Origin: Bacteroidota bacterium
Lineage (GTDB): Bacteria > Bacteroidota > Bacteroidia > Chitinophagales > Chitinophagaceae
Direction: 5' to 3'
Length of the DNA: 64,000 nucleotides
Assembly: GCA_028876495.1 (NCBI GenBank)
Contig: JAGWRO010000089.1
Location: forward strand, 124,001-188,000
Made by a program: the position numbers and the translations under genes. How positions within the stretch are numbered: the first letter of the stretch is position 1; the number at the start of each line of letters is the position of its first letter. Under the pieces are notes generated by a model. The model was not told the origin of the DNA. It made no database searches and worked only from the letters and a program-made list of their open reading frames with translations. This document shows, piece by piece, positions 1 to 64,000 of this stretch.

Positions 1-3000
1 TATGCTTTTTCGCACGAGCCCAACAGAAAACAGTGTCCGGAAAAGTTATAGATTCTGATGGAAACGGAATCCCTGGAATCAGCGTTGTAGTAAGAGGCAC
101 CAGAACCGGTGCATCCACAAGCAATGATGGAACTTATTCTTTAAGTGTTCCATCAAATGCCACTTTAGTGGTAAGTGGTGTCGGATTTGCTACCAGGGAA
201 ATACCAGTGGAAGGTAAAAGTGTTATTGATATCACACTTTCCAGAAGTCAAAGTGAGTTGAATGCTGTGGTAGTTACAGCATTAGGAATTTCTAAACAAG
301 AAAGAAAACTTGGATATTCAGTAACTACCGTTGATGGTGGTCAGTTGGACAAGGCTAAGTCAACAAATGTTGCCCTTAATTTAGCAGGTCAGGTTTCAGG
401 TTTAGACGTTCACGGTACAAATGGAGGACCTGGAGGTTCTGCCCGTATTTTGCTGCGGGGAATGCCGAGTATGAATGATGCCGGGTCACCTCTTTTTGTT
501 ATTGACGGTGTTCCGATGGATAATTCAAGCCGCGGAGGCGCAGGAGAGTGGGGCGGTGCAGATTTGGGTGATGGAATTGGAAATATTAATCCGGATGACA
601 TTGCCACAATGACTGTCCTGAAAGGTCAAGCAGCCTCTGCTTTGTATGGTGCACGGGCTTCAAATGGAGTAATATTGATAACTACCAAGAAAGGGAAAAA
701 AGGTGGATTGGCTGTAGAATACAATACTAATTATTCCGTTGATAAAGCAATTAATAATCAAGATTACCAATATGTTTATGGTCAGGGGCAATACGGTGCA
801 AAACCTGCAAACGCAACTGAAGCCCGAAATACCGACAGGTTAAGCTGGGGAGCCAAAATGGATGGATCACAAGTAATTGGATTTGATGGTAATCAATACC
901 CGTATTCTCCTTTTAAAGATAATATCAAAGATTTTTATAGAGCCGGACCTACCTTCACCAATACTGTTTCTGTGGGTGGTGGAAGTGATAAAGGTAATTT
1001 CCGTTTATCCGCATCAAATCTTACCAATAGCTCTATCATACGAAACAGCGGTATTGATAGAAATACGGTTAATTTAGATCTTAACCATGATGTTACGGAT
1101 AAATTACATGTATCTTTAATGGCCAACTACGTTGATGAGCAGGATAAAAATCGCCCAAATCTGAGTGATGGTCCTCTTAATCCGAACAACTTCTTATTCC
1201 TGGCTTCTAATGTAAATGAAAATATATTTAAACCCGGATATGATGCAAGTGGTAGTGAAATAGTTTTTAGTGATGATAACTATGTTACCAATCCATGGTT
1301 TGTAGTAAACAAGGCTATAAACAATACAGGAAGAAAACGACTTATTTCTGCTATTTCGGGTAAGTATAATTTTACCAATTGGCTTTATGCAATGGTGAGA
1401 TTGGGCTACGATCATGAAGACGACAGGTATTTTACGGTAACTCCAACAGGAACTAACTATTCATATAATTCTGCAGGACAGTCGGGGCAACTTAATAATT
1501 TGTCAAATGCCCAAACCACAGACATGAATTTAGATGGGATTATTGGAGCTTCACATCAGTTATTTAAAAATCTGGAGTTAGATGCAATTTTAGGAGGAAA
1601 TATTAGAAAAGATAAATTTGAATCTATTGGTGTAAATGGTAACCATTTTGTAATCCCAGAGCTATATACACCTGGAAATGTGGTGAGCTTTGGAAGAAGT
1701 TATACTTATTCAGGTAAAGAGGTTCATTCAGGGTATTACAGTTTTGATTTTAATTATATGAAGTATCTTACTTTAAGTACTACCGGACGTTACGATGCAT
1801 ATTCTACATTGTATAATTCGGGGATTCCTCAAAGTCAAAGAAATATTTTCACGCCCTCAGTTTCAGCAAGCTTTATTTTCAGTCAGCTTACTAACATCAA
1901 TAAATTGAACTTTGGTAAACTGAGAGTATCTTATGCACAGACAAGTGGCGAGCCAGTTAATCCTTATCAAACTGCTGTTTACTATAGTGTTGGAAACGCA
2001 ATCAATGGCGTGCCAACTGGAAATTTCAGCAATACATTACCTAATCTATTTCTAAAACCTTTTGTAAAAACTGAATTGGAAATAGGAACAGAATTGAAAT
2101 TCTATGACAACCGTTTAGGTTTCGATATAGCTTACTATTCACAAAAAACCAAGAATGAAATAATGAATGGTGGCTTGAGTTCTGCCACCGGGTTTACCAG
2201 CACCGTAATTGCTAATGGTGCTGTCCAAAACAGGGGATTGGAAGTGAGAGTAACAGGAACGCCGATCAGGGAAAGTAAATTTAGATGGGATGTGTCATTT
2301 AATCTTAGTTCGGTTGAGAATAAAATTTTACAAACTGATGCAGCAGGTAATAACGTAAATCTTGGTACTTACCGGCCATTAAATGCGAACACTGCATTTG
2401 TGAAAGGCTTATCAGGGCCACAAATTTTAGCGCATGACTACACTTACGATTCTAAGGGTGATATCGTAGTTGATGCAAGTGGATTACCTGTTCAGGGCAA
2501 ACTTATTCCGATGGGAAGTGTTTTACCAACACTTTACGGAGGGCTTAATAACTCCTTGGATTTTGGCAATTTCAACTTATCATTCCTCATAGACTATAAC
2601 TATGGGAATAAGATACTTTCAGCTACAAGCTATTACTCAATTTACAGGGGTTTAAATAAAATGACTCTTGCCGGAAGAGAAACAGGGATTACTACCGGTG
2701 TAACTGCTAATGGTTCTCCTAATACTGTAGCAGCCGATGCCCAAAATTATTATCAAAGATTAGCAACCATTTCAAGAGTGAATGTGCTGAATGGAGATTA
2801 TATAAAATTGCGCCAGTTAACTTTTGGCTATACAATCACTCAAAAGATGTTGGGAAATATACCTGTAATCAATTCAATTCAGCTTGCATTAGTTGGTCGA
2901 AATCTATGGACCATCATGAAAAAGAGTCCTAACATAGACCCTGAAAATGGTTTTTCATCAACTGTTCGCTATGCAGGTATAGAGGGCACCAGTTTACCTG

Positions 3001-3047
3001 CAACCACAACTTTTGGTATTAATGCTAAATTCATCTTCAAAAATTAA
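1..3047 (+). CDS. SusC/RagA family TonB-linked outer membrane protein (5' partial)
   Basis: Outer-membrane TonB-dependent transporter that imports glycans or peptides together with the SusD lipoprotein just downstream. The reading frame is open to the left edge; the visible start encodes the end of a signal peptide (...ARAQQKTVSG), so the true start lies outside the window and the GTG at 33 is not the start. Visible domains: a carboxypeptidase-regulatory-like beta-sandwich over about the first 75 residues, a TonB-linked stretch (LNAVVVTALG), the plug (ILLRGMPS...FVIDGVPMDN and VLKGQAASALYGARASNG), then a long beta-barrel to the C terminus, which ends in the aromatic-rich FGINAKFIFKN. About 1015 residues are visible, normal for SusC. 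Family assignment is firm; the substrate is unknown because no glycosidase or peptidase lies nearby. Confidence 0.95.
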   Translation, partial: CFFARAQQKTVSGKVIDSDGNGIPGISVVVRGTRTGASTSNDGTYSLSVPSNATLVVSGVGFATREIPVEGKSVIDITLSRSQSELNAVVVTALGISKQERKLGYSVTTVDGGQLDKAKSTNVALNLAGQVSGLDVHGTNGGPGGSARILLRGMPSMNDAGSPLFVIDGVPMDNSSRGGAGEWGGADLGDGIGNINPDDIATMTVLKGQAASALYGARASNGVILITTKKGKKGGLAVEYNTNYSVDKAINNQDYQYVYGQGQYGAKPANATEARNTDRLSWGAKMDGSQVIGFDGNQYPYSPFKDNIKDFYRAGPTFTNTVSVGGGSDKGNFRLSASNLTNSSIIRNSGIDRNTVNLDLNHDVTDKLHVSLMANYVDEQDKNRPNLSDGPLNPNNFLFLASNVNENIFKPGYDASGSEIVFSDDNYVTNPWFVVNKAINNTGRKRLISAISGKYNFTNWLYAMVRLGYDHEDDRYFTVTPTGTNYSYNSAGQSGQLNNLSNAQTTDMNLDGIIGASHQLFKNLELDAILGGNIRKDKFESIGVNGNHFVIPELYTPGNVVSFGRSYTYSGKEVHSGYYSFDFNYMKYLTLSTTGRYDAYSTLYNSGIPQSQRNIFTPSVSASFIFSQLTNINKLNFGKLRVSYAQTSGEPVNPYQTAVYYSVGNAINGVPTGNFSNTLPNLFLKPFVKTELEIGTELKFYDNRLGFDIAYYSQKTKNEIMNGGLSSATGFTSTVIANGAVQNRGLEVRVTGTPIRESKFRWDVSFNLSSVENKILQTDAAGNNVNLGTYRPLNANTAFVKGLSGPQILAHDYTYDSKGDIVVDASGLPVQGKLIPMGSVLPTLYGGLNNSLDFGNFNLSFLIDYNYGNKILSATSYYSIYRGLNKMTLAGRETGITTGVTANGSPNTVAADAQNYYQRLATISRVNVLNGDYIKLRQLTFGYTITQKMLGNIPVINSIQLALVGRNLWTIMKKSPNIDPENGFSSTVRYAGIEGTSLPATTTFGINAKFIFKN

Positions 3048-3052
3048 TTATC

Positions 3053-4657
3053 ATGAAAAAAATATTCATATATATAACTTTTGCATCACTGATAATAGTT
3101 GCAGGATGTACCAAAAAATTTGATTCGATTAATACTGATCCAACCCAAGCATCAGCTTCTACTTTTGACCCTAATCTTTTGTTGCCTACGGCCGAGCTTG
3201 GATACATGTCTGCTATCCAGGGTTATAGCGGACCTATACTATTCCAGAGTATGTGGGTTCAGACCTTAGCTAATGCAGAGTACCCTTCCTATTATACCAA
3301 TGGCGATAAATACGTAGCATCAGGCAATATTCTTACTTATGATGCCAGCACATGGAATAATGCTTATATTGCTGCAAGTAAAGCCCACGAAATACAAGAT
3401 CTTACCAAGGGCAATGCGGACCTGATAAATTTAAGAGGGGTGGCATTAATTGTTCAATTGATCAATTTGGAATTGGTAACTGATGTTTACGGGGATTGTC
3501 CCTATTCCCAGGCACTACAGGCAAAATCGGGAGTATCTTTACCGGTTTATGATAAACAACAGGATATTTACCCTTCTATGTTAAATACATTGGATTCAGT
3601 TATTGCTACATTGGATCCTTCTAAAGCTTTACCCACCAATGACATTATTTATAAAGGTGATGTCTCCAAATGGAAAAAATTTGGATATTCATTGATGTTG
3701 CGAATGGCAATGCGCTTAACGAAAGTTGATCCTGCAACTGCTCAGAAATATGCGGAGAAGGCCTATTCAGGTGGAACTTTTACCAGCAATGATGATAATG
3801 CGTATATCAAATTTGATAATAATAGCGGGTACCAGAATGGAAATTCAGGCGCTTTGCAGGTTCCTGAAGATTATACTCAGGTTAGATGGGGGAAAAAGTT
3901 GATAGATATGTTGAAAGCAACCAATGATCCGAGACTTGGAGTTATCGCAGAAGTTCCAATGCCTGGTAAGGCAAATGCCGGAAATGAAAGTCTTGCAGGC
4001 GATCCCACACCCGCAAATCAACAAGGGATGCCAAACGGGTATGATCAAAATGGCGGAGCTACAGACATTTCCACTGCAGCAGACTATCCTGGCGCTACAG
4101 GCACAGGAGATGATGCAAACCCGATTGGTGGATATTCAAGGCCTACTTCAGCATTGTATCTTAATCTCAACACTCCGGGATTTATCCTGACTTATGCTGA
4201 AACAGAATTGCTTCTGGCAGAAGCGGCTGCAGATGGATGGAATGTTGGCGCAAGTGCCTCTGTTCATTATGCTAATGGGTTAAGCGCTGCATTGCAGACT
4301 TATGGAACCTTAAATGGAAGCACATCTATAAGCGCAGCTACTGCTGATGCTTACGCTGCTTCCAATCCATTGGATATTTCATCTACGGCTAATTCTTTAC
4401 AGCAAATTAATACTCAGATATGGATAACAACAGGTACGCTTTTTAACTTTGAAGAAGCATGGATTAACTGGAGAAGATCCGGCTACCCGGATTTAACTCC
4501 GGTAAATTATACGGGTAATTTCACGAATGCCACAATACCCAGAAGACAAATCTATCCTTCAAGTGAAGCTACAAATAATGGAGCCAATTATAAGGCGGCT
4601 GTAAGTGCTTTAACTGGTGGAGACCAATGGACTTCAAGAGTTTGGTGGGATAAATAA
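3053..4657 (+). CDS. SusD/RagB family outer membrane lipoprotein
   Basis: Surface lipoprotein that caps the SusC barrel and binds substrate. A lipoprotein signal peptide with Cys19 (IIVAGC) is followed by the FDSINTDPTQAS segment typical of the SusD-like_2 subgroup. The all-alpha body and the C-terminal RRSGYPDLTP / RRQIYP segment also match that subgroup. It is 534 residues, a usual length. It starts 5 nt after the susC stop, so both are surely one transcript, closed by the terminator at about 4690. Family known, cargo unknown. Confidence 0.93.
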   Translation: MKKIFIYITFASLIIVAGCTKKFDSINTDPTQASASTFDPNLLLPTAELGYMSAIQGYSGPILFQSMWVQTLANAEYPSYYTNGDKYVASGNILTYDASTWNNAYIAASKAHEIQDLTKGNADLINLRGVALIVQLINLELVTDVYGDCPYSQALQAKSGVSLPVYDKQQDIYPSMLNTLDSVIATLDPSKALPTNDIIYKGDVSKWKKFGYSLMLRMAMRLTKVDPATAQKYAEKAYSGGTFTSNDDNAYIKFDNNSGYQNGNSGALQVPEDYTQVRWGKKLIDMLKATNDPRLGVIAEVPMPGKANAGNESLAGDPTPANQQGMPNGYDQNGGATDISTAADYPGATGTGDDANPIGGYSRPTSALYLNLNTPGFILTYAETELLLAEAAADGWNVGASASVHYANGLSAALQTYGTLNGSTSISAATADAYAASNPLDISSTANSLQQINTQIWITTGTLFNFEEAWINWRRSGYPDLTPVNYTGNFTNATIPRRQIYPSSEATNNGANYKAAVSALTGGDQWTSRVWWDK

Positions 4658-4688
4658 ATTAGGTTAATGAACTCTTATTATAACATTG

Positions 4689-4717
4689 AAGAGGCTACCG
4701 AATGGTAGCCTCTTTTT
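4689..4717 (+). terminator. Intrinsic terminator after susCD
   Basis: Perfect 9-bp stem GAGGCTACC/GGTAGCCTC around a GAAT loop (extended by an AA/TT pair), followed by a T run. It lies 30 nt after the susD stop and separates susCD from the FG-GAP/ASPIC gene. Confidence 0.9.
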
Positions 4718-4765
4718 AAAAAAATTATATTCAGGATAGTTATCTTTACTCTTAAAATCTACCTT

Positions 4766-7700
4766 TTGAAATTTCTTAAATACTTTATTGCAATATCAAT
4801 AATTATTATTTTAGGAGTTGTTGCTTTTTTTCTGCTAAAAAGAAAAAATTTGCATTCTGACCAACCTCTTTTCAAATTACTTTCTTCAAAAGAGACCAAT
4901 ATAAATTTCCGGAACACTATTGAGGATTCCGAGGATCTAAATGTTCTCAATTATGAATATTTCTACAATGGAGGTGGTGTGGCTGTTGGCGATATTAATA
5001 ACGATGGGCTTGAAGATATTTTTTTTACTTCCAATAAGGGGGAAAATAAATTATACCTCAACCTTGGCCACATGAAGTTTAAAGATATTACCCAGGAAGC
5101 CTGCCCGGAATTAGCAGGAAGAAAAGGAGGTTGGAAAACGGGCGTTACAATGGCAGATGTAAACGGGGACGGCCTATTGGATATATACATCTGTTATTCA
5201 GGCAAAGTTGATAGTAATATGCGGAGGAATCAACTATTTATTAACCAGGGTAACCTGAAATTTGTAGAAGAAGCAAAAAAATATGGATTGGATGATCCTG
5301 GCTATAGCACCCAGGCTGCTTTTTTCGATTATGACAACGATGGTGATCTGGATATGTTTTTGCTGAACCATAATGTAATAAAAATGGATAATACTGAACT
5401 TTCTAAATATAGAAAGGGGGTAGACCAGTATGCAGGAGATAAACTATTTGAAAATGAAAATGGACATTTTGTGGATGTTACAAAAAAAGCAGGTATCCAT
5501 CAGTTCCCGCTCACTTTTGGCTTGGGTGTAGCTATATCAGATATTAACCAGGATGGATGGGAAGATATTTATGTAACTAACGATTACAATGAACAGGATT
5601 ATGTTTACATCAATAATCATGACGGCACATTTACCGAAAAATCGGGTGATTATTTCACACATGAATCACAATCTTCAATGGGGGTGGATATTGCAGATTT
5701 TAATAATGATGGTTTGCCCGACATTGTAACACTGGATATGTTGCCCGAAGATAATCATCGCCAAAAGGTTTTGCAGGTGCAGGAAGATTACGGGAATTTT
5801 CAGTTAATGGTTGACCAGGGAATTGAAAAGCAATATATGCGCAACATGCTTCAACTTAATAATGGCGACGGCACTTTCAGTGAGATTGGACAGCTGGCAG
5901 GTGTGTCCAACACCGATTGGAGTTGGTCTCCGCTTTTTGCAGATTTTGATAATGATGGTTTTAAAGATTTATTTATTACAAACGGTTATTTGAGGGATTA
6001 TACCAATAAAGATTTCCTGCGCTATTGGGGAGATTATAAAATAAAACAGGCGATGGACAGGCAACCGGTTAATTTATTTGACCTTGTAAAAGCCATGCCG
6101 GTTTCAAATTATCCTGATTATATTTTCAGGAATAACCATGACCTTACTTTTTCAAACGAACAAAAGCAATGGGGAATTGACCAGGCTAAAAATTCAAATG
6201 GTGCTGTATATGCCGATCTTGATAATGATGGAGACCTTGACCTGGTAGTCAATAATCTAAATGATGAGGCTACGATTTATAAAAATATGAGCAGGGAATA
6301 TGATCATACTTCTTATCTGAATGTCAAATTACTATACAAGGGAGCGAACATCAATGCTGTTGGTTCAAAAATATACCTCTATGCCGGGGGAAGGTTGCAA
6401 TATATTGAGGTAAATCCCAATCGTGGTTATGAGTCATGTGTATCAACTGTTGCTCATTTTGGATTAGACCATCTTAAAACAGTTGATTCATTGCGCATTA
6501 TTTGGCCAAATAGTACAACTCAAATCCTTACAAATATTCCTGCCAATCAAAAATTAATGGTTCAATATAAGGCAGATTCTGTCAACAGTAAACCAATAAA
6601 ATCTTCAGAATATTATTCTGGCGTTTTCTCAAAATCGCCTCAATTGATTCCATATACGAACGAAAGCTTTAACGAAAATGATTTTAAGCGGCAATTACTA
6701 TTGACTTTTATGTATTCCAAAACGGGCCCGGTGATAGCAAAGGCTGATGTGAATAAGGATGGTCTTGAAGATGTTTTTGTGAGTGGAGATAAAAATAAAA
6801 TGGGGAAGATTTATCTGCAAAAGCCGGGTGGAAATTTTGAAGCTATCAGGAATTTAAATATTGGCAACGAAAACACCTCAGCCATCTCTGCTGCTTCTTT
6901 TTTTGATGCTAACGGTGATGGATACCCTGATTTGTATATTGCCAAAGGAGGGTATTCCTTATTTCAACCCGGAACCTCAGCCCTTCAGGATGAATTGTAT
7001 CTTAACGATGGTTCTGGCAATTTTACTTTAGCTGCAAATGCTTTACCGGACTTAACCGCCAGTAGTAAATCCTGCGTAAGGCCGTGTGATTATGACAATG
7101 ATAGAGATATGGATGTTTTTGTCGGCGGCAGGGTTATTCCCGGAAGGTATCCTGTAACACCAAGAAGTTATCTTCTTTCCAATAATGGGAAAGGTAAATT
7201 CACTATTGTAAAGACTCCGTTTGATTCTATTGGTATGGTAACGGATGCCCAATGGGTAGATTTGAATAATGATGGCAGGAAAGATCTTGTTATTTGTGGC
7301 GAGTTTATGCCCGTGATGGTTTTTATAAATACGCCTAATGGCTTTGTTGACAAAACCAATGAATATTTTGATAAACAGGAAAAAGGATTTTGGTTTTCGT
7401 TGAAGGTTACAGATGTTGATGGCGATGGTAAACCAGATATTATTGCAGGCAATATTGGCAGAAATTCACCAATACATTTCTCAGATAAAGAACCAGCGGA
7501 AATGTATTATGCTGATTTTGATAATAACGGTACGATTGATCCATTCCTGAATTTTTATATTCAGGGCAAAAGTTATCCTTTTGTAAGCAGAGATGAACTA
7601 AATAAACAAGTGAACGGCATGCAGCATAAATTTAAAAGTTATAACGATTATGCCGATGCTACTATGAGTGATATTTTCAGCAAGGATCAGTTAGACAATG

Positions 7701-8098
7701 CCGGTAAACTTACAGCCAATGAAAGTAATACAGTTTGCTTTCTTAACAGGGGGGGCAAGTTTGTAAAAGAAATTCTTCCGGTTGAGGCACAGTTTTCTGT
7801 AGTTACAAAAATTATAGCTGATGATTTTGATAAAGATGGCAAAAAAGATCTATTGTTACTGGGTAATCGTTCCGACAATCGGTTAAAAATAGGGAGCATT
7901 GACGCCAATTATGGATGCCTGTTGAAGGGAGATGGTAAAGGTGGATTTGTATATGTACCACAAACATCGTCCGGACTCTCTGTAAAGGGAGACGTAAAAT
8001 CAGCTCAAGAGATACTTATTAATAAAGAAAAATATATTCTTATTGGAATATCAGATCAACCTCTGGCTTTCTATAAAATAAATTTGGATACCAACTAA
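4766..8098 (+). CDS. FG-GAP/VCBS repeat protein with ASPIC/UnbV domain
   Basis: Very large extracytoplasmic protein of 1110 residues. A single hydrophobic N-terminal segment (about residues 5-25, no lipobox Cys) is followed by many calcium-binding FG-GAP/VCBS blades of the form DxNxDGxxD (for example DINNDGLEDIFF, DVNGDGLLDIYI, DYDNDGDLDMFL, DLDNDGDLDLVV), which predict beta-propeller folding. An ASPIC/UnbV module lies in the middle, around residues 530-610 (NRGYESCVSTVAHFGLD...IIWPNS), followed by a second propeller-like half. Start chosen at TTG 4766, just before the hydrophobic segment. Such proteins often accompany susCD in Chitinophagaceae and Cytophagales, but their function is not established. 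The terminator upstream suggests its own promoter. Confidence 0.85.
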   Translation: MKFLKYFIAISIIIILGVVAFFLLKRKNLHSDQPLFKLLSSKETNINFRNTIEDSEDLNVLNYEYFYNGGGVAVGDINNDGLEDIFFTSNKGENKLYLNLGHMKFKDITQEACPELAGRKGGWKTGVTMADVNGDGLLDIYICYSGKVDSNMRRNQLFINQGNLKFVEEAKKYGLDDPGYSTQAAFFDYDNDGDLDMFLLNHNVIKMDNTELSKYRKGVDQYAGDKLFENENGHFVDVTKKAGIHQFPLTFGLGVAISDINQDGWEDIYVTNDYNEQDYVYINNHDGTFTEKSGDYFTHESQSSMGVDIADFNNDGLPDIVTLDMLPEDNHRQKVLQVQEDYGNFQLMVDQGIEKQYMRNMLQLNNGDGTFSEIGQLAGVSNTDWSWSPLFADFDNDGFKDLFITNGYLRDYTNKDFLRYWGDYKIKQAMDRQPVNLFDLVKAMPVSNYPDYIFRNNHDLTFSNEQKQWGIDQAKNSNGAVYADLDNDGDLDLVVNNLNDEATIYKNMSREYDHTSYLNVKLLYKGANINAVGSKIYLYAGGRLQYIEVNPNRGYESCVSTVAHFGLDHLKTVDSLRIIWPNSTTQILTNIPANQKLMVQYKADSVNSKPIKSSEYYSGVFSKSPQLIPYTNESFNENDFKRQLLLTFMYSKTGPVIAKADVNKDGLEDVFVSGDKNKMGKIYLQKPGGNFEAIRNLNIGNENTSAISAASFFDANGDGYPDLYIAKGGYSLFQPGTSALQDELYLNDGSGNFTLAANALPDLTASSKSCVRPCDYDNDRDMDVFVGGRVIPGRYPVTPRSYLLSNNGKGKFTIVKTPFDSIGMVTDAQWVDLNNDGRKDLVICGEFMPVMVFINTPNGFVDKTNEYFDKQEKGFWFSLKVTDVDGDGKPDIIAGNIGRNSPIHFSDKEPAEMYYADFDNNGTIDPFLNFYIQGKSYPFVSRDELNKQVNGMQHKFKSYNDYADATMSDIFSKDQLDNAGKLTANESNTVCFLNRGGKFVKEILPVEAQFSVVTKIIADDFDKDGKKDLLLLGNRSDNRLKIGSIDANYGCLLKGDGKGGFVYVPQTSSGLSVKGDVKSAQEILINKEKYILIGISDQPLAFYKINLDTN

Positions 8099-8225
8099 TT
8101 TTTTATAAAATTTATTATCAACTTTTTAATTTCTGCCAAAAGAAATTATTGGTTTTTTTATTTATATCCTTTCTCTAACTTCATATTTTACCTGTTGTCA
8201 TACCTTTTTATAAAAAATTAAAAAA

Positions 8226-9521
8226 ATGTTTATTTACATACTATGCTTTGTCGCCGGATTGATTATTACTATAATAATCGCATCTGTTTTGCATCGCTCA
8301 ATTTTAAAAAATCAAACGAGTGCCGCGCACGAAAAATTGCAACAGCAAATGGTTTTCAATGATGAGTTAAAAAGAGAAAAACAATTGCTGGCTTTGGAAA
8401 AAGATAAATTGATTGAGCGAATAGGTAAAGCCGAGGTGCGCAATACTTTTCTTGAAGAGAAGTTGCTTCAGCAAAAGGAGGATTTGAACCAAATAGGTGA
8501 AAGCTTCAAATTCGAATTCAAAAACCTTGCGCAAAATATTCTCGAAGAGAAAACGCAAAAATTTACTGAAGTGAATGAACAAAAAATGAAAGCAATCCTT
8601 GATCCTTTGAAAAATGATCTTGGGATTTTTAAAAAGAAAGTGGAAGAAACCTATGATAAGGAATCGAAGGAAAGATTTTCTCTGGGCAAAGAAATTGAAC
8701 GACTGGTGGTGATGACACAACAGGTAAGCACAGACGCAAATAATCTTACAACGGCTCTCAAAGGAAATAACAAGATGCAGGGAAACTGGGGCGAAATGAT
8801 ATTGGAAAGCCTTTTGGAAAATAGTGGATTAACTAAAGGGCGTGAATATTTTTTGCAGGAATTTATTAGGGATAATGCAGGCAATATCATTAAAGATGAA
8901 AACGGTTCGGGGCTTCAGCCGGATGTAACGATTTGTTATCCCGACAAAAGAAAAATAATTGTCGACAGCAAGGTTTCTTTGATTGCGTGGGATGAATGTA
9001 TCGCGCAACAAGATAAGGAAGATCAACAACGCTTTCTTCAGCAACATATTAAAAGTATCAGGCTTCATATCGACGGATTGTCAAAAAAAAATTATCCTAA
9101 ATATGCGCTGGCACTGGATTATGTGCTTTTATTTATTCCGATAGAACCGGCATTTCTGGAAGCGGTGAAGACCGATATTTTACTTTGGAAATACGCTTAT
9201 GATAAAAAGATATTACTGGTAAGCCCGACTAATTTATTCGCCGTTTTAAAAATAATTGCCGATTTGTGGAAAGTGGAACAACAAAATAAACATGCAATTG
9301 AAATTGCTGATAAAGCCGGGTTGCTCTATGATAAATTTGTTTTGTTCTATGAGAATTTTGAAACAGTTGGTAAAAAAATAGCTGAAGCCGGCAATACATA
9401 CGAAACAGCATTAAAGCAACTATCAACCGGCCGCGGAAATGTAATTGGCAAAATTGAAGAATTAAAAAAAATGGGTGCCAATGCAAGCAAACAATTACCG
9501 GAAAGAATTTTTTCTGAATAG
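8226..9521 (+). CDS. rmuC: DNA recombination protein RmuC
   Basis: RmuC family protein thought to limit inversions and recombination at short inverted repeats; it carries a nuclease-like core. The N-terminal membrane helix (about residues 3-22) is followed by a long coiled coil (about 30-200, rich in E, K and Q), then the RmuC domain (LTTALKGNNKMQGNWGEMILESLLE ... QPDVTICYPDKRKIIVDSKVSL) with its conserved D and K residues. It is 431 residues, normal for the family. It stands alone, convergent with metZ. Confident from domain order and the GNWGE and DSKVSL motifs. Confidence 0.92.
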   Translation: MFIYILCFVAGLIITIIIASVLHRSILKNQTSAAHEKLQQQMVFNDELKREKQLLALEKDKLIERIGKAEVRNTFLEEKLLQQKEDLNQIGESFKFEFKNLAQNILEEKTQKFTEVNEQKMKAILDPLKNDLGIFKKKVEETYDKESKERFSLGKEIERLVVMTQQVSTDANNLTTALKGNNKMQGNWGEMILESLLENSGLTKGREYFLQEFIRDNAGNIIKDENGSGLQPDVTICYPDKRKIIVDSKVSLIAWDECIAQQDKEDQQRFLQQHIKSIRLHIDGLSKKNYPKYALALDYVLLFIPIEPAFLEAVKTDILLWKYAYDKKILLVSPTNLFAVLKIIADLWKVEQQNKHAIEIADKAGLLYDKFVLFYENFETVGKKIAEAGNTYETALKQLSTGRGNVIGKIEELKKMGANASKQLPERIFSE

Positions 9522-9537
9522 AAACTTTAGGCAATCG

Positions 9538-9575
9538 CAGTAAATCCAATAAACAACGGGCTTTTTTATTTTGCT
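9538..9575 (+). repeat. CAGTAAAC element, copy A (convergent rmuC/metZ junction)
   Basis: CAGTAAAT, A-rich stretch, CGGGC core, then TTTTTTATTTTGCT. It lines up with seven other copies in the window at the same spacing (T run begins 24 nt after the C of CAG). It fills the gap between the converging rmuC and metZ stops. It may act as a two-way terminator. Confidence 0.6.
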
Positions 9576-9582
9576 TTCGGGA

Positions 9583-10752
9583 TCAACTTTTTTCCAGCGC
9601 CTGCAAAATATCTGCTTTTATGTCTTCGATATTTTCCAGGCCAACAGAAATCCTGATGAGCCCCGGCGTAATGCCAACTCCTGTTTTTTCTTCATCGGTT
9701 AATTTAGCATGAGTAGTTGAAGCAGGGTGAGAAGCAATACTGCGCGTATCTCCAAGATTGGAGGTAAGAGTAAGCATTTGCAACGCATTCAAAAACTTCT
9801 TTCCACTCTTTAATCCGCCTTTCAAATCAAAGGTAACCAACGCGCCACCCCGCTTCATTTGTTTTTTTGCTGTTTCATACATTGGGTGGGAGGGATGAAA
9901 AGGATATTTGATACTATTAAGTTTCGGATGGCCGTCCAGTGCTTTTACGAGTTCTTCAGCGTTGTCGCAATGCCTTTGTATCCTTACATCCAGCGTTTCC
10001 AAACTTTTACTGAGCAGCCACGCATTGAAAGGAGAAATCGAAGGCCCGGTATTTTTGCAGAAGGCGAACAGTTCGTCAATCAATTCTTTTTTTCCAACAA
10101 CCACACCTCCGAGCACGCGCCCTTGCCCATCGATCCATTTGGTGGCTGAATGTAAAATGAGATCAGCTCCATATGCTGCCGGTTTTTGTAAAATGGGAGT
10201 GGCAAAACAATTGTCGACCACTAAAATTACTTTATATTTCTTAGCCAATTTGCCCAGCCATTCCAGATCGATTATATCCAACCCCGGATTGGTAGGTGTT
10301 TCTATAAAGATCATTTTGGTGTTGGGCTTTATTAATGATTCCCATGAATCCGTATCATCAAGGTCTGCATAGGAATAGTCAATATTCCACCTGTGAAAAT
10401 ATTTGGTAATGATGGTATGTGTGGAACCAAAAACGGAACGGCAACTTAATAAATGATCACCTGCACTTAAAAATGTCATGAAGCAACCAAAGATGGCACT
10501 CATGCCGGAGGCAGTTGCAAAGCCGGCTTCGGTACCTTCCAACGCGCACATTTTATCAATAAATTCCTGCACATTCGGATTCTCAAACCGCGTATAAATA
10601 TTATTATCCAACTCACCTGCAAAGGTCGCTGCCATTTCTTCAGCACTATCGAACTGAAAACTTGAAGTAAGAAATAAAGGGGTGCTGTGTTCCTTTTCAC
10701 TTGTTCTCGGTGTCTGAATACGCACAGCCTGCGTATTGGGATGCTTCTTCAT
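9583..10752 (-). CDS. metZ: O-succinylhomoserine sulfhydrylase-like Cys/Met metabolism PLP enzyme
   Basis: PLP-dependent trans-sulfuration family enzyme of 389 residues, most like MetZ, which makes homocysteine from an O-acylhomoserine and sulfide. Visible landmarks are YTRFENPN near residues 53-60, ASGMSAIF (cofactor phosphate region), VVDNCFATP with the pyridine-binding Asp180, and SATKWIDGQG with PLP Lys205. C-terminal SVGLENIEDIKADI is typical of the family. Cystathionine gamma-synthase or a gamma-lyase cannot be fully excluded, but the KWIDGQGRVLGG signature favours MetZ. It is monocistronic, and its upstream spacer is full of repeats. Confidence 0.85.
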   Translation of the reverse strand: MKKHPNTQAVRIQTPRTSEKEHSTPLFLTSSFQFDSAEEMAATFAGELDNNIYTRFENPNVQEFIDKMCALEGTEAGFATASGMSAIFGCFMTFLSAGDHLLSCRSVFGSTHTIITKYFHRWNIDYSYADLDDTDSWESLIKPNTKMIFIETPTNPGLDIIDLEWLGKLAKKYKVILVVDNCFATPILQKPAAYGADLILHSATKWIDGQGRVLGGVVVGKKELIDELFAFCKNTGPSISPFNAWLLSKSLETLDVRIQRHCDNAEELVKALDGHPKLNSIKYPFHPSHPMYETAKKQMKRGGALVTFDLKGGLKSGKKFLNALQMLTLTSNLGDTRSIASHPASTTHAKLTDEEKTGVGITPGLIRISVGLENIEDIKADILQALEKS

Positions 10753-10840
10753 TTTGTAAAATTTGTATTGTCTTTACTTGTGTCTTTCTTTTTTTAAGAA
10801 AGGACTGCGAAGATATGAAGCAATGAATTTTATGAGGCGG

Positions 10841-10860
10841 ATAAATTTTATAGCGTTTGT
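10841..10860. repeat. 20-bp direct repeat, left copy
   Basis: ATAAATTTTATAGCGTTTGT, identical over 20 bp to 11170-11189. The two copies bracket 309 bp holding a GC-rich repeat and three palindromes. Confidence 0.85.
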
Positions 10861-10877
10861 TAATTCTAAATTTTGTG

Positions 10878-10934
10878 GGCGGTCGACACCGGCCACGGCG
10901 GGCTGCCTCGGTTGGGGGCCTTCAACCGGCGACA
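10878..10934 (-). repeat. GC-rich structured repeat, copy 1
   Basis: On the minus strand it reads GTCGCCGGTTG ... CAACCGAGGCAG ... GGCCGGTGTCGACCGCCC. It is clearly related to the element at 23427-23496 (shared GTCGCCGGTTG, AACCGxGGCAG and GGTGTC blocks). It is far more GC-rich than its surroundings and has internal stems such as CGGTTG/CAACCG. Confidence 0.7.
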
Positions 10935-10989
10935 ATTTGGAATGCTCATTTTTAGGTTAGATAGAATAGGAGTAAAACTTTTATAGAAC

Positions 10990-11130
10990 CATACCTGATC
11001 AATTGCAACTTGCTTTAGCAAGTGGTTACTATAGGATTGAGAGGCTTTAGCCAAAATTCTTTACAAATCACTTTAGGCTAAAGCCGGATAATAATCCTTC
11101 TATACACAGGGTTAAAACCCTGTGCAATTA
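10990..11130. repeat. Cluster of REP-like palindromes
   Basis: Three short perfect inverted repeats in a row: ACTTGCT-TT-AGCAAGT near 11010-11026; GGCTTTAGCC near 11042 with its reverse complement GGCTAAAGCC near 11075 (each is also self-complementary around two bases); and CACAGGGTT-AA-AACCCTGTG near 11105-11125. This layout is typical of REP-type intergenic repeats known in Bacteroidota. No coding potential was seen; the whole spacer 10753-11264 is non-coding. Confidence 0.65.
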
Positions 11131-11169
11131 AATTAGAAAGTATGATTGTGACTATTCTACCTAATTCTT

Positions 11170-11189
11170 ATAAATTTTATAGCGTTTGT
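11170..11189. repeat. 20-bp direct repeat, right copy
   Basis: Exact match to 10841-10860. Together they bracket the GC-rich element and the palindrome cluster, as expected for an inserted or duplicated cassette. Confidence 0.85.
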
Positions 11190-11205
11190 ATAATTATTCG
11201 AAAAC

Positions 11206-11238
11206 AAAAAGGAATTGCCTTTTAAAACAATTCCCTTT
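11206..11238 (-). terminator. Intrinsic terminator of the head-GIN gene
   Basis: On the minus strand AAAGGGAATTG pairs with CAATTCCTTTTT around a roughly 10-nt loop and ends in a T run. It sits 27 nt past the stop of the gene at 11265-11987. Confidence 0.75.
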
Positions 11239-11264
11239 AATATAATGAGGTGCTATTTTCTGAA

Positions 11265-11987
11265 TTATATTTTTATGGCTTTCCCGCTGCCGGCCACTTT
11301 TGTTGAAATGTTGGTGGCGTTTCCTTTGTAAAACACATTTCCGCTGCCACTGATATTTGCAGTAAGGCTTTTATTGGCATGTACTCTTGCGTTGCCGCTA
11401 CCACTTATTTTTACCTCTACATCATTCGCAGCAACATCGCTGCAATCAACATTTCCGCTTCCACTGACCGCTACCGAAACTGTATTTGCCGGGCCACCTT
11501 TTGCCACAATATTCCCACTTCCCGAAATGGCGAAATGAAGGTCTTTGAAAGAGTCTGAATTCAAATGAATATTACCTGATCCTGAAAGCATAATTTCAGT
11601 TTTGTCATCAGTGGTAAATGAGCCATTCCCATCAATATTGCCGCTGCCACTAAGTTGCAGCATATTTATTTTTGTCATTGAAACATACACTACCATTTTT
11701 GACCGTGATCTTAAATTCATATTCTTTTTCGGCTGAATGATGAGTTTGCCGTTTTCAACGTTTGTTTCTATATAAGGAAGCAGGTTTTCATCAGCTTCTA
11801 CCTGGATATTGTTTGAATTGCCATACACTATCTTTACATCCATCGGGCCACGGGAAGATAAAGAAGTGAAATCAGCAACGGTGCGTGTTTCTTTTTTTAC
11901 ATTTCCATCACCTTTAATCGTTTTCCATGGCTGCGCAAATAACTGTGTACTTGCAAGCATTAAAATAAGAATGAGTAACTTTTTCAT
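11265..11987 (-). CDS. Head-GIN domain (DUF2807) secreted protein
   Basis: Exported 240-residue protein. Signal peptide over about residues 1-18 (MKKLLILILMLASTQLFA). The remainder is a regular beta-helix-like repeat with recurring LSGSGNI/ISGSGNV motifs about every 20 residues, the hallmark of the head-GIN/DUF2807 family. These are presumed periplasmic or surface adhesin-like domains with no known enzymatic activity. It is monocistronic, divergent from the DinB gene and closed by its own terminator. Confidence 0.9.
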   Translation of the reverse strand: MKKLLILILMLASTQLFAQPWKTIKGDGNVKKETRTVADFTSLSSRGPMDVKIVYGNSNNIQVEADENLLPYIETNVENGKLIIQPKKNMNLRSRSKMVVYVSMTKINMLQLSGSGNIDGNGSFTTDDKTEIMLSGSGNIHLNSDSFKDLHFAISGSGNIVAKGGPANTVSVAVSGSGNVDCSDVAANDVEVKISGSGNARVHANKSLTANISGSGNVFYKGNATNISTKVAGSGKAIKI

Positions 11988-12090
11988 GATTTTTGTTTTA
12001 ATTTTTTTGGAAGGATAGTTGTGTAACGAATAGGATTGGTAAAAGTTACAAGAGTGAAAAAAAAATTTAAACGAAATAAATAATAAAATA

Positions 12091-12579
12091 ATGCAACCCG
12101 AAAAATCAGAAAATGCTGCGCTGGTTAATCACCTGACCGATCTTTTAAATAAGGGGAATGCGCATGTGACTTTAGATGAATCTGTAAATAATATCCCTTT
12201 CGAAATTGTGGATAAAAAGCCTCATAATCTCCCTTACAATTTGTGGCAAATAGTTGAGCATATCCGAATTGCACAATGGGATATTTTGGAATTTTCAAAA
12301 GACGCCAACCATAAATCTCCTAAATGGCCTGACGGATATTGGCCTGAGAATACAAAACCTTCCAAAGAAGAATGGGGAAAATGTATTCAACAGATCAAAA
12401 AAGACCGACAGGCATTTATCAGTTTGTTAAAAGAATCTTCTGAAAGTTTATTTACACCTTTTGATTACGGAAACGGGCAGACTTTGTTGCGCGAAGCTCT
12501 GGTATTGGCAGACCATAATAGTTACCACACAGGAGAAATTATCCTTTTGAGGAGGCTTTTGAATAATTGGAAAAAATAA
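12091..12579 (+). CDS. DinB family protein
   Basis: Four-helix-bundle DinB/YfiT-like protein of 162 residues, a superfamily of metal-dependent hydrolases or thiol transferases. Metal-ligand histidines are visible in the usual order: VEHIRIAQWD (about residue 56), then ADHNSYHTGEIILLRRLL near the C terminus. Substrate unknown; members include damage-inducible and bacillithiol-type proteins. Its stop codon overlaps the reverse-oriented CAGTAAAC element. Confidence 0.85.
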   Translation: MQPEKSENAALVNHLTDLLNKGNAHVTLDESVNNIPFEIVDKKPHNLPYNLWQIVEHIRIAQWDILEFSKDANHKSPKWPDGYWPENTKPSKEEWGKCIQQIKKDRQAFISLLKESSESLFTPFDYGNGQTLLREALVLADHNSYHTGEIILLRRLLNNWKK

Positions 12580-12606
12580 AAATCAGCAGTATTTATTTGT
12601 TTACTG
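12571..12606 (-). repeat. CAGTAAAC element, copy F (convergent DinB/lipoprotein junction)
   Basis: Minus strand: CAGTAAACAAATAAATACTG, then CTGATTTTTATTTTTT. The T run starts 24 nt after the first C, as in the other copies. It overlaps the end of the DinB gene and lies just past the stop of the small lipoprotein gene on the minus strand. Confidence 0.6.
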
Positions 12607-12627
12607 CCAGAGATTTTTCGGAATTTT

Positions 12628-12744
12628 TTAATGGTAGCCTACCATTTTAGAAGTAGCAAAGCAGCCTTGCTTTGAAGTGGTGCAGGAGGTTAAAGTTGCA
12701 CCCATCAAAAATACCAGCAGCAATACAATCAAAATCTTTCTCAT
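12628..12744 (-). CDS. Small lipoprotein, 38 residues
   Basis: Short ORF: ATG at 12744 to TAA at 12628. Reads MRKILIVLLLVFLMGATL followed by TSC, then TTSKQGCFAT and SKMVGYH. Basic start, hydrophobic core and lipobox Cys at residue 21 give a clear lipoprotein signal. The short mature part with a GC pair and a terminal GYH resembles tiny lipoproteins common in Bacteroidota (my recollection, not checked). Function unknown. It faces the DinB gene. Confidence 0.6.
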   Translation of the reverse strand: MRKILIVLLLVFLMGATLTSCTTSKQGCFATSKMVGYH

Positions 12745-13149
12745 GATTATAAGATTTAAAAAAAATACTTTTAGCAAACTGCAGGTACGAAAGTTTATTT
12801 TTCAATAAGATTGGAGGAAAAAGAAAACAAATTAACAAAAAATATTCCGGAAATACAAGTACGGAAATGCTCAACCAAAAACATAGTTTTTTGAGCACTG
12901 GAAAAGAAACAGGATTTAAAATGGAGATTTTAGAAAAAGCGATTCTCCAAAAATATTGAAAGGTGTATTTATTTTTCTATATTATATTTTTCTCTTCTGG
13001 ATTGAATAAATAGAATGACATGGATAGCTATAAGCATTTCACAGACAATTTCTTTTACGATCATAGGTTGCGAATTTGAATAATGTTAAACAATGTGTAT
13101 AGAAAATCAAAACGCTTCTTTGCTAATTTTATTATATAGGGCAAATTAA
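12745..13149. other. Non-coding spacer
   Basis: No convincing ORF on either strand. It holds one hairpin, TGCTCAA ... TTGAGCA at 12868-12897 with A-rich and T-rich inner arms, of unknown role. Confidence 0.5.
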
Positions 13150-13178
13150 AAGCCAGAAAAAATTACTTTTTCCGGCTT
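13150..13178 (-). terminator. Intrinsic terminator of the DUF4136/beta-barrel pair
   Basis: Minus strand AAGCCGGAAAAA pairs with TTTTTTCTGGCTT around a short loop, followed by T-rich sequence. It lies about 60 nt past the stop at 13237. Confidence 0.65.
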
Positions 13179-13236
13179 AATTAAATTAAAAGGTTAATAT
13201 TTGAAAAGGAATTCAGTTTTTTGAATTGAATCTTTT

Positions 13237-13869
13237 TTATCTTAATTGAATTTCAACTCCTGCCTGCACGTTTATTGAATTGAGATCTTTAAAATTATTT
13301 TTATGATAAGGTGCATAATCATAAGTAGCGCCTATGTTTAACCCGGATGTGCCTGTTTTTTTAAAAGGAATTACCACTCCAAGTCCCCCTTCTGCCCGAA
13401 ATCCAAAATTGGATTGACTGATGTTGCCAAATTCACCATAGTATTGTTTGTAATCAATAATATTAGCACCTGCAGCCACAGATACATATGGGTTTAAAAA
13501 CGAGGTAGTGCCCGGGAAATATTTTGCTTTTATTAAAATGGGCGTGGTTTGAACTGAGTTACTTAAAACAGCAGATATACTTTGGGTATTAGTCAAATGA
13601 TATAACGCCCGCGGATATTTTTGGTAATAGTCCTGGAAACCATAAGATAAGCCTGCAGACCATTTATCTGAAAAAGGATACATCAGGCTTCCCATAAAAC
13701 CCCGCGGAGAACCATTGCTTACCATATCTTTTTTAAAATTGCCTGTGGGAATGCTATAATTATAATTGAGCTCCAGTTTGAGTGGCTCTTTTTGGGCGGT
13801 TGCAGGCAAATAAAAGCAACTCAATAGGGAGACAGAGACGGCTGTCGCTATTATTTTTATTTTTTTCAT
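13237..13869 (-). CDS. Outer membrane beta-barrel protein
   Basis: 210 residues with a signal peptide ending near ATAQ (residue 26). The mature part shows alternating aromatic and polar strands (LELNYNYSIP, WSAGLSYGFQDYYQ, FGFRAEGGLGVVIPF, LNIGATYDYAPYH) ending in VQAGVEIQLR, which predicts a small 8-stranded barrel of the porin/OmpW-like type. No specific function can be given. It follows the DUF4136 lipoprotein gene by 10 nt, so they are co-transcribed. Confidence 0.75.
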   Translation of the reverse strand: MKKIKIIATAVSVSLLSCFYLPATAQKEPLKLELNYNYSIPTGNFKKDMVSNGSPRGFMGSLMYPFSDKWSAGLSYGFQDYYQKYPRALYHLTNTQSISAVLSNSVQTTPILIKAKYFPGTTSFLNPYVSVAAGANIIDYKQYYGEFGNISQSNFGFRAEGGLGVVIPFKKTGTSGLNIGATYDYAPYHKNNFKDLNSINVQAGVEIQLR

Positions 13870-13879
13870 TTCAGTAATT

Positions 13880-14512
13880 TTAATGTTTTAAATAAGGAGA
13901 CTGATCGAATAAAGCTTTCACCTGGCTATCAGCTACTGATGAATTTAAAATTCCTGATCCTCGGATCAATCCTGTCCAGATGACATTGATATTATTATTA
14001 TTGGTAGTAGCATTTTTTAAATTGAGTATATCAATAGATAGTGCTCCTTCTTTAACCTGGTAAATGCTATAGGCATAAGGAATATAATATCCATAATCGG
14101 GATAACCCCAGTAATACGGATCCCAATATCCACTGTAGTTGTACCAATAATCGCCATAGCTTATTACACCTGTTGAAGTGTTGATAATATGGTTTACATC
14201 AACGCCTAAGTCAGGATTTTCTTTTTTGGATACCAAAGTATATCCTGCCTGGCCCATGTATTTTTTTACCGCATCAATATAAGCCTGGTCAACTGCATTT
14301 AATTCACGCGTGGAGCTGCCATTTTCAATTACTGCTACAGAATCTGAAATACTGTAAGTGTTATAATTGGAAAAATTTACTGTAGAATCATGATCAGTAA
14401 TGTAAATCCTGGATTCTTCATTGCTTAAATTGGTTACCGGGTCTTTGGTGCAACTTGTATACAAAATAGTGGCCGCCAAAAAACCGATTAGTATCAATAA
14501 TCTTGTTTTCAT
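13880..14512 (-). CDS. DUF4136 family lipoprotein
   Basis: Envelope lipoprotein of 210 residues. I chose ATG 14512 because it places a clean lipoprotein signal at the N terminus (MKTRLLILIGFL ... YTSC, Cys21); the longer in-frame start at 14566 would add a non-signal extension. The body has the DUF4136 pattern (STVNFSNYNTYSISD ... AVKKYMGQAGYTLVSKKENPDLGVDVNHI) and a Tyr/Trp/Gly-rich central loop. The family is found as periplasmic lipoproteins of unknown role. It lies upstream of, and is co-transcribed with, a beta-barrel gene. Confidence 0.82.
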   Translation of the reverse strand: MKTRLLILIGFLAATILYTSCTKDPVTNLSNEESRIYITDHDSTVNFSNYNTYSISDSVAVIENGSSTRELNAVDQAYIDAVKKYMGQAGYTLVSKKENPDLGVDVNHIINTSTGVISYGDYWYNYSGYWDPYYWGYPDYGYYIPYAYSIYQVKEGALSIDILNLKNATTNNNNINVIWTGLIRGSGILNSSVADSQVKALFDQSPYLKH

Positions 14513-14661
14513 AGTGTACGTTTTTAGATATTTTTCCACAAAGCGTATACCTAAAAGGAGTTCCAAATTCTAATGAAATCATAAGATCACTAATAAAACT
14601 GAGGGTCATTAAAATTGGGAATTAGAAATTGGTAATATTTGTTTGTTTTCTGTAAAATCAT

Positions 14662-14695
14662 AAAAAAAACCTGCAGGCTTTTTTAACCTGCAGGT
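14662..14695 (-). terminator. Intrinsic terminator of the efflux operon
   Basis: Minus strand ACCTGCAGG-N9-CCTGCAGGT followed by a run of seven or more T. It lies 27 nt past the acrB-like stop at 14722. Confidence 0.9.
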
Positions 14696-14721
14696 GTATT
14701 ATTATCAACTAAAACCAAACA

Positions 14722-17700
14722 TCAAAACCAACTTCCCGTCCATCTTTCACCCACCTGGTTACCCATCTTTCTTTTTCTTCTTTTTACCTGCGCATTATGA
14801 ATAAACATGGTAATAAACATCAAAGGAATGAACAACAACGTAAGTGGCGGAATCCCCATCATTGAGATCCATTTTCCTCCAAAATGCCTGCGCATAGGCC
14901 GTTTTAGCCTTTCGGCAATAAGGTACATGCTTGGCACCATGATCAGGGTCATAAAGAAAGCAAATGCCAAACCAAAGATGATGGTCCAGGCAAGTGGTTT
15001 CCAGAAAACAGTGCTATCGCCTCCAAAGAAAATATGAGGATTTAACTCTGAGAAAGTAGTAATGAAATTAATATTGAAACCAATTCCTAAAGGTATAAGG
15101 GCAAAGATGGCTGCAAGTGCCGTAAGCAACACAGGAATGATCCTGATCTTTCCGGCCTGTATCACCGCTTCCCTGGTCTTCATTCCGCGCGCCCGTAATT
15201 CATCCGCAAAATCTATTACAAGAATCGCATTCTTTACTACAATTCCCGCTAATCCAACGATACCAATGCCCGTCATTACCACAGAAATCGTCATGCCCGT
15301 AATTGAAAAACCAAGGATCACACCGATCACACTGAATATGATTTCTGTTAGAATGATAATGGATTTGCTTACAGAATTAAATTGCAACACAAGAATAAAC
15401 AAGATCAGCATTAAGGCTATCATCAGTGCTTTGCCAAGAAACGCACCTGTTTCCGCCTGTTGCGCGCCTTCCCCGGTTTGTTTGATAGTAACTCCCGGTC
15501 CTTTTTGACTAAAATTATTTATTGCAGTAGCAATATTTTTATTTACTTCTGTGGGGGTATATCCTGAAAGTACATTGGAGAAAATAGTTATTACACGCTT
15601 CACATTTTTTCTTTTAATACTTCCAAGTGTATTGGTGTAATCAACATTTACCAACGAGCTGATCGGAATGGATTTTACCTGTCCGCCACTCGCCATATCC
15701 CTGAATACAATGTTCATATTCAAAAGATCGCTCAGGCTTTTTCGTTGCACTTCATTGTTTCGCAACTGAATTTTATATTCATCTTCGCCTTCCTTTATTT
15801 TTGAAACTTCGCGCCCAAACAAGGCCGTTCTTATCTGCTGACCGATTTGAGCTGTTGATACACCTTCTATCAAGGCGCGTTCCCGGTTTACCGTAAGGGT
15901 AATTTCCGGATTGCTAAGGTCAACATCCAGCTTCAGTTCTTCTATTCCCGGTATTTGTAAACTATCCAGGTAGTTTTTTAAAGCCGTTGCAGTTGAAGTA
16001 AGCTGATCGAAATTCTCGCATGATACTTCAATATTAATTGGAGGATCAGTCGGCGGGCCACTGCTTTCCTGCGCAACAGAAATCTCTGCACCCGGAACTC
16101 CTTTGATCGCTTCACGGATGGAATCAAGATAAGGCGCGGTAGAAATTCCATGCCGTTGCTGGTATTCCACAAATGAAACCTGAACCCTTCCCAGGTTGGG
16201 TTGGGTACTCGTGTTACCGCTAGTTGGGTCAGATGCTCCTACAGCTACGTTGGAGATCACACTTTCTACGATGGGATTCGGTTTGCCTGAAGGGCCATCC
16301 AACACTTTCATCACTTTATTTTCGATATTTTTTGTGATGGAATCTGTATAATCAACGCTGCTTCCAACGGGTAGTTTTAAATAAACATAAATGAAATTCG
16401 GATCACCCTTAGGGAAGAAGACAACGGGAACTTGCCTGATTTGAAATAAAACGAGTGAAAAAAACAATAAAACAAATGTTCCTGCCAAAAGCCACACAGG
16501 CCTCCATTTTGCCGTAGCCCAACGCAATAACTTTTCGTAGCTGGTCATAATGGCCGGCAAAACGCGATTCTGAAATTTATGAATAAGAGAATCGAAAAGA
16601 TAGGTATTTAAAACAACGATTATTGAAAAGAAAATGAGCAGGTTTCCTACAAAAGTTACGTGGAATAAATCAAACAATATTCCGGCCAGTAAAGGAATTA
16701 AAAAAGCTTTGCTGGTGAAAACTGCCGACTTCCTTTTTACTTTCCCTTCCGGATGGTTCATGAAGTCAACCGCGAAAACAGGGTTCATAATAAATGCCAC
16801 GATCAAAGAAGCGGTCAAAGTAAAGATCAACATTGTTGGCAAATAGATCATGAACTTTCCGATAATTCCCGGCCAGAAAAGCAAAGGGAAAAAAGGCGCT
16901 AATGTGGTAAGCGTGCCGGACAAAACAGGCACAAAGATTTCACCCGCGGCCATTTTCGCACATTCTTTTGTAGATAGTTTGCCTTTATTTTCCATAAAAA
17001 TGCGATGCGTATTTTCTATCACTACAATAGCATCATCCACAATAATTCCCAGGCCAAACAAAAGAGCAAAAAGCACAATAAAATTCAGGGTTACATTTCC
17101 GCCGACAATCAAATCAGCAGCAGGTAAAAAAAGGAACGCCACGAACATACTCAGCGGTACAGACAGCGCCACAAAAAAGGCGTTTGTAACTCCCATAAAA
17201 AACATCAGGATCAAAAGAACGAGTATAAATCCGATTACAATTGAATTTACCAAATCATTGAAGGAGGATCTGGTAGAGCGGCTCTGATCGCCTGTAATTA
17301 CCACATTCAGATTGGTAGGTAAAATGGTTCCCTGCATTTCTGCCACCGCTTTTTTTACATTATCAGAAGTTTGAATTAAGTTTTCGCCCGCTCTTTTTAC
17401 GATATTAAGGGTAACTACATTTTTGCCATTCAGTCGCGCATAACTTTCGCTGGTTTTTACAGTGTCTTTAATATTGGCAATGTCTTTTAAATAAATAGGG
17501 GCGCCTGAAGTATTACGTACAATTATTTTTTCAATGTCATACTTTGTTTTAAACTGCCCCCTTATCTGCAAAGTGCGTTTCATGTTTCCTACATCCAGCA
17601 GGCCGCCTGAAATATCTACGTTCTCTCTTTGAATTGCATTGTCAATATCATCAAAAGTTACCCCGGCGCTTTGCATTTTGTAATTATCAACGTTTATCTG

Positions 17701-18294
17701 GAACTCTCTTTCAGGAGCACCCACAATATCTACCCGGGTAATTTCAGGAATTTCTTCGAGCTTGTCTTTCGCATCATCAGCAAATTTTTTCAGGCTCATC
17801 ATATCGTAATCGCCACTAAGATTTACATACATGATAGGCATTTCACTGATGTCGAATGCCTGTACGCTCGGTTCCTGCGTAAGATCGGTAGGTAAATCCG
17901 GTTTCGCTTTATCTACCGCATCTTTGGTTTTCTGCAGACCTACTTCTGGTTGTACACTTGTTTCAAATTCAACTGTGATAATAGAATAGTCCTGCATCGA
18001 GGTGCTGGTGATCTTATTGATTTTCGCGCCGGTAATACCTTTTAACTGTTTTTCAATGGGCTTGGTAACAAGATTTTCAATATCCTTTGGGGAGTTTCCC
18101 GCATAGATTGTTTGAACAACCACCGTCGGAATTACGATGTCAGGAAATTGTTCTTTTGGTAAAGTAACAAACTGGTAAACCCCCATCATCGATACAAAAA
18201 GTATCAGTAGATAGACTGATGTCTTGTTTTTAATTGCCCAACTTGTAGGTTTAAATTCTTTATACTTTTCCTTAAAATTTTCAGCTAAGCTCAT
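14722..18294 (-). CDS. RND efflux transporter permease (AcrB/HAE1 family)
   Basis: Inner-membrane proton-driven pump subunit. The N-terminal helix is followed by the periplasmic porter domain (FVTLPKEQFPDIVIPTVVV, IYAGNSPKDIENLVTKPIE), then the transmembrane block with the proton-relay motif GLGIIVDDAIVVIENT around residue 410, a second periplasmic domain and a second TM block. At 1190 residues it is longer than AcrB (about 1050). The extra length comes partly from hydrophobic segments between the two halves (LIPLLAGILFDLF ... NLLIFFSIIVVLNTYLF) and a C-terminal hydrophobic tail. It is the last gene of tetR-tolC-hlyD-acrB. Drug or other efflux is likely, substrate unknown. Confidence 0.93.
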   Translation of the reverse strand: MSLAENFKEKYKEFKPTSWAIKNKTSVYLLILFVSMMGVYQFVTLPKEQFPDIVIPTVVVQTIYAGNSPKDIENLVTKPIEKQLKGITGAKINKITSTSMQDYSIITVEFETSVQPEVGLQKTKDAVDKAKPDLPTDLTQEPSVQAFDISEMPIMYVNLSGDYDMMSLKKFADDAKDKLEEIPEITRVDIVGAPEREFQINVDNYKMQSAGVTFDDIDNAIQRENVDISGGLLDVGNMKRTLQIRGQFKTKYDIEKIIVRNTSGAPIYLKDIANIKDTVKTSESYARLNGKNVVTLNIVKRAGENLIQTSDNVKKAVAEMQGTILPTNLNVVITGDQSRSTRSSFNDLVNSIVIGFILVLLILMFFMGVTNAFFVALSVPLSMFVAFLFLPAADLIVGGNVTLNFIVLFALLFGLGIIVDDAIVVIENTHRIFMENKGKLSTKECAKMAAGEIFVPVLSGTLTTLAPFFPLLFWPGIIGKFMIYLPTMLIFTLTASLIVAFIMNPVFAVDFMNHPEGKVKRKSAVFTSKAFLIPLLAGILFDLFHVTFVGNLLIFFSIIVVLNTYLFDSLIHKFQNRVLPAIMTSYEKLLRWATAKWRPVWLLAGTFVLLFFSLVLFQIRQVPVVFFPKGDPNFIYVYLKLPVGSSVDYTDSITKNIENKVMKVLDGPSGKPNPIVESVISNVAVGASDPTSGNTSTQPNLGRVQVSFVEYQQRHGISTAPYLDSIREAIKGVPGAEISVAQESSGPPTDPPINIEVSCENFDQLTSTATALKNYLDSLQIPGIEELKLDVDLSNPEITLTVNRERALIEGVSTAQIGQQIRTALFGREVSKIKEGEDEYKIQLRNNEVQRKSLSDLLNMNIVFRDMASGGQVKSIPISSLVNVDYTNTLGSIKRKNVKRVITIFSNVLSGYTPTEVNKNIATAINNFSQKGPGVTIKQTGEGAQQAETGAFLGKALMIALMLILFILVLQFNSVSKSIIILTEIIFSVIGVILGFSITGMTISVVMTGIGIVGLAGIVVKNAILVIDFADELRARGMKTREAVIQAGKIRIIPVLLTALAAIFALIPLGIGFNINFITTFSELNPHIFFGGDSTVFWKPLAWTIIFGLAFAFFMTLIMVPSMYLIAERLKRPMRRHFGGKWISMMGIPPLTLLFIPLMFITMFIHNAQVKRRKRKMGNQVGERWTGSWF

Positions 18295-18332
18295 ACTTAT
18301 TTAATTGTGCTTTTTATCAAAAGCAGTTTATT

Positions 18333-18352
18333 GCATATTTGTTTATTTACTG
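18333..18352 (-). repeat. Partial CAGTAAAC element, copy G
   Basis: Minus strand CAGTAAATAAACAAATATGC; the TAA is the stop codon of the adaptor gene. It has the 5' half of the element but lacks the T-rich half, so it may be chance or a decayed copy. Confidence 0.35.
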
Positions 18353-19551
18353 TTGGTGAAGATGGGCTCACCCTCAAATAAACCCTGGAAACCTTCAGTT
18401 ATCAATTCGTCACCGGGTTGTAAACCTTGTTTTATCTCAATACTATCTCCATTCAATTGCCCGATAGTTACTCTTGCTTTTTTGGCTACCAGTTGGTTGG
18501 CTTGTTTTGATGCCAGCAATACATATTTTCCATCTTCGCCGGTTTGTACGGTATTCAAAGGAATTGCGATTGAATTTGGCGCGTTATAATCAAGAATTTT
18601 CACCTTTGCAATTTGATTAGGACGAAGTTGAGTTCCCTTTGGTACTTTTATTTCAGCGGTAACGCCGCGGGTTGTATTTCCAATTGCCTGGCTAATGAAT
18701 GAAATGGTACTGTTGAAGGTTTTATTGATATCCGGCATGTTAACAATTACCTGTGAACCTTCATGTATATTTCCGAGATAGTTTTCAGGAACCGTTACCG
18801 TAATTTTTAAATCAGATTCATTTACAATCCTTATGTAGCCACCTGTAAGGGGATTGCCGTTAAATGTCTCGCCAACATGAGCGGTGATGTCATCAACAGT
18901 TCCGTTCACGTTGCTGTAAATATTACTTTGATTTGCCTGGTCCTGGGCAGTTTTTACCTGCGCCTCTATCGTTTTTAACTGGTTTTGTAATGTTTCAACA
19001 TTTGTCTTCGCCTGGAGTAGCTGAACTTCAGTACCGATTTGCTGATCCCAAAGATTTTTTTGTCTTTGGTAAACCGACTGAGCCAGGCCGAGCTGGGCTT
19101 TTACACTTCCCATTTGTTGTTTTATAGCCACTACATTTTGCTGTGCTACTGCATCATCCAATTTTAAGATCAATTGTCCTTTATGAATTTTCTCTCCTTG
19201 TTTTACATAAATCGCTTTTATCTGCCCCGGTTGACCGCTTGGAGTTATGTAAGATATATTTTTAGAGTCGACACTGCCTTGTAATTCCAGGTAGTGTTTA
19301 AAATCTGCTTTTTGTACGGAATTTAAGGCAACCAGTTTGGGTTTGGCGGCAATAGTTGAACCTGTATCCAAAACACCGATTTGTTTTTGCAGATCAGCAA
19401 TTTTTGTATCTATATCTTCCTTCTGAGTTTTCAATTTTTCAAGTTCCGCTTTCTTCTTTTTTAATTCTGCTTGTTGATTATTGGAATTAACACAAGAAGA
19501 AATAATAGAAACCGACAGTATGATTAAACCGATCGTTGTTATCTTTTTCAT
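18343..19551 (-). CDS. RND efflux periplasmic adaptor subunit (HlyD/AcrA family)
   Basis: Membrane-fusion protein linking the RND pump to the TolC-like channel. Lipoprotein signal with Cys20 (SIISSC). Residues of about 25-60 form an unusually Lys/Glu-rich coiled coil before the usual order: lipoyl half (GQIKAIYVKQGEKIHKGQLILKLDD), alpha-helical hairpin (about 135-215), second lipoyl half (NGTVDDITAHVGETF), beta-barrel and membrane-proximal domain ending in QGLQPGDELITEGFQ. 402 residues. It lies 34 nt after tolC and 48 nt before acrB. Confidence 0.93.
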   Translation of the reverse strand: MKKITTIGLIILSVSIISSCVNSNNQQAELKKKKAELEKLKTQKEDIDTKIADLQKQIGVLDTGSTIAAKPKLVALNSVQKADFKHYLELQGSVDSKNISYITPSGQPGQIKAIYVKQGEKIHKGQLILKLDDAVAQQNVVAIKQQMGSVKAQLGLAQSVYQRQKNLWDQQIGTEVQLLQAKTNVETLQNQLKTIEAQVKTAQDQANQSNIYSNVNGTVDDITAHVGETFNGNPLTGGYIRIVNESDLKITVTVPENYLGNIHEGSQVIVNMPDINKTFNSTISFISQAIGNTTRGVTAEIKVPKGTQLRPNQIAKVKILDYNAPNSIAIPLNTVQTGEDGKYVLLASKQANQLVAKKARVTIGQLNGDSIEIKQGLQPGDELITEGFQGLFEGEPIFTNSK

Positions 19552-19585
19552 TTTTAATTATTTGGTACTTATTATTCTTTTTTAT

Positions 19586-20938
19586 TTAAAGTTTTCCTGC
19601 TGCTTTCAGGTAATCAATTTTAGCTATGATCGCATCGTATAACGAGCTGTAATAATTGTTTTGAGCTGTTACCAAATCGGCTTGAGCAGTTGATATTTCC
19701 TGGTTGCTACCTAATCCCTGTTCATATTTTAATTTGGTAGAATTATAAACCTGCTGCGCCAGATCAATGTTTTTCTTCTGTGCATCCATTGTAAGTAAAG
19801 CCGATTTCATGTTGATTCTGGACTGTGTCACATCGTTATCTATTGATTCTTTCAATAGGTCAACATTGTTGTTCAGTTTCATCAGGTTCAATTTAGCCGA
19901 AGCAATGTTGGCATTTCTTTCTCCTCCGTCAAAAAGTGGAATTGACAAACTGAAACTTATGAACGATGTAGTGAACCACTTTTCACTATTTTTAAAAAAG
20001 CTGAAAGAAGTTCGTTGTGCATTTTGGCTGATGTTGGCAGAAAAAGACAAAGTAGGAATTTTACTTAACTGGTATCTTTTTACATTGTATTTGCCCAACT
20101 CAATAGCTGTCTGTAACTGTTGATATTCTTTCCTGTCTTCGTAATTGTAATTATTATCAAGAATCCCTGATTTGAGTTCCTGGTCAGATAGTGTGTCGGT
20201 GAGTACGAGAGAATCTTTTTCCGGAATATTCATCAGAAGTTTCAATCCTTCTTTTCCTGCGTCAATCTGGTTTTGAGCTTTTAACTTTTGGGTTTGCAGA
20301 TTGCTCAACTGAACCTGCACTTTATCAACGTCCAGCCTTTCAGCAAAACCGTTTTGGTAAATTACTTTGGTATCGTGAAGTAGCTTTTCGTAATTGGCAA
20401 TGTTCGCATCCAGCGTTCCTATTTGTCTTTGCCCTACTACCAACTGGTAATACACTTTATAAACATTTGTTTTTATTTGTTCTTTGGTGATATCAGCAGT
20501 AAGTTCTGCATTTTTAATTGCAGCCTTGCGCGCCTGCAAGCCAACAAAAACCTGTCCGTCGAAAAGTATTTGTTGCAGATTTGCACCATAATTTCCACTG
20601 TATTTAGTTCCGAATTTTACAGGGAAATAGGTGCCTGCAGGGCCTCCTGTAAATTCAGCCGGTATAAGTGTAGTTGGTATAGAAAGATAATCTGTCAGCC
20701 CGACGTTGCCATTTATGTGAGGTAAAGCTTCAGCAGTTATTTGTTTATTTTGCTGGTATTGGAGTTTAATATCAATTAAAGCATTTTTTACCTGCACTGC
20801 ATTTTGCAATGCATAATCAACAGCTTGCTTTGCTGTAAAAGAATGTATTTGTGGAGTTGCATTTTTTTGCTGGGCATGCGCTGCCAAAAAAAATGTAATT
20901 AATACTGATACTAAAATCAATCTGATCTTTATTTTCAT
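19586..20938 (-). CDS. TolC family outer membrane efflux protein
   Basis: Outer-membrane channel of the tripartite pump. Signal peptide of about 22 residues ending in HAQ. Two long helical-hairpin repeats are visible, each starting with AVDYALQNAVQVKNALIDIKL-like segments; the second ends with YNSTKLKYEQGLGSNQEISTAQADL, a classic TolC/OEP signature. 450 residues, normal length. It lies 6 nt after tetR. Confidence 0.92.
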   Translation of the reverse strand: MKIKIRLILVSVLITFFLAAHAQQKNATPQIHSFTAKQAVDYALQNAVQVKNALIDIKLQYQQNKQITAEALPHINGNVGLTDYLSIPTTLIPAEFTGGPAGTYFPVKFGTKYSGNYGANLQQILFDGQVFVGLQARKAAIKNAELTADITKEQIKTNVYKVYYQLVVGQRQIGTLDANIANYEKLLHDTKVIYQNGFAERLDVDKVQVQLSNLQTQKLKAQNQIDAGKEGLKLLMNIPEKDSLVLTDTLSDQELKSGILDNNYNYEDRKEYQQLQTAIELGKYNVKRYQLSKIPTLSFSANISQNAQRTSFSFFKNSEKWFTTSFISFSLSIPLFDGGERNANIASAKLNLMKLNNNVDLLKESIDNDVTQSRINMKSALLTMDAQKKNIDLAQQVYNSTKLKYEQGLGSNQEISTAQADLVTAQNNYYSSLYDAIIAKIDYLKAAGKL

Positions 20939-20944
20939 TGGTAC

Positions 20945-21574
20945 TTATTTTTTTACCGGTTTTTTACCGGCACTTTCTTTTTGATATTTTGTAATTAATT
21001 TATAGCCCTTCGGAGTTACCATCGCATAAAGAAAAAATTCAAGTAGCTGCTGTTGGATATAAACGAGCGAATATTGATGCTTTGGAAAAATCTCTTCGTT
21101 AAAAGCCAGCATTATGGTTTCTATCCTCACTTTGCAGATTAGTTCTGCATTTACTTCTGCCCGGTAAAGCCCTTCTTTTTTACCCCTTTCTACGTTATTT
21201 TTCATTAACTCATACAGGAAATTGTATTTGAATTCTTTAAACTTTTTAAAAGCTTGCGGATGCCCTCTTTCTATGTCGAATATGATTGAAGGATTCATGT
21301 TATCCAGCATTTCCTGGATGCTTTCCATTCCTAAAAAAACTTCCTGAACTGCATTTATGGCTTTATTACGGCTGTCCTGGCAACAAACTTTATTATACTC
21401 GAGCATTTCATCAACTACTGCATCTACTAATTCATTTTTGTCTTTAAAAGAATGATAGATGGTTTTTTTCGAAACACCCAGTTGCGAGGCGATCTCATCC
21501 ATTGTTACGGATTTAACTCCGTAACGCCGGTAGAGTTCATCTGCTTTTTCTTTTATTCTGTTTTTTAATTCCAT
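20945..21574 (-). CDS. TetR/AcrR family transcriptional regulator
   Basis: Likely local repressor of the efflux operon. The N-terminal TetR helix-turn-helix covers residues of about 10-55 (VKSVTMDEIASQLGVSKKTIYHSFKDKNELV); the rest is a helical ligand-binding domain. 209 residues, usual size. As first gene of the operon it is probably autoregulated: its promoter carries an inverted repeat (21590-21619) around the -33/-7 spacer. The leader is only a few nucleotides long. Confidence 0.92.
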   Translation of the reverse strand: MELKNRIKEKADELYRRYGVKSVTMDEIASQLGVSKKTIYHSFKDKNELVDAVVDEMLEYNKVCCQDSRNKAINAVQEVFLGMESIQEMLDNMNPSIIFDIERGHPQAFKKFKEFKYNFLYELMKNNVERGKKEGLYRAEVNAELICKVRIETIMLAFNEEIFPKHQYSLVYIQQQLLEFFLYAMVTPKGYKLITKYQKESAGKKPVKK

Positions 21575-21581
21575 GGGAATG

Positions 21582-21619
21582 CAAAACTAAGGAAACTTTT
21601 TTATGAACAATAGTTTCCT
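21582..21619 (-). promoter_or_regulatory. Promoter and probable TetR operator of the efflux operon
   Basis: On the minus strand TTG (21610-21608), 18 nt, then TAGTTTTG (21589-21582) fit the Bacteroidota TTG-N17-23-TAnnTTTG promoter. Inverted repeat arms AGGAAACT (21619-21612) and AGTTTCCT (21597-21590) flank the -33 box and abut the -7 box, where a repressor would block polymerase. The -7 box ends 7 nt before the tetR ATG. Confidence 0.7.
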
Positions 21620-21698
21620 ATGGTTTATTTTTGTAAATTGTAAAATTTAAGGATGAACGGTACATCTCTTACCTTTGAAAACTCAATTATTTTTTATT

Positions 21699-22310
21699 AT
21701 GAAAAAGTCGAACAATTACCAAAGGCTCATCCAATATTTTTTGCAGGGGTTACTGATCCTTGGGCCGGTTTCCATCACTATTTATTTTATTTATATTGTT
21801 TTTGATAAGATCGACAATTTACTCAGGCCGGCGATAAATATTCCGGGTCTGGGATTTGTTATTATTATCGGCTTCATTCTTATGATGGGGTATCTCAGCT
21901 CTTTTTTTGTAATGGGCAGGGTATTATCAATTTTAAATAAGTTTTTGGAGAAAACACCAGGGATTAAGCTTTTGTATTCATTTGTAAGAGATTTTTTTGA
22001 GGCATTTGCCGGCAATAAAAAGAAATTCACCCATAATGTTTTGGCCTGCGTGGATGATACCGATGTTTGGCGGGTAGGTTTTATTACCCAGGAAGACATG
22101 AGCATTTTTGGTATGGAAAATTATGTAGCCGTTTATTTACCCATGGCATATTCAGTGGCTGGAAATGTGTACATAATTCCTAAGGAAAGGGTAAGGCCGA
22201 TAACCTCTATCAGTGCGGCTCAATCCATGAAATTTGCAGTAAGTGGTGGTGTTACCCAAACGATTTCAGAAACGGTAGGAGATCCTTTGGATAATTCGGT
22301 GATCAATTAA
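21699..22310 (+). CDS. DUF502 family membrane protein
   Basis: Integral membrane protein of 203 residues from the ATG at 21699; an upstream TTG at 21675 is possible but adds a short non-conserved piece. Two hydrophobic helices lie near the N terminus (LLILGPVSITIYFIYIVF and LGFVIIIGFILMMGYLSSFFV), followed by the DUF502 signature FLEKTPGIKLLYSFVRDF and a soluble C-terminal part. Function unknown. It is divergent from tetR, with a TATTTTTG -7-like box at 21626-21633. A nuclease-like gene follows after 11 nt. Confidence 0.85.
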   Translation: MKKSNNYQRLIQYFLQGLLILGPVSITIYFIYIVFDKIDNLLRPAINIPGLGFVIIIGFILMMGYLSSFFVMGRVLSILNKFLEKTPGIKLLYSFVRDFFEAFAGNKKKFTHNVLACVDDTDVWRVGFITQEDMSIFGMENYVAVYLPMAYSVAGNVYIIPKERVRPITSISAAQSMKFAVSGGVTQTISETVGDPLDNSVIN

Positions 22311-22321
22311 ATAGTGCTTGT

Positions 22322-23287
22322 TTGAAAAAAGTTATTCTTTTAATTTTCTTATTGGGGGTTTTCTCTCAATGCTTTTGCTGGGGGTTTTATGCGCATAAAA
22401 AGATCAATTATTATGCAGTGTTTTTATTGCCTCCGCAAATGCTTTTGTTCTATAAACCGAATATTGATTTTATTTCAGAGCATGCAACTGATCCTGATAA
22501 AAGAAGATATTCGGTAGCAGCGGAAGGAGCACGGCATTATATTGATATAGACCATTATGGAGAATATCCTTACCCTGAATTACCCCATAAATGGAAAGAC
22601 GCGGTTGAGAAATTTAGTGAAGATTCTTTGGAAGCTTATGGAATTGTTCCGTGGCATATTCAGGTAATGCTTGGCCGGCTTACAAAAGCTTTTAGAGAAA
22701 AAAACTTTTCTTCTATTTTAAAAAACAGCGCCGAAATTGGCCATTATATTGCCGACGCTCATGTTCCTTTGCATACCTCCCAAAATTATGATGGGCAGCT
22801 TACCGGCCAAAATGGAATTCATGCTTTTTGGGAAAGCCGCGTACCTGAATTGCTGGCAGATAAAAAGTTTGATTTCTTTATTGGTAAGGCGGAATATATT
22901 AAAGATCCTTCCGGTTTTATCTGGCAGCGGGTTTTAGAAAGTGCAGAAGCCACCGATTCTGTTTTGAAGTTCGAAAAAGAATTATCGCTTAAGTTTCCGC
23001 CAGATAAAAAGTATGCTTTTGAAAAAAGAAATAATATTTTGATCAGGCAATATTCTTCTTCTTATACCATCGCTTACGATAAAATGCTGAATGGAATGGT
23101 GGAACGTAGAATGCGGCAGTCAATTTTTGCGGTCGCCTCTTTTTGGTTTACTGCGTGGGTAAATGCAGGCCAGCCTGATCTTTCAGGTTTAACGAAACAA
23201 TCGTTTTCTGAAAATGATCTGAAAGAATTTGAAAAATTAAATGAAGATTGGAAAGTTAATAAGGAGAAAGGAAGAGCGCATGAATGA
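22322..23287 (+). CDS. Secreted zinc-dependent phospholipase C / S1-P1 nuclease-like protein
   Basis: 321 residues, TTG start. Signal peptide MKKVILLIFLLGVFSQCFC is followed at once by WGFYAHKKIN. In the S1/P1 nuclease and phospholipase C fold the mature N-terminal Trp and nearby His bind zinc. Further ligands fit HYIDIDHYG and IGHYIADAHVPLHTSQNYDGQ with GIHAFWESR. This supports a tri-zinc hydrolase acting on phosphate esters outside the cytoplasm; nuclease or phospholipase cannot be decided. It follows the DUF502 gene by 11 nt. Confidence 0.8.
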   Translation: MKKVILLIFLLGVFSQCFCWGFYAHKKINYYAVFLLPPQMLLFYKPNIDFISEHATDPDKRRYSVAAEGARHYIDIDHYGEYPYPELPHKWKDAVEKFSEDSLEAYGIVPWHIQVMLGRLTKAFREKNFSSILKNSAEIGHYIADAHVPLHTSQNYDGQLTGQNGIHAFWESRVPELLADKKFDFFIGKAEYIKDPSGFIWQRVLESAEATDSVLKFEKELSLKFPPDKKYAFEKRNNILIRQYSSSYTIAYDKMLNGMVERRMRQSIFAVASFWFTAWVNAGQPDLSGLTKQSFSENDLKEFEKLNEDWKVNKEKGRAHE

Positions 23288-23288
23288 G

Positions 23289-23354
23289 GAATAGTGAATA
23301 GTGAATGCTGAATAGTAAACAAACAAAAAATCGCGATTTCTATTTTTTTTATTT
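23289..23354 (+). repeat. GAATAGT tandem units and CAGTAAAC element copy I
   Basis: Just after the nuclease-like stop come several GAATAGT/GAATGCT units (23289-23315), followed by TAGTAAACAAACAAA...CGCGATTTCTATTTTTTTT (23314-23354). The T-rich part begins 24 nt in, as in other copies. Confidence 0.5.
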
Positions 23355-23356
23355 CA

Positions 23357-23400
23357 AATTTGCATTCTGTTTTAAAAAAGATCATCTATTTATAGTAAAC
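23357..23400 (+). repeat. Direct repeat flanking the GC-rich element, left copy
   Basis: Starts AATTTGCATTCTGTTTT and ends ATAGTAAAC. It resembles 23498-23550 (AATTTGCAATCTGTTTT ... AAAGTAAAC). The pair brackets the GC-rich hairpin element. Confidence 0.6.
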
Positions 23401-23426
23401 AAAAAAATAAAGCAAAAATAATTTTT

Positions 23427-23496
23427 GTCGCCGGTTGGTGGGGGACACCAACCGGGGCAGGTGCTTTTGGGCGGTGTCCCCACGGCCCAAAAGCTG
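23427..23496 (+). repeat. GC-rich structured repeat, copy 2
   Basis: Two adjacent perfect 10-bp stems: CCGGTTGGTG-GGGGA-CACCAACCGG (23431-23455) and GCTTTTGGGC ... GCCCAAAAGC (23463-23494). The loop side of the second (GGTGTCCCCAC) is nearly complementary to GGTGGGGGACACC in the first. It is related to the copy at 10878-10934. It sits in the serC upstream region and is non-coding. Confidence 0.75.
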
Positions 23497-23497
23497 C

Positions 23498-23550
23498 AAT
23501 TTGCAATCTGTTTTTTTTTAAAAGATCTTTTACAAAATTTTAAAGTAAAC
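23498..23550 (+). repeat. Direct repeat flanking the GC-rich element, right copy
   Basis: Partner of 23357-23400; ends in AGTAAACC just upstream of serC. Confidence 0.6.
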
Positions 23551-23587
23551 CAACAAATAAACCATAAAACAATTTTAACCCAAATTC

Positions 23588-24652
23588 ATGATTCACAATT
23601 TCAATGCTGGCCCTTCTATACTTCCGAAAAGTGTATTACAACAAGCTTCTGAAGCGATAATTAATTTTAATAACAGCGGCCTGTCGATTTTGGAAATAGG
23701 TCATCGTACCCCGCTTTTTGAATCGGTAATGGATGAAGCCATTTCACTGGTGAAGGAATTAATGCAACTGGATGATGACCATGAAGTTTTGTTTTTGCAT
23801 GGAGGCGCCACGGTTCAGTTTATGCAGGTGCCGATGAATCTTTTGGATCAAAATGAAACCGCATCTTATGCAGATACAGGTGTGTGGAGCAGCAAAGCTA
23901 TTAAAGAAGCCAAACTATTCGGAAAAGTTGAAGTAGTATGTAGTTCCAAAGAAAGTAATTTCAATTTTATTCCAAAAGATTTTGCCGTTCCCAACCAATC
24001 TGCCTATTTTCATATTACTACCAACAATACCATTTTTGGTACGCAATGGCAACAAATACCAAGCGTTAGTATGCCGTTGATTGCCGATATGTCAAGCGAT
24101 ATTCTAAGCAGGAAACTCGACTTCAATTCATTTGACCTGATATTTGCCGGTGCTCAAAAAAACATGGGCGCTGCAGGCGCAACGCTCGTTGTAGTAAACA
24201 AACAAATATTAGGAAAAATAAAACGCGCCATTCCTGCTATTATGGATTACAGGAATCATATCCAGTCAAAAAGTATGTTGAATACACCGCCGGTTTTTGC
24301 TGTATATGTTTCAATGCTTACACTTCGCTGGCTTAAAGAAAATGGGGGAGTAGAGGCGATGGAACAATTAAATAATGAGAAAGCGTCTTTGCTGTATAAT
24401 GCGATTGACAACAGCAAAATTTTTAAAGGCACTGTGGTTAAAGAAGATCGTAGCAAGATGAATGTTTGCTTTGTGATGGATGATGCTGAGCAGGAGAAAA
24501 AATTTCTTGAATTTTCAAAACAAAATAATATTTATGGAATAAAAGGCCATCGCTCAGTGGGTGGTTTCAGGGCTTCCTTATACAATGCATTGCCTTTGAG
24601 CAGTGTAAAATACCTGGTTGAGAAAATGGAAGAATTTGAAAAAGGATTATAA
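23588..24652 (+). CDS. serC: Phosphoserine aminotransferase
   Basis: Converts 3-phosphohydroxypyruvate to phosphoserine in serine synthesis (also used in B6 synthesis). Starts MIHNFNAGPSILP, the class-V aminotransferase SerC signature. LFLHGGATVQFMQ binds cofactor phosphate, FAGAQKNMGAAG holds PLP Lys191, and GIKGHRSVGGFRASLYNAL is the conserved C-terminal substrate-binding end. 354 residues, as usual. It is monocistronic behind a repeat-rich 300-bp spacer; a SerA-like dehydrogenase lies about 19 kb away rather than adjacent. Confidence 0.95.
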   Translation: MIHNFNAGPSILPKSVLQQASEAIINFNNSGLSILEIGHRTPLFESVMDEAISLVKELMQLDDDHEVLFLHGGATVQFMQVPMNLLDQNETASYADTGVWSSKAIKEAKLFGKVEVVCSSKESNFNFIPKDFAVPNQSAYFHITTNNTIFGTQWQQIPSVSMPLIADMSSDILSRKLDFNSFDLIFAGAQKNMGAAGATLVVVNKQILGKIKRAIPAIMDYRNHIQSKSMLNTPPVFAVYVSMLTLRWLKENGGVEAMEQLNNEKASLLYNAIDNSKIFKGTVVKEDRSKMNVCFVMDDAEQEKKFLEFSKQNNIYGIKGHRSVGGFRASLYNALPLSSVKYLVEKMEEFEKGL

Positions 24653-24757
24653 TGTAAAGAAGGCACTTTTGAAAACCGGAAAATATTGTACGATTGAATT
24701 ATATTTGCAACCCTTACAAAAATTTAATGCCTTTCCAGGCAAAAAATTAAAATAAAC

Positions 24758-25984
24758 ATGATATCTATTTCTCCTTTTAAAGCACTAAGGCCCGAACCTC
24801 AATTTGCTAAACAAGTTGCCTCAAGGCCCTATGATGTTTTAACAACCAAAGAAGCAAAAGTTGAAGCAGAAGGGAATCCCTATTCTTTCCTCCATATTAC
24901 CAGGAGCGAGATTGATCTTCCTGCCAATACGGATGTTCACAGTCAGCAAGTTTATGAGAAGGCGAAGGAAAACCTGGATGCATTTATGAGCCGCCCGATT
25001 CTTTTCAGTGAAAGCAAACCTTGTTACTATATTTACCAGTTAACGATGAACGGAAAAACTCAAACAGGATTGGTTTGTTGTAGCTCTGTAACTGATTATG
25101 AAGAAGGTTTGATAAAAAAGCATGAGTTAACGAGGCCTGAAAAAGAACAGGATCGCATAAATCATATTAAAACAACGGGCGCTCAGACAGGCAATGTTTT
25201 TCTTGCTTTCAGGGATAATGATGAGATGAATGATTTGATGGAAAAATGGAAAAGCACTAAAAGCCCTGTATATAATTTTACTGCTGATGACGAAATTCAG
25301 CATAGTATATGGGTTATCAGCGACGAAAAAACCATTGACAGGATAACGGAGATATTTAAAACTGAAGTTGATTGTACTTATATTGCTGATGGGCACCACC
25401 GGGTGGCTTCAGCAGCTAAAGTGAAATATATTTTACCGGATGAAGAAGAAGCGGGTCATTTTCTTTCTACTTTATTTCCTGCTTCACAGTTAAAGATAAT
25501 GGATTATAACAGGGTGGTGAAAGATTTGAATGGTTTATCAGAAGAAGAATTTTTGGAAAAAATAACTAAAAGTTTTTCCGTTTCTAAAATACCAAAAGCT
25601 TTTGCTCCTCATGAACCTCATGAATTTGGAATGTATATGAATGGCCAATGGTATATGCTTGCGGCATTAGAAGGAACTTATTCAACCGATCCGATTGGGA
25701 TTCTTGATATTACTATTTTGCAAAATAATTTGCTGGAACCTGTACTGGGCATAAAAGACCAGCGTACCGATACAAGAATTGATTTCATAGGAGGAATAAG
25801 AGGTCTGGGAGAATTGGAAGAAAGAGTGAACAGTGAGGAATGGAAAGTGGCTTTCAGTCTTTATCCTGTAACGATAGAACAATTATTTGACATTGCTGAT
25901 ACCAACAGTATTATGCCGCCTAAAAGCACCTGGTTTGAACCGAAATTGAGAGACGGGCTTTTAACTCACCTGATCTCTTCATAA
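24758..25984 (+). CDS. DUF1015 family protein
   Basis: 408 residues. Begins ISPFKALRPEPQFAKQVASRPYDVLT, the N-terminal DUF1015 signature, with KKHELTRPEKEQDRINHIKTTGAQTGNVFL and YIADGHHRVASA further on. The GHHR motif near residue 212 recalls ParB-like chemistry, but the biochemical role is not established. A TATATTTG -7-like box lies at 24700-24707. In many Bacteroidota this gene follows serC (or serA), consistent with a link to serine or phosphoserine metabolism. Confidence 0.88.
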   Translation: MISISPFKALRPEPQFAKQVASRPYDVLTTKEAKVEAEGNPYSFLHITRSEIDLPANTDVHSQQVYEKAKENLDAFMSRPILFSESKPCYYIYQLTMNGKTQTGLVCCSSVTDYEEGLIKKHELTRPEKEQDRINHIKTTGAQTGNVFLAFRDNDEMNDLMEKWKSTKSPVYNFTADDEIQHSIWVISDEKTIDRITEIFKTEVDCTYIADGHHRVASAAKVKYILPDEEEAGHFLSTLFPASQLKIMDYNRVVKDLNGLSEEEFLEKITKSFSVSKIPKAFAPHEPHEFGMYMNGQWYMLAALEGTYSTDPIGILDITILQNNLLEPVLGIKDQRTDTRIDFIGGIRGLGELEERVNSEEWKVAFSLYPVTIEQLFDIADTNSIMPPKSTWFEPKLRDGLLTHLISS

Positions 25985-26080
25985 TAATTTGCTGGTAAAG
26001 TGGTTATCTATTTTTACCGTGCTGCATAATTTTTTGTTTTTATAAAGATTTCCGGTGATAAAGTATTTTATCTTTACCCG

Positions 26081-27085
26081 ATGAAAAAGATCTTATTTGC
26101 TATAATTTTTTGGAGTCTTGCCGTGAATGTAACCGCACAACAGGAAGATGCGGAACAACTTCATGAAAACGCAAAAGCATTTATGCAACAGGGCGATTAT
26201 GGAAATGCAACGCTCATACTAACCCGTGCCTTACAGCAAGCTCCCCAAAATCTTGAAATTGCCAAAGATCTTTCACTAAGTTATTTTCTTCAAAAGGAAG
26301 ATCAAAAAGCATTGAACGTTATCAAGCCTTTTGTTGATAATGACAATGCCGATGACCAGACTTACCAGTTGGCCGGAACAATTTATCGAAGGTTGGGCCA
26401 GGAAAAGGAAGCCGATAAAAACTATAAAGACGCGCTAAAAAAATTTCCTAACAGTGGAGGCTTGTATAATGATTATGGTGAATTACTTTTTAAAAATCGT
26501 GACCCCGAAGCCATAAATGAATGGGAAAAAGGAATTAAAATGGATCCTTCTTCTGTTAATAATTATTATAACGCCTGTAAATATTATTACTATAAAAGAA
26601 ACTATATCTGGTGCCTGCTCTACGGTGAAATTTTTATTAATATAGAATCTTTTACTTCCCGTACTGCAGAAATAAAAGATATTTTATTGGATGGATATAA
26701 AAAGCTTTTTGCCGATCCGGATCTTCTTACCAATGTAAAAGATAAAAGCGCTTTTGAAATTGCTTTTTTAACCTGCATGAACAAACAAAATGATGTGGTG
26801 ATCCGTGGGATCAATCCCGAAACACTTACCATGATCAGGACACGGTTTATCCTTGACTGGAACAGAAATTATGCACAAAAATACCCGTTCAGGCTTTTTG
26901 ATTTGCAGGAACAATTTCTTGAAGAAGGTTTATTTCCTGCTTATAACCAATGGATTTTTGGCGCCTCACAAAATCTGGCTGCTTATCAAACCTGGACAAG
27001 CAATCATTCTGAAGATGCCGATAATTTTAAAAAATTTAAAGCCGGAATTATTTTTAAAATGCCGAAAGGACAATACTATCATTGA
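26081..27085 (+). CDS. Secreted tetratricopeptide-repeat protein
   Basis: 334 residues. The signal peptide ends near TAQQ (residue 20). Residues of about 25-150 contain TPR pairs (AKAFMQQGDYGNATLILTRALQQAPQNLEIAKDLSLSYFLQKEDQKALN ...). The C-terminal half has no domain I recognise and a NRNYAQKYPFRLFDLQEQFLEEG segment. It probably acts as a periplasmic protein-interaction scaffold. The ATG lies only a few nucleotides after a TATCTTTA box, so the leader is very short. Confidence 0.8.
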   Translation: MKKILFAIIFWSLAVNVTAQQEDAEQLHENAKAFMQQGDYGNATLILTRALQQAPQNLEIAKDLSLSYFLQKEDQKALNVIKPFVDNDNADDQTYQLAGTIYRRLGQEKEADKNYKDALKKFPNSGGLYNDYGELLFKNRDPEAINEWEKGIKMDPSSVNNYYNACKYYYYKRNYIWCLLYGEIFINIESFTSRTAEIKDILLDGYKKLFADPDLLTNVKDKSAFEIAFLTCMNKQNDVVIRGINPETLTMIRTRFILDWNRNYAQKYPFRLFDLQEQFLEEGLFPAYNQWIFGASQNLAAYQTWTSNHSEDADNFKKFKAGIIFKMPKGQYYH

Positions 27086-27205
27086 TTGCCTTATAGGGTT
27101 GCTCTCAAAGACCGTACATCAAATGATTGCTCAAATATTTATTTATTTGTTTAATTTAGGATTTCGTTGAGCCATCTACATAGCGGTATAATGGTTTTCA
27201 AATAA

Positions 27206-29002
27206 ATGATTAAAGGGCACAAAATGACACCCACACGACTTTTTGATTGTATTGAGACACATTTAAAAGATGCGCCTGGCCGCACGATGCTGGCAGGGAA
27301 GGAGAACGGGCAATGGAAAGAATATACAACTGTTGAAGTTGCTGAAATCGTAAACAAACTGAGTTCAGGACTGATGTATTCAGGCATTGGCCCCGGAGAT
27401 TTTTCTATTGAGGGGAGAGATAAAGTGGCTGTTATTTCAAAAAATCGGCCTGAATGGGTAATGCTGGATCTGGCTGTACAGAGGGTAGGAGCAGTGCTGG
27501 TTCCGGTTTACCCAACGATAAGCGATATTGAACTGGAATTTATTTTAAAAGACGCGAACGTAAAGTTGATTTTTGTAAATGACGTGGACTTGTTCCAAAA
27601 AGCAAACCGGGTTAAAGCCAATCTTCCCAATCTTAAAGAAATTATTTCGTTTGAAAAAATTGACGGAACAAAGCATTGGAAAGATATTTTATTACCACTT
27701 ACTGAAAATATCTTAGGCGAAATAAAAACTATTTCAGATAAAATAAAGTCTGAAGATCTTGTTACTATAATTTATACTTCGGGCACAACAGGAACTCCAA
27801 AAGGAGTAATGCTATCGCATAAAAATATTTTAAGCAATGTGGTGGATAGTATTCCTTGTTTTCCACCGGGCGAGAATATGAGAGCACTGAGTTTTTTACC
27901 TCTCAATCATATTTTTGAGCGAATGATCAGCTTTCTTTATTTGTTTAAAGGGACAAGTATTTTTTTTGCAGAAAGTATTGAAACCATACCGCAGAACCTG
28001 CAAGAAATACAGCCTGATTTGTTCGCAACTGTTCCCCGGCTTTTAGAAAAAATGTATGAGAAAATTATGGAGAAGGGCAGTGAATTAAAAGGAATTAAGA
28101 GGAGATTATTTTTTTGGGCTCACAGCCTGGGCTTAAAGTATGATGTTAATAAAAACCTGGGATTTTTTTATAATCTTCAATTATCACTGGCCAATAAATT
28201 GATTTTTAATAAATGGCGTGAAGCGCTTGGAAACAATATAATTAGCATCATAAGCGGAGGGGCAGCCTGCCAGTTAAGGCTTTTACGGATTTTTACCGCT
28301 GCTAAAATTCCTATCATGGAAGGCTATGGCCTTACAGAAACTTCGCCTGTGATAAGTGTGAACCGCTTTGAAGTAAAAGGAAGAATGCTGGGAACCGTAG
28401 GCCCTTTACTTGAAAATGTGGAGGTGAAATTTGGGGAGGATGGAGAAATTTTATGCAAAGGGCCTAATGTAATGATGGGATATTATAAACATCCTGAATG
28501 GACCGCCGAATGTATGCAAGATGGATGGTTTAAAACCGGAGATATTGGAGTTATGGTGGGTGAGTTTTTAAAAATTACGGATCGAAAGAAGGAGATTTTT
28601 AAAACCAGTGGAGGAAAATATGTGGCTCCTTTAGCAATTGAAAATAAATTGAAAGAATCGCGGTTTATAGAAAATATAATGGTGGTAGGCGCAGGCGAAA
28701 AATTTGTTGGCGCTTTGATAATCCCTGCATTTGTCAATTTAAGAATTTGGTGTAAAGAGCATGACATCGATTGCAGTGATAATAAAAAAACAATTGCCAA
28801 CCCACAGGTAATAGAACTTTATCAAAAAGAAATAGAACGTTACCATAAATTTTTTAATCATGTAGAGCAGGTGAAGAAATTTGAACTGCTTTCCCATGAC
28901 TGGACGACAGATAATGGAGAATTGACACCGAAACTTAGTTTAAGGCGCAAGGTGATAATGGAAAAAAATAAGGAAGCGATCAGTAATATTTATTCCTCCT
29001 AG
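27206..29002 (+). CDS. Long-chain fatty acid-CoA ligase (AMP-forming)
   Basis: Activates fatty acids to acyl-CoA with ATP. 598 residues with all adenylate-forming motifs: TIIYTSGTTGTPKGVMLSH (P-loop-like A3, about residue 186), EGYGLTETSPVIS (A5), DGWFKTGDIG (A7) and LKITDRKKEIFKTSGGKYVAP with the hinge and catalytic Lys region (A8/A10). MTPTRLFDC at 27224 is an equally good or better start, 6 codons downstream. It is monocistronic, and the stop codon is followed directly by a CAGTAAAC element. Chain-length preference is unknown. Confidence 0.93.
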   Translation: MIKGHKMTPTRLFDCIETHLKDAPGRTMLAGKENGQWKEYTTVEVAEIVNKLSSGLMYSGIGPGDFSIEGRDKVAVISKNRPEWVMLDLAVQRVGAVLVPVYPTISDIELEFILKDANVKLIFVNDVDLFQKANRVKANLPNLKEIISFEKIDGTKHWKDILLPLTENILGEIKTISDKIKSEDLVTIIYTSGTTGTPKGVMLSHKNILSNVVDSIPCFPPGENMRALSFLPLNHIFERMISFLYLFKGTSIFFAESIETIPQNLQEIQPDLFATVPRLLEKMYEKIMEKGSELKGIKRRLFFWAHSLGLKYDVNKNLGFFYNLQLSLANKLIFNKWREALGNNIISIISGGAACQLRLLRIFTAAKIPIMEGYGLTETSPVISVNRFEVKGRMLGTVGPLLENVEVKFGEDGEILCKGPNVMMGYYKHPEWTAECMQDGWFKTGDIGVMVGEFLKITDRKKEIFKTSGGKYVAPLAIENKLKESRFIENIMVVGAGEKFVGALIIPAFVNLRIWCKEHDIDCSDNKKTIANPQVIELYQKEIERYHKFFNHVEQVKKFELLSHDWTTDNGELTPKLSLRRKVIMEKNKEAISNIYSS

Positions 29003-29038
29003 CAGTAAACAAACAAATACTCCGGTTTTTTATTTGCT
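29003..29038 (+). repeat. CAGTAAAC element, copy B (convergent junction)
   Basis: CAGTAAACAAACAAATA, then CTCCGG and TTTTTTATTTGCT, starting at the base after the ligase stop codon and filling the gap to the converging gene at 29048. It is nearly the same as copy C at 45335. Confidence 0.65.
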
Positions 29039-29047
29039 GTTTTATAA

Positions 29048-29419
29048 TTAAAAGATTTTCTTTTCTTCCTTTTTCTCTACCGGAATTTTTCGCAGAAAGT
29101 CGTTATAATCCGCATCATGATCGCTATAAACTCCGTAAGCATCAATGCTATAACCGATCAGCCCGTCTGTTGCTTCTATTATATAAACAACCGAATTGTC
29201 TTCGGGATCTGATTCACCTTCAAAGCGGTAGACCCGAATAATTTTTAGATCTTCCTGATTATAAAATTTGCCTTTTCCTGCGGTAAACCCTTCATGAGTC
29301 AATTTGAATTCATTATCAATTTTTTTTAGTCGTAATTTTTCCAAAACCTCCGAAAGGCTATTCATGTGGGTTTTAAACTCCTCGCTTGAATGTATCATAA
29401 AAATATTTTTGGTATTCAA
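29048..29419 (-). CDS. Conserved hypothetical protein
   Basis: 123 residues; an in-frame Met at residue 8 (MIHSSEEFK) may be the true start. The core (LKIIRVYRFEGESDPEDNSVVYIIEATDGLIGYSIDAYGVYSD) matches a small protein family frequent in Bacteroidota, sometimes labelled phosphoribosylpyrophosphate synthetase in databases. I see no such fold here: it is far too short and has no PRPP loop. Function unknown. It follows the response regulator but is separated from it by a terminator. Confidence 0.7.
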   Translation of the reverse strand: MNTKNIFMIHSSEEFKTHMNSLSEVLEKLRLKKIDNEFKLTHEGFTAGKGKFYNQEDLKIIRVYRFEGESDPEDNSVVYIIEATDGLIGYSIDAYGVYSDHDADYNDFLRKIPVEKKEEKKIF

Positions 29420-29475
29420 TATTGTTTTGTTTCAAAAAAAACAAATTGCATACCGAAAAAAATGCTGAAAAATAA

Positions 29476-29511
29476 AGTCCCCAATAAAGAGTGGCTTATC
29501 GGGGATTTTAT
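29476..29511 (-). terminator. Intrinsic terminator after the response regulator
   Basis: AGTCCCC ... GGGGATT arms (29476-29482 and 29501-29507) with additional ATAA/CTTAT pairing inside, flanked by T-rich tracts on both strands. It lies just past the stop at 29528. Confidence 0.65.
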
Positions 29512-29527
29512 TTTTATCTTGATTAAG

Positions 29528-30952
29528 TTATAGTGATTCGTAGATCTTTATTTTGTTGTACAAAGTTTTACGGTCTATCTTAAGTATCTCTGCAGCTTTT
29601 GTTTTATTGAAATTTACTTCTTTTAATACGTTCATGATGGTTTCGTATTCTGCTTTTGCGGCAGCATCTTTCAGATCAACTTCTCTTAACCCTGTATTTT
29701 TGGAAAAAGAATTATCCTGAGTTCCGGTTACATGAAGTTCAGGTTGCATCGTAGATTGAGTGATTTCCCAAGGCAAAACTTTCGAGTTTATTTTTCCGGA
29801 TAGCGTAAGCAAAACAGAACGACGAACTACATTTCTGAATTCTCTGAGGTTGCCCGGCCATGCATAATTTAAAAACATTTCTTCTACATCTTCCTCATAA
29901 CCTTCTATATTTTTTTGCAGTTCCTCATTCGTTTTATCAAGGAAAAATTGAGCGAAAAGCGGAATATCACCTTTCCTGTTTCTTAAAGGTGGAAGGTTGA
30001 TTGAAAATTCATTGAATCTGTGATAAAGATCCTCACGGAATTTTCCTTTCTGGTAAGCCTCCTGCAGGTTTTCATTAGACGCAACAATAATTCTTACATC
30101 CACATCCATTTCTTTAGTTCCGCCTACTCTTTTATATTTTCTTTCCTGTATTACACGCAACAATGAAGCCTGCACATCTTTGGGTAAATTAGAAACTTCA
30201 TCCAGAAATAATGTACCTCCGTTTGCTATTTCAAAATGGCCTTCCTTGTCGGTTACAGCACCTGTAAAAGCGCCTTTTACGTGGCCAAAAAGCTCACTGC
30301 CGGATAATTCTTTTGAAAGTGTGCCGCAATCCATCGCGATAAAAGGCTTACCTTTTCGTTTACTTGCTTCGTGAATTGTTTTTGCGATTACCTCTTTACC
30401 GGTTCCGCTTTCACCATATAAAATAACGCTATAATTTGTAGGCGCTACCATTTCTATTTGTCGGTAAATTTTTGCAGTTTCGGTATCCTGGCCAATTAAA
30501 TATTCATTGTTAGGTGAAAGCTCATATATTTTTTTCTTCACAGAAGATTGGCCGGATGGCTTTTGTGCCTGCGAGGCTTCTGCTGAAACAGGCGCTGCTA
30601 ATGCTTTTTCGATCACATTAATTACTTCATCAGGTACAAGAGGCTTGGTAATATAATCGAAAGCACCTAGTTTAATAACATCTACTGCTGTTTTAATATC
30701 TGAATAACCTGTAATAATAATAACGATGGTTTTTGGTTTTGTTTCTTTGATCTTAATTAAAACATCTTTTCCATCTTTATCTCCAAGACGAAAATCGCAG
30801 AGCACTATATCAAAATGAAATTCATTAAATTTTGCCAGACCTTTCGATGCATTATGCGCTACCTCAGTGTTGTACCCTTTTTTATTAAGGAACCTGCTTA
30901 ATAGGGTACACATATCGAAGTCATCATCAATGATCAGTATTTTATTATTCAT
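29528..30952 (-). CDS. Sigma-54-dependent response regulator (NtrC/AtoC type)
   Basis: 474 residues. Receiver domain at residues 1-120 with acidic pair D10/D11, phosphoacceptor D53 (LCDFRLGD) and KP switch Lys (YITKPL). The AAA+ domain has Walker A GESGTGKE (about 184) and the GAFTGA loop needed to contact sigma-54. The Fis-type helix-turn-helix at the C terminus is NKTKAAEILKIDRKTLYNKI. It therefore activates RpoN promoters after phosphorylation. The nearest kinase is the CHASE3 protein at 32970-34370, a plausible but unproven partner. It lies 31 nt after the BrkB gene on the same strand. Confidence 0.95.
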   Translation of the reverse strand: MNNKILIIDDDFDMCTLLSRFLNKKGYNTEVAHNASKGLAKFNEFHFDIVLCDFRLGDKDGKDVLIKIKETKPKTIVIIITGYSDIKTAVDVIKLGAFDYITKPLVPDEVINVIEKALAAPVSAEASQAQKPSGQSSVKKKIYELSPNNEYLIGQDTETAKIYRQIEMVAPTNYSVILYGESGTGKEVIAKTIHEASKRKGKPFIAMDCGTLSKELSGSELFGHVKGAFTGAVTDKEGHFEIANGGTLFLDEVSNLPKDVQASLLRVIQERKYKRVGGTKEMDVDVRIIVASNENLQEAYQKGKFREDLYHRFNEFSINLPPLRNRKGDIPLFAQFFLDKTNEELQKNIEGYEEDVEEMFLNYAWPGNLREFRNVVRRSVLLTLSGKINSKVLPWEITQSTMQPELHVTGTQDNSFSKNTGLREVDLKDAAAKAEYETIMNVLKEVNFNKTKAAEILKIDRKTLYNKIKIYESL

Positions 30953-30983
30953 AAGTTTTAAATAAACATTAGGGGCTTCAAAG

Positions 30984-31925
30984 TTAACTTAAATCTTTGT
31001 TTTTTAATTCAGGTGAAGACACGGTCTTTTTTTCTATTCTAATCCAATCGGCGTAATCGTTTGGCAAAATATTTTTGCCATATAATTTGGTGAATACCTT
31101 TGTGAATTCTGCTCCGAGGTATAAAATAATTGAACTGTAATACACCCAAATCATCAGGATTATAATGGAGCCTGCCGCTCCATAGAGTGAAGTTATATTA
31201 CTCTTTTGGATATAAAAATTAATTCCCAATTTTCCAATTGTAAAAAAGATGGCAGTAATAAAACCGCCGAATAAAACGTCTTTCCAGCGAATCTTTGCAT
31301 CGGGTAAAACTTTAAAAATAAAGGCAAATAAAAAAGTAACTACCAGGAAAGAAAGAATGGTTTCAGATACCTGGATAAAATACAGGCTGTAACCGGCAAT
31401 AAGCTTTTCTATCAATTTTCCAAAAGCAGCTACAATTGCATTGAGTAAGATAGAAACGATCATTACAAGTCCCATACTTAGTATTAAAGAAAACGACAGA
31501 AGTCGTGTAAGGATTAATTTCCACCATACTTTGTGTTTTTTGATCTTTAAACCCCATATTTTATTGATAGAATCCTGTATTTCACCAAAAATACTCGTAG
31601 CGGCAATTAATAAAATAATGACACTTAATACAGTTGCAAAGAAACTATTTTTGCTTAAATGAATATTCTTGATGATATCCTGTATCTCAATGGCGGCATT
31701 ACTACCCACCAGGTTATTTAATTGTTCGTAAACTTTTCCCTGCATTGCCTCTTTGCCAAACAAAAATCCAAATAAGGTAGTAAGAACAACCAGTAAAGGA
31801 GCAATCGAAAATACGGTATAATAGGCAAGCGAAGCGCTATATTTAAGTATATTATCCGCAGAAAATTCTCTGGAAACTTCTTTTAGAACCAAAAGGAAAG
31901 ACGATAAATTTTTTTTCAAGGGCAT
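30984..31925 (-). CDS. YihY/BrkB family inner membrane protein
   Basis: 313 residues with six hydrophobic helices and the family motifs KYSASLAYYTVFSIAPLLVV near the N terminus and YGAAGSIIILMIWVYYSSIILYLGAEFTK in the second half. The family is often mislabelled ribonuclease BN; it is an inner membrane protein of unclear (possibly transport) function. It heads the unit with the sigma-54 regulator (31 nt gap). Confidence 0.9.
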   Translation of the reverse strand: MPLKKNLSSFLLVLKEVSREFSADNILKYSASLAYYTVFSIAPLLVVLTTLFGFLFGKEAMQGKVYEQLNNLVGSNAAIEIQDIIKNIHLSKNSFFATVLSVIILLIAATSIFGEIQDSINKIWGLKIKKHKVWWKLILTRLLSFSLILSMGLVMIVSILLNAIVAAFGKLIEKLIAGYSLYFIQVSETILSFLVVTFLFAFIFKVLPDAKIRWKDVLFGGFITAIFFTIGKLGINFYIQKSNITSLYGAAGSIIILMIWVYYSSIILYLGAEFTKVFTKLYGKNILPNDYADWIRIEKKTVSSPELKNKDLS

Positions 31926-32267
31926 GTAAAAACAATTTTTACTCTGATAAAAATAAAGTTACTGTAAAAGAATTTGGAAGATTTAAAAAGCAATGCATTC
32001 TTAATTAGATGTCAATAAAAAAACCAAAATGCTGACGTAGAGCTAAATGCGGTGTATTATGGTTTTTTAGAATAAAGCCATAGAGATTAAAATGCTCATT
32101 TCGTGGAAGTCTTTCCTCAAGTATAATACTTTATTTTATTTATAAACGATCTATTTTTATTGTTTTATAACTATAATTCAGCTTATTTCTTTCCTCTAGT
32201 TGTCTTTGGCAAGGTTATGTATGTTAAAGAGAAGTAAATAATTTTTTAAATCTTTTAAATCCGAGAA
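31926..32267. other. Intergenic region between divergent BrkB and lmo0937-like genes
   Basis: No ORF worth calling. AAAAAACCA near 32010 can pair with TGGTTTTTT near 32060. Promoters for both sides should lie here, but I see no strong TTG-TAnnTTTG pair. Confidence 0.4.
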
Positions 32268-32417
32268 ATGAGAAGCCTGTTATATATCATCGCGGTAATT
32301 CTTATAATTATTTGGGCACTTTCTTTTTTGGTATACCATGTTACAGCCGGGTTAATTCACCTCTTATTGGTTATCGCTGTAATTGCAATTATCATGGGAG
32401 TTATCCGACGAGCATAG
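32268..32417 (+). CDS. lmo0937-like small membrane protein, first copy
   Basis: 49 residues. Starts MRSLLYIIAVILIIIWALSF and ends with AGLIHLLLVIAVIAIIMGVIRRA: two hydrophobic helices split by a short turn with the conserved GLIHLLLVIAVI signature of the lmo0937 family. The second copy 95 nt downstream has the same length and about two thirds identity, so this is a tandem duplication. These tiny proteins are usually tied to stress conditions; the mechanism is unknown. Confidence 0.8.
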   Translation: MRSLLYIIAVILIIIWALSFLVYHVTAGLIHLLLVIAVIAIIMGVIRRA

Positions 32418-32436
32418 ATTTTATATTGAAAAGTTG

Positions 32437-32468
32437 AAAAAAAATCTACATAGTTTATTTGTTTACTG
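32437..32468 (-). repeat. CAGTAAAC element, copy H
   Basis: Minus strand CAGTAAACAAATAAAC, TATGTAGA, then eight T. The spacing is as in other copies, but it lies between two tandem plus-strand genes, so it is not restricted to convergent junctions. Confidence 0.55.
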
Positions 32469-32512
32469 GAAACTTTTCTAAATCAAACATTTTAAATCTA
32501 AAAATTACAACA

Positions 32513-32662
32513 ATGGGAAATTTATTGTATGTCATCGCGGTGGTTCTTATCATTATCTGGGCCATCAGCTTTTTGGGAGGATTTTACACGGGCGGACTGA
32601 TTCATATTTTACTTGTAATTGCTGTAATAGCAATTCTTTTAAGAGTGATCAGATCGGCTTAA
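32513..32662 (+). CDS. lmo0937-like small membrane protein, second copy
   Basis: 49 residues. I chose ATG 32513 (MGNLLYVIAVVLIIIWAISF) because it gives exactly the length of the first copy; the upstream in-frame ATG at 32459 would add residues from the CAGTAAAC repeat. Ends GGLIHILLVIAVIAILLRVIRSA. Two-helix inner-membrane peptide. It is followed after 26 nt by the CsbD gene. Confidence 0.82.
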   Translation: MGNLLYVIAVVLIIIWAISFLGGFYTGGLIHILLVIAVIAILLRVIRSA

Positions 32663-32688
32663 TTTTTTAACATTAAAAACATAATATT

Positions 32689-32880
32689 ATGGAAGACTGG
32701 AAATTAAAATTAGACGGAAAATGGAATGAAATGAAAGGGAAAATGAAACAGGAATATGGAAACCTTACAGATGATGATCTGAAGCGTGAACAAGGTAAGG
32801 ATGATGAATTTGTAGGAAGGCTTGAAAAAAAACTTGGGAAAACCAAGGATGAAGTGATCAAATGGATTCAAAATCTGTAA
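32689..32880 (+). CDS. CsbD family stress protein
   Basis: 63 residues, highly charged and soluble: [33 protein letters not shown], the CsbD signature of a small helical bundle. CsbD-like proteins are general-stress induced in several phyla; the molecular role is unknown. It is in one transcript with the lmo0937-like pair and ends before a strong hairpin. Confidence 0.9.
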
Positions 32881-32900
32881 CCTTTCCATGGATAAATAAA

Positions 32901-32937
32901 CAACAAAACCTTAATCTTTTGGATTGAGGTTTTGTTG
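32901..32937. terminator. Bidirectional terminator hairpin (CsbD / histidine kinase)
   Basis: 16-bp stem CAACAAAACCTTAATC / GATTGAGGTTTTGTTG (one G-U pair) with a 5-nt loop, in the gap between converging genes. T-rich sequence follows on the plus side; on the minus side TTGTTGTTTATTTATC follows. Confidence 0.8.
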
Positions 32938-32969
32938 TTATTAATTTTTTAAAATATTTTCGTTTAATC

Positions 32970-34370
32970 CTAATCGTTATAATTAAAAGTGATAGTAAAC
33001 GATGTTCCTTTTCCTAATTCACTTTCAGCAAATATGCTTCCTTTGTGGCCAATAATAATATTTTGAGAATTTGCAAGGCCGAGCCCCGTCCCTTTTTCTT
33101 TTGTGGTAAAATAAGGTTCAAATAAGCGATCTATCTCTGTTTTTTTCATTCCCTTTCCATTGTCTGATATTTTTACCACACATTTTCCATCCTGGTTTTC
33201 CGTTGAAATCTCTAAAATTCCATTTTCATCCATGGCTTCTACTGCATTTACGATAATATTTAAGAATGCAATTTTTATTTTTTCAATATCTACAGGTAGT
33301 GAACAAATATTTTCATCATAATTTTTAATCACTTTTATCTGGTTCAATTGAATTCTGTCAAGAGCCAATTCCAAACTGGCATCAAGTATGTCATTTATAG
33401 ATGCCTCTGAAAAACTAAGTTCAGCCCTTGTAGCGGCCAGAAGATCAGACACAAGTTGGTTGATTCGTTTTGAATTGCGGTTGATCATAGTAAAGAATAT
33501 CTCCGAATCCTTATTTCCTACTTCTGCACGTAATTGCTCGCATGCAAGGTTGATATTAGTCAACGGGTTTCTTACCTCATGCGCCATTACACGGGCAATC
33601 CTTCCGGTTACCACGTATTTTTCAAGCCGCCTTAATTCGATTAATTCTGTATTCAGTTTAGCCAGTTGGTTCACTCTTTCCTGCAATTCTTCCCTGTATT
33701 CTTCTGCCTTTTTAGAAGCAATATTTTTTTCTTTATTCTCTTTATTATACACTACCAGAGAATAAACCGTGAGTAAAAGGGCAATTACAATTGAAAGAAC
33801 ATTTAGTACCTGTATAAGCCCTGAGTATTGTGAAATTTTGACGGACCAATCATTTCTTAAATTAATTTCTTCCTTCTTCATTTTAGCGATCAAGGCATCA
33901 ATTGCCATTGAATTCGCAATCCCTTCTTCACTTCCATTCAGATAGAACGTTGAAATATTTTGATTTGCCAGTGGATTGGAAATGATATTTTCAATCCAGC
34001 TATAGTTATCCTCAATAAGATGGTGAAGGCTATCCAGATTTTTTTGCTGGCTTTCATTTTGAAGGGTAAGCGCTTTTAGGCTTGAAAAAGTGCTGTCAGT
34101 CTTTTGCTTGCTTTCATTATATTTTACCAGCAGGGCATTATCATTTGTAAGGAGGTAACCTCTGAAGGAGGATTCGCCAGTGCTGATGAAGCCTAAAATA
34201 TTATCCAGGTTGTGGATCACTTCGTTGGTATGATTCATCCAAAAATCCTGAATATCCACTTTTCTTGTAGAAATAAAGGTTAAAATGTAAGAAAGAAACA
34301 ACAGAAAGATAGCAGCAAAGAAACCAATTCGCGGTCGTGTAGTAATTCTATTGAAAATTTTTTTTACCAT
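32970..34370 (-). CDS. Sensor histidine kinase with CHASE3 domain
   Basis: 466 residues. TM helix at about 12-32, periplasmic CHASE3-type four-helix sensor (about 35-185, including GESSFRGYLLTNDNALL), second TM at about 188-210, coiled linker, then HisKA with phosphoacceptor His in MAHEVRNPLTNINLA (about residue 264) and an HATPase with N box NAVEAMDENG, G1 SDNGKGM and G2 GTGLGLANS. No receiver is attached. The sigma-54 response regulator 2 kb away is the obvious candidate partner; both flank the lmo0937/CsbD genes. Confidence 0.93.
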   Translation of the reverse strand: MVKKIFNRITTRPRIGFFAAIFLLFLSYILTFISTRKVDIQDFWMNHTNEVIHNLDNILGFISTGESSFRGYLLTNDNALLVKYNESKQKTDSTFSSLKALTLQNESQQKNLDSLHHLIEDNYSWIENIISNPLANQNISTFYLNGSEEGIANSMAIDALIAKMKKEEINLRNDWSVKISQYSGLIQVLNVLSIVIALLLTVYSLVVYNKENKEKNIASKKAEEYREELQERVNQLAKLNTELIELRRLEKYVVTGRIARVMAHEVRNPLTNINLACEQLRAEVGNKDSEIFFTMINRNSKRINQLVSDLLAATRAELSFSEASINDILDASLELALDRIQLNQIKVIKNYDENICSLPVDIEKIKIAFLNIIVNAVEAMDENGILEISTENQDGKCVVKISDNGKGMKKTEIDRLFEPYFTTKEKGTGLGLANSQNIIIGHKGSIFAESELGKGTSFTITFNYND

Positions 34371-34529
34371 TTGCCCTTTGAGTTATTTAAATATACAAAG
34401 GGTAACGATTATTTTGTAAATTTTCTGGAAAGCCGGAAAATAATTACCAGTATTATAACAATTAATATTATTATGCCAAATCTTATACCTATTTTGAAAA
34501 TAACACCTACTATTTTTGCTAATGCTTGA

Positions 34530-34880
34530 CTACTGTAGATAATCGATTAAAAATTGAGAAAATTTACTGGTTTTTCCTTTTTCGCCTTCCAGCATTCCTT
34601 GTACCCATGATTTTTTTACTTTTTGATGATTAAAAAATATAAATTCCCTGAAATCTTTTATTTCGTAATCTTCAAAACAACAAGCCAGTAATTCGGTTTC
34701 GCAGATCAAAAAAAATCAAGTGAAAAATATGTTTTGTATTAGTGAAACGAAGTGAAATTAAAATCCCAAAATATCTTCCTCATTGTGGGCAAAAAATTAC
34801 TCAGGCAGGTTAAATTCTTTTACCTAATCAACTTTTTTAATTTCTCTATAAGTTAGGTCTGCAAAGGGTTTTATTAGAAA
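34530..34880 (-). pseudogene. Possible relic gene with four in-frame stops
   Basis: Reading one minus-strand frame from 34880 gives protein-like sequence interrupted by TAG, TAA, TAA and TGA: FLIKPFADLTYREIKKVD, stop, VKEFNLPE, stop, FFAHNEEDILGF, stop, a short piece, stop, then an intact 59-residue tail (34709-34530) ending in GKTSKFSQFLIDYLQ. The tail alone could be a small gene starting at TTG 34709. The persistence of one frame suggests a decayed gene rather than chance, but I do not recognise the family. Confidence 0.35.
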
Positions 34881-34961
34881 TTAATTTGTATATTTTTTCT
34901 TGGCAATATATTTTATCTTTATAGTTTAAATAATATTTATAATAATTAAAACTTAGAAACT

Positions 34962-35282
34962 ATGGGCGCAGGAAAAGTAATCGCAAGCGTATTAGCAGGT
35001 GCCGCAGCAGGCGCTATATTAGGCATTTTATTCGCACCGGATAAAGGCACAGAAACTAGACGTAAAATAGCTGAAAAAGGATCAGACCTGGCAGGAAGCG
35101 TAAAAGATACCTACAATGATATTTCAGATACTGTTTCAGAAAAGTATGATACAGCAAAGAAAAAATTATCAGATCTTGTTTCCGAAGGTAAAGATGTTGG
35201 AAAAGACATGGTAAACCAGGCAAAAGAAAAAGCAAACGCAATGAGAAATGACGTTAGAAATCCTAACCCGGTCAACTCATAA
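34962..35282 (+). CDS. YtxH domain protein
   Basis: 106 residues. The N-terminal helix with glycine/alanine motif (VLAGAAAGAILGILFAPDKGTETRRKI) is the YtxH signature, followed by an amphipathic, charged helical tail with alanine and lysine repeats (about 45-95). Members are small membrane-anchored stress proteins. It is the first of three closely spaced genes (gaps 60 and 10 nt) that look like an envelope-stress unit. Confidence 0.88.
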   Translation: MGAGKVIASVLAGAAAGAILGILFAPDKGTETRRKIAEKGSDLAGSVKDTYNDISDTVSEKYDTAKKKLSDLVSEGKDVGKDMVNQAKEKANAMRNDVRNPNPVNS

Positions 35283-35342
35283 AAATCGTTTATTTTTAAC
35301 TTGTTATAAAAGGCAATTTGTCCGGTGATAAAATAAAGGAAC

Positions 35343-35684
35343 ATGGAAAACGAACCTACTGCTGTAGAAGAACTTTTTTATAAATTGAAGGATTATGGAG
35401 AAACGACTGTTGATTTATATAAATTAAAAGCAATCAGCAAGGTTTCGGGATTTACTTCCACTTTAATTGTTTCAATTTTTTTAATAGTGCTTTTATTTTT
35501 GGCATTAATATGCATTAGTGCAGGCTTTGCAATCCTTATAGGGGTGTGGCTTGGCAATGCTTACTGGGGATTTTTTATCATGGGCGCACTTTATATTATC
35601 ATCGGACTTGCTTTATATGCCGGTAGAAAGAAAATTTTGAAAGCGCCAATAACTAACAAGTTTATAAAAGAATTAATAGATTAA
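35343..35684 (+). CDS. Phage-holin-superfamily-like membrane protein
   Basis: 113 residues. An amphipathic N terminus (ELFYKLKDYGETTVDLYKLKAISKVS) leads into two long hydrophobic helices (about 38-65 and 72-95). This is the layout of the putative actinobacterial holin-X/superfamily III proteins often found beside YtxH genes in Bacteroidota. Despite the name, no phage context exists here. It is co-transcribed with the YtxH gene and the next gene. Confidence 0.75.
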   Translation: MENEPTAVEELFYKLKDYGETTVDLYKLKAISKVSGFTSTLIVSIFLIVLLFLALICISAGFAILIGVWLGNAYWGFFIMGALYIIIGLALYAGRKKILKAPITNKFIKELID

Positions 35685-35694
35685 ATTTCAGGAG

Positions 35695-36108
35695 ATGGAG
35701 AGAGGTGAAACAGCTTACGAAAAATTGCAAAGTATTGCAAATACAACTGATCTTAAGATCGCCATTAAACGGCTGGAGAGGAAGAAAGCCCTGATGGAAG
35801 AAGATTTGAAAGAAAGCTTTCATGCTCTTGCTGATGACCTGAAGCCAAAAAATATTTTAAAAAATACTATTCGAGAAGTTCAGGAGTCTACTGATTTAAA
35901 ACATAATTTATTGAAAGTGGCCATCGGGCTTGGAGCCGGATATTTTTCACGTAAACTAATCGTAAGTAAATCAGCAGGTTTTGTAAAAAAAGCTCTTGGA
36001 ACAGCTCTCCAGTATGGCATTACTAACTTTGTAGCTAAAAATGATGGTGAAGATTATAACGGTCCTCATAAAAAGAAAAATCTTTTCAGAAGGATTTTAT
36101 CTATTTAA
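35695..36108 (+). CDS. Hypothetical protein downstream of YtxH/holin-like genes
   Basis: 137 residues, basic. A helical N-terminal half (YEKLQSIANTTDLKIAIKRLERKKALMEEDLKESFHAL) is followed by a weakly hydrophobic segment LLKVAIGLGAGYFSRKLIV and a basic tail. No named domain recognised. It follows the holin-like gene by 10 nt, a conserved-looking triplet with YtxH that suggests a peripheral partner of the other two at the inner membrane. Confidence 0.65.
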   Translation: MERGETAYEKLQSIANTTDLKIAIKRLERKKALMEEDLKESFHALADDLKPKNILKNTIREVQESTDLKHNLLKVAIGLGAGYFSRKLIVSKSAGFVKKALGTALQYGITNFVAKNDGEDYNGPHKKKNLFRRILSI

Positions 36109-36215
36109 ATTTTCCTTGCTCCTTTTCCCATTTCTTAGGTAATTTAATTTCATTCAAAACTAACAGCGGATTTTATTACCTTTCTCTTTCAATACATAAC
36201 AGCAAACTCAATTCT

Positions 36216-37212
36216 GTGAAGAAAATATTTCTCGCATTCTCTCTTTGCATTTCATTCCAATATATTTTCTGTCAAAAAGTAAAAATTTGTTCCGATAGTA
36301 TTCAATCTTCTTTTCGTGGATTGAGTGTTGTAAATAATATGGTGCTATGGGTAAGCGGAAGTAATGGCACTGTTGGAAGAAGTGTTGATGGAGGAAAAAA
36401 AATGGAAATGGATGAAAATAAAAGACTTCGAAAAAACAGATTTCAGGGACATTGAAGCTTTTGATGAAAAAACGGCAGTTATCATGGGCGTAGACGAACC
36501 TGCTTATATTTTGAGAACCAGGGATGGAGGTGAAAACTGGAAAGTGGTTTATAAAAACAACATAAAAGGAATGTTTTTAGATGCGATGGAATTTTGGAAT
36601 AAGCAAAGTGGTATAGTGGTGGGCGATCCTATAAACGGTCAGTTTTTTATAGTAAGAACTTTTGATGGAGGAAAAAAATGGCAGAATATTCCTGAAAAGA
36701 ACAGGCTGGTAGCAGATAGTGGTGAAGCATGCTTTGCCGCAAGCGGAACCAATGTAAGGAAATTGAGTAAATCAGAAGCAGCGTTTGTTTCCGGAGGTTT
36801 ATCGTCGCACATTTTTATAAGAAATAAAAAGATACTGCTTCCTGTTTTACAGGGCAAAGAATCGACCGGTGCCAATTCAATTGCCGTAAAAAACAACAAG
36901 AGAATGATCGTTGTCGGTGGAGATTTTTTGCAAAAAGACAGTACAAAGGGAAATTGTACCATCTCAGAAGATGGTGGAAAAACATGGCGTCAACCGCAAA
37001 AACCACCTTCAGGTTATAGAAGTTGCGTTGAATATTTAACTAAAGACAAATGGATCACCTGCGGTTTGAACGGAGTTGATATTTCAAATGATAATGGCAT
37101 GAACTGGGAAAAAATAAGCGATCAAAGTTTCAACGTTTGCCGAAAAGCTAAAAATGGTAGTGCTGTATATTTTGCAGGAAACGGCGGAAGAGTGGGTAAA
37201 CTGCAACAGTAA
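36216..37212 (+). pseudogene. BNR/YCF48-like beta-propeller protein, frameshifted
   Basis: Two overlapping frames form one gene. Frame 1 starts with GTG 36216, a signal peptide (MKKIFLAFSLCISFQYIFC) and SVVNNMVLWVSGSNGTVGRSVDGGKK; it then breaks at an eight-A run (36395-36402). Frame 2 continues with WKWMKIKDFEKTDFRDIEAF through several DGG-x-x-W blades to the C terminus. With seven A the read-through would be DGGKKWKW, matching the intact DGGKKW repeat encoded with seven A at about 36663. The full protein would be about 331 residues, a secreted WD40/BNR-like propeller. Either a real frameshift, slippage or an assembly error. Confidence 0.8.
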
Positions 37213-37242
37213 ACCAATCATAAAGCAGGATTTTTATTTTGG
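37207..37242 (+). repeat. CAGTAAAC element, copy D (convergent junction)
   Basis: CAGTAAACCAATCATAAAG, CAGGA, then TTTTTATTTTGG. The TAA inside CAGTAA is the stop codon of the BNR gene. It lies before the converging FUSC gene end at 37258. Confidence 0.6.
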
Positions 37243-37257
37243 ATCCGCGGATTCTTT

Positions 37258-39378
37258 TCATCCGGCAATAAGGGCCGTTATTTTACCAATATCAAAAATT
37301 AATTTTCGTATAAATTCAAGTTGCAAGTGCCATTGTTGCTTAGGATTTTTTTCAAAATCAACAGAATAATTTAAATAAGCCGAATTTTTTCCGGTGTCAT
37401 AATTTTCATCCAGTTTTTGCAGGCTTTGTTGTAAACTGTAGATAGAAGATTCTACGGGGTTAATAAATTCTTTAAAAATAACTGGTTGCTGCTGCATCAT
37501 TTCAGAAGTAAGGCTCGCCACATTTGACGATAAAAGATTGTTTAAAACTACAAACTCATAAATTTCATTTTTATGCTGTTGTTTACTTTTTGGCTCGCTT
37601 TGCATTCGATGCAATGCGGCTGAAAGATTTGCGGTGCTTACAAACAATTCTTTGCGAACCACTTTATAATCCAGCGACGAAATTTTATTTCCTGCAAAAA
37701 GGTCTCTTAATTTTTCCAGGTAATGAATATTGGCTTTTAAAACCTTAGCCATGTAAGTTTGCAATTGCGACGATTCCCAAAGCGGAAATAAAAAATAACT
37801 TGCTAATGCTGCCAGCACAGAACCAATTGCAGTATCCAAAAGCCTTTCGCCTGCAACATTTAAAGCGCCAAGCCCCAAAAAATGAAAAAGAATTAAGATG
37901 TAAGGTGTAAGAAAGATCACCATTACGATGTAATTGAGTGTTTTAAAAGTATAAGTACCCAACATGAAAAATACGAGAAGGCTAAATAAGATTACTTTAT
38001 CCTGGATAAAATAAAGTAATAGTAGCCCGAGAATTCCACCCGCGATGGTTCCCAAAAGCCTGTCGGTATTTTTTTGTTTCGTGAGGCTGAAAGCGGGTTT
38101 TAAAATAATGATGATCGTCATTAAAATCCAATAACTGTGATGGCCATGCATCAGCAGTTTTGAAATAATAAATCCTACGCCACATGTAATCATTACCCGC
38201 AATGAATGCCTGAAAATAGAAGATTCGAAAGTCAGGTTATTTTTAAAAACTTTCCAACTGATGTTTTGTTGTGTTACAAATCGGGAATATTCTTTCCGGC
38301 TTCTCAGTTTTCTTTTTATCGAAATATCTTCATTGAAATATTCTAAAATACCGTCAATTTTTTCTTTCAGATTCTGAAGGTTTGCCAATACTTTTTCAAG
38401 TGTTAGCGTATTTCTGCTTTTGGCAATTTCAGTAATTCTTTTTTTTAATGAATTTAATTCGTTTTCAAGGTCATATTCTTTTTGATAAGAACTATTCGAC
38501 TGAATGGCTTCGCCAATATTATTTAATTCAGCCGCAAGATTTTTTATTATCGCTGAAACTTCCTGTAAAATCCCTGTGTTGGCATATTCTTTTCTCAAAG
38601 TTTCATAATCATATCCGGTAGCCATTATTTGTTCGAACAAATCAATGATATCAATAAAAGTTAATACCAATAAGCGCCCTGTGCGGGTAGATTCTTTTAA
38701 TAACGCCCGGTTTTTAAATAATAATTCTCTGGCCTCGTCCTGTTTTTCGTTAACCAATACCTGTTGTTCAAGTAATTTGTGATACTGTTTCTTTAAATCT
38801 GAATCAGTATCATACATCTCCGCTTTTATCAATACGTATTTTGCAGTTTCTCTTAAACAATCTCCTATTGCCCGCTGGCCTGGTCGATAAGGAGTAAGCC
38901 GAAACGATAGCAATGCAAAAAGCATGTACCAAACACCTCCCGAAAGGATCAGTAAACTTTCTTTTAAAACCTTTGTAGGAGGGATTATTCTTGTCATTTG
39001 CAGGATCATGATTAGCAAAGCCGCAAATCCTATAGCATTGGCACGGTTTCCATAAACTGAGAACATGGTAAAGATGAAGGCAGCACATAAAATAAGGATG
39101 CCTAAGGTAAAGGGATTTTGATTAAGAAAACCTGTTAATAATGCACTGATGAAAACGAAAATATTACAAAACAGCATCCCGTTTCTTTTATGCACCACCG
39201 GCCCGGGCCCATCACTAATACTTACACATAAGGCACCCAAAGACATTGCCAGCCCGGTTTCAAGATCTCCTAAGTAGGAAAAAACAACAGCCGGAATTAT
39301 TATTTCTAAAGTGATACGGACACCATCAGAAAAATATTGGCTGAAAAGAAAATATCGTATTTGTTGAGACCTTTCCAT
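37258..39378 (-). CDS. FUSC family membrane protein (YccS/YhfK-like)
   Basis: 706 residues in the two-module layout of the YccS/fusaric-acid-resistance family: about six TM helices at the N terminus (DGVRITLEIIIPAVVFSYLG ...), a long cytoplasmic helical region (about 180-400), then a second block of TM helices (VMITCGVGFIISKLLMHGHHSYWILMTIIIILKPAFSLTKQKNTDRLLGTI, the FUSC core) and a cytoplasmic tail. It is predicted to be an exporter; substrate unknown. Monocistronic. Confidence 0.88.
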   Translation of the reverse strand: MERSQQIRYFLFSQYFSDGVRITLEIIIPAVVFSYLGDLETGLAMSLGALCVSISDGPGPVVHKRNGMLFCNIFVFISALLTGFLNQNPFTLGILILCAAFIFTMFSVYGNRANAIGFAALLIMILQMTRIIPPTKVLKESLLILSGGVWYMLFALLSFRLTPYRPGQRAIGDCLRETAKYVLIKAEMYDTDSDLKKQYHKLLEQQVLVNEKQDEARELLFKNRALLKESTRTGRLLVLTFIDIIDLFEQIMATGYDYETLRKEYANTGILQEVSAIIKNLAAELNNIGEAIQSNSSYQKEYDLENELNSLKKRITEIAKSRNTLTLEKVLANLQNLKEKIDGILEYFNEDISIKRKLRSRKEYSRFVTQQNISWKVFKNNLTFESSIFRHSLRVMITCGVGFIISKLLMHGHHSYWILMTIIIILKPAFSLTKQKNTDRLLGTIAGGILGLLLLYFIQDKVILFSLLVFFMLGTYTFKTLNYIVMVIFLTPYILILFHFLGLGALNVAGERLLDTAIGSVLAALASYFLFPLWESSQLQTYMAKVLKANIHYLEKLRDLFAGNKISSLDYKVVRKELFVSTANLSAALHRMQSEPKSKQQHKNEIYEFVVLNNLLSSNVASLTSEMMQQQPVIFKEFINPVESSIYSLQQSLQKLDENYDTGKNSAYLNYSVDFEKNPKQQWHLQLEFIRKLIFDIGKITALIAG

Positions 39379-39480
39379 GTATTAGAATACAAAGAAAGAT
39401 AAAAATTGATTGGCTTTGTTTAAGGTTATCAAATTCAAATCAGAAGGGGCTGCGCCAGCCTTAAATAATTTTATTTTCGA

Positions 39481-39513
39481 AAACAAAAAATCTGCTTATT
39501 TGTTTGTTCACTT
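39481..39513 (-). repeat. CAGTAAAC element, copy E
   Basis: Minus strand AAGTGAACAAACAAATAAGC, AGA, then TTTTTTGTTT. It lies downstream of the CstB-like gene on its strand (stop at 39550). The rest of the gap 39379-39549 holds only a small GGCTG-CGC-CAGCC hairpin at 39447-39460. Confidence 0.5.
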
Positions 39514-39549
39514 TCAATACAGCGCGAAGAAATAATTTGTTGTGAAAAA

Positions 39550-40953
39550 TTAATTCAGCACGTTGGCTTCTTTTTCGGTTTCTATACTTTTTTGCTCTTT
39601 TATTTTATCCCAGCCGCCCAAAACATTTCGCAGGTTGTGGTATCCTTGTCTTTTTAAAAGTGAAGCTGCAATAACGCTCCTGTAACCGGCGCCGCATTGT
39701 ATATAGATATTCTGATCTTCTTCCAATTGAGCAATTTGGGCTACATCCGCCATTTCTGCCAAGGGTAAATTAACTGCACCCTTTACATGCCCATCGGCAA
39801 ATTCAGTGAACTTTCGTACATCCAACACGATTAAATGATCATCAAAAGGGATATCCATTGCCAATTCATCCGCTTCCACATTGATAATAAGATCAATTTT
39901 TTCTCCTGCTTTTTTCCATGTATCAAATCCGCCTTTTAAATATCCTTCAACGTTTTCAAAGCCAACCCGTGCAAGCCTGATTACAGTTTCTTCTTCTTTC
40001 CCTTTATCGCAGATAAGTAAAATTGGTTTGTCAAATGGCAATAAACTTCCCGCCCATTCCGCAAACCTTCCGTCAAGCCCTATAAAAACAGAGCCTGGAA
40101 TAAAGCCATTTGAAAAATCTTCAGGGTCTCTTGTATCAAGAATTACAGTATCGTTTACAAGTTGCTTTTTAAAATCTTTTAAGGAAAGAGCATGCAAGCC
40201 TTTTGATTTCACTTCGTTCAGATTAGAATATCCTTCCTTATTGATCTTTGCATTAATAGAAAAATAAGGCGGAGGATCTGTAAGATCTTTAGTTACTGCT
40301 TTTATAAATTCCTCTCTTGTTTGAGGAAGCATCGCGTAGTTTGATTGTTTTTCAGTTCCTATGGTGCTCTGTGTTTCAGGCCCAAGATTTTTTCCACAAC
40401 TGCTTCCCGGACCGTGTCCGGGATATACGATCAGGTCATCAGGCAGAGACATTAATTTATTCTGGATAGAATCATACATAATAGAAGCCAATTCTTCTTT
40501 AGAAAGATTGCCGCTGCTCAGGTCCGGCCTTCCCACGTCTCCTACAAACAAAGTGTCTCCTGTAAAAATAGCGTGTGGTTTTCCTGTTTCATCTTTTAAA
40601 AGATAGCAGGTAGATTCCAAAGTATGGCCGGGCGTATGAATCACCTGCAGCGTAAGATTGCCAATTTTAAACTCTTCCCCATCCTTTGCAAGATGAAATT
40701 TAAAGTTAGCTTTTGTTTCAGGCCCATAAACAATAGTGGCATCTGTTTGTTTGGACAGATCTAAATGCCCGCTTACAAAATCAGCATGAAAATGCGTTTC
40801 AAAAATATACTTAATTGAAGCATTGTGTTCTTTTGCTATTTGCAAATAAGAGTCGGTATCTCTTATCGGGTCAATTACTGCTGCTTCGCCATTGCTCTCA
40901 ATAAAATAAGACGCTTCACTTAAGCAGCCGGTATAAATTTGTTGTATGTTCAT
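39550..40953 (-). CDS. CstB-like persulfide dioxygenase-rhodanese fusion, first paralogue
   Basis: 467 residues. N-terminal ETHE1-type metallo-beta-lactamase domain (1-250) with ETHFHADFVSGHLDL, HTPGHTLESTCYLL and FTGDTLFVGDVGRPDL; these ligands fit a non-heme iron persulfide dioxygenase. Two rhodanese domains follow: the middle one (about 265-365) has a poor loop (CDKGKEEE, no CxxGxR arginine), while the last (about 370-455) has an intact CGAGYRS loop. This order matches S. aureus CstB, which oxidises persulfides to thiosulfate. An ArsR gene lies 105 nt upstream on the same strand. Confidence 0.88.
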   Translation of the reverse strand: MNIQQIYTGCLSEASYFIESNGEAAVIDPIRDTDSYLQIAKEHNASIKYIFETHFHADFVSGHLDLSKQTDATIVYGPETKANFKFHLAKDGEEFKIGNLTLQVIHTPGHTLESTCYLLKDETGKPHAIFTGDTLFVGDVGRPDLSSGNLSKEELASIMYDSIQNKLMSLPDDLIVYPGHGPGSSCGKNLGPETQSTIGTEKQSNYAMLPQTREEFIKAVTKDLTDPPPYFSINAKINKEGYSNLNEVKSKGLHALSLKDFKKQLVNDTVILDTRDPEDFSNGFIPGSVFIGLDGRFAEWAGSLLPFDKPILLICDKGKEEETVIRLARVGFENVEGYLKGGFDTWKKAGEKIDLIINVEADELAMDIPFDDHLIVLDVRKFTEFADGHVKGAVNLPLAEMADVAQIAQLEEDQNIYIQCGAGYRSVIAASLLKRQGYHNLRNVLGGWDKIKEQKSIETEKEANVLN

Positions 40954-40975
40954 AGATCACTTTTAAAAATAAAAT

Positions 40976-41008
40976 AGCCATATTTATTCAAAGGTCATAA
41001 ATATGGCT
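40976..41008 (-). promoter_or_regulatory. Perfect 12-bp inverted repeat between arsR and the CstB-like gene
   Basis: Arms AGCCATATTTAT (40976-40987) and ATAAATATGGCT (40997-41008) around 9 nt. On the minus strand the centre contains GACCTTTG, close to a -7 box, so this could be the ArsR-type operator of the CstB-like gene. Equally, the hairpin is followed on the minus strand by ATTTTATTTTT and could be the terminator of arsR. The sequence does not decide between them. Confidence 0.6.
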
Positions 41009-41058
41009 CAAAATTTTTATAAAAATCTCAATAGTATTACCAGGGAAATTATTGAAAA

Positions 41059-41412
41059 TTATCCAACAAGTTCTTTCACAAACTTATTGATATCTGCAAT
41101 ACGTTCTTCATTTATAGTATAAAAAATGAATTTTCCTTCGCGCACTGTTTTTACAATATCGGCTTTACGTAAAATAGCGAGATGTTGTGAAGCCACAGAT
41201 TGTTCGAGGCGTAACTTTACATAAAGTTCAGTAACAGTAATTCTTTTGTGTTCGTCAATTGTTTTAAGAATCAGTTGCCTAAGTTTATGATTAAGGGCTC
41301 TTAAAACAAGAGCAGCTTTTTTGATTTTCAGGTAATCCATGTTTTTAAGAGCATCACTTTCGTTAGTGTGCTCCAGCCGGTTTGTTTCGTGACTTTGTGC
41401 TGTGAGTGTCAT
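41059..41412 (-). CDS. ArsR family winged-helix regulator without cysteines
   Basis: 117 residues. Winged-helix core: LRALNHKLRQLILKTIDEHKRITVTELYVKLRLEQSVASQHLAILRKADIVKTVREGKFIFYTI, with recognition helix SVASQHLAILRKA. There is no cysteine at all, so dithiol persulfide sensing as in BigR/SqrR or thiolate metal sensing is not possible. The first 24 residues are poorly conserved in appearance; the Met at about 25 could be the start. A TACCTTTG -7-like box lies upstream (about 41472-41479). Probably controls the adjacent CstB-like gene. Confidence 0.85.
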   Translation of the reverse strand: MTLTAQSHETNRLEHTNESDALKNMDYLKIKKAALVLRALNHKLRQLILKTIDEHKRITVTELYVKLRLEQSVASQHLAILRKADIVKTVREGKFIFYTINEERIADINKFVKELVG

Positions 41413-41528
41413 TCTAATTAGATTTTAATTGATAATAAATGTTTTTCAGGAGAATTCAAATTTCTAAAGCAAAGGTACGTATTGTAAATAGATATAGTTT
41501 GTAACGAAATATTAAAATAATTATTCTT

Positions 41529-42218
41529 TTAGCCAATTTTTGCCGGTGTATAAAATTCTTTAACGTATAAAGGCTTAGCATTTATTACGTTTTCAAAATC
41601 CTTTTTTTGAAATTTGTTCCAGCCAAATTTTGCCAGTGAGGTAGAAGAAATATCGGATAAAATATATTTCAAATTTGGTGACTGGTTTTCTGCTAATTTC
41701 TTAAATTTTTCTGCCCCGCTGCCGAAGTAAAATAAAAGATGATTTTTTGCCAACTCTTCAAAGCTGGTTTCGTTTAAAACCATTGCTGATGGCGGGTTTA
41801 TTTCATTTAGCTGCCTGTTATAAACCGCGGTAAAAACTTCCATCCTTCGCGCATCGATCATTGGGCAAAAGAGCGTTTCTTTACTTAAATCAGGAAAATT
41901 TTCAATTGCAGAAAAAGCCATTAGCTCCAGGGAATTATACATCATCATAGGAATTTGTAAAGCAAAACATAATCCTTTTGCGGTAGCCAATCCTACTCTA
42001 ATGCCTGTGTAAGAGCCGGGCCCGGCGGTTACACCAATTGCTTTTAATGTACCGATTTTAATGTCATTATCCTGTAAAATTTTATTAATTGCTATATGTA
42101 AAAACGAAGCATGTTCTTTCGGTTCTGTATTGATTGAATTGCCTAAAACTTTGTTTTCGTTACAAATATTTACAATGGCTATTTCTGCTGTGGTATGAAT
42201 ATTTAAGATGTAATTCAT
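41529..42218 (-). CDS. tsaB: tRNA threonylcarbamoyladenosine biosynthesis protein TsaB
   Basis: 229 residues. Partner of TsaD and TsaE in making t6A37 in tRNA. ASKHA-fold N-terminal half with LNIHTTAEIAIVNI, the KAIGVTAGPGSYTGIRVGLATAKGLCFAL signature (about 59-86), and PMIDARRMEVFTAVY. It overlaps the upstream 3HCDH-like gene by 4 nt (ATGA), indicating translational coupling. Confidence 0.93.
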   Translation of the reverse strand: MNYILNIHTTAEIAIVNICNENKVLGNSINTEPKEHASFLHIAINKILQDNDIKIGTLKAIGVTAGPGSYTGIRVGLATAKGLCFALQIPMMMYNSLELMAFSAIENFPDLSKETLFCPMIDARRMEVFTAVYNRQLNEINPPSAMVLNETSFEELAKNHLLFYFGSGAEKFKKLAENQSPNLKYILSDISSTSLAKFGWNKFQKKDFENVINAKPLYVKEFYTPAKIG

Positions 42219-42853
42219 CGATCAACTTTTTCTGATAGGTCTGAATATAATTTTTTTAAAGCCGGAGCCGGCAAATAACGCTCTTCTTTTTCAGCTAATT
42301 TTTCCAAAAGACCATATATGTTTTCTACGCCTATCTTTTCTGCCCATTCAAATGGCCCGTCCGGATAATTGGTTCCCAGTTTCATGGCCTCGTCAATTTC
42401 TTCTATCGAGCTAATATTTTCTCCAAAAGCAAAAAAAGCTTCATTTACGATCATGCTGATCACTCTTGCTGATACCAAACCCGGCGTATCTTTCACAAAA
42501 ATTATTTTTCGGTTGATCGAGTTAAAAACCTCTTCATGACCTTCCGGCTGATTTGAAACTACTTCCCAGAGCTGCCTTTCCAAAAAGCCAGGCCATCCAT
42601 TTATTCTGCTTACGTTATCGGGCAAACGCAATTCGGCCAAGGTTTCAATTACCTGGTTCACATAGAGAGGCTTTTCTCCAAATCTTTCAAAATTGATATC
42701 CGTATGATCTGAAAGAACAAAGAATGCATCGTAATTTTCTAAATCATTCGTCCCGGCAATCTCTTTTGCAAAAGTTACAGAAGTTCGTTCTGCTGCAGGT
42801 ATTTTCAATATTTCTTTCTTCTGCTGTTCATCTGCAAGAATAAAAATATTCAT
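42215..42853 (-). CDS. 3-hydroxyacyl-CoA dehydrogenase C-terminal domain-like protein
   Basis: 212 residues. Residues of about 110-205 match the 3HCDH C-terminal helical domain (FVKDTPGLVSARVISMIVNEAFFAFGENISSIEEIDEAMKLGTNYPDGPFEWAEKIG). The N-terminal half is too short and lacks GxGxxG, so no NAD-binding Rossmann fold is evident. It may be a non-enzymatic relative. Coupled to tsaB by a 4-nt overlap, an arrangement I believe recurs in Bacteroidota. Confidence 0.75.
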   Translation of the reverse strand: MNIFILADEQQKKEILKIPAAERTSVTFAKEIAGTNDLENYDAFFVLSDHTDINFERFGEKPLYVNQVIETLAELRLPDNVSRINGWPGFLERQLWEVVSNQPEGHEEVFNSINRKIIFVKDTPGLVSARVISMIVNEAFFAFGENISSIEEIDEAMKLGTNYPDGPFEWAEKIGVENIYGLLEKLAEKEERYLPAPALKKLYSDLSEKVDR

Positions 42854-42931
42854 ACTCTATTTTTTGCAAAAATAGGTTTGTTAGTTGAAGGAAAGTTTTG
42901 CAACTTTAAACTCTTTTCAAAAAAATAAAAC

Positions 42932-43318
42932 ATGAGCAAAAAGATCGTTACAACGACAAAAGCACCAGAGCCGATTGGTCCCTACAGCCAGGCAGTAAAA
43001 GCAGGAGGGTTTTTATTTTTATCCGGCCAGGTGGCTTTGATACCGGGTACTTCCCAATTAAACACCGCAACTATTACTGATGAAACCAGGCAGGTGATGG
43101 AGAATTTAAAAGCCGTGCTGGCAGAAGCCGGACTTAATTTTAGCCACGTGATAAAGACAACCATTTTTTTAAAAGAAATGAGTTCTTTTGGGGAAGTGAA
43201 TACAGAATATGGTAAATATTTTGATAAAGATTTTCCGGCAAGGGAAACAGTTGCGGTAAAAACTTTACCTAAAGATGTAAATGTGGAAATTAGCATGATT
43301 GCCATTGCAACCGAATAG
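42932..43318 (+). CDS. ridA: RidA family reactive-intermediate deaminase
   Basis: 128 residues. Hydrolyses reactive enamine/imine intermediates from PLP enzymes. Motifs: PEPIGPYSQAVKAGGFLFLSGQVALIP, AGLNFSHVIKTTIFLKEM, and the active-site Arg in PARETVAVKTLPKDVNVEISMIA, with the C-terminal Glu/Ile pattern intact. Usual length. It is divergent from the tsaB pair. Confidence 0.93.
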   Translation: MSKKIVTTTKAPEPIGPYSQAVKAGGFLFLSGQVALIPGTSQLNTATITDETRQVMENLKAVLAEAGLNFSHVIKTTIFLKEMSSFGEVNTEYGKYFDKDFPARETVAVKTLPKDVNVEISMIAIATE

Positions 43319-43416
43319 TAAACCAACAAATTTTTAATAAAGTGATTCTATGGACGTGAGGAGGAGGCAGAATTATAAAAGATAAAAATTTAAAAGGAAC
43401 ATTAAAACTATAAAAT

Positions 43417-44346
43417 TTGAACAGGCAGGTAATTATAACTTCAAAGGCGCATAAATTTTTAACAGAAACACTTCAGAAAAAGGGTTATTCAGTTCTTATT
43501 GCTGAAAAAATAACCTATGAAGAGTTGGGTTCAATCATCAGCCAGGCAGAAGGGCTGGTTGTTACTACGCGAATGCCGATTGATAAGCCTTTGCTGGACA
43601 AAGCAGGCCGTTTGAAGTGGATCGGAAGGTTAGGAAGCGGCATGGAATTGATAGACGTGGAATATGCAGAATCGAAAGGGATTAAATGTGTTAGCAGCCC
43701 GGAAGGCAATCGCAATGCAGTAGCAGAACATTCACTCGGGTTATTATTGAATCTTACCAATAAGATCAGTTCGAGCTTTGAGGAAATCAAAGACAGGAAA
43801 TGGATCAGGGATGCCAACCGTGGTACAGAACTGGAAGGCAAAACGATCGGGATTATCGGCTATGGCAATACAGGATCTGCATTTGCAAAGGTGTTGGGTT
43901 GCTTTGATGTAACGGTTCTTGCTTATGATAAATTCAAGTTTGGATTCAGTAAAGACCATGTAAAAGAAGCCAATTTAGAGCAGGTGTGTCGTTATGCAGA
44001 TGTGCTAAGTATGCATGTGCCACTTACAGCAGAAACGCAGCATATGGCTAATGAAAAGTTTTTTAATTCGCTTGAAAGGTCTCCGTTTTTTATTTCAACC
44101 TGTCGTGGAAAAGTTACTGATACTTCGGCTTTGATCAATGCTTTAAAAAATAAAAAAATTGCCGGAGCAGGCCTCGATGTAATGGAAAATGAAAAATTTG
44201 ATACGTATTCAAAAGAAGAAAATCAAAGCCTTAATTGGTTATTAGCGCAGCCTAATGTAATTTTAACGCCACATATAGCCGGATATTCGCATGAAGCATT
44301 TTATAAAATGGCAAAAGTGCTCCTGGAAAAATTAGGCTTGAAATAA
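43417..44346 (+). CDS. D-2-hydroxyacid dehydrogenase, SerA-like
   Basis: 309 residues, TTG start. NAD-binding Rossmann motif [21 protein letters not shown] (about 142-162), catalytic Arg in STCRGKVTD, and the catalytic His in [12 protein letters not shown]. It has no ACT domain, so it resembles short phosphoglycerate dehydrogenases and related D-2-hydroxyacid dehydrogenases. A serine-pathway role is possible given serC in the same window, but it is not shown by adjacency. A greA promoter overlaps its last codons. Confidence 0.88.
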
Positions 44347-44368
44347 AATTTAATCTTTCTTATATTTG
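44338..44368 (+). promoter_or_regulatory. Promoter upstream of greA
   Basis: TTG (44338-44340), 20 nt, then TATATTTG (44361-44368): a close match to the Bacteroidota housekeeping promoter. The -33 box lies inside the end of the dehydrogenase gene. Confidence 0.65.
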
Positions 44369-44373
44369 TATTC

Positions 44374-44414
44374 ATACAACGTCTTAGTAAATACTGGGAC
44401 GTTGTATTTTTTTT
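44374..44414 (+). terminator. Terminator/attenuator hairpin in the greA leader
   Basis: Stem ATACAACGTC (44374-44383) / GACGTTGTAT (44398-44407), 10 bp, with an inner AGTA/TACT pair in the loop, followed by an eight-T tract ending at 44414. It lies just downstream of the greA promoter and 39 nt before the greA ATG. It could terminate the dehydrogenase transcript, attenuate greA, or both. Confidence 0.85.
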
Positions 44415-44452
44415 CAACATTACATAAAGTTTTGACAATTAAATCAGATGTT

Positions 44453-44926
44453 ATGAGCCAGGTTAATTATGTAACTAAGGACACTTTTGAGCAAATGCAG
44501 GCAGAACTGCAGCACATGAAAGGAGTAGAAAGACCCGCTGCTTCAAAGGCAATAGGCGAAGCCCGTGAAAAAGGGGACCTTAAAGAAAATGCGGAATATG
44601 ATGCTGCCAAAGAAGCGCAGGGATTACTGGAAGCCAGAATAAAGCAACTGGAAACCATTATTGCAACTGCAAGAATTGTAGATGAAAGCACAATTGACAC
44701 CAGTAAAGTTTCAGTTCTTACTAAAGTTACACTCACTAATATTGCTACAAAAAAGCAGGTAACTTACAAGATTGTTTCTGAAAAAGAAGCAAACCTTAAG
44801 GAACAAAAAATATCTGCCAATTCGCCGATAGGAAACGGCTTGCTCGGAAAAGCAGTGGGCGATGTAGCTGAAATAAAAGTTCCTGCGGGAATTATAAAAT
44901 TCAGGATTGATAAAATAACCGCTTAG
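44453..44926 (+). CDS. greA: Transcription elongation factor GreA
   Basis: 157 residues from ATG 44453; longer in-frame starts upstream run through the hairpin leader and are rejected. Stimulates transcript cleavage by backtracked RNA polymerase. N-terminal coiled coil with tip acidic residues (GEAREKGDLKENAEYDAAKEAQGLLEARIKQLE), C-terminal FKBP-like domain with ISANSPIGNGLLGKAVGDVAEIKVPAG. Usual length. The HIT gene follows after 9 nt. Confidence 0.95.
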   Translation: MSQVNYVTKDTFEQMQAELQHMKGVERPAASKAIGEAREKGDLKENAEYDAAKEAQGLLEARIKQLETIIATARIVDESTIDTSKVSVLTKVTLTNIATKKQVTYKIVSEKEANLKEQKISANSPIGNGLLGKAVGDVAEIKVPAGIIKFRIDKITA

Positions 44927-44935
44927 CCGTTACCG

Positions 44936-45328
44936 ATGACCCTATTCAGTAAAATAATCAAAGGCGAAATTCCTTCTTATAAAATTGCCGAAAACGAAAA
45001 GTTTTTTGCTTTCCTGGATATAAATCCATTAGTGGAAGGCCACACGTTGGTGGTTCCCAAAGTAGAAGTAGATAAATTCCTGGAGATGCCCGATGATTAT
45101 CTTTCAGAGATATTACTATTTGCAAAACCCATTGCAGCCGCTATAGAAAAAGCAATTCCATGTAAGCGCTGTGGACTAAGTGTGATTGGGCTTGAAGTTC
45201 CTCATGCACACTTACATCTCATTCCATTGAACCATATGGATGATATTAATTTCACGCGGAAAAAGCTTTCTCCAACAAAAGAAGAATTGATGAATGCGCA
45301 GGAGAAAATTTTGAGTGAGTTGAAATAA
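44936..45328 (+). CDS. HIT family nucleotide hydrolase
   Basis: 130 residues. Histidine-triad protein with HAHLHLIPLN (HxHxHxx) near residue 90 and FLDINPLVEGHTLVVPKVEVD near the N terminus. Likely an AMP-lysine or dinucleoside-polyphosphate hydrolase; the exact substrate cannot be read. Co-transcribed with greA (9 nt gap), a common Bacteroidota pairing. Confidence 0.92.
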   Translation: MTLFSKIIKGEIPSYKIAENEKFFAFLDINPLVEGHTLVVPKVEVDKFLEMPDDYLSEILLFAKPIAAAIEKAIPCKRCGLSVIGLEVPHAHLHLIPLNHMDDINFTRKKLSPTKEELMNAQEKILSELK

Positions 45329-45334
45329 AAATTC

Positions 45335-45370
45335 CAGTAAACAAATAAATAAACCGGATTTTTATTTGCT
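45335..45370 (+). repeat. CAGTAAAC element, copy C (convergent HIT/ruvC junction)
   Basis: CAGTAAACAAATAAATAAAC, CGGA, then TTTTTATTTGCT. The last bases overlap the ruvC stop codon on the other strand. It forms the stem CAAATAAA/TTTATTTG. It is the best match to copy B. Confidence 0.65.
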
Positions 45371-45929
45371 ATTTTATTCTTTGAGGATTTTGTACCAAAA
45401 AATCTTTCCAGCCATTTAACTTTTTGGTTGAATTCTTTGTTATAGAATTTCCCTGGAAATGGTGACAAACGGCCACTGCAAGCGCATCAGTTGCATCAAA
45501 ATATTTTGGGTCTTCGTCAAAGGCAATAAGGCGCTGCAGCATTTTTAATACTTGTTGCTTATCTGCATTTCCATTTCCGGTAATAGATTGTTTTACTTTT
45601 CGTGGTGAATATTCTGTAACAGGAATCCCGGCCTGCATGGCGGCCGCAATGGCAACTCCCTGTGCGCGTCCCAGTTTCAGCATGCTTTGTACGTTCTTCC
45701 CAAAGAAAGGCGCTTCAATGGCAAACTCATGCGGGCAAAATTCAGTAAGTAGTTCGCAAACTTTTTGATGGATGATGCGCAATCGTTCGTAGGTATCTTT
45801 TTTGGCAGAAATTTTTAATACATCCATAATCACCAATGTCATTCCTGCTGAAGAAATTTCAATGATTCCAAAACCCATAAACAACGTTCCGGGATCAATA
45901 CCTAAAATGATTTTTGAGTTTGTATTCAA
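45369..45929 (-). CDS. ruvC: Holliday junction endonuclease RuvC
   Basis: 186 residues from TTG 45929 (NTNSKIILGIDPGT). A longer in-frame start at TTG 45980 exists but adds 17 residues unlike RuvC. Catalytic acids: Asp in GIDPGT, Glu in FAIEAPFFGKN, and the Asp pair in FDATDALAVAVCHHF; basic loop PRKVKQSITGNGNADKQQV. Resolves Holliday junctions with RuvAB. Divergent from the LPG-synthase-like gene. Confidence 0.95.
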   Translation of the reverse strand: MNTNSKIILGIDPGTLFMGFGIIEISSAGMTLVIMDVLKISAKKDTYERLRIIHQKVCELLTEFCPHEFAIEAPFFGKNVQSMLKLGRAQGVAIAAAMQAGIPVTEYSPRKVKQSITGNGNADKQQVLKMLQRLIAFDEDPKYFDATDALAVAVCHHFQGNSITKNSTKKLNGWKDFLVQNPQRIK

Positions 45930-46000
45930 TTGAAGTTTATTTTTACCGCTATTAGAACATATGATTGTAAAATAAGGCAAAATTTCTGTATTAAAACTTC

Positions 46001-46996
46001 ATGATTCGTAATAAAAAAATCAAAATATTTCTAAAATACGTAGTGGGGCCGCTTTTGGGCATGTGGTTATTTTATTCTTTGTATCAGCAAATAAAGCACC
46101 AGCCACATCTCCATGAATCTTTATCTCTTATTAAAGAAGCGCCTTTTGGTAACAATGCATGGAAATTCTGGTTGGTGATTTTACTTGCTTTTTTAAACTG
46201 GGGCATCGAGGCACGTAAGTGGCAGGTGTTGTTAAAACCTTTACAAAAAATCCGTTACTTACGGGCCTATCGGTCAGTGCTCAGTGGGTTGGCTCTATCC
46301 TTGAACACGCCCAACCGGATGGGTGAATATGGCGGAAGGATTTTGTATGTAAAAGACGGGAGCCGTTTAAAAGCGATCTCTTTATCAATCGCAGGAAGTA
46401 TAAGTCAGCTTATCATTACTTTACTGCTGGGATGTGGTGGATTGATCTATCTCTTGTTTTTTCAAACGGTACCTTCCGGGTCCGTAATGGGCCTGTCTGT
46501 TTATTGGATAAAAGTTTTGCTTTTCATTTCATCAATGGTAACAGCCATTCTAATTTTATTTTTCTTCAGGCTTTCATGGTTGATCAGGTTACTTGAAAAG
46601 ATTCCCGGATCATTAAAATTTATAAAGTACTTTAACGTTTTGGAAGAGTTCACTGCTAAATTATTGTTAAGGCTACTTTCTCTTTCGTTCTTTCGTTACC
46701 TTATTTTCGTCCTACAATATATCTTGCTGCTACAGGTTTTGCATGTAGAAATATTTTGGTTTGATTGTTTCTGGATTATAAGTATCCTTTTTTTGGTACT
46801 GGCAATCGTTCCATCTTTTGCTATTGCAGATTTAGGAATTCGCGGGAAATTTAGTACCGGCTTATTAAGTATTTATAGCATGAATACCATTGGGATATTA
46901 GGAACTACCTTTGGGATATGGTTCATCAATTTATTTGTTCCAGCACTTGCCGGAAGCGTTTTAATTTTAGGCATAAAATTTTTTAAAGAAAAATAG
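46001..46996 (+). CDS. LPG-synthase/flippase-like membrane protein (UPF0104 type)
   Basis: 331 residues, about eight hydrophobic helices. Motifs RLSGLALSLNTPNRMGEYGGR-like (here RSVLSGLALSLNTPNRMGEYG, about 87-107) and AIADLGIRGKFSTGLL match the lysylphosphatidylglycerol synthase TM-region family. The aminoacyl-transferase domain is absent, so it is probably a lipid- or isoprenoid-handling membrane protein rather than an LPG synthase. A DUF3108 gene follows after 9 nt. Confidence 0.8.
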   Translation: MIRNKKIKIFLKYVVGPLLGMWLFYSLYQQIKHQPHLHESLSLIKEAPFGNNAWKFWLVILLAFLNWGIEARKWQVLLKPLQKIRYLRAYRSVLSGLALSLNTPNRMGEYGGRILYVKDGSRLKAISLSIAGSISQLIITLLLGCGGLIYLLFFQTVPSGSVMGLSVYWIKVLLFISSMVTAILILFFFRLSWLIRLLEKIPGSLKFIKYFNVLEEFTAKLLLRLLSLSFFRYLIFVLQYILLLQVLHVEIFWFDCFWIISILFLVLAIVPSFAIADLGIRGKFSTGLLSIYSMNTIGILGTTFGIWFINLFVPALAGSVLILGIKFFKEK

Positions 46997-47005
46997 TTAA
47001 AGGAT

Positions 47006-47788
47006 TTGAAAGCAATTATCTCAGTTTTACTTTTACTTTTTAGTTTAACCTCGCATGAGCAGCCGTTCTGTGGTATTCACAATACGGCTTTCAAAGATGG
47101 AGAAGAGGTAACGATGAGGGTTTACTATACAACACTGGGATTATACGTGGGAGCAGGCGAAGCAAAGTTTACTACAACAATAGAAAAATATAATGGTGTT
47201 CCTGTTTATCATTGTGTGGGAGTAGGAAATACCTATTCATTCTTTGATAATTTTTATAAAGTGCGCGATCGATATGAAACTTATATTGATACAGCAACCA
47301 TGCTTCCTGTAAAATTTATAAGGAATGTTTATGAAGGAGGTTCCAAAATTTATAATAATGTAACTTTTAATCATGAAGCAGGAACGGCAGTGAGCACACA
47401 TGGACTTTTTAAAGTTACCTCATGTATACAGGATGTGATCAGTTCTGTGTATTATGCACGTAATATAGATTTCAATAAATATAAACCCGGAGATAAAATT
47501 CCTTTCGATATGTTTCTGGATGATGAAATTTATCATCTTTATTTGCGCTATGAGGGAAAGGAAAATGTAAAAACCAAATATGGAAAATTTCGCGCTATAA
47601 AATTTAAACCTTTACTCATCAAAGGAACCATTTTCCAGGGAGGCGAAAACATGAATGTGTGGGTGAGCGACGATGCCAATCACTTGTTATTGCGCGCTGA
47701 AAGCCCGATTTCAGTAGGTTCTATTAAAGTTGATATGATGGGATACAAAAATCTTCGTTATCCGCTTACTTCATTAATTAAAAGATAA
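47006..47788 (+). CDS. DUF3108 domain secreted protein
   Basis: 260 residues, TTG start. Short signal peptide (MKAIISVLLLLFSLTSHEQ), then FKDGEEVTMRVYYTTLGLYVGAGEAKFTT and GENMNVWVSDDANHLLLRAESPISVGSIKVDMMGYKNL, the DUF3108 start and end signatures. A beta-rich periplasmic protein of unknown function. Co-transcribed with the preceding membrane protein gene; convergent with the small gene at 47795. Confidence 0.85.
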   Translation: MKAIISVLLLLFSLTSHEQPFCGIHNTAFKDGEEVTMRVYYTTLGLYVGAGEAKFTTTIEKYNGVPVYHCVGVGNTYSFFDNFYKVRDRYETYIDTATMLPVKFIRNVYEGGSKIYNNVTFNHEAGTAVSTHGLFKVTSCIQDVISSVYYARNIDFNKYKPGDKIPFDMFLDDEIYHLYLRYEGKENVKTKYGKFRAIKFKPLLIKGTIFQGGENMNVWVSDDANHLLLRAESPISVGSIKVDMMGYKNLRYPLTSLIKR

Positions 47789-47794
47789 AGCCGC

Positions 47795-48001
47795 TTATTT
47801 TTTAGGATGATCCTGTTTTTTATTCTCCAAATTTTTTAGCCTGAAAAGGATGAGAAGCGATATGCCGACAAGAAGATAACAGATGGATAAAACCATATTC
47901 TCAGTATGCGATAAAACCACCTCATTGAATTGTTCCCGGATAAAAAAGTAAACGATGGTAATGATACTGAGCAATAGAAAAATGAACGCGGTCTTTTTCA
48001 C
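47795..48001 (-). CDS. Small two-helix membrane protein
   Basis: 68 residues, two hydrophobic helices (about 4-21 and 34-55) and a basic lysine-rich tail. No family recognised. It follows the MBL-fold gene by 11 nt on the same strand, so likely belongs to the MFS-MBL transcript. Its stop is only 6 nt from the converging DUF3108 stop. Confidence 0.6.
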   Translation of the reverse strand: MKKTAFIFLLLSIITIVYFFIREQFNEVVLSHTENMVLSICYLLVGISLLILFRLKNLENKKQDHPKK

Positions 48002-48012
48002 TTTGATGATTT

Positions 48013-48855
48013 TTATAAAATAATTTCCAGCTTAAAAGTTTCTTTACTGCGTATACCCTTTTCAGTTAGTTGCAGGTTGCAACATTCAATTTCAGGATCG
48101 TGCTCAAAAAATAAAATGAAATCTTTTTCCAACGCTTCTTTCAAAAAAGATTTTTTTTCAACCAAAGTCTCGAGAGGCCGAGTATCATAAGCCATTACAT
48201 AAGGAACAGGAATATGTGCCACAGAAGGTAAAAGATCGGCCATGTAAACAATGGTTTTGTCTTTGTATTTTATTTCCGGCAGCATCATCGATTCTGTATG
48301 CCCTTTTACAAAACGAAGTTTAATATTTTTAGTGAACTCGATTCCTTCTTTTGTTTCAATAAATTTTAATTTTCCACTTTCCTGTATCGGCAAAATGTTT
48401 TCCTTTAAAAAACTGGCTTTTTCTCTGTCGTTAGGCTCTGTGGCCCATTTCCAGTGGCTTTCATTGCTCCAGTATGTGGCGTTTTTAAAAGCCGGTACCA
48501 GTTTATCGTTTACTTTTTCTATTGAACCTCCGCAATGATCAAAATGAAGATGCGTTAAAAAAACATCTGTAATATCGTCCCTTTTAAATCCATATTTTGC
48601 TAAGGATTTATCCAAAGTGTCATCGCCGTTTAAAAAATAATAACCAAAAAATTTTTCACTCTGTTTATTGCCCATCCCGTTATCAATAAGAATTAACCTG
48701 CCTTCATCTTCAACAAGCAGGCACCTCATAGCCCAATTACACATATTGTTTTCATCAGCAGGATTTAATTTATTCCACATGCTTTTAGGAACTACGCCAA
48801 ACATGGCGCCTCCATCAAGTTTAAAATGCCCCGCATTGATAGGATACAATTTCAT
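48013..48855 (-). CDS. MBL-fold hydrolase (AHL lactonase-like)
   Basis: 280 residues. Metallo-beta-lactamase fold with THLHFDHCGGS (HxHxDH, about 107-112), a later His in VKGHTESMM, Asp in YMADLLPS and His in FFEHDPE, giving a dinuclear zinc site. The LIDNGMGNKQSEKF segment before the motif resembles lactonase/quorum-quenching-type members, but the substrate is not established. Lies 56 nt downstream of the MFS gene. Confidence 0.85.
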   Translation of the reverse strand: MKLYPINAGHFKLDGGAMFGVVPKSMWNKLNPADENNMCNWAMRCLLVEDEGRLILIDNGMGNKQSEKFFGYYFLNGDDTLDKSLAKYGFKRDDITDVFLTHLHFDHCGGSIEKVNDKLVPAFKNATYWSNESHWKWATEPNDREKASFLKENILPIQESGKLKFIETKEGIEFTKNIKLRFVKGHTESMMLPEIKYKDKTIVYMADLLPSVAHIPVPYVMAYDTRPLETLVEKKSFLKEALEKDFILFFEHDPEIECCNLQLTEKGIRSKETFKLEIIL

Positions 48856-48911
48856 TTACCATTATTTTTAAGGAGAAAAAAATAAAATTACGAAATAATT
48901 AAAGAGGCTTT

Positions 48912-50255
48912 TTAAGCATTCAGGAAGTCATTGTCTTTTTTGAGATGCCGCTCTTTTTGAAGGGTAAAAAACAAAACAATAAATCCTATAATAAAAAAAC
49001 ACATCACTACTAATACCGAATTCTTCATACTTCCCGTTAATTCTTCAATTATCCCAAAACTAAACATGCCGATTACAATGCCGATCTTTTCGGTAACATC
49101 ATAAAAACTAAAGAAGGAAGTAGTGTCTTTTGTAACAGGCATCAGTTTGGAATAAGTTGAACGGCTTAAAGATTGAATGCCGCCCATTACCAAACCAACA
49201 ACTGCAGCTAAAATATAAAAATAAAATTCCGCGTTTTTTCCTTGTTCACTAAGAACAGAAATTTGATAAGCACCGATACACACAAAAATCCAGATGATGA
49301 CTACACTTAATAATGTTTGAAAATTGCCGAATTTTTCGGAGAGTTTTGCCATAAGATAAGCACCAAAAATGGCAACTACCTGTATAATTAAAATAGTAAG
49401 AATTAAATTTTCAGTTGGTAATTTCAATTCTTTGCTTCCAAAAAGTGCGGCAACCAGCATGATGGTTTGCACACCCATATTGTAAAAGAAGTAGGCCAGC
49501 AAAAACCTTTTTAAAACCGGGAGGAATTTTAATTGTCCAAAAACTTTTTTCAGTTCTATAAACCCATTAACCAAAATATTTTTTTCCGGGCGATTGGCTG
49601 CAGGTGTGCCTTTAGGCATTCTTGTAAGCGTAAATTGTGCAAATCCAAACCACCAGATTCCAACCAATAAAAATGAAAAGCGTGCGGGAAGTGTTGCGTC
49701 ATTTTGCATACCGAACCATTCGGGCTTAAAAACAAAAATGAAACATACCAACTGCAAAATTACGCTGCCTATATAGCCCATTGCAAATCCTTTGGCACTT
49801 ACTTTATCCCTGTCTTGTGGGGCTGCTATTTCAGGTAAATAAGAATTATAAAAAACCACGCTACTCCAGAAACCAATGCAGGCAAGGATGGAACATAAAA
49901 TGGCGATCCAGATCGTATCGGTGCCTTTAAAAAAGAAAAGAAGGCTGCAGGATAAACTTCCGAGAAAACAAAAAAAACGCAGAAAACTTTTTTTATTGCC
50001 TTTATAATCTGCTATAGAAGATAACATCGGCGACATGATGGCTACAATCAAAAAAGCAACGCCGAGTGCATAATTATACAACGCCGAATTCACAAATTTT
50101 CGGCCCATGAAAATTATTTCGCTGTGGGCATTGTTTTTTGTTACATTCTCATAATAAGCCGGGAAAATAGTAGAAGTAATTACTAAACTGTAAACAGAAT
50201 TGGCCCAATCATACATGGCCCAACCATTAATTACTTTTTTGGAAGCAGTTTGCAT
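48912..50255 (-). CDS. MFS transporter, UMF1 family
   Basis: 447 residues with twelve hydrophobic helices. The N-terminal signature NGWAMYDWANSVYSLVITSTIFPAYY and the SRSTYSKLMPVTKDTTSFFSFYDVTEKIG motif are those of the UMF1/Atg22-like subgroup. Probably an inner-membrane exporter or permease for amino acids or other small molecules; substrate unknown. First gene of a likely unit with the MBL and small membrane genes. Confidence 0.9.
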   Translation of the reverse strand: MQTASKKVINGWAMYDWANSVYSLVITSTIFPAYYENVTKNNAHSEIIFMGRKFVNSALYNYALGVAFLIVAIMSPMLSSIADYKGNKKSFLRFFCFLGSLSCSLLFFFKGTDTIWIAILCSILACIGFWSSVVFYNSYLPEIAAPQDRDKVSAKGFAMGYIGSVILQLVCFIFVFKPEWFGMQNDATLPARFSFLLVGIWWFGFAQFTLTRMPKGTPAANRPEKNILVNGFIELKKVFGQLKFLPVLKRFLLAYFFYNMGVQTIMLVAALFGSKELKLPTENLILTILIIQVVAIFGAYLMAKLSEKFGNFQTLLSVVIIWIFVCIGAYQISVLSEQGKNAEFYFYILAAVVGLVMGGIQSLSRSTYSKLMPVTKDTTSFFSFYDVTEKIGIVIGMFSFGIIEELTGSMKNSVLVVMCFFIIGFIVLFFTLQKERHLKKDNDFLNA

Positions 50256-50402
50256 TTATGAATTAATAGAGGTTCAAAATAAAGAAAATATTTTGATGCA
50301 TAACTTATTCTTTTTTAAAACTCAAACTTTTAAGCTCAAAAAATAAAATAAGAATTTTAATTTATTGTTCGTTTACCGGAAGATTTTCAGAATAAAACCT
50401 CC

Positions 50403-51197
50403 TTACTTTTGAATATAACCTGTATAAATTAGTATCAATAAAATTATCCCAACGATCGTTCTGTAAATTCCCCAAACACGAAATCCATGCTTCTTTAAAA
50501 ATTCAATAAAAAATTTAATGGCCAGTAAGGCAACTACAAATGCAACTGCATTTCCAATCAAAAGCAGTTTTATTTCAGGCGCGGTAAAACCACCCGTTGT
50601 TTGATAATGTTTAAACAATTTATAACCTGTAGCAGCGATCATAGTAGGAACTGCCAGAAAAAAAGAAAATTCTGCAGCAGCACTGCGGGTAAGTTTTTGT
50701 TGCATTCCGCCGATAATAGAAGCCGCGCTGCGGCTCATCCCCGGGATCATTGCCAGGCATTGCCAGATACCAATGGTGAAAGAATTTTTAAGAGAAACCT
50801 GCTTTTCAGAGTCTATCTGCGGATGCTTAAAAAGCTTATCAATGAAAATAAGTACGATACCGCCAAGAAGAATTGCCAGTGCAACAACCGTGGTACTTTG
50901 CATCATTTCATCAATTTTTTTCGAAAACAATAATCCTAAAATGATGGCAGGAACAACACCGATAATTAATTTAAAATAGAAACGAAGGTTCTTGAAATCG
51001 AAGAACTTTTTCCAATACAACACAACCACAGCGAGAATAGCTCCAAGTTGAATGGCTACCGTAAACATTTCTGTAAATTCATTTTCAGGAATTCCTAATA
51101 ACTTTTCTGCAATGATCATGTGGCCGGTTGAAGAAATAGGAATGAATTCTGTAATTCCTTCTACAATGCCTATAATAATTGATTGAACGACGTCCAT
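50403..51197 (-). CDS. uppP: Undecaprenyl-diphosphatase UppP/BacA
   Basis: 264 residues. Recycles undecaprenyl pyrophosphate for cell-wall synthesis. Motifs EGITEFIPISSTGHMIIAEKLLG (about 14-36) and IPGMSRSAASIIGGM (about 160) carry the catalytic Glu, Ser and Arg residues; about eight TM helices. It follows ftsX and the DUF3098 gene on the same strand but a terminator lies between them, so it likely has its own promoter. Confidence 0.95.
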   Translation of the reverse strand: MDVVQSIIIGIVEGITEFIPISSTGHMIIAEKLLGIPENEFTEMFTVAIQLGAILAVVVLYWKKFFDFKNLRFYFKLIIGVVPAIILGLLFSKKIDEMMQSTTVVALAILLGGIVLIFIDKLFKHPQIDSEKQVSLKNSFTIGIWQCLAMIPGMSRSAASIIGGMQQKLTRSAAAEFSFFLAVPTMIAATGYKLFKHYQTTGGFTAPEIKLLLIGNAVAFVVALLAIKFFIEFLKKHGFRVWGIYRTIVGIILLILIYTGYIQK

Positions 51198-51234
51198 TTT
51201 ATGAGTGTTATTGTATTATAAAAAAGCTTTTCAT

Positions 51235-51262
51235 AAAAAAAGCGATGAAATATTCATCGCTT
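51235..51262 (-). terminator. Intrinsic terminator after ftsX-DUF3098
   Basis: Minus strand AAGCGATGAA-TAT-TTCATCGCTT followed by a seven-T run. It lies between the DUF3098 stop (51282) and the uppP start (51197). Confidence 0.9.
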
Positions 51263-51281
51263 ATATAGTTGGTCTTTAAAA

Positions 51282-51566
51282 TTATTTTGATTTTTTGATG
51301 ATGGCAAATATTTCAACAACCAGGCCGCCAACAATTAAAATCGGAGCCAGGGTGATCCTTCTGAAACTATAGATCTGGCTGTCGTTAAATACATTTGGGT
51401 CAGGGCTTTTTCCTCCTGCCATTAAAAAAAATCCGATGGTCATAATTATCAAACCTATCACCATCCATTTATAATTTTCTTTTGAAAACAATATATTTTC
51501 TTCCGGCGATTGATGAGCTATTTCTTTTTTAGAAGCAGATGGAGCCACTTTTTTAGCAGTACTCAT
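51282..51566 (-). CDS. DUF3098 family membrane protein
   Basis: 94 residues. An N-terminal basic/polar region is followed by two hydrophobic helices: NYKWMVIGLIIMTIGFFLMAGG (about 32-54) and LAPILIVGGLVVEIFAIIKKSK. The GGKSPDPNVFNDSQIYSFRRITLAPI linker is the DUF3098 signature. It lies between ftsX and uppP, a conserved position in Bacteroidota, which suggests a cell-division or envelope link. Role unknown. Confidence 0.88.
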   Translation of the reverse strand: MSTAKKVAPSASKKEIAHQSPEENILFSKENYKWMVIGLIIMTIGFFLMAGGKSPDPNVFNDSQIYSFRRITLAPILIVGGLVVEIFAIIKKSK

Positions 51567-51618
51567 ATTTTAAATTTTATTTGCAATGTTAAGTAATTCA
51601 ATGACAATTTTTTCAAAA

Positions 51619-52497
51619 TCAGTATAATTCATCCAATTTCATACGCAGGTATTTTAAAGCTGACCGGTGGGTGCTTAAAAGCGTGATGCAAATGCCCAAA
51701 ATGATAATGCCTGTAAATATCATGAGCATGTTCCTGGTGTCGTGCAATATTTTTAAATAAGGAATAAATTTTTCTGAAATGGTAATGAATCCGAACATCA
51801 GGCCTATAGCGATCGCCGAAGCAATGATACCATTTACAATGGCGCGGCCATCAAGCGGGCGCGTTATAAACCATCGCGTAGCGCCAACCATTTGCATCGT
51901 TTTTATCAGGAAACGGTTGCTGTACATCGCAAGCCTTATTGTATTATCAATTGAAACGATTACCAAAAGCGATAAGATGATAGCGACCACGAGCAAAACG
52001 ATAGTAGTGGTTTTTACAAACTGGCTTACACTTGCAACCGTTGCTTTAGGCGTTTGAAATTCAGAAAGTGTATGAGGAAAATTGTTTACCAGCGAATCTT
52101 CTAAATTGGCAAGACTGTCCTTGTCAACGTAATTGGCTTTCACATAAAAATCAATACTCTCGGGCAACGGGTTGCTAATGGCGAGTTTTTTCCAAAGCGT
52201 ATCATTTTCCTGGTTGTATTTTTCTATAGCTTTTTCACGGGTGATATATTCCACATTTACAGCATAGGGAAGTGCTTCGATATAATTTTTTAATGAATCG
52301 ATTTGATCGTCTGTAGCAGTTCTGTATATATAGGCGTGTAACTGTATATTTTCTTTAAAATAATCGCCCGTTTTTTTAATATTCAAAAAAATCCAGGCTA
52401 CTATTCCAAAAAGAAACAACACTAAAGAAACGCCGATGATCGCATATACATAAGAAGGTTTTCCGCGTTTGGTAGATGCTTTACCGAATTGAGCCAT
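51619..52497 (-). CDS. ftsX: Cell division ABC transporter permease FtsX
   Basis: 292 residues. Four TM helices with one after a short cytoplasmic N terminus, a large periplasmic loop (about 55-170) including LPYAVNVEYITREKAIEKY, and the FtsX/MacB-type C-terminal block (SIDNTIRLAMYSNRFLIKTMQMVGATRWFITRP). With FtsE it transmits a signal to peptidoglycan hydrolases at the septum. The FtsE gene is not adjacent, as usual for Bacteroidota. Operon with the DUF3098 gene. Confidence 0.93.
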   Translation of the reverse strand: MAQFGKASTKRGKPSYVYAIIGVSLVLFLFGIVAWIFLNIKKTGDYFKENIQLHAYIYRTATDDQIDSLKNYIEALPYAVNVEYITREKAIEKYNQENDTLWKKLAISNPLPESIDFYVKANYVDKDSLANLEDSLVNNFPHTLSEFQTPKATVASVSQFVKTTTIVLLVVAIILSLLVIVSIDNTIRLAMYSNRFLIKTMQMVGATRWFITRPLDGRAIVNGIIASAIAIGLMFGFITISEKFIPYLKILHDTRNMLMIFTGIIILGICITLLSTHRSALKYLRMKLDELY

Positions 52498-52567
52498 AAT
52501 AATAAGGATGAATTTATTTTACCTCTTTTATATTGCGGCAAAAATAAATGATTTTAAACAGGTTTAG

Positions 52568-52575
52568 TATTTTTG
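52568..52575 (+). promoter_or_regulatory. Possible leuS -7 promoter box
   Basis: TATTTTTG matches TAnnTTTG, but no TTG lies at proper distance upstream. It would give a leuS leader of about 180 nt. Confidence 0.35.
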
Positions 52576-52660
52576 CGCCTTCGCAATTGATAGCTAATGT
52601 AAATTACATAAGCCATTGAAAACTGTGAAAATAAATCAATAACATTTCTTTCACAAAAAT

Positions 52661-52718
52661 TTGCAAATGATTATGTCTGTATCATGCTTTGAGAAAGGAT
52701 TTTAGGTTTCATTTGCAA
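52661..52718 (+). promoter_or_regulatory. Long-range stem in the leuS 5' leader
   Basis: TTGCAAATGA (52661-52670) and TCATTTGCAA (52709-52718) form a perfect 10-bp stem around 38 nt, 38 nt before the leuS ATG. Possible leader regulation; unproven. Confidence 0.4.
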
Positions 52719-52756
52719 GACACAATAATAACGGATCGGATTTTTAATAAAAAAGA

Positions 52757-55684
52757 ATGGAATATAATTTTAGAGAAATAGAAAACAAGTGGCAAAAAGC
52801 CTGGAAGGAAACAGGAGTTTATCATGTGAGTAATTTATCAGGTAAAGAGAAATATTACGTGCTGGATATGTTTCCTTACCCGAGTGGTGCAGGACTTCAT
52901 GTCGGGCATCCCCTGGGCTATATTGCCAGTGATATTTATGCACGGTATAAAAGATTGAAAGGATTTAATGTGTTGCACCCGATGGGATTTGACAGTTTTG
53001 GTTTGCCTGCTGAACAATATGCAATTGAAACCGGGCAACATCCGGTAATTACTACTGAAAAAAATATTGCCACTTTTAAAGACCAACTGGATAAGATAGG
53101 TTTTTGTTTTGACTGGAGCCGTGAAATAAAAACCAGCGATCCTGAATATTACCGCTGGACCCAATGGATCTTTTTACAAATTTTTAATAGTTGGTTCAAT
53201 CCTAAAACCAATAAGGCAGAATCCATTGAAACATTGATAGATATTTTTGAAACAAAAGGGGCAAGTGAAATTGAAAGCGCTTATTCTTTTACTGCTGATG
53301 AATGGAAAAATTTTGATGAAAAAAGGAAACAGGAAATTCTGATGGATTTCAGGCTGGCTTTTTCTTCTTTTGGTGAAGTGAACTGGTGTGAAGCCTTGGG
53401 AACTGTTTTGGCAAATGATGAAGTCGTAAATGGCGTGAGTGAACGCGGCGGCTATCCTGTAGAGAAAAAGAAAATGCGGCAATGGTATTTACGTATAACA
53501 GATTATGCAGATCGCTTGCTGGAAGGCCTGGAAACAGTAGATTTTAGCGATGCGATGAAAGAAATGCAGCGCAATTGGATCGGAAGGAGCGAAGGAGCGG
53601 AAATGCAATTTGCAATTGACAATTCACAATTGTCAATTAATGTCTACACCACCCGCCCTGACACGATCTTCGGAGTAGATTTTTTAGTGCTTGCACCGGA
53701 ATATGAACTCGTAAATGAAATTACTACTGATACGCAACGGTCATCCATAAACGAATATTTAGATTATGTAAAAAGCAGGAGCGACAGGGAAAGAATGGCG
53801 GAAGTGAAACAGATCACTGGTTGTTTTACCGGTGCTTATGCCGTCAATCCTTTTGACGGGAAACAAATACCGATCTGGATTGCGGAATATGTGTTGGCAG
53901 GATATGGCACCGGCGCTATTATGGCTGTTCCATGCGGTGATCAACGTGACTTTGATTTTGCGACACACTTTAATATTCCCATTACCAATATTATCGGTGA
54001 CCATTTTAATGGCAAAGAAGCCAATCCCACTAAAGAAGCTGTTTTGCAAAATTCTGGATTCCTAAATGGAATGCTGATGAAAGATGCAATTGGCGTGGCG
54101 ATTGATAAAATAGAAGAATCAAAAATCGGGAAGCGCAAAGTGAATTATAGAATGCGGGATGCAGGCTTCAGCCGTCAACGATATTGGGGCGAACCGTTTC
54201 CCATTGTATGGAGTGATGGAGTTGCTGTGCCTCTTGAGGAAAAAGAACTGCCGCTGGAATTACCTTTTGTCGAAAAATATGGGCCAGGAAAAAATGGTGA
54301 AGGCCCTTTATCTAATTTAATTGATTGGGTGAATACTCCAAGTGGTAAACGCGAAACATCAACCATGCCCGGCTATGCAGGCAGCAGTTGGTATTTTCTT
54401 CGCTACATGGATCCTCATAACAACCAAAATTTTGCTGACAGAAAAGCCACTGATTACTGGAACCAGGTAGATGTTTATATCGGTGGAACAGAACACGCTG
54501 TTGGTCATTTATTGTACAGTCGTTTATGGACAAAGATTTTATTTGATCTCGGCTATATCAGTTTTGATGAACCTTATAAAAAGTTGGTTAACCAGGGAAT
54601 GATTCAAGGAAGCAGCAGATTTGTTTACAGGGTTACTATAACAAGTAAATCTGGTAATTCTAATTTCGATTATCCGGTTTATGTTTCTAATAGTTATTAC
54701 CAGCAATACCTAAGACACGGTTATTTATCAAAACATGTTCTTGAAAATTGGCTAAATGGAAGATTTGATTTTGAATGGTCTAAAGATTCTGATGATCCCA
54801 CAGCAGGAATTATTTCAATATCACCAATACATGTTGATGTAAATATTGTAGATGGTGTTGAATTAAATATTCAATCTTTTCGGGAATCAAAAGCAGAATA
54901 TGCTGAAGCTACCTTTATTCTTGAGGATGGGAAAGTGCTTCTGTTTGGAGATGGGTCAGATAATATTTTATCAAAATATATATGCGGTGTGGAAACGGAA
55001 AAAATGTCCAAGTCAAAATACAATACGGTTAACCCGAATGATTTGGTTGACAAATATGGCGCTGATACTTTCCGTATGTATGAAATGTTTTTGGGTCCTG
55101 TAGAACAAAGCAAACCGTGGGATACCAAAGGCATTGAAGGTGTTCACCGTTTCTTAAAAAAGTTGTGGCGCATGTTTTATGATGAACAAAAAGGCAAATT
55201 ATGGAACGAAGAAAAAGCTAACAATGATGAATTAAAAACACTTCATAAAACCATCAAAAAAATTGAAGAAGATACCGAACGTTTTTCTTTCAATACAGCA
55301 GTGAGTGCTTTCATGGTTTGTGTAAATGAATTGACAGATTTGAAATGCCATAAAAAAGAAATTCTTGAACCGCTGTTGGTTTTATTGACGCCTTATGCGC
55401 CTCACATTGCTGAAGAGTTGTATCACGCGCTTGGGAATTCAGACTCCATTCTTAACGCAGAATATCCAAAGTTGGAAAATAAATACCTCGTTGAATCAGA
55501 AAAAGAATATCCTATTTCCATAAATGGAAAGCTGAGAACAACCATCACAATTTCATTGGATGTAACCCAACAGGAAGTGGAAAAAATGGTTTTGGATAAT
55601 GAAATAGTTCAAAAATGGATAGACGGAAAAACAATAAAGAAGATCATTTTTATTAAAAATAAAATGGTGAATGTGGTGGTGTAA
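52757..55684 (+). CDS. leuS: Leucyl-tRNA synthetase
   Basis: 975 residues. Class I synthetase charging tRNA-Leu. HIGH box as HVGHPLGY in YPSGAGLHVGHPLGY (about 40), editing domain with TTRPDTIFGVDF and GTGAIMAVPCGDQRDFDFA, and KMSKS box as EKMSKSKYNTVNPNDL (about 752). Longer than the bacterial norm (about 860) owing to an insertion before KMSKS (roughly 615-745), which I recall as common in Bacteroidota LeuRS, and an insertion near residues 150-200. The editing domain contains a 25-bp DNA palindrome. Confidence 0.96.
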   Translation: MEYNFREIENKWQKAWKETGVYHVSNLSGKEKYYVLDMFPYPSGAGLHVGHPLGYIASDIYARYKRLKGFNVLHPMGFDSFGLPAEQYAIETGQHPVITTEKNIATFKDQLDKIGFCFDWSREIKTSDPEYYRWTQWIFLQIFNSWFNPKTNKAESIETLIDIFETKGASEIESAYSFTADEWKNFDEKRKQEILMDFRLAFSSFGEVNWCEALGTVLANDEVVNGVSERGGYPVEKKKMRQWYLRITDYADRLLEGLETVDFSDAMKEMQRNWIGRSEGAEMQFAIDNSQLSINVYTTRPDTIFGVDFLVLAPEYELVNEITTDTQRSSINEYLDYVKSRSDRERMAEVKQITGCFTGAYAVNPFDGKQIPIWIAEYVLAGYGTGAIMAVPCGDQRDFDFATHFNIPITNIIGDHFNGKEANPTKEAVLQNSGFLNGMLMKDAIGVAIDKIEESKIGKRKVNYRMRDAGFSRQRYWGEPFPIVWSDGVAVPLEEKELPLELPFVEKYGPGKNGEGPLSNLIDWVNTPSGKRETSTMPGYAGSSWYFLRYMDPHNNQNFADRKATDYWNQVDVYIGGTEHAVGHLLYSRLWTKILFDLGYISFDEPYKKLVNQGMIQGSSRFVYRVTITSKSGNSNFDYPVYVSNSYYQQYLRHGYLSKHVLENWLNGRFDFEWSKDSDDPTAGIISISPIHVDVNIVDGVELNIQSFRESKAEYAEATFILEDGKVLLFGDGSDNILSKYICGVETEKMSKSKYNTVNPNDLVDKYGADTFRMYEMFLGPVEQSKPWDTKGIEGVHRFLKKLWRMFYDEQKGKLWNEEKANNDELKTLHKTIKKIEEDTERFSFNTAVSAFMVCVNELTDLKCHKKEILEPLLVLLTPYAPHIAEELYHALGNSDSILNAEYPKLENKYLVESEKEYPISINGKLRTTITISLDVTQQEVEKMVLDNEIVQKWIDGKTIKKIIFIKNKMVNVVV
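53614..53638. repeat. Perfect palindrome inside leuS
   Basis: Arms AATTGACAATT (53614-53624) and AATTGTCAATT (53628-53638) around CAC. Encodes FAIDNSQLSIN just before the conserved TTRPDT motif. Similar AATTGACAATT repeats with NSQLSI translations are frequent in Bacteroidota by my recollection. Confidence 0.7.
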
Positions 55685-55761
55685 TTGATAAAACAGGATT
55701 CTTTCCAATTTCCTTGTTTACTGTTCCGTGGTATTATAATTTAAATAAAGCAAAGCACTCG

Positions 55762-56145
55762 ATGGAAGTAAAAAAATCAGGAAACACGACAGATCATTTA
55801 GCCAACGAGCGTACCTTTTTGGCTTGGGTGCGAACCAGCATTGGCATAATGGCTTTCGGCTTTGTGGTGGTGAAGTTTTCTTTGTTCTTAAAGCAGATTT
55901 CTCTCATCCTGGGAAAAGGAAATGTCATTCAAAACGGCGGCTACTCAGCGGTTGTAGGCATTGTTTTGGTAGCCGTTGGTACGCTTACTTCCATCCTATC
56001 CTATTTAAGATACAGGCAATCAGAAAAGCAAATTAATGGAGGAAGTTATAAACATTCAACCTTGCTGATTACCATTATTACCGCGTTTATTTTTATCGTA
56101 AGTGTTTCCTTAATTGTTTACCTGATCCAAAGTACCGGTTTTTGA
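55762..56145 (+). CDS. DUF202 family membrane protein (YidH-like)
   Basis: 127 residues from ATG 55762; the track of sequence upstream (from 55714) overlaps a degenerate CAGTAAAC element and is unlikely to be translated. TDHLANERTFLAWVRTSIGIMAFGFVVVKFSLF is the DUF202 signature; three TM helices in all. Function unknown. Convergent with the thioredoxin gene. Confidence 0.88.
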   Translation: MEVKKSGNTTDHLANERTFLAWVRTSIGIMAFGFVVVKFSLFLKQISLILGKGNVIQNGGYSAVVGIVLVAVGTLTSILSYLRYRQSEKQINGGSYKHSTLLITIITAFIFIVSVSLIVYLIQSTGF

Positions 56146-56189
56146 AATCTTGGTAGGGAATCTTATTTCGTATAGTTGAAAAACCTGCT

Positions 56190-56489
56190 TTAATTTTTGT
56201 ATTGATTAATAATTTGTTCCAACTGATTGGCTCGCACTACACCGGATTGCCTCCAAACGATTTTACCTTTTTTAAAAAGGATAAGTGTAGGAACTCCCTG
56301 GATGTTGTATGCACTGGCCGCCCCCGGGCTTTTATCTACATCAATCTTAAGTATGGTGGTAGTGTCTCCTACTTTCTTTTTTAGTTCATCAAGAATAGGC
56401 TTCATCATTTTACAAGGGCCGCACCATTCGGCTGAAAAATCAACTAATACAGGTTTTTCTGAATTAATAATTTCTGAAAATGTTGCCAT
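56190..56489 (-). CDS. Thioredoxin
   Basis: 99 residues with [19 protein letters not shown] (active-site WCGPC, about 21-25) and the cis-Pro region [23 protein letters not shown] typical cytosolic thioredoxin. It is the last gene of the CstB-like / DUF6132 / rhodanese / rhodanese run, suggesting that it reduces persulfidated or oxidised thiols made by that pathway. A 62-nt gap to the upstream rhodanese leaves room for its own promoter. Confidence 0.93.
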
Positions 56490-56551
56490 TTTTTTTATTT
56501 TTTATGAATTAAAAATTAGTAATAAAAGTTGGTTTACTCTAATAAACAAAC

Positions 56552-56863
56552 TTAAATTTTGTTTTGCAACCTCATCCACGAACCTCCATTGTACACTTCA
56601 GAATAGCCGCTCGATTTTAATAACATTTTTGCTGATGCACTCCGCGCGCCTGAAGCGCAACAAGTGATAACAGGTTTATTCTTTTTAATTTTTGTCAAAT
56701 TATTTCTAAGTGAATCTAAAGGAATATTTATTGATCCTTTAATGTGGCCGCCCTGAAACTCTCCTTTGGTACGAACATCAACAATAATTGCTCCGTTAGC
56801 CACCAGTTCACTATAACTTACTTTTGGGCCGATACCCAGTAGTTTTTTTATGGTTTCTATCAT
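56552..56863 (-). CDS. Single-domain rhodanese (1)
   Basis: 103 residues. Rhodanese fold with IIVDVRTKGEFQGGHIKGSINIPLDSL and active-site loop CCASGARSASA (second Cys in CxxGxR). Sulfane-sulfur carrier or transferase. The extra Cys next to the catalytic one is shared with the next rhodanese. The N-terminal TIKKLLGIGPKVSY suggests a soluble cytosolic form. 11 nt after its neighbour, so same transcript. Confidence 0.9.
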   Translation of the reverse strand: MIETIKKLLGIGPKVSYSELVANGAIIVDVRTKGEFQGGHIKGSINIPLDSLRNNLTKIKKNKPVITCCASGARSASAKMLLKSSGYSEVYNGGSWMRLQNKI

Positions 56864-56874
56864 TTGTATTTTTT

Positions 56875-57135
56875 TTATGCAGTTTGATAATCATAATTTA
56901 CATCGTACCAGCTTCCGCCATTTTCGCAATTAATACCATTGCTTTGCATGAACATAGTTGCCTGTCCGCTTCTTGATCCGCTTGCGCAACAAAAGATAAT
57001 CGGTTGTGGCATTTCTTTAATTTCATTTATACGTTGTGGAATCTCATTCAATGGGATATTGATGCTTCCTGCAACATTTCCACCCATAAATTCACCGCGG
57101 GTTCTTACGTCAATAATTGTTTTCTTGTTGTTCAT
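56875..57135 (-). CDS. Single-domain rhodanese (2)
   Basis: 86 residues, compact. TIIDVRTRGEFMGGNVAGSINIPLNEIP and loop FCCASGSRSGQATMFMQSNGI with the CxxGxR cysteine and the same adjacent Cys. Ends NGGSWYDVNYDYQTA, whose NGGSW is also near the end of rhodanese 1, so the two are likely tandem duplicates. It lies between the DUF6132 gene (16 nt) and rhodanese 1 (11 nt). Confidence 0.9.
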   Translation of the reverse strand: MNNKKTIIDVRTRGEFMGGNVAGSINIPLNEIPQRINEIKEMPQPIIFCCASGSRSGQATMFMQSNGINCENGGSWYDVNYDYQTA

Positions 57136-57151
57136 TGTGTTTTTTTAATTT

Positions 57152-57361
57152 TTATTTTTTTTCTGGATTTATTTTTTCTTTTTTAAAAAGGCTGAAAAAC
57201 AAACCTCCCATAATTGCTCCGTATATCGTGCTGTTTAAAGGCTTCGAAGTGATAGGGCAAGTGCCGGAGATACATCCAACAAAATGGTAATAGAGGTATC
57301 CACCTACGGCTCCTGCTACTATTCCGATAATAGCAAGTATGTTTTTACTGATAAAATTCAT
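57152..57361 (-). CDS. DUF6132 family small membrane protein
   Basis: 69 residues. Two hydrophobic helices flank the loop HFVGCISGTCPITSKPLNS. The CxxxxCPIT pair is the conserved feature. It is similar in pattern to thiosulfate/sulfur-uptake YeeE/YedE-like motifs, but too small to be a known transporter. Starts 3 nt after the CstB-like stop, so certainly co-transcribed; a membrane sulfur-handling role is an inference. Confidence 0.8.
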   Translation of the reverse strand: MNFISKNILAIIGIVAGAVGGYLYYHFVGCISGTCPITSKPLNSTIYGAIMGGLFFSLFKKEKINPEKK

Positions 57362-57364
57362 TTA

Positions 57365-58711
57365 CTAAAAACTTTTTACTGCTTCACTTAAATCAAATAC
57401 CTGGGCTGTTCCGTTTACTTTAGATTTGATGATGCTGCTGCCTGCCGCACTTCTAAAACCAGCTTCGCAATGCACGACGATTGGTTTATTTAAAGGAATT
57501 TCTTTGGTGCGTTCTCTTAATTCGTATAATGGAATTTCGATAGTATGTTCAAAAATCTTTTTTGTTTTAATTTCTGATGGATTGCGGATATCAACAATTG
57601 TAAACGCATCTTCATTGTTCTTTAATTCAGTACTATCAAAGTTGGCAGTTACCACATTTCCGATGTCGCCTGAAATGGCCAATTGAATTTGTCCTTCGTA
57701 TCCAATTTTTGCGATACGCGCTATCAATTCATTTAAGACGATTTCGTTCTCTGCTACCAGGTAAAATTTTTCTCCCGGATTAACAATACTGCCCAGCCAT
57801 GTTTCAAAACTGTTATCGTTCATTAGGTTGATCGCATTTTTTAAATGCCCTTTTTTAAATTGTTGTTGAGGCCTGCTATCAATTACTACCAGGGAAGGAT
57901 CGAGTGAAGTCTGCAGATCTATATTTTCTGCTTTCTTTTTTTCTACTTTTGAAATACTATCAGAAAAATTAGCTGCTCCTTTTTTGTTCAATCCTACTTC
58001 GTAAGGAAAATATTTTGGCACAAACGGTTGATCGGCTAAAAGTTGCGCTACAAAATCATCTTCACTCATATCCTGTAAGCTCCAGTTACTCAATTTCTCT
58101 GCACCCATTGTACTGGTGTTTTGTTGGCTCAAACCTTTGCCGCATAAGCTTCCTGCGCCATGTGCGGGATAAAGCATTACATCATCTGCCAAAGGCAAAA
58201 ATTTATCATGAAGTGAATGGTACATATTTTTCGCCAAATCTTCTCTCGTCATAGTGATGGAACCAGCCTGTTCTCTCAAATCCGGACGCCCGCAATCACC
58301 TATAAATAATGTATCTCCTGAAAAGACTGCACGTTCTTTATCATTTTCATCTATCAATACAATACTGATACTGTCTGGTGAATGCCCCGGTGTATCCAAT
58401 GCTTTTAAGGTAACATGACCTAGAATAATTGCATCATCATCATCAAAAGTTTGATGTGGATATTCGGCACCCAGCAGCTTGCTTACATAAATGGTAGCGC
58501 CGGTTGTTTTGAAAATTTCCAGGTGACTGCTCACAAAATCAGCATGAGGATGTGTTTCGATTATAGTGGTGATTTTCGCATGGTGTTCATCAGCAAAATC
58601 GTAATATGGCTGTGGATTTCTTGAAGGATCAATCACGGCTACTTCTCCATTGCTTACGATCGCATAAGAGTAGTGTGCTAAATTTTTATCCTGAAATTGT
58701 TTTATTTCCAT
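57365..58711 (-). CDS. CstB-like persulfide dioxygenase-rhodanese fusion, second paralogue
   Basis: 448 residues, close to S. aureus CstB (444). ETHE1-like MBL domain with ETHPHADFVSSHLEI, TPGHSPDSISIVLID and FSGDTLFIGDCGRPDLREQAG, then a pseudo-rhodanese (about 255-350) with no catalytic Cys at the loop (YLVAENEIVL) and a final rhodanese with CEAGFRSA. Predicted to oxidise low-molecular-weight persulfides with O2. First gene of the run continuing through DUF6132, two rhodaneses and thioredoxin. Preceded by a Crp/Fnr-like site and TAACTTTG -7 box. Confidence 0.88.
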   Translation of the reverse strand: MEIKQFQDKNLAHYSYAIVSNGEVAVIDPSRNPQPYYDFADEHHAKITTIIETHPHADFVSSHLEIFKTTGATIYVSKLLGAEYPHQTFDDDDAIILGHVTLKALDTPGHSPDSISIVLIDENDKERAVFSGDTLFIGDCGRPDLREQAGSITMTREDLAKNMYHSLHDKFLPLADDVMLYPAHGAGSLCGKGLSQQNTSTMGAEKLSNWSLQDMSEDDFVAQLLADQPFVPKYFPYEVGLNKKGAANFSDSISKVEKKKAENIDLQTSLDPSLVVIDSRPQQQFKKGHLKNAINLMNDNSFETWLGSIVNPGEKFYLVAENEIVLNELIARIAKIGYEGQIQLAISGDIGNVVTANFDSTELKNNEDAFTIVDIRNPSEIKTKKIFEHTIEIPLYELRERTKEIPLNKPIVVHCEAGFRSAAGSSIIKSKVNGTAQVFDLSEAVKSF

Positions 58712-58733
58712 AACGTAATTATTAATTTGAGTG

Positions 58734-58778
58734 CAAAGTTAAATGGCTGAAAACCGCTCTCCAGCTACTTTTGTTACA
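58734..58778 (-). promoter_or_regulatory. Promoter with Crp/Fnr-like site, CstB-like operon
   Basis: Minus strand TGTAACAAAAGTAGCT (58778-58763) continues GGAGA; the -7 box TAACTTTG is at 58741-58734. The T of TGTAAC to the TTTG of the -7 box spans 41 nt, as in the two related promoters at 59190-59243 and 59950-59994. The 21-bp block TGTAAC..GGAGA matches the one before the half-size TauE gene at 19 of 21 positions. Confidence 0.7.
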
Positions 58779-58785
58779 CTTTAAT

Positions 58786-59166
58786 TTATTTTAAAGCTTT
58801 TTCAAAAAATAACATTTTAATGGCAAGGACAATCAGCATTACAGCAAATAATTTTTTTAAAGTACCCTGTGGAATATGTGTGGCATATTTAGCACCGATA
58901 TACCCTCCGATGAAAAAGAAAGCAGCCATGATCAATGCTGGTTTCATTTCAACAAATCCATTCTTATAATATTGATAAGCAGCTAAAGCGCCTACTGGTA
59001 AAACCATCATTACCAAAGCGGTTCCCTGTGCCATTTGTTGCGAATAGCCTAAAAACAAAACTAAGGCTGGTATTATAATAATAGCACCACCAAGGCCAAG
59101 TAGTCCACTTAACACCCCTGCGGCTATTCCGATAATGGCAACAATAACCAGATTTTGTAGTTCCAT
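58786..59166 (-). CDS. TauE/SafE family protein, half size
   Basis: 126 residues, about four TM helices with one TauE/SafE repeat (GVLSGLLGLGGAIIIIPALVLFLGYSQQMAQGTALVMM). Full family members have two such repeats (about 250 residues), so this one would function as a dimer. Predicted exporter of sulfite or sulfonates, or of thiosulfate-type anions. Flanked by CstB-like gene and methyltransferase, each with its own Crp-like promoter. Confidence 0.85.
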   Translation of the reverse strand: MELQNLVIVAIIGIAAGVLSGLLGLGGAIIIIPALVLFLGYSQQMAQGTALVMMVLPVGALAAYQYYKNGFVEMKPALIMAAFFFIGGYIGAKYATHIPQGTLKKLFAVMLIVLAIKMLFFEKALK

Positions 59167-59198
59167 AATAATAGTATTTGCGATTAATCTAATTTGTG

Positions 59199-59243
59199 CA
59201 AAATTCTAATATTAAATAGATATCTCCTGCTATTTTTGTTACA
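59199..59243 (-). promoter_or_regulatory. Promoter with Crp/Fnr-like site, half-size tauE
   Basis: Minus strand TGTAACAAAAATAGCA (59243-59228) continues GGAGA; GAATTTTG (59206-59199) sits where the -7 box should be. The distance from the T of TGTAAC to the TTTG is 41 nt, identical to the CstB-like promoter, and both go on TTTGCAC. Confidence 0.65.
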
Positions 59244-59279
59244 TAAATGAAATAAGAGCAAAGAAATTTAGAAAGCTTT

Positions 59280-59873
59280 TTATTTAGTAGCTAGCAGACG
59301 AATCACATCCGCTTTGCCTTCATGATGTTTACCCTCAGATAAATTTACTTTTAACTCTTGAAGGTATTTGAAATTAAGATTACCAAAATCGTCACGCAAA
59401 ATGGCTGTTGTATAAAGCATATCCGGGTCTTTGGGACCTCCGCTTTCATTGTTAAGCTGTAAGGGATTAAAAGCTTCCAGTAAAAGTAAACCTCCCGGTT
59501 TAAGTGCATTTATGCATTTTTGATGAAACTGTTTTCTTATGGCTGATGGGAAATGTGCGAAGATTAAAGCGATCATATCATACTTATTTTCCCCCATTTC
59601 TATTTCAAGTGCATCTGCAATTGTATAATTTACCGTTACCTTATACTGATTTGCGAGGGCTAAACATTTTTCTTTTCCTTTTTCACTTTGGTCAAATGCG
59701 TCTACTTTCCATTTTTGCCTTGCTGCAAAAACTGCATTTCTTCCTTCTCCTTCACAGGGTAACAGTAATTTTCCCGGTTGTAGATTACTGAGTTCAGATT
59801 TAAAAAATTCGTTGGGCTCTTTGCCATAAACAAATTCTTCTGCTGCATACCGATCATTCCAAAATTTTTTCAT
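59280..59873 (-). CDS. SAM-dependent methyltransferase
   Basis: 197 residues, class I Rossmann-type. LLPCEGEGRNAVFAARQKWKVDAFDQS is the SAM-binding motif I region (about 35-62), with PGGLLLLEAFNP in motif III. Similar small enzymes include TehB-like and thiol-type methyltransferases (FWNDRYAAEEFVYGKEPNEFF N terminus). Given its place and Crp-like promoter, methylation of sulfide, selenide or tellurite species is a reasonable inference. Substrate not shown by sequence. Confidence 0.82.
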   Translation of the reverse strand: MKKFWNDRYAAEEFVYGKEPNEFFKSELSNLQPGKLLLPCEGEGRNAVFAARQKWKVDAFDQSEKGKEKCLALANQYKVTVNYTIADALEIEMGENKYDMIALIFAHFPSAIRKQFHQKCINALKPGGLLLLEAFNPLQLNNESGGPKDPDMLYTTAILRDDFGNLNFKYLQELKVNLSEGKHHEGKADVIRLLATK

Positions 59874-59949
59874 GGTTAAAAGGTTGAATTTAGAATAATC
59901 ACTTACCTGTAGATAAGGCTAAGTGTTTATTTCACGTTATTGATTACTT

Positions 59950-59994
59950 CAAAAATCAAAAAATATAAAACATGAAAAAGTAACTTGTGTTACT
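59950..59994 (-). promoter_or_regulatory. Promoter with palindromic Crp/Fnr-like site, methyltransferase
   Basis: AGTAAC-ACAA-GTTACT (59994-59979, minus) is a perfect palindrome overlapping the end of the Crp/Fnr gene. GATTTTTG follows at -7 position with the same 41-nt spacing as the two other promoters in this cluster. Confidence 0.65.
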
Positions 59995-60613
59995 TAAGGG
60001 TTATTTTATTGCGGCCTAATTCTACCAGGCCTTCGTCTTCCATTTGTTTTAGTAAGCGGGAAACCACTACTCGTGCAGTTCCCAACTCATTGGCCAGTTG
60101 CTCGTGAGTAACGTAAAGAGTATGGCTTTTGGTAAGTTCTGACTTTCTTTTAATAAAATTAAGAAGGCGTTCATCCATCTTTTTAAAGGCTACAGCATTC
60201 ACCACTCCCAGTAATTCTTCAAAACGTTTATGATAAAGGTTGAAAATGTAATCGAGCCATTCGGGGAATTCTTTTATAAGTTCAGTTACTTTTTCAACAG
60301 GAATAAAAAGTATATCAGTTTTTTCTTCGGCAATCGCTTTTACTTTGCTTGTATCTTCATGTATGCCTCCAAGGAAAGACATGATACAACTTTCGCCTGG
60401 TTTTATATAATACAATAAAATTTCGCGTCCTTCTTCATCAGTGCGCATTACCCTTACGCTTCCGTTGATAACAATTGGAATGGCTTTGATGTATGCATTT
60501 TCATTCTGGATCATATCTCCTTCGGAAAATGTTTTTACATTACCATAATGAAGTAATTTTTCTTTTATCTCGGGAGAGTATCTGAATTCAAATATTTTAT
60601 CTAATTCTTCCAT
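59990..60613 (-). CDS. Crp/Fnr family transcriptional regulator
   Basis: 207 residues. cNMP-type beta-roll (1-120; FSEGDMIQNENAYIKAIPIVINGSVRVMRTDEEGREILLYYIKPGESCIMSFLGG), dimer helix (about 110-140), then HTH_Crp (THEQLANELGTARVVVSRLLKQMEDEGLVEL) at about 165-200. The CNB region lacks an Fe-S Cys cluster, so not a classic FNR; the ligand is unknown. It lies at the end of the TauE-DUF1634 operon (25 nt gap) and beside three promoters with GTAAC-type sites, so is the probable regulator of the sulfur cluster. Confidence 0.93.
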   Translation of the reverse strand: MEELDKIFEFRYSPEIKEKLLHYGNVKTFSEGDMIQNENAYIKAIPIVINGSVRVMRTDEEGREILLYYIKPGESCIMSFLGGIHEDTSKVKAIAEEKTDILFIPVEKVTELIKEFPEWLDYIFNLYHKRFEELLGVVNAVAFKKMDERLLNFIKRKSELTKSHTLYVTHEQLANELGTARVVVSRLLKQMEDEGLVELGRNKITLK

Positions 60614-60638
60614 AAAATTGCATTGATGTTTTCAGGGA

Positions 60639-61028
60639 TTATGCGGCTGCTACGCTAAAAATGCTGTAAGCGATTATCCCTAATACAATCAAAGATATTG
60701 CTACATATAAAAAATCCTTTTCAATGAAGAAACCTATTACGGCAAATATTACGCGTGCAACAGGAGTGGCGATAAGCAACAGAAGTCCCATCTGGATGAT
60801 AGAGAGACTGTCGAAGTGAATAACACCTTCCATGATTTGACTGACAGAACGAAGATTCGAAGGTTCTCCCCTGAACGTTTTAAAATGAGGAATTGAAAAT
60901 CCGTGTTGAATTAAATAATAGATTCCACCTATTAAAATAAGTGTTCCGGAAATAATCACCCCGGTAATAAGTAGTCTTCCCATCACTGCTTCAATATCAT
61001 AATCCGATATTTTAATTTCCTTCTTCAT
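60639..61028 (-). CDS. DUF1634 family membrane protein
   Basis: 129 residues, about three TM helices (LLITGVIISGTLILIGGIYYLI, IIQMGLLLLIATPVARVIFAVIGFFI, FLYVAISLIVLGIIAYSIFSV). The family is nearly always next to a TauE/SafE gene. Starts 4 nt inside the TauE gene (ATGA overlap), so is translationally coupled and likely an accessory subunit. Confidence 0.9.
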   Translation of the reverse strand: MKKEIKISDYDIEAVMGRLLITGVIISGTLILIGGIYYLIQHGFSIPHFKTFRGEPSNLRSVSQIMEGVIHFDSLSIIQMGLLLLIATPVARVIFAVIGFFIEKDFLYVAISLIVLGIIAYSIFSVAAA

Positions 61029-61861
61029 ATTTGTCCGGTTATTCCGTTATAAATCATTTGAAATGCTAAAAAAACAATAATGATGGCAAAAAGTATTCGA
61101 AGCCATTTGGTTTCTGATTTTACGAGGATCTTCGAGCCTAAAAATGCACCGCCAATCACTCCAAGTACCACTGGCATGGACAGACCCGGATTGATATAAC
61201 CTCTTTGCATATAAATCCCGGCGCTCGCTGCAGCAGTCACGCCAATCATAAAGTTACTCGTCGTAGTGGAAACTTTAAAAGGCAGCCTCATAAAATGATC
61301 CATTGCAATTACTTTTAATGCACCGGAGCCGATACCCAATAATCCTGAAATTAAACCTGCAATTGCCATCATAAAAAAACCGCCTGGTATATTTTGGGCA
61401 GAATATTTGATTTCTCCCTTTGCTGTCGGATAAGAGCTGTCTAATTTTAATGCCGTCGCAAACTTTCCTGCTTTGGCTTGTACCAGCACTTCCTCTTTTT
61501 TCTTTAAGGATAGTGCTGCTGAAAAAATCAAAACAAATCCAAAAATAACGGCGATAATATGAGTAGGTGCATAAATGGCCAGGGTGGCACCACCCACCGC
61601 TCCGAGCGTGGTGGCAATTTCTAAAAACATGCCAATACGAATATTTGAAATTCCTTCTTTTACATACGCTGCGGCTGCGCCTGAGGAAGTGGCAATAACA
61701 GAGATGAGCGAAGCGCCAATAGCATAATGAATATCAACACCAAATCCCAGTGTCAGCAGCGGAATGATTACTACACCGCCACCTAAACCTGTCAATGAAC
61801 CAACTAATCCGGCTAAAAATGATCCGGCTAAAACGATGAGAGAAAAGAGAAGAACCGTCAT
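61025..61861 (-). CDS. TauE/SafE sulfite exporter family protein, full size
   Basis: 278 residues, about eight TM helices with the two-repeat layout (GSLTGLGGGVVIIPLLTLGFGVDIHYAIGASLISV near the N terminus and GLISGLLGIGSGALKVIAMDHFMRLPFKVSTTTSNFMIGVTA in the second half). Predicted exporter of sulfite/thiosulfate-type anions. First gene of TauE-DUF1634-Crp. A TACCTTTG -7-like box lies upstream, without the GTAAC site seen in the other sulfur promoters. Confidence 0.92.
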   Translation of the reverse strand: MTVLLFSLIVLAGSFLAGLVGSLTGLGGGVVIIPLLTLGFGVDIHYAIGASLISVIATSSGAAAAYVKEGISNIRIGMFLEIATTLGAVGGATLAIYAPTHIIAVIFGFVLIFSAALSLKKKEEVLVQAKAGKFATALKLDSSYPTAKGEIKYSAQNIPGGFFMMAIAGLISGLLGIGSGALKVIAMDHFMRLPFKVSTTTSNFMIGVTAAASAGIYMQRGYINPGLSMPVVLGVIGGAFLGSKILVKSETKWLRILFAIIIVFLAFQMIYNGITGQI

Positions 61862-61945
61862 ATTTTTTTAAAATTACGGCCAAAGGTACAGAATGCAGCA
61901 ACTTTCAGGCGCTTTAAATATCTATAAGTTGAGTAGGATAATTGC

Positions 61946-62254
61946 TTATTGATTAAACTTTTCGCGCCAGGCCAACATTCCACCTGTTAGGTTTTTTGTA
62001 TTGGAAAAGCCCATTTGCTCTAATATCATTGCGGCAATACCACTCCTTTGTCCGCTACGGCAATACAAGATTACTTCCTTGTTTTTAAGGTCTTCAATGT
62101 CTTCAATTTGCATGTTTTGAATGTTTCCTAAAGGAAGTGCAACTCCCCCAATGTTATATTCAGCTATTTCTTCAGGCTGTCTTACATCTACAAGATTTAG
62201 TTTTTCGCCTTTGTCCAGCCTTTCTTTTACTTCTTCAGGAGAAATATTCATCAT
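61946..62254 (-). CDS. Single-domain rhodanese (3)
   Basis: 102 residues. NLVDVRQPEEIAEYNIGGVALPLGNIQ and active-site loop YCRSGQRSGIAAMIL (CxxGxR). A sulfane-sulfur or general rhodanese; it lacks the CC pair of rhodaneses 1 and 2 and is thus from a different branch. It follows the PASTA gene by 5 nt and so may be co-transcribed with ddl-PASTA, while the TauE operon begins 84 nt later. Confidence 0.9.
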   Translation of the reverse strand: MMNISPEEVKERLDKGEKLNLVDVRQPEEIAEYNIGGVALPLGNIQNMQIEDIEDLKNKEVILYCRSGQRSGIAAMILEQMGFSNTKNLTGGMLAWREKFNQ

Positions 62255-62259
62255 ATTAT

Positions 62260-63078
62260 TTATTGTTTTATGAGTTGAGAACTATCGGTTTTTAAGCTAT
62301 CAATTGCGGGACGTTCTGCCTGTATCCAGATGTCCATTGTTTGTCCGGGCTGAATATAATTTGGTGAACTGTTATAATCATATACTCCAGGGTTTTGCCT
62401 GTAAATATAAGCGTTTGAAGTATCTGTAATATTCCCGGTTGTAAGTATAGCTGCCAACAAAATGCCTTTACTTGCCAGTAGGGATCTTGCGTCTTGTACC
62501 GTTAAACCTGTTAAATCCGGCACAGGAATCTGTACAGCTTCAAGTCCGCCACCAATAACTAAATCGATTTTGGAGCCCCACTTTATCTTTGAGCCAAAGG
62601 TTATCTTTTTGCCCTTGTAATCCTGTTCCAAAACTGATCCTTTCATAAAATTAGGACGATAAGTAGTGTCGCCCAATTCCAGATGATTTTTGGTGAGTTT
62701 ATCTACAGCAAAACGGTAACTCAATCCTTCAAGGTTGGGCATTTCAATCATTGGTAAAGTAGTGGGATTCACATTTAAAAAAACCGTACGGTTCACTTTC
62801 ACAGTTGCGCCCGGATCGGGTAATTGTTTTTTAACAGTATTTAAAGGCAGGCTGTCATTGTACAGTGAATCGGTGATAATTACATCAAAGCCTTTATTTT
62901 CTAAAAAATCAGTTGCACTGTCTACATTTTTTCCGATAACAGAAGGTACTTTTAAAGATTCTCCATGATGTGTGATCCAGCCGAGTGACTGAAAAAATAA
63001 AAGCCCAAGCAAGAATATTAAAGCTATGGCTGCCAGCAGATTCACTAAAAAACTTTGTCTTGCGATAAATCTAAACAC
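62260..63078 (-). CDS. PASTA-domain protein
   Basis: 272 residues. One TM helix (about 10-35), then three PASTA modules of about 70 residues (starting KVPSVIGKNVDSATDFLENKG, EMPNLEGLSYRFAVDKLTK, PVPDLTGLTVQDARSLLASKG) on the periplasmic side. PASTA domains bind peptidoglycan or lipid II. No kinase domain, unlike PknB-type proteins. The ddl gene lies 45 nt upstream and this neighbourhood (ddl-PASTA) is typical of Bacteroidota. Confidence 0.92.
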   Translation of the reverse strand: MFRFIARQSFLVNLLAAIALIFLLGLLFFQSLGWITHHGESLKVPSVIGKNVDSATDFLENKGFDVIITDSLYNDSLPLNTVKKQLPDPGATVKVNRTVFLNVNPTTLPMIEMPNLEGLSYRFAVDKLTKNHLELGDTTYRPNFMKGSVLEQDYKGKKITFGSKIKWGSKIDLVIGGGLEAVQIPVPDLTGLTVQDARSLLASKGILLAAILTTGNITDTSNAYIYRQNPGVYDYNSSPNYIQPGQTMDIWIQAERPAIDSLKTDSSQLIKQ

Positions 63079-63123
63079 GGTACATGTATAAGTGAAAAAA
63101 TAAAGTGTTGCAATTTAATAAAT

Positions 63124-64000
63124 TTAAGCAGGTAAACATTCCTCCAGTAACGCCGTATAAAAATCCATCAATGTCCAACCCATTACTTTTACCTGCTGGG
63201 GAACAAGGCTGGCTTCAGTTTGACCGGGTACAGTGTTTATTTCCAGCATGTAGGGTTGATGGTCTTCCTCGTTATAAATAAAGTCTATCCTTACAATTCC
63301 ACGGCAATTAAAAATTTGATAAATTTTTATCGCCTGCTCTTTTATTTGCAGGGCAATATCATCTGTTACTTCGGCAGGTGTTATTTCCTGGCTGGCGCCA
63401 AGATATTTTGCTTCATAATCAAAAAACTCTTTTTTGGTTATGATCTCAGTGATTGGTAAAGGAATGATCTTTCCTTTTGATTTAAAAACACCAATCGTTA
63501 ATTCTCTTCCTTTGATAAATTCCTCTACCAAAACCTGGTCGTCTTCTTTAAAAGCTTTTTGGATGGCTACGCCTAATTCTTCTGAAGGAGAATTCACTTT
63601 GCTCATGCCAATACTTGATCCGCCATTATTAGGCTTCACGAAGACCGGAAATTTTAAATTTTTAACTAATTCATCCGGGCTTTGATAGGTATTTTTAAAT
63701 AATAATACTGAATTAGCTACTTTAATTCCGGCAAAGGAAGCCACCGCCACTGTATATCTTTTATTAAAAGTAAGTGCTGAAATGGCGCAATTGCATGAAG
63801 TGTAAGGAAGGCCAAGCATATCAAAATATCCCTGCAATTTTCCGTCTTCGCCAGGCGTTCCATGAATACCGATCAAAACCGCCTCAAAATGTATTTTTTG
63901 TTGGTCAACGATGATTGAAAAATCATTTTTATCTACTTCAGTTTTTCCATTCTTATATTCATAAAACCAACCTTTTGGTGTAATATCAATTTTATAATAG
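63124..64000 (-). CDS. ddl: D-alanine-D-alanine ligase (5' partial at window edge)
   Basis: About 292 visible residues; the frame stays open to the window end (upstream residues read YYKIDITPKGWFYEYK), so the true start lies outside. ATP-grasp enzyme that joins two D-Ala for peptidoglycan. Motifs: ALIGIHGTPGED-like start (here VLIGIHGTPGEDGKLQG), NNGGSSIGMSKV (glycine-rich loop), VLVEEFIKGRELTIGVF, RIDFIYNEE and EINTVPGQTEASLVPQQ with the metal and substrate residues. C-terminal end present. Precedes the PASTA gene. Confidence 0.95.
   Translation of the reverse strand, partial: YYKIDITPKGWFYEYKNGKTEVDKNDFSIIVDQQKIHFEAVLIGIHGTPGEDGKLQGYFDMLGLPYTSCNCAISALTFNKRYTVAVASFAGIKVANSVLLFKNTYQSPDELVKNLKFPVFVKPNNGGSSIGMSKVNSPSEELGVAIQKAFKEDDQVLVEEFIKGRELTIGVFKSKGKIIPLPITEIITKKEFFDYEAKYLGASQEITPAEVTDDIALQIKEQAIKIYQIFNCRGIVRIDFIYNEEDHQPYMLEINTVPGQTEASLVPQQVKVMGWTLMDFYTALLEECLPA

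Follow-up and report, generated by a model that had tools for sequence, protein, structure and literature searches.

The 64-kb window, the whole stretch of DNA analysed here, carries 19 copies of a short non-palindromic element scoring at least 16 bits in a weight-matrix scan (Table 1), distributed among genes that include those for a DinB-like protein, an AMP-binding enzyme, a BNR protein, a FUSC-like protein, a HIT protein and RuvC. Eleven of these copies are additional to those given coordinates in the original prediction, and four of the eleven lie within genes. That prediction had listed eight full copies, all of which were found with the described anatomy and no more than a few bases from their reported places; seven score 27 to 40 bits, whereas the one at 9538 (+) reaches 6.9 bits and is not counted. 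The copy near 18333, held to be partial, proved to be a true member on the minus strand (23.1 bits). Five of seven convergent gene junctions had been said to carry the element. Eight such junctions were called, four of them with a strong copy and rmuC/metZ with only a weak one, and the 39481 copy is not convergent, being flanked by two minus-strand genes. Gene calls were made with a home-made hexamer scorer instead of a standard annotator.

Table 1 Copies of the element in the 64-kb window, with strand, weight-matrix score and gene context.
Positions	Strand	Score (bits)	Context
6586..6618	+	28.3	Within gene 4850-8098 (+)
12574..12606	-	38.0	Convergent junction; overlaps last bases of DinB-like gene 12091-12579 (+)
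14620..14652	-	29.8	Flanked by two minus-strand genes
18320..18352	-	23.1	Flanked by two minus-strand genes; predicted partial copy G
23313..23345	+	36.1	3' of gene ending at 23287 (+)
23393..23425	+	18.0	Weak; shares gap with 23313 copy
23543..23575	+	23.3	Shares gap with 23313 copy; precedes gene 23588 (+)
24192..24224	+	19.6	Within gene 23588-24652 (+)
29003..29035	+	39.8	Convergent junction; directly 3' of AMP-binding enzyme gene (end 29002)
32436..32468	-	27.4	Intergenic
37207..37239	+	32.7	Overlaps BNR gene stop codon; convergent with FUSC-like gene
39481..39513	-	29.9	Flanked by two minus-strand genes
43316..43348	+	21.9	Gene end
45335..45367	+	39.9	HIT/ruvC convergent junction
48017..48049	-	22.1	Within gene 48013-48855 (-)
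49219..49251	-	28.6	Within gene 48912-50255 (-)
50346..50378	-	29.1	Flanked by two minus-strand genes
55691..55723	-	26.4	Flanked by two plus-strand genes
56507..56539	-	25.1	Flanked by two minus-strand genes

In the source genome the motif spans 33-34 bp and reads YAGTAAACVAACAAATA-N5-RATTTTTATTT. Exact matches across the whole genome served to seed the weight matrix, but its final columns were taken from the first 464 kb only, so that a further 360 kb of held-out DNA contributed no columns. The scan identified 233 copies in 824 kb (about 283 per Mb), a density that scales to roughly 1,300 copies in the 4.70-Mb genome. Exact matches to the pattern CAGTAAACN{10,16}TTTTTATTT number 103 in the whole genome and 0 for the reversed pattern; the half-to-half distance is exactly 16 bp in 98 of the matches listed, and 14 and 15 bp in two others. 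A motif search, proposed at the outset as a check, returned a large excess over chance: 102 sites of at least 18 bits in the held-out 360 kb, against a mean of 0 in order-3 and 1 in order-5 Markov sequences (two of each), and 108 sites of at least 16 bits against 0-2 for 20 column-permuted matrices. One extra base in the search pattern, serving as a wrong-spacing control, reduced the own-genome matches from 391 to 6. The matrix shifted by one base still gives 69 and 72 sites versus 102 in the held-out DNA, because both halves contain A/T runs. In a de novo anchored 7-mer search of the own genome the element was the top motif (score 198, null 23), and its core alone is modestly over-represented in 464 kb (CAGTAAAC, 55 versus 24 expected; AGTAAACAAA, 31 versus 4.7). 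The dispersed repeat is real, far larger than the set first reported, and, as had been suspected, of no named family.

The edges of the element are sharp, with conservation from position 0 to 34 and flanking sequence at background. A non-palindromic core, YAGTAAACVAAC, is followed by an A/T tract at positions 13-17 and, beyond the nearly unconstrained positions 18-22, by a second A/T tract at 24-33; the tract centres lie about 12 positions apart, about one helical turn. At positions 13-15 (n=222) AAA was observed 164 times versus 124 expected and TTT 24 times versus 0.8, a coupling far beyond independence and of the kind to be expected of a rigid tract. Weak pairing between the A-rich and T-rich halves had been suggested, yet no pairing covariation was detected between the halves in any of 18 registers (z -2.0 to 1.2), and the element is therefore not a hairpin.

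The preference of the element for gene ends is real. Its density per kb is 3.81 in convergent gaps, 1.69 in tandem gaps, 1.03 in divergent gaps and 0.065 in genes. The comparison of convergent with divergent junctions bore out the predicted enrichment: across 824 kb, a site is present in 42 of the 72 convergent gaps that measure 40 bp or more compared with 26 of 98 divergent ones (p = 4e-5), or 45 of 95 compared with 26 of 101 when all gaps are considered (p = 0.002). Within called genes lie 47 of the 233 copies (20%; 26 sense, 21 antisense); 35 of these are more than 60 bp away from the stop of a well-scored gene, and as a group they are weaker, 16 of the 47 reaching 26 bits. Copies between tandem genes are randomly oriented (61 same, 49 opposite, p = 0.29). 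The copies are also spaced more evenly than expected by chance: the coefficient of variation is 0.81, compared with 1.14 +/- 0.07 when sites are placed at random within matching location classes, and none of 1000 simulations fell so low. They are anti-clustered, with 5 neighbours closer than 150 bp versus 33 +/- 4.7 simulated. All five of these close pairs share one orientation, and close inverted pairs are absent.

Comparison with the sister genome G161 gave a view of how individual copies evolve. Twelve of 16 alignable copies remain sites there, nine of them gapless, and compared with their own-genome counterparts the score is higher for seven of the gapless nine and slightly lower for the other two; the four remaining copies are either gapless but sub-threshold (two) or in poorly aligned gaps (two). 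No clean insertion difference was found among the 16. The orthologous places of the 29003 and 32436 copies are still sites, with gaps of three and two columns, respectively. The 37207 copy is kept with a site identity of 97% (flank 81%), the 39481 copy with 85% versus 49% in the flank, and the 43316 copy is likewise kept, while the 48017 copy is weak in G161 (13.8 bits). For the 45335 copy, G161 and G156 have diverged counterparts at the 3' end of ruvC, where no copy of at least 12 bits was found in 16 other genus genomes examined. In most alignable sister-species copies the element changes by point substitution in place rather than by copying.

In the genomes compared, the element is restricted to one small clade, most likely in the Chitinophagaceae. 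Neither 160 kb of G150 (30, null 25) nor 120 kb of G157 (20, null 21) yielded a clear motif in the de novo anchored 7-mer search, so both genomes appear to be without one in the portion read. In G161 the density is 241 per Mb at 14 bits, a value biased upward as its contigs were picked from the strict-match list; the densities for G156, G160 and G155 come from 25-69 kb that include some contigs picked by strict match. The family scans sampled relatives other than G155, G156, G160 and G161. In a RuvC+ComEC tree, which is rough (quick method, no bootstrap, G155 represented by only 21% of columns), the five element-rich genomes require two changes and G156 branches first; the ComEC of G161 looks replaced. 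This topology would fit one early gain and a later decay along the lineage that comprises G163, G045 and G159.

Two components of DNA uptake are widespread in the genus. ComEC is above cut-off in 18 of 20 genus genomes and DprA in 19 of 20, the own genome included in both cases (6.5e-56 and 6.6e-75, respectively). Both proteins also occur in element-poor relatives, and the competence genes were for this reason rejected as a discriminator between element-rich and element-poor genomes. A PilB/PilT-type ATPase (PF00437) was above cut-off in 0 of the 20 genomes, 18 of which have short sub-cut-off matches, compared with 13 of 14 control genomes.

Given the copy number, architecture, even spacing, lack of orientation, in-place evolution and clade restriction of the element, and the presence of ComEC and DprA, we see an even chance that it serves as a DNA-uptake (self-recognition) sequence independent of type IV pili. 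These bacteria would then be competent. A DNA receptor in the envelope would bind the core YAGTAAACVAAC and exploit the rigidity of the two A/T tracts, set one helical turn from each other, to bend or hold the duplex. Element-bearing DNA of the same clade would be imported preferentially via ComEC, and DprA and RecA would assist its recombination. This recombination would in turn maintain the element and spread it by point mutation to places where it does little harm, mostly gene ends and sometimes gene interiors, in either orientation. Several points speak against the uptake reading. The uptake-sequence receptors known so far are parts of type IV pili, whose ATPase did not pass the cut-off in the 20 genus genomes, and ComEC and DprA do not set element-rich genomes apart. 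The core alone is modestly over-represented, the share of copies inside genes is lower than in H. influenzae and N. gonorrhoeae, and those inside genes are weaker. The gene-end bias would also fit a transcription-linked role.

Strong copies of the element also lie within integron attC-like sites of this bacterial family, in two placements of opposite orientation, and these attC-like sites belong to cassettes found in other genera. When one of them was folded as single-stranded DNA, a 19-bp outer stem appeared, but the fold was no more stable than those of shuffled sequences (z -1.08, 30 of 200 shuffles as good). A recombinase near the own-genome array is a candidate integron integrase. We tentatively suggest a wider scheme in which the element would be the self-DNA recognition sequence of a pilus-independent uptake machine, its Haemophilus-USS anatomy evolved separately, and integron cassettes of this family would have captured a copy in attC, with the result that competent relatives preferentially import free cassettes. 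If so, the attC copies would connect natural transformation with integrons, two routes by which genes are transferred.

The main rival to the uptake reading is a chromosomal role, in which an intracellular protein specific to the clade would bind the element and bend the DNA there. Acting at about 1,300 non-palindromic sites, evenly spaced and largely outside coding DNA and promoters, such a protein would organise, segregate or replicate the chromosome. We regard it as possible, if rather unlikely. Copy number, A-tract coupling, clade restriction and in-place conservation all fit such a protein, as does the even spacing. Whether uptake sequences are evenly spaced is disputed; one published account sets out both sides and includes an argument against strict evenness (PMC1939737), so the strong evenness of the element could equally indicate a chromosome protein. 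Against this rival, the contigs sampled show no strand skew (107 plus, 126 minus, counts not normalised to replication direction), and copies within the attC-like sites of cassettes from other genera would not be expected of a chromosomal site.

The original prediction had proposed, as one of two readings, a bidirectional AT-rich terminator, and a bidirectional or factor-dependent terminator acting at gene ends without a GC-rich hairpin would account for the peak in convergent gaps. It would also account for the position of copies in tandem gaps of 120 bp or more, 63 of 79 being closer to the upstream stop than to the downstream start. It would not account for the fifth of the copies that lie in genes on both strands, the random orientation in tandem gaps, the anti-clustering, the absence of the element from 30 of the 72 convergent gaps that measure 40 bp or more, or the lack of covariation. 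Moreover, a hairpin-plus-T scan of window positions 28000-47000 returned 17 candidates, a number at shuffle level (15.4 +/- 4.3), and none of the 17 overlaps the element; the longest, with a 19-bp stem, lies at 32899-32939 in a convergent junction that has no element. Termination was rejected as the main function on covariation, the hairpin scan, the in-gene share and orientation, and in this broader form we consider it improbable. As for the gene-end preference, the uptake sequences of Pasteurellaceae are also biased to gene termini (PMC2346458).

A short dispersed element had been the alternative offered by the prediction; the signature is indeed dispersed, but it seems not to be mobile. A repeat that moves, or once moved, by being copied into gene ends would explain many near-identical, dispersed and clade-limited cores, but it is very unlikely: nothing is conserved beyond positions 0-34, positions 18-22 are nearly free, and nine of the 12 orthologous copies retained as sites in G161 align without gaps, so that the flank conservation test and synteny with G161 both disfavour it. 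A regulon operator or promoter element, which the resemblance of the anatomy to a protein site might suggest, has hardly any likelihood in view of the approximately 1,300 copies, the lowest intergenic density in divergent gaps, the lack of orientation and the copies inside genes.

Should the uptake reading be true, the element would be a third, unrelated signature of the uptake type, in a phylum that imports DNA without type IV pili, and an instance of convergent evolution of one DNA anatomy. It would also help to track down the Bacteroidota receptor, and the own-DNA preference of Riemerella would become testable. As of 2006, such uptake sequences were known only from Pasteurellaceae and Neisseriaceae (PMC1626085), both of which import DNA with type IV pili (PMC7965970), and in the literature searched an uptake signature for Bacteroidota is not yet defined.

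The element shares its gene-end location and a T run with intrinsic (Rho-independent) terminators but differs from them in having no covarying hairpin and no orientation and in occurring also within genes. Like the DUS of Neisseriaceae it is a genome-wide self-signature in and between genes. ComP, from the same family, is a pilin. It is the DUS receptor (PMC3868556), and the DUS itself, GCCGTCTGAA, differs from the element in its core and in that flanking A/T motifs are absent (PMC1626085). Within Bacteroidota, Riemerella is competent with ComEC, DprA, ComF and RecA, pilus homologues being reported as not detected, and R. columbina favours its own DNA; frequent k-mers, A-rich ones among them, are tabulated there as possible uptake sequences and their function is left open, and, unlike here, the passages concerned present no bipartite motif or defined uptake sequence (PMC8459023, PMC7965970).

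The closest likeness in anatomy is to the Pasteurellaceae USS of the Hin and Apl types, in which a core is followed by two 3' AT-rich segments, the second of the Hin type centred 12 positions from the first and the segment spacings corresponding roughly to single helical turns (PMC1626085); these tracts are predicted to be rigid and slightly bent (PMC7811141). The element shares with the USS a clade-specific type, hundreds to thousands of copies, a location in and between genes with a bias to gene termini, and an origin by mutation rather than copying (PMC1626085, PMC2346458, PMC7811141). It differs in its core, YAGTAAACVAAC being unrelated to the USS cores AAGTGCGGT and ACAAGCGGT, in its lack of close inverted pairs, in its greater degeneracy and in its host phylum, Bacteroidota, where the type IV pilus ATPase was not above cut-off in any of 20 genus genomes. 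In H. influenzae the 9-bp core reaches a density of about 800 per Mb (1471 in 1.8 Mb), compared with about 283 per Mb for the element, and the modest over-representation of the element's core contrasts with the 26-63-fold excess of the commonest 8-mer in five Hin-type genomes (PMC1626085). The share of copies within genes, 20%, compares with 65% in H. influenzae and 35% in N. gonorrhoeae (PMC1939737).

The repeated element predicted from the window is real: its exact two-half pattern matched 103 times in the 4.70-Mb genome of origin, compared with 0 matches for the reversed pattern. The matrix built on its sites gives the consensus YAGTAAACVAACAAATA-N5-RATTTTTATTT, with information spanning positions 0 to 34 and the 49-50 bases examined on each side close to background, and a prior-free motif search returned the same core as its top motif. 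In 360 kb of held-out DNA, which contributed no matrix columns, 102 sites scored at least 18 bits, compared with 0-1 in Markov sequences; at 16 bits, the true matrix gave 108 sites and 20 column-permuted matrices 0-2. Matrix spacing off by one base lowered the count in this DNA to 69-72 sites, and off by three to 5-12 (18 bits). Sites of at least 16 bits numbered 233 in 824 kb of the genome, or about 1,330 when scaled to its full length. The matrix scan found 19 copies in the window; seven of the eight listed in the original prediction passed, and the one at 9538 alone failed (6.9 bits).

A strict-form scan of an 84,980-species genome collection, from which the genome of origin is possibly absent, returned 35 stretches in five genomes: three titled Chitinophagaceae, the sister species (G161) and a Bacteroidetes bacterium (G351). 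These matches point to Chitinophagaceae as the probable family of the window. Across 20 genomes of the genus, the strict pattern occurred 91 times in the genome of origin, 70 times in G161, 48 in G156, 7 in G160 and 6 in G155, with 0-1 matches in each of the others. With one mismatch allowed, 59 of 394 family genomes had any match, the genome of origin having 391 and every other at most 9 in a scan that omitted the other element-rich genomes. Small, partly selected samples gave densities per Mb (18 bits) of 389 in G156, 326 in G160, 240 in G155 and 50 in G163, and no site of at least 18 bits was found in 20 kb each of G045 and G162. RuvC identity to the genome of origin is 94% in G161, 86% in G160, 83% in G155 and G156, 81% in G163, 77% in G045 and 73% in G159. 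The element is present at the ruvC 3' end in the genome of origin, with diverged copies in G161 and G156 and none in the 16 other genus genomes examined.

G351, an element-poor genome of another genus, carries two near-consensus elements 1.08 kb apart. The cupin protein encoded between them is 80-81% identical to those of G155 and G150, whose genes likewise have the element upstream, making transfer of element-bearing DNA possible. In G351, about 11 bp separate each of the two elements from the end of a preceding hairpin of another dispersed, perfect-stem kind (GACCTATAAGGTTTT type), suggesting that the element and the terminator-like hairpin are two different things.

Using genes from a home-made caller (87% coding), element density was highest in convergent gaps (3.81 per kb), followed by tandem gaps (1.69), divergent gaps (1.03) and genes (0.065). 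Among gaps of at least 40 bp, sites were present in 42 of 72 convergent versus 26 of 98 divergent ones, and in 104 of 365 tandem ones. Orientation in tandem gaps was random (61 along, 49 opposed to transcription, p = 0.29), and in those of at least 120 bp, 63 of 79 copies lay closer to the upstream stop than to the downstream start. Called genes held 47 copies (26 sense, 21 antisense), 35 of them in well-scored genes at a distance of over 60 bp from the stop; the in-gene copies were weaker overall (40 at 18 bits or more, 16 at 26 or more). Spacing between copies was more even (CV 0.81) than when copies were placed at random within their own location classes (1.14 ± 0.07), with 5 neighbours less than 150 bp apart versus 33 ± 4.7 simulated and 0 of 1000 simulations as low.

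From this genome signature we infer, with an even chance of being right, that the element functions in DNA uptake, where a putative envelope receptor would recognise it. Its strongest rival, a site bound by a clade-specific chromosome protein, is rather unlikely. The bidirectional terminator originally proposed, in which the A-rich and T-rich halves pair, was rejected as the main function: no stem covariation appeared in 18 registers tested (z -2.0 to 1.2), and among 222 sites, positions 13-15 read AAA in 164 (124 under independence) and TTT in 24 (0.8 under independence), with positions 25-29 T-rich in both classes alike (82% and 77%), which points to a rigid-tract requirement on duplex DNA, not a hairpin. 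None of 17 terminator-like hairpins in window positions 28000-47000, a number no greater than shuffles give, overlaps the element. The longest, with a 19-bp stem, occupies the sole called convergent junction lacking the element between 28 and 47 kb. Transposition is disfavoured, since 12 of 16 copies alignable with G161 are still sites there (nine gapless, scoring higher in G161 in seven cases and slightly lower in two) and the 39481 site is 85% identical against 49% for its flanks, indicating conservation in place.

Strong matches in element-poor genomes fall between small unrelated genes, inside attC-like sites: inverted repeats roughly 190 bp long, imperfect and with AAC...GTT ends. Their profile gave 29 distinct matches in the DNA searched, of which 14 contain a 25-37 bit element in a single orientation, three (two in the array on own-genome contig C73, one in G130) a 17-25 bit element in a different place and opposite orientation, and 12, some of them fragments, no element; most loci were selected through an element match, which inflates the element-bearing shares. 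The first attC-like site of C73 is preceded, at a distance of one ORF, by a tyrosine recombinase gene. An integron-like cassette array with such sites occurs in the genome of origin and at least eight other family genomes (G294, G150, G157, G349, G198, G159, G130, G218). We read these arrangements as cassettes having captured the element, which would fit an uptake role; the attC sites are related by descent, and independent captures perhaps number two.

Coordinates of features by DNA locus
Feature	Source	Locus	Position
Tyrosine recombinase gene	Own contig C73, 1-10632	L250	2834-4069
attC-like match	Own contig C73	L250	4938-5128
attC-like match (two fragments)	Own contig C73	L250	6831-6968
attC-like match	Own contig C73	L250	7708-7894
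attC-like match	Own contig C73	L250	9488-9673
attC-like match	Own contig C73	L250	10265-10407
Cassette array	Relatives	L107-L112, L114-L116, L257	
Element flanking cupin gene	G351 contig 13	L106	5353-5385
Element flanking cupin gene	G351 contig 13	L106	6433-6465
GACCTATAAGGTTTT-type hairpin	G351 contig 13	L106	5309-5342
GACCTATAAGGTTTT-type hairpin	G351 contig 13	L106	6388-6422
GACCTATAAGGTTTT-type hairpin	G155	L271	347-380
Cupin homologue	G155	L271	
Cupin homologue	G150	L272	
comEC	Own genome	L249	8037-10133
comEC	G161	L251	
Terminator-like hairpin	Window		32899-32939

The uptake proposal derives from an anatomy resembling the Pasteurellaceae uptake signal sequence (USS), from ComEC and DprA encoded in the genome of origin while a PilB/PilT-type ATPase above cut-off was found in none of 20 genus genomes, this one included, and from Riemerella, in which competence without pili is reported and a putative outer-membrane route proposed (PMC8459023, PMC7965970). 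The ComEC proteins of the genome of origin and G161 share only 57% identity, against 89-98% for their neighbours (UvrD, YitT, PurH and two others), so the uptake channel looks replaced or strongly diversified. In R. columbina a preference for self DNA is described, for which no sequence is defined (PMC8459023, PMC7965970). The top open-access matches, subscription papers and preprints being outside the scope, showed no uptake sequence defined in Bacteroidota; one Bacteroidota paper tabulates frequent k-mers as putative uptake sequences (PMC7965970). For known uptake sequences, copies in ORFs, absence of orientation and even spacing were argued to speak against a terminator role, the even spacing itself being disputed (PMC1939737), and a gene-terminus bias is reported in Pasteurellaceae (PMC2346458). 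The Pasteurellaceae USS has the nearest known anatomy, a core followed 3' by two AT-rich segments, with spacings of roughly single helical turns (PMC1626085) and tracts predicted to be rigid and slightly bent (PMC7811141). In the element, the two tract centres lie near positions 15 and 26.5, compared with centres 12 positions apart in the Hin-type USS (PMC1626085).
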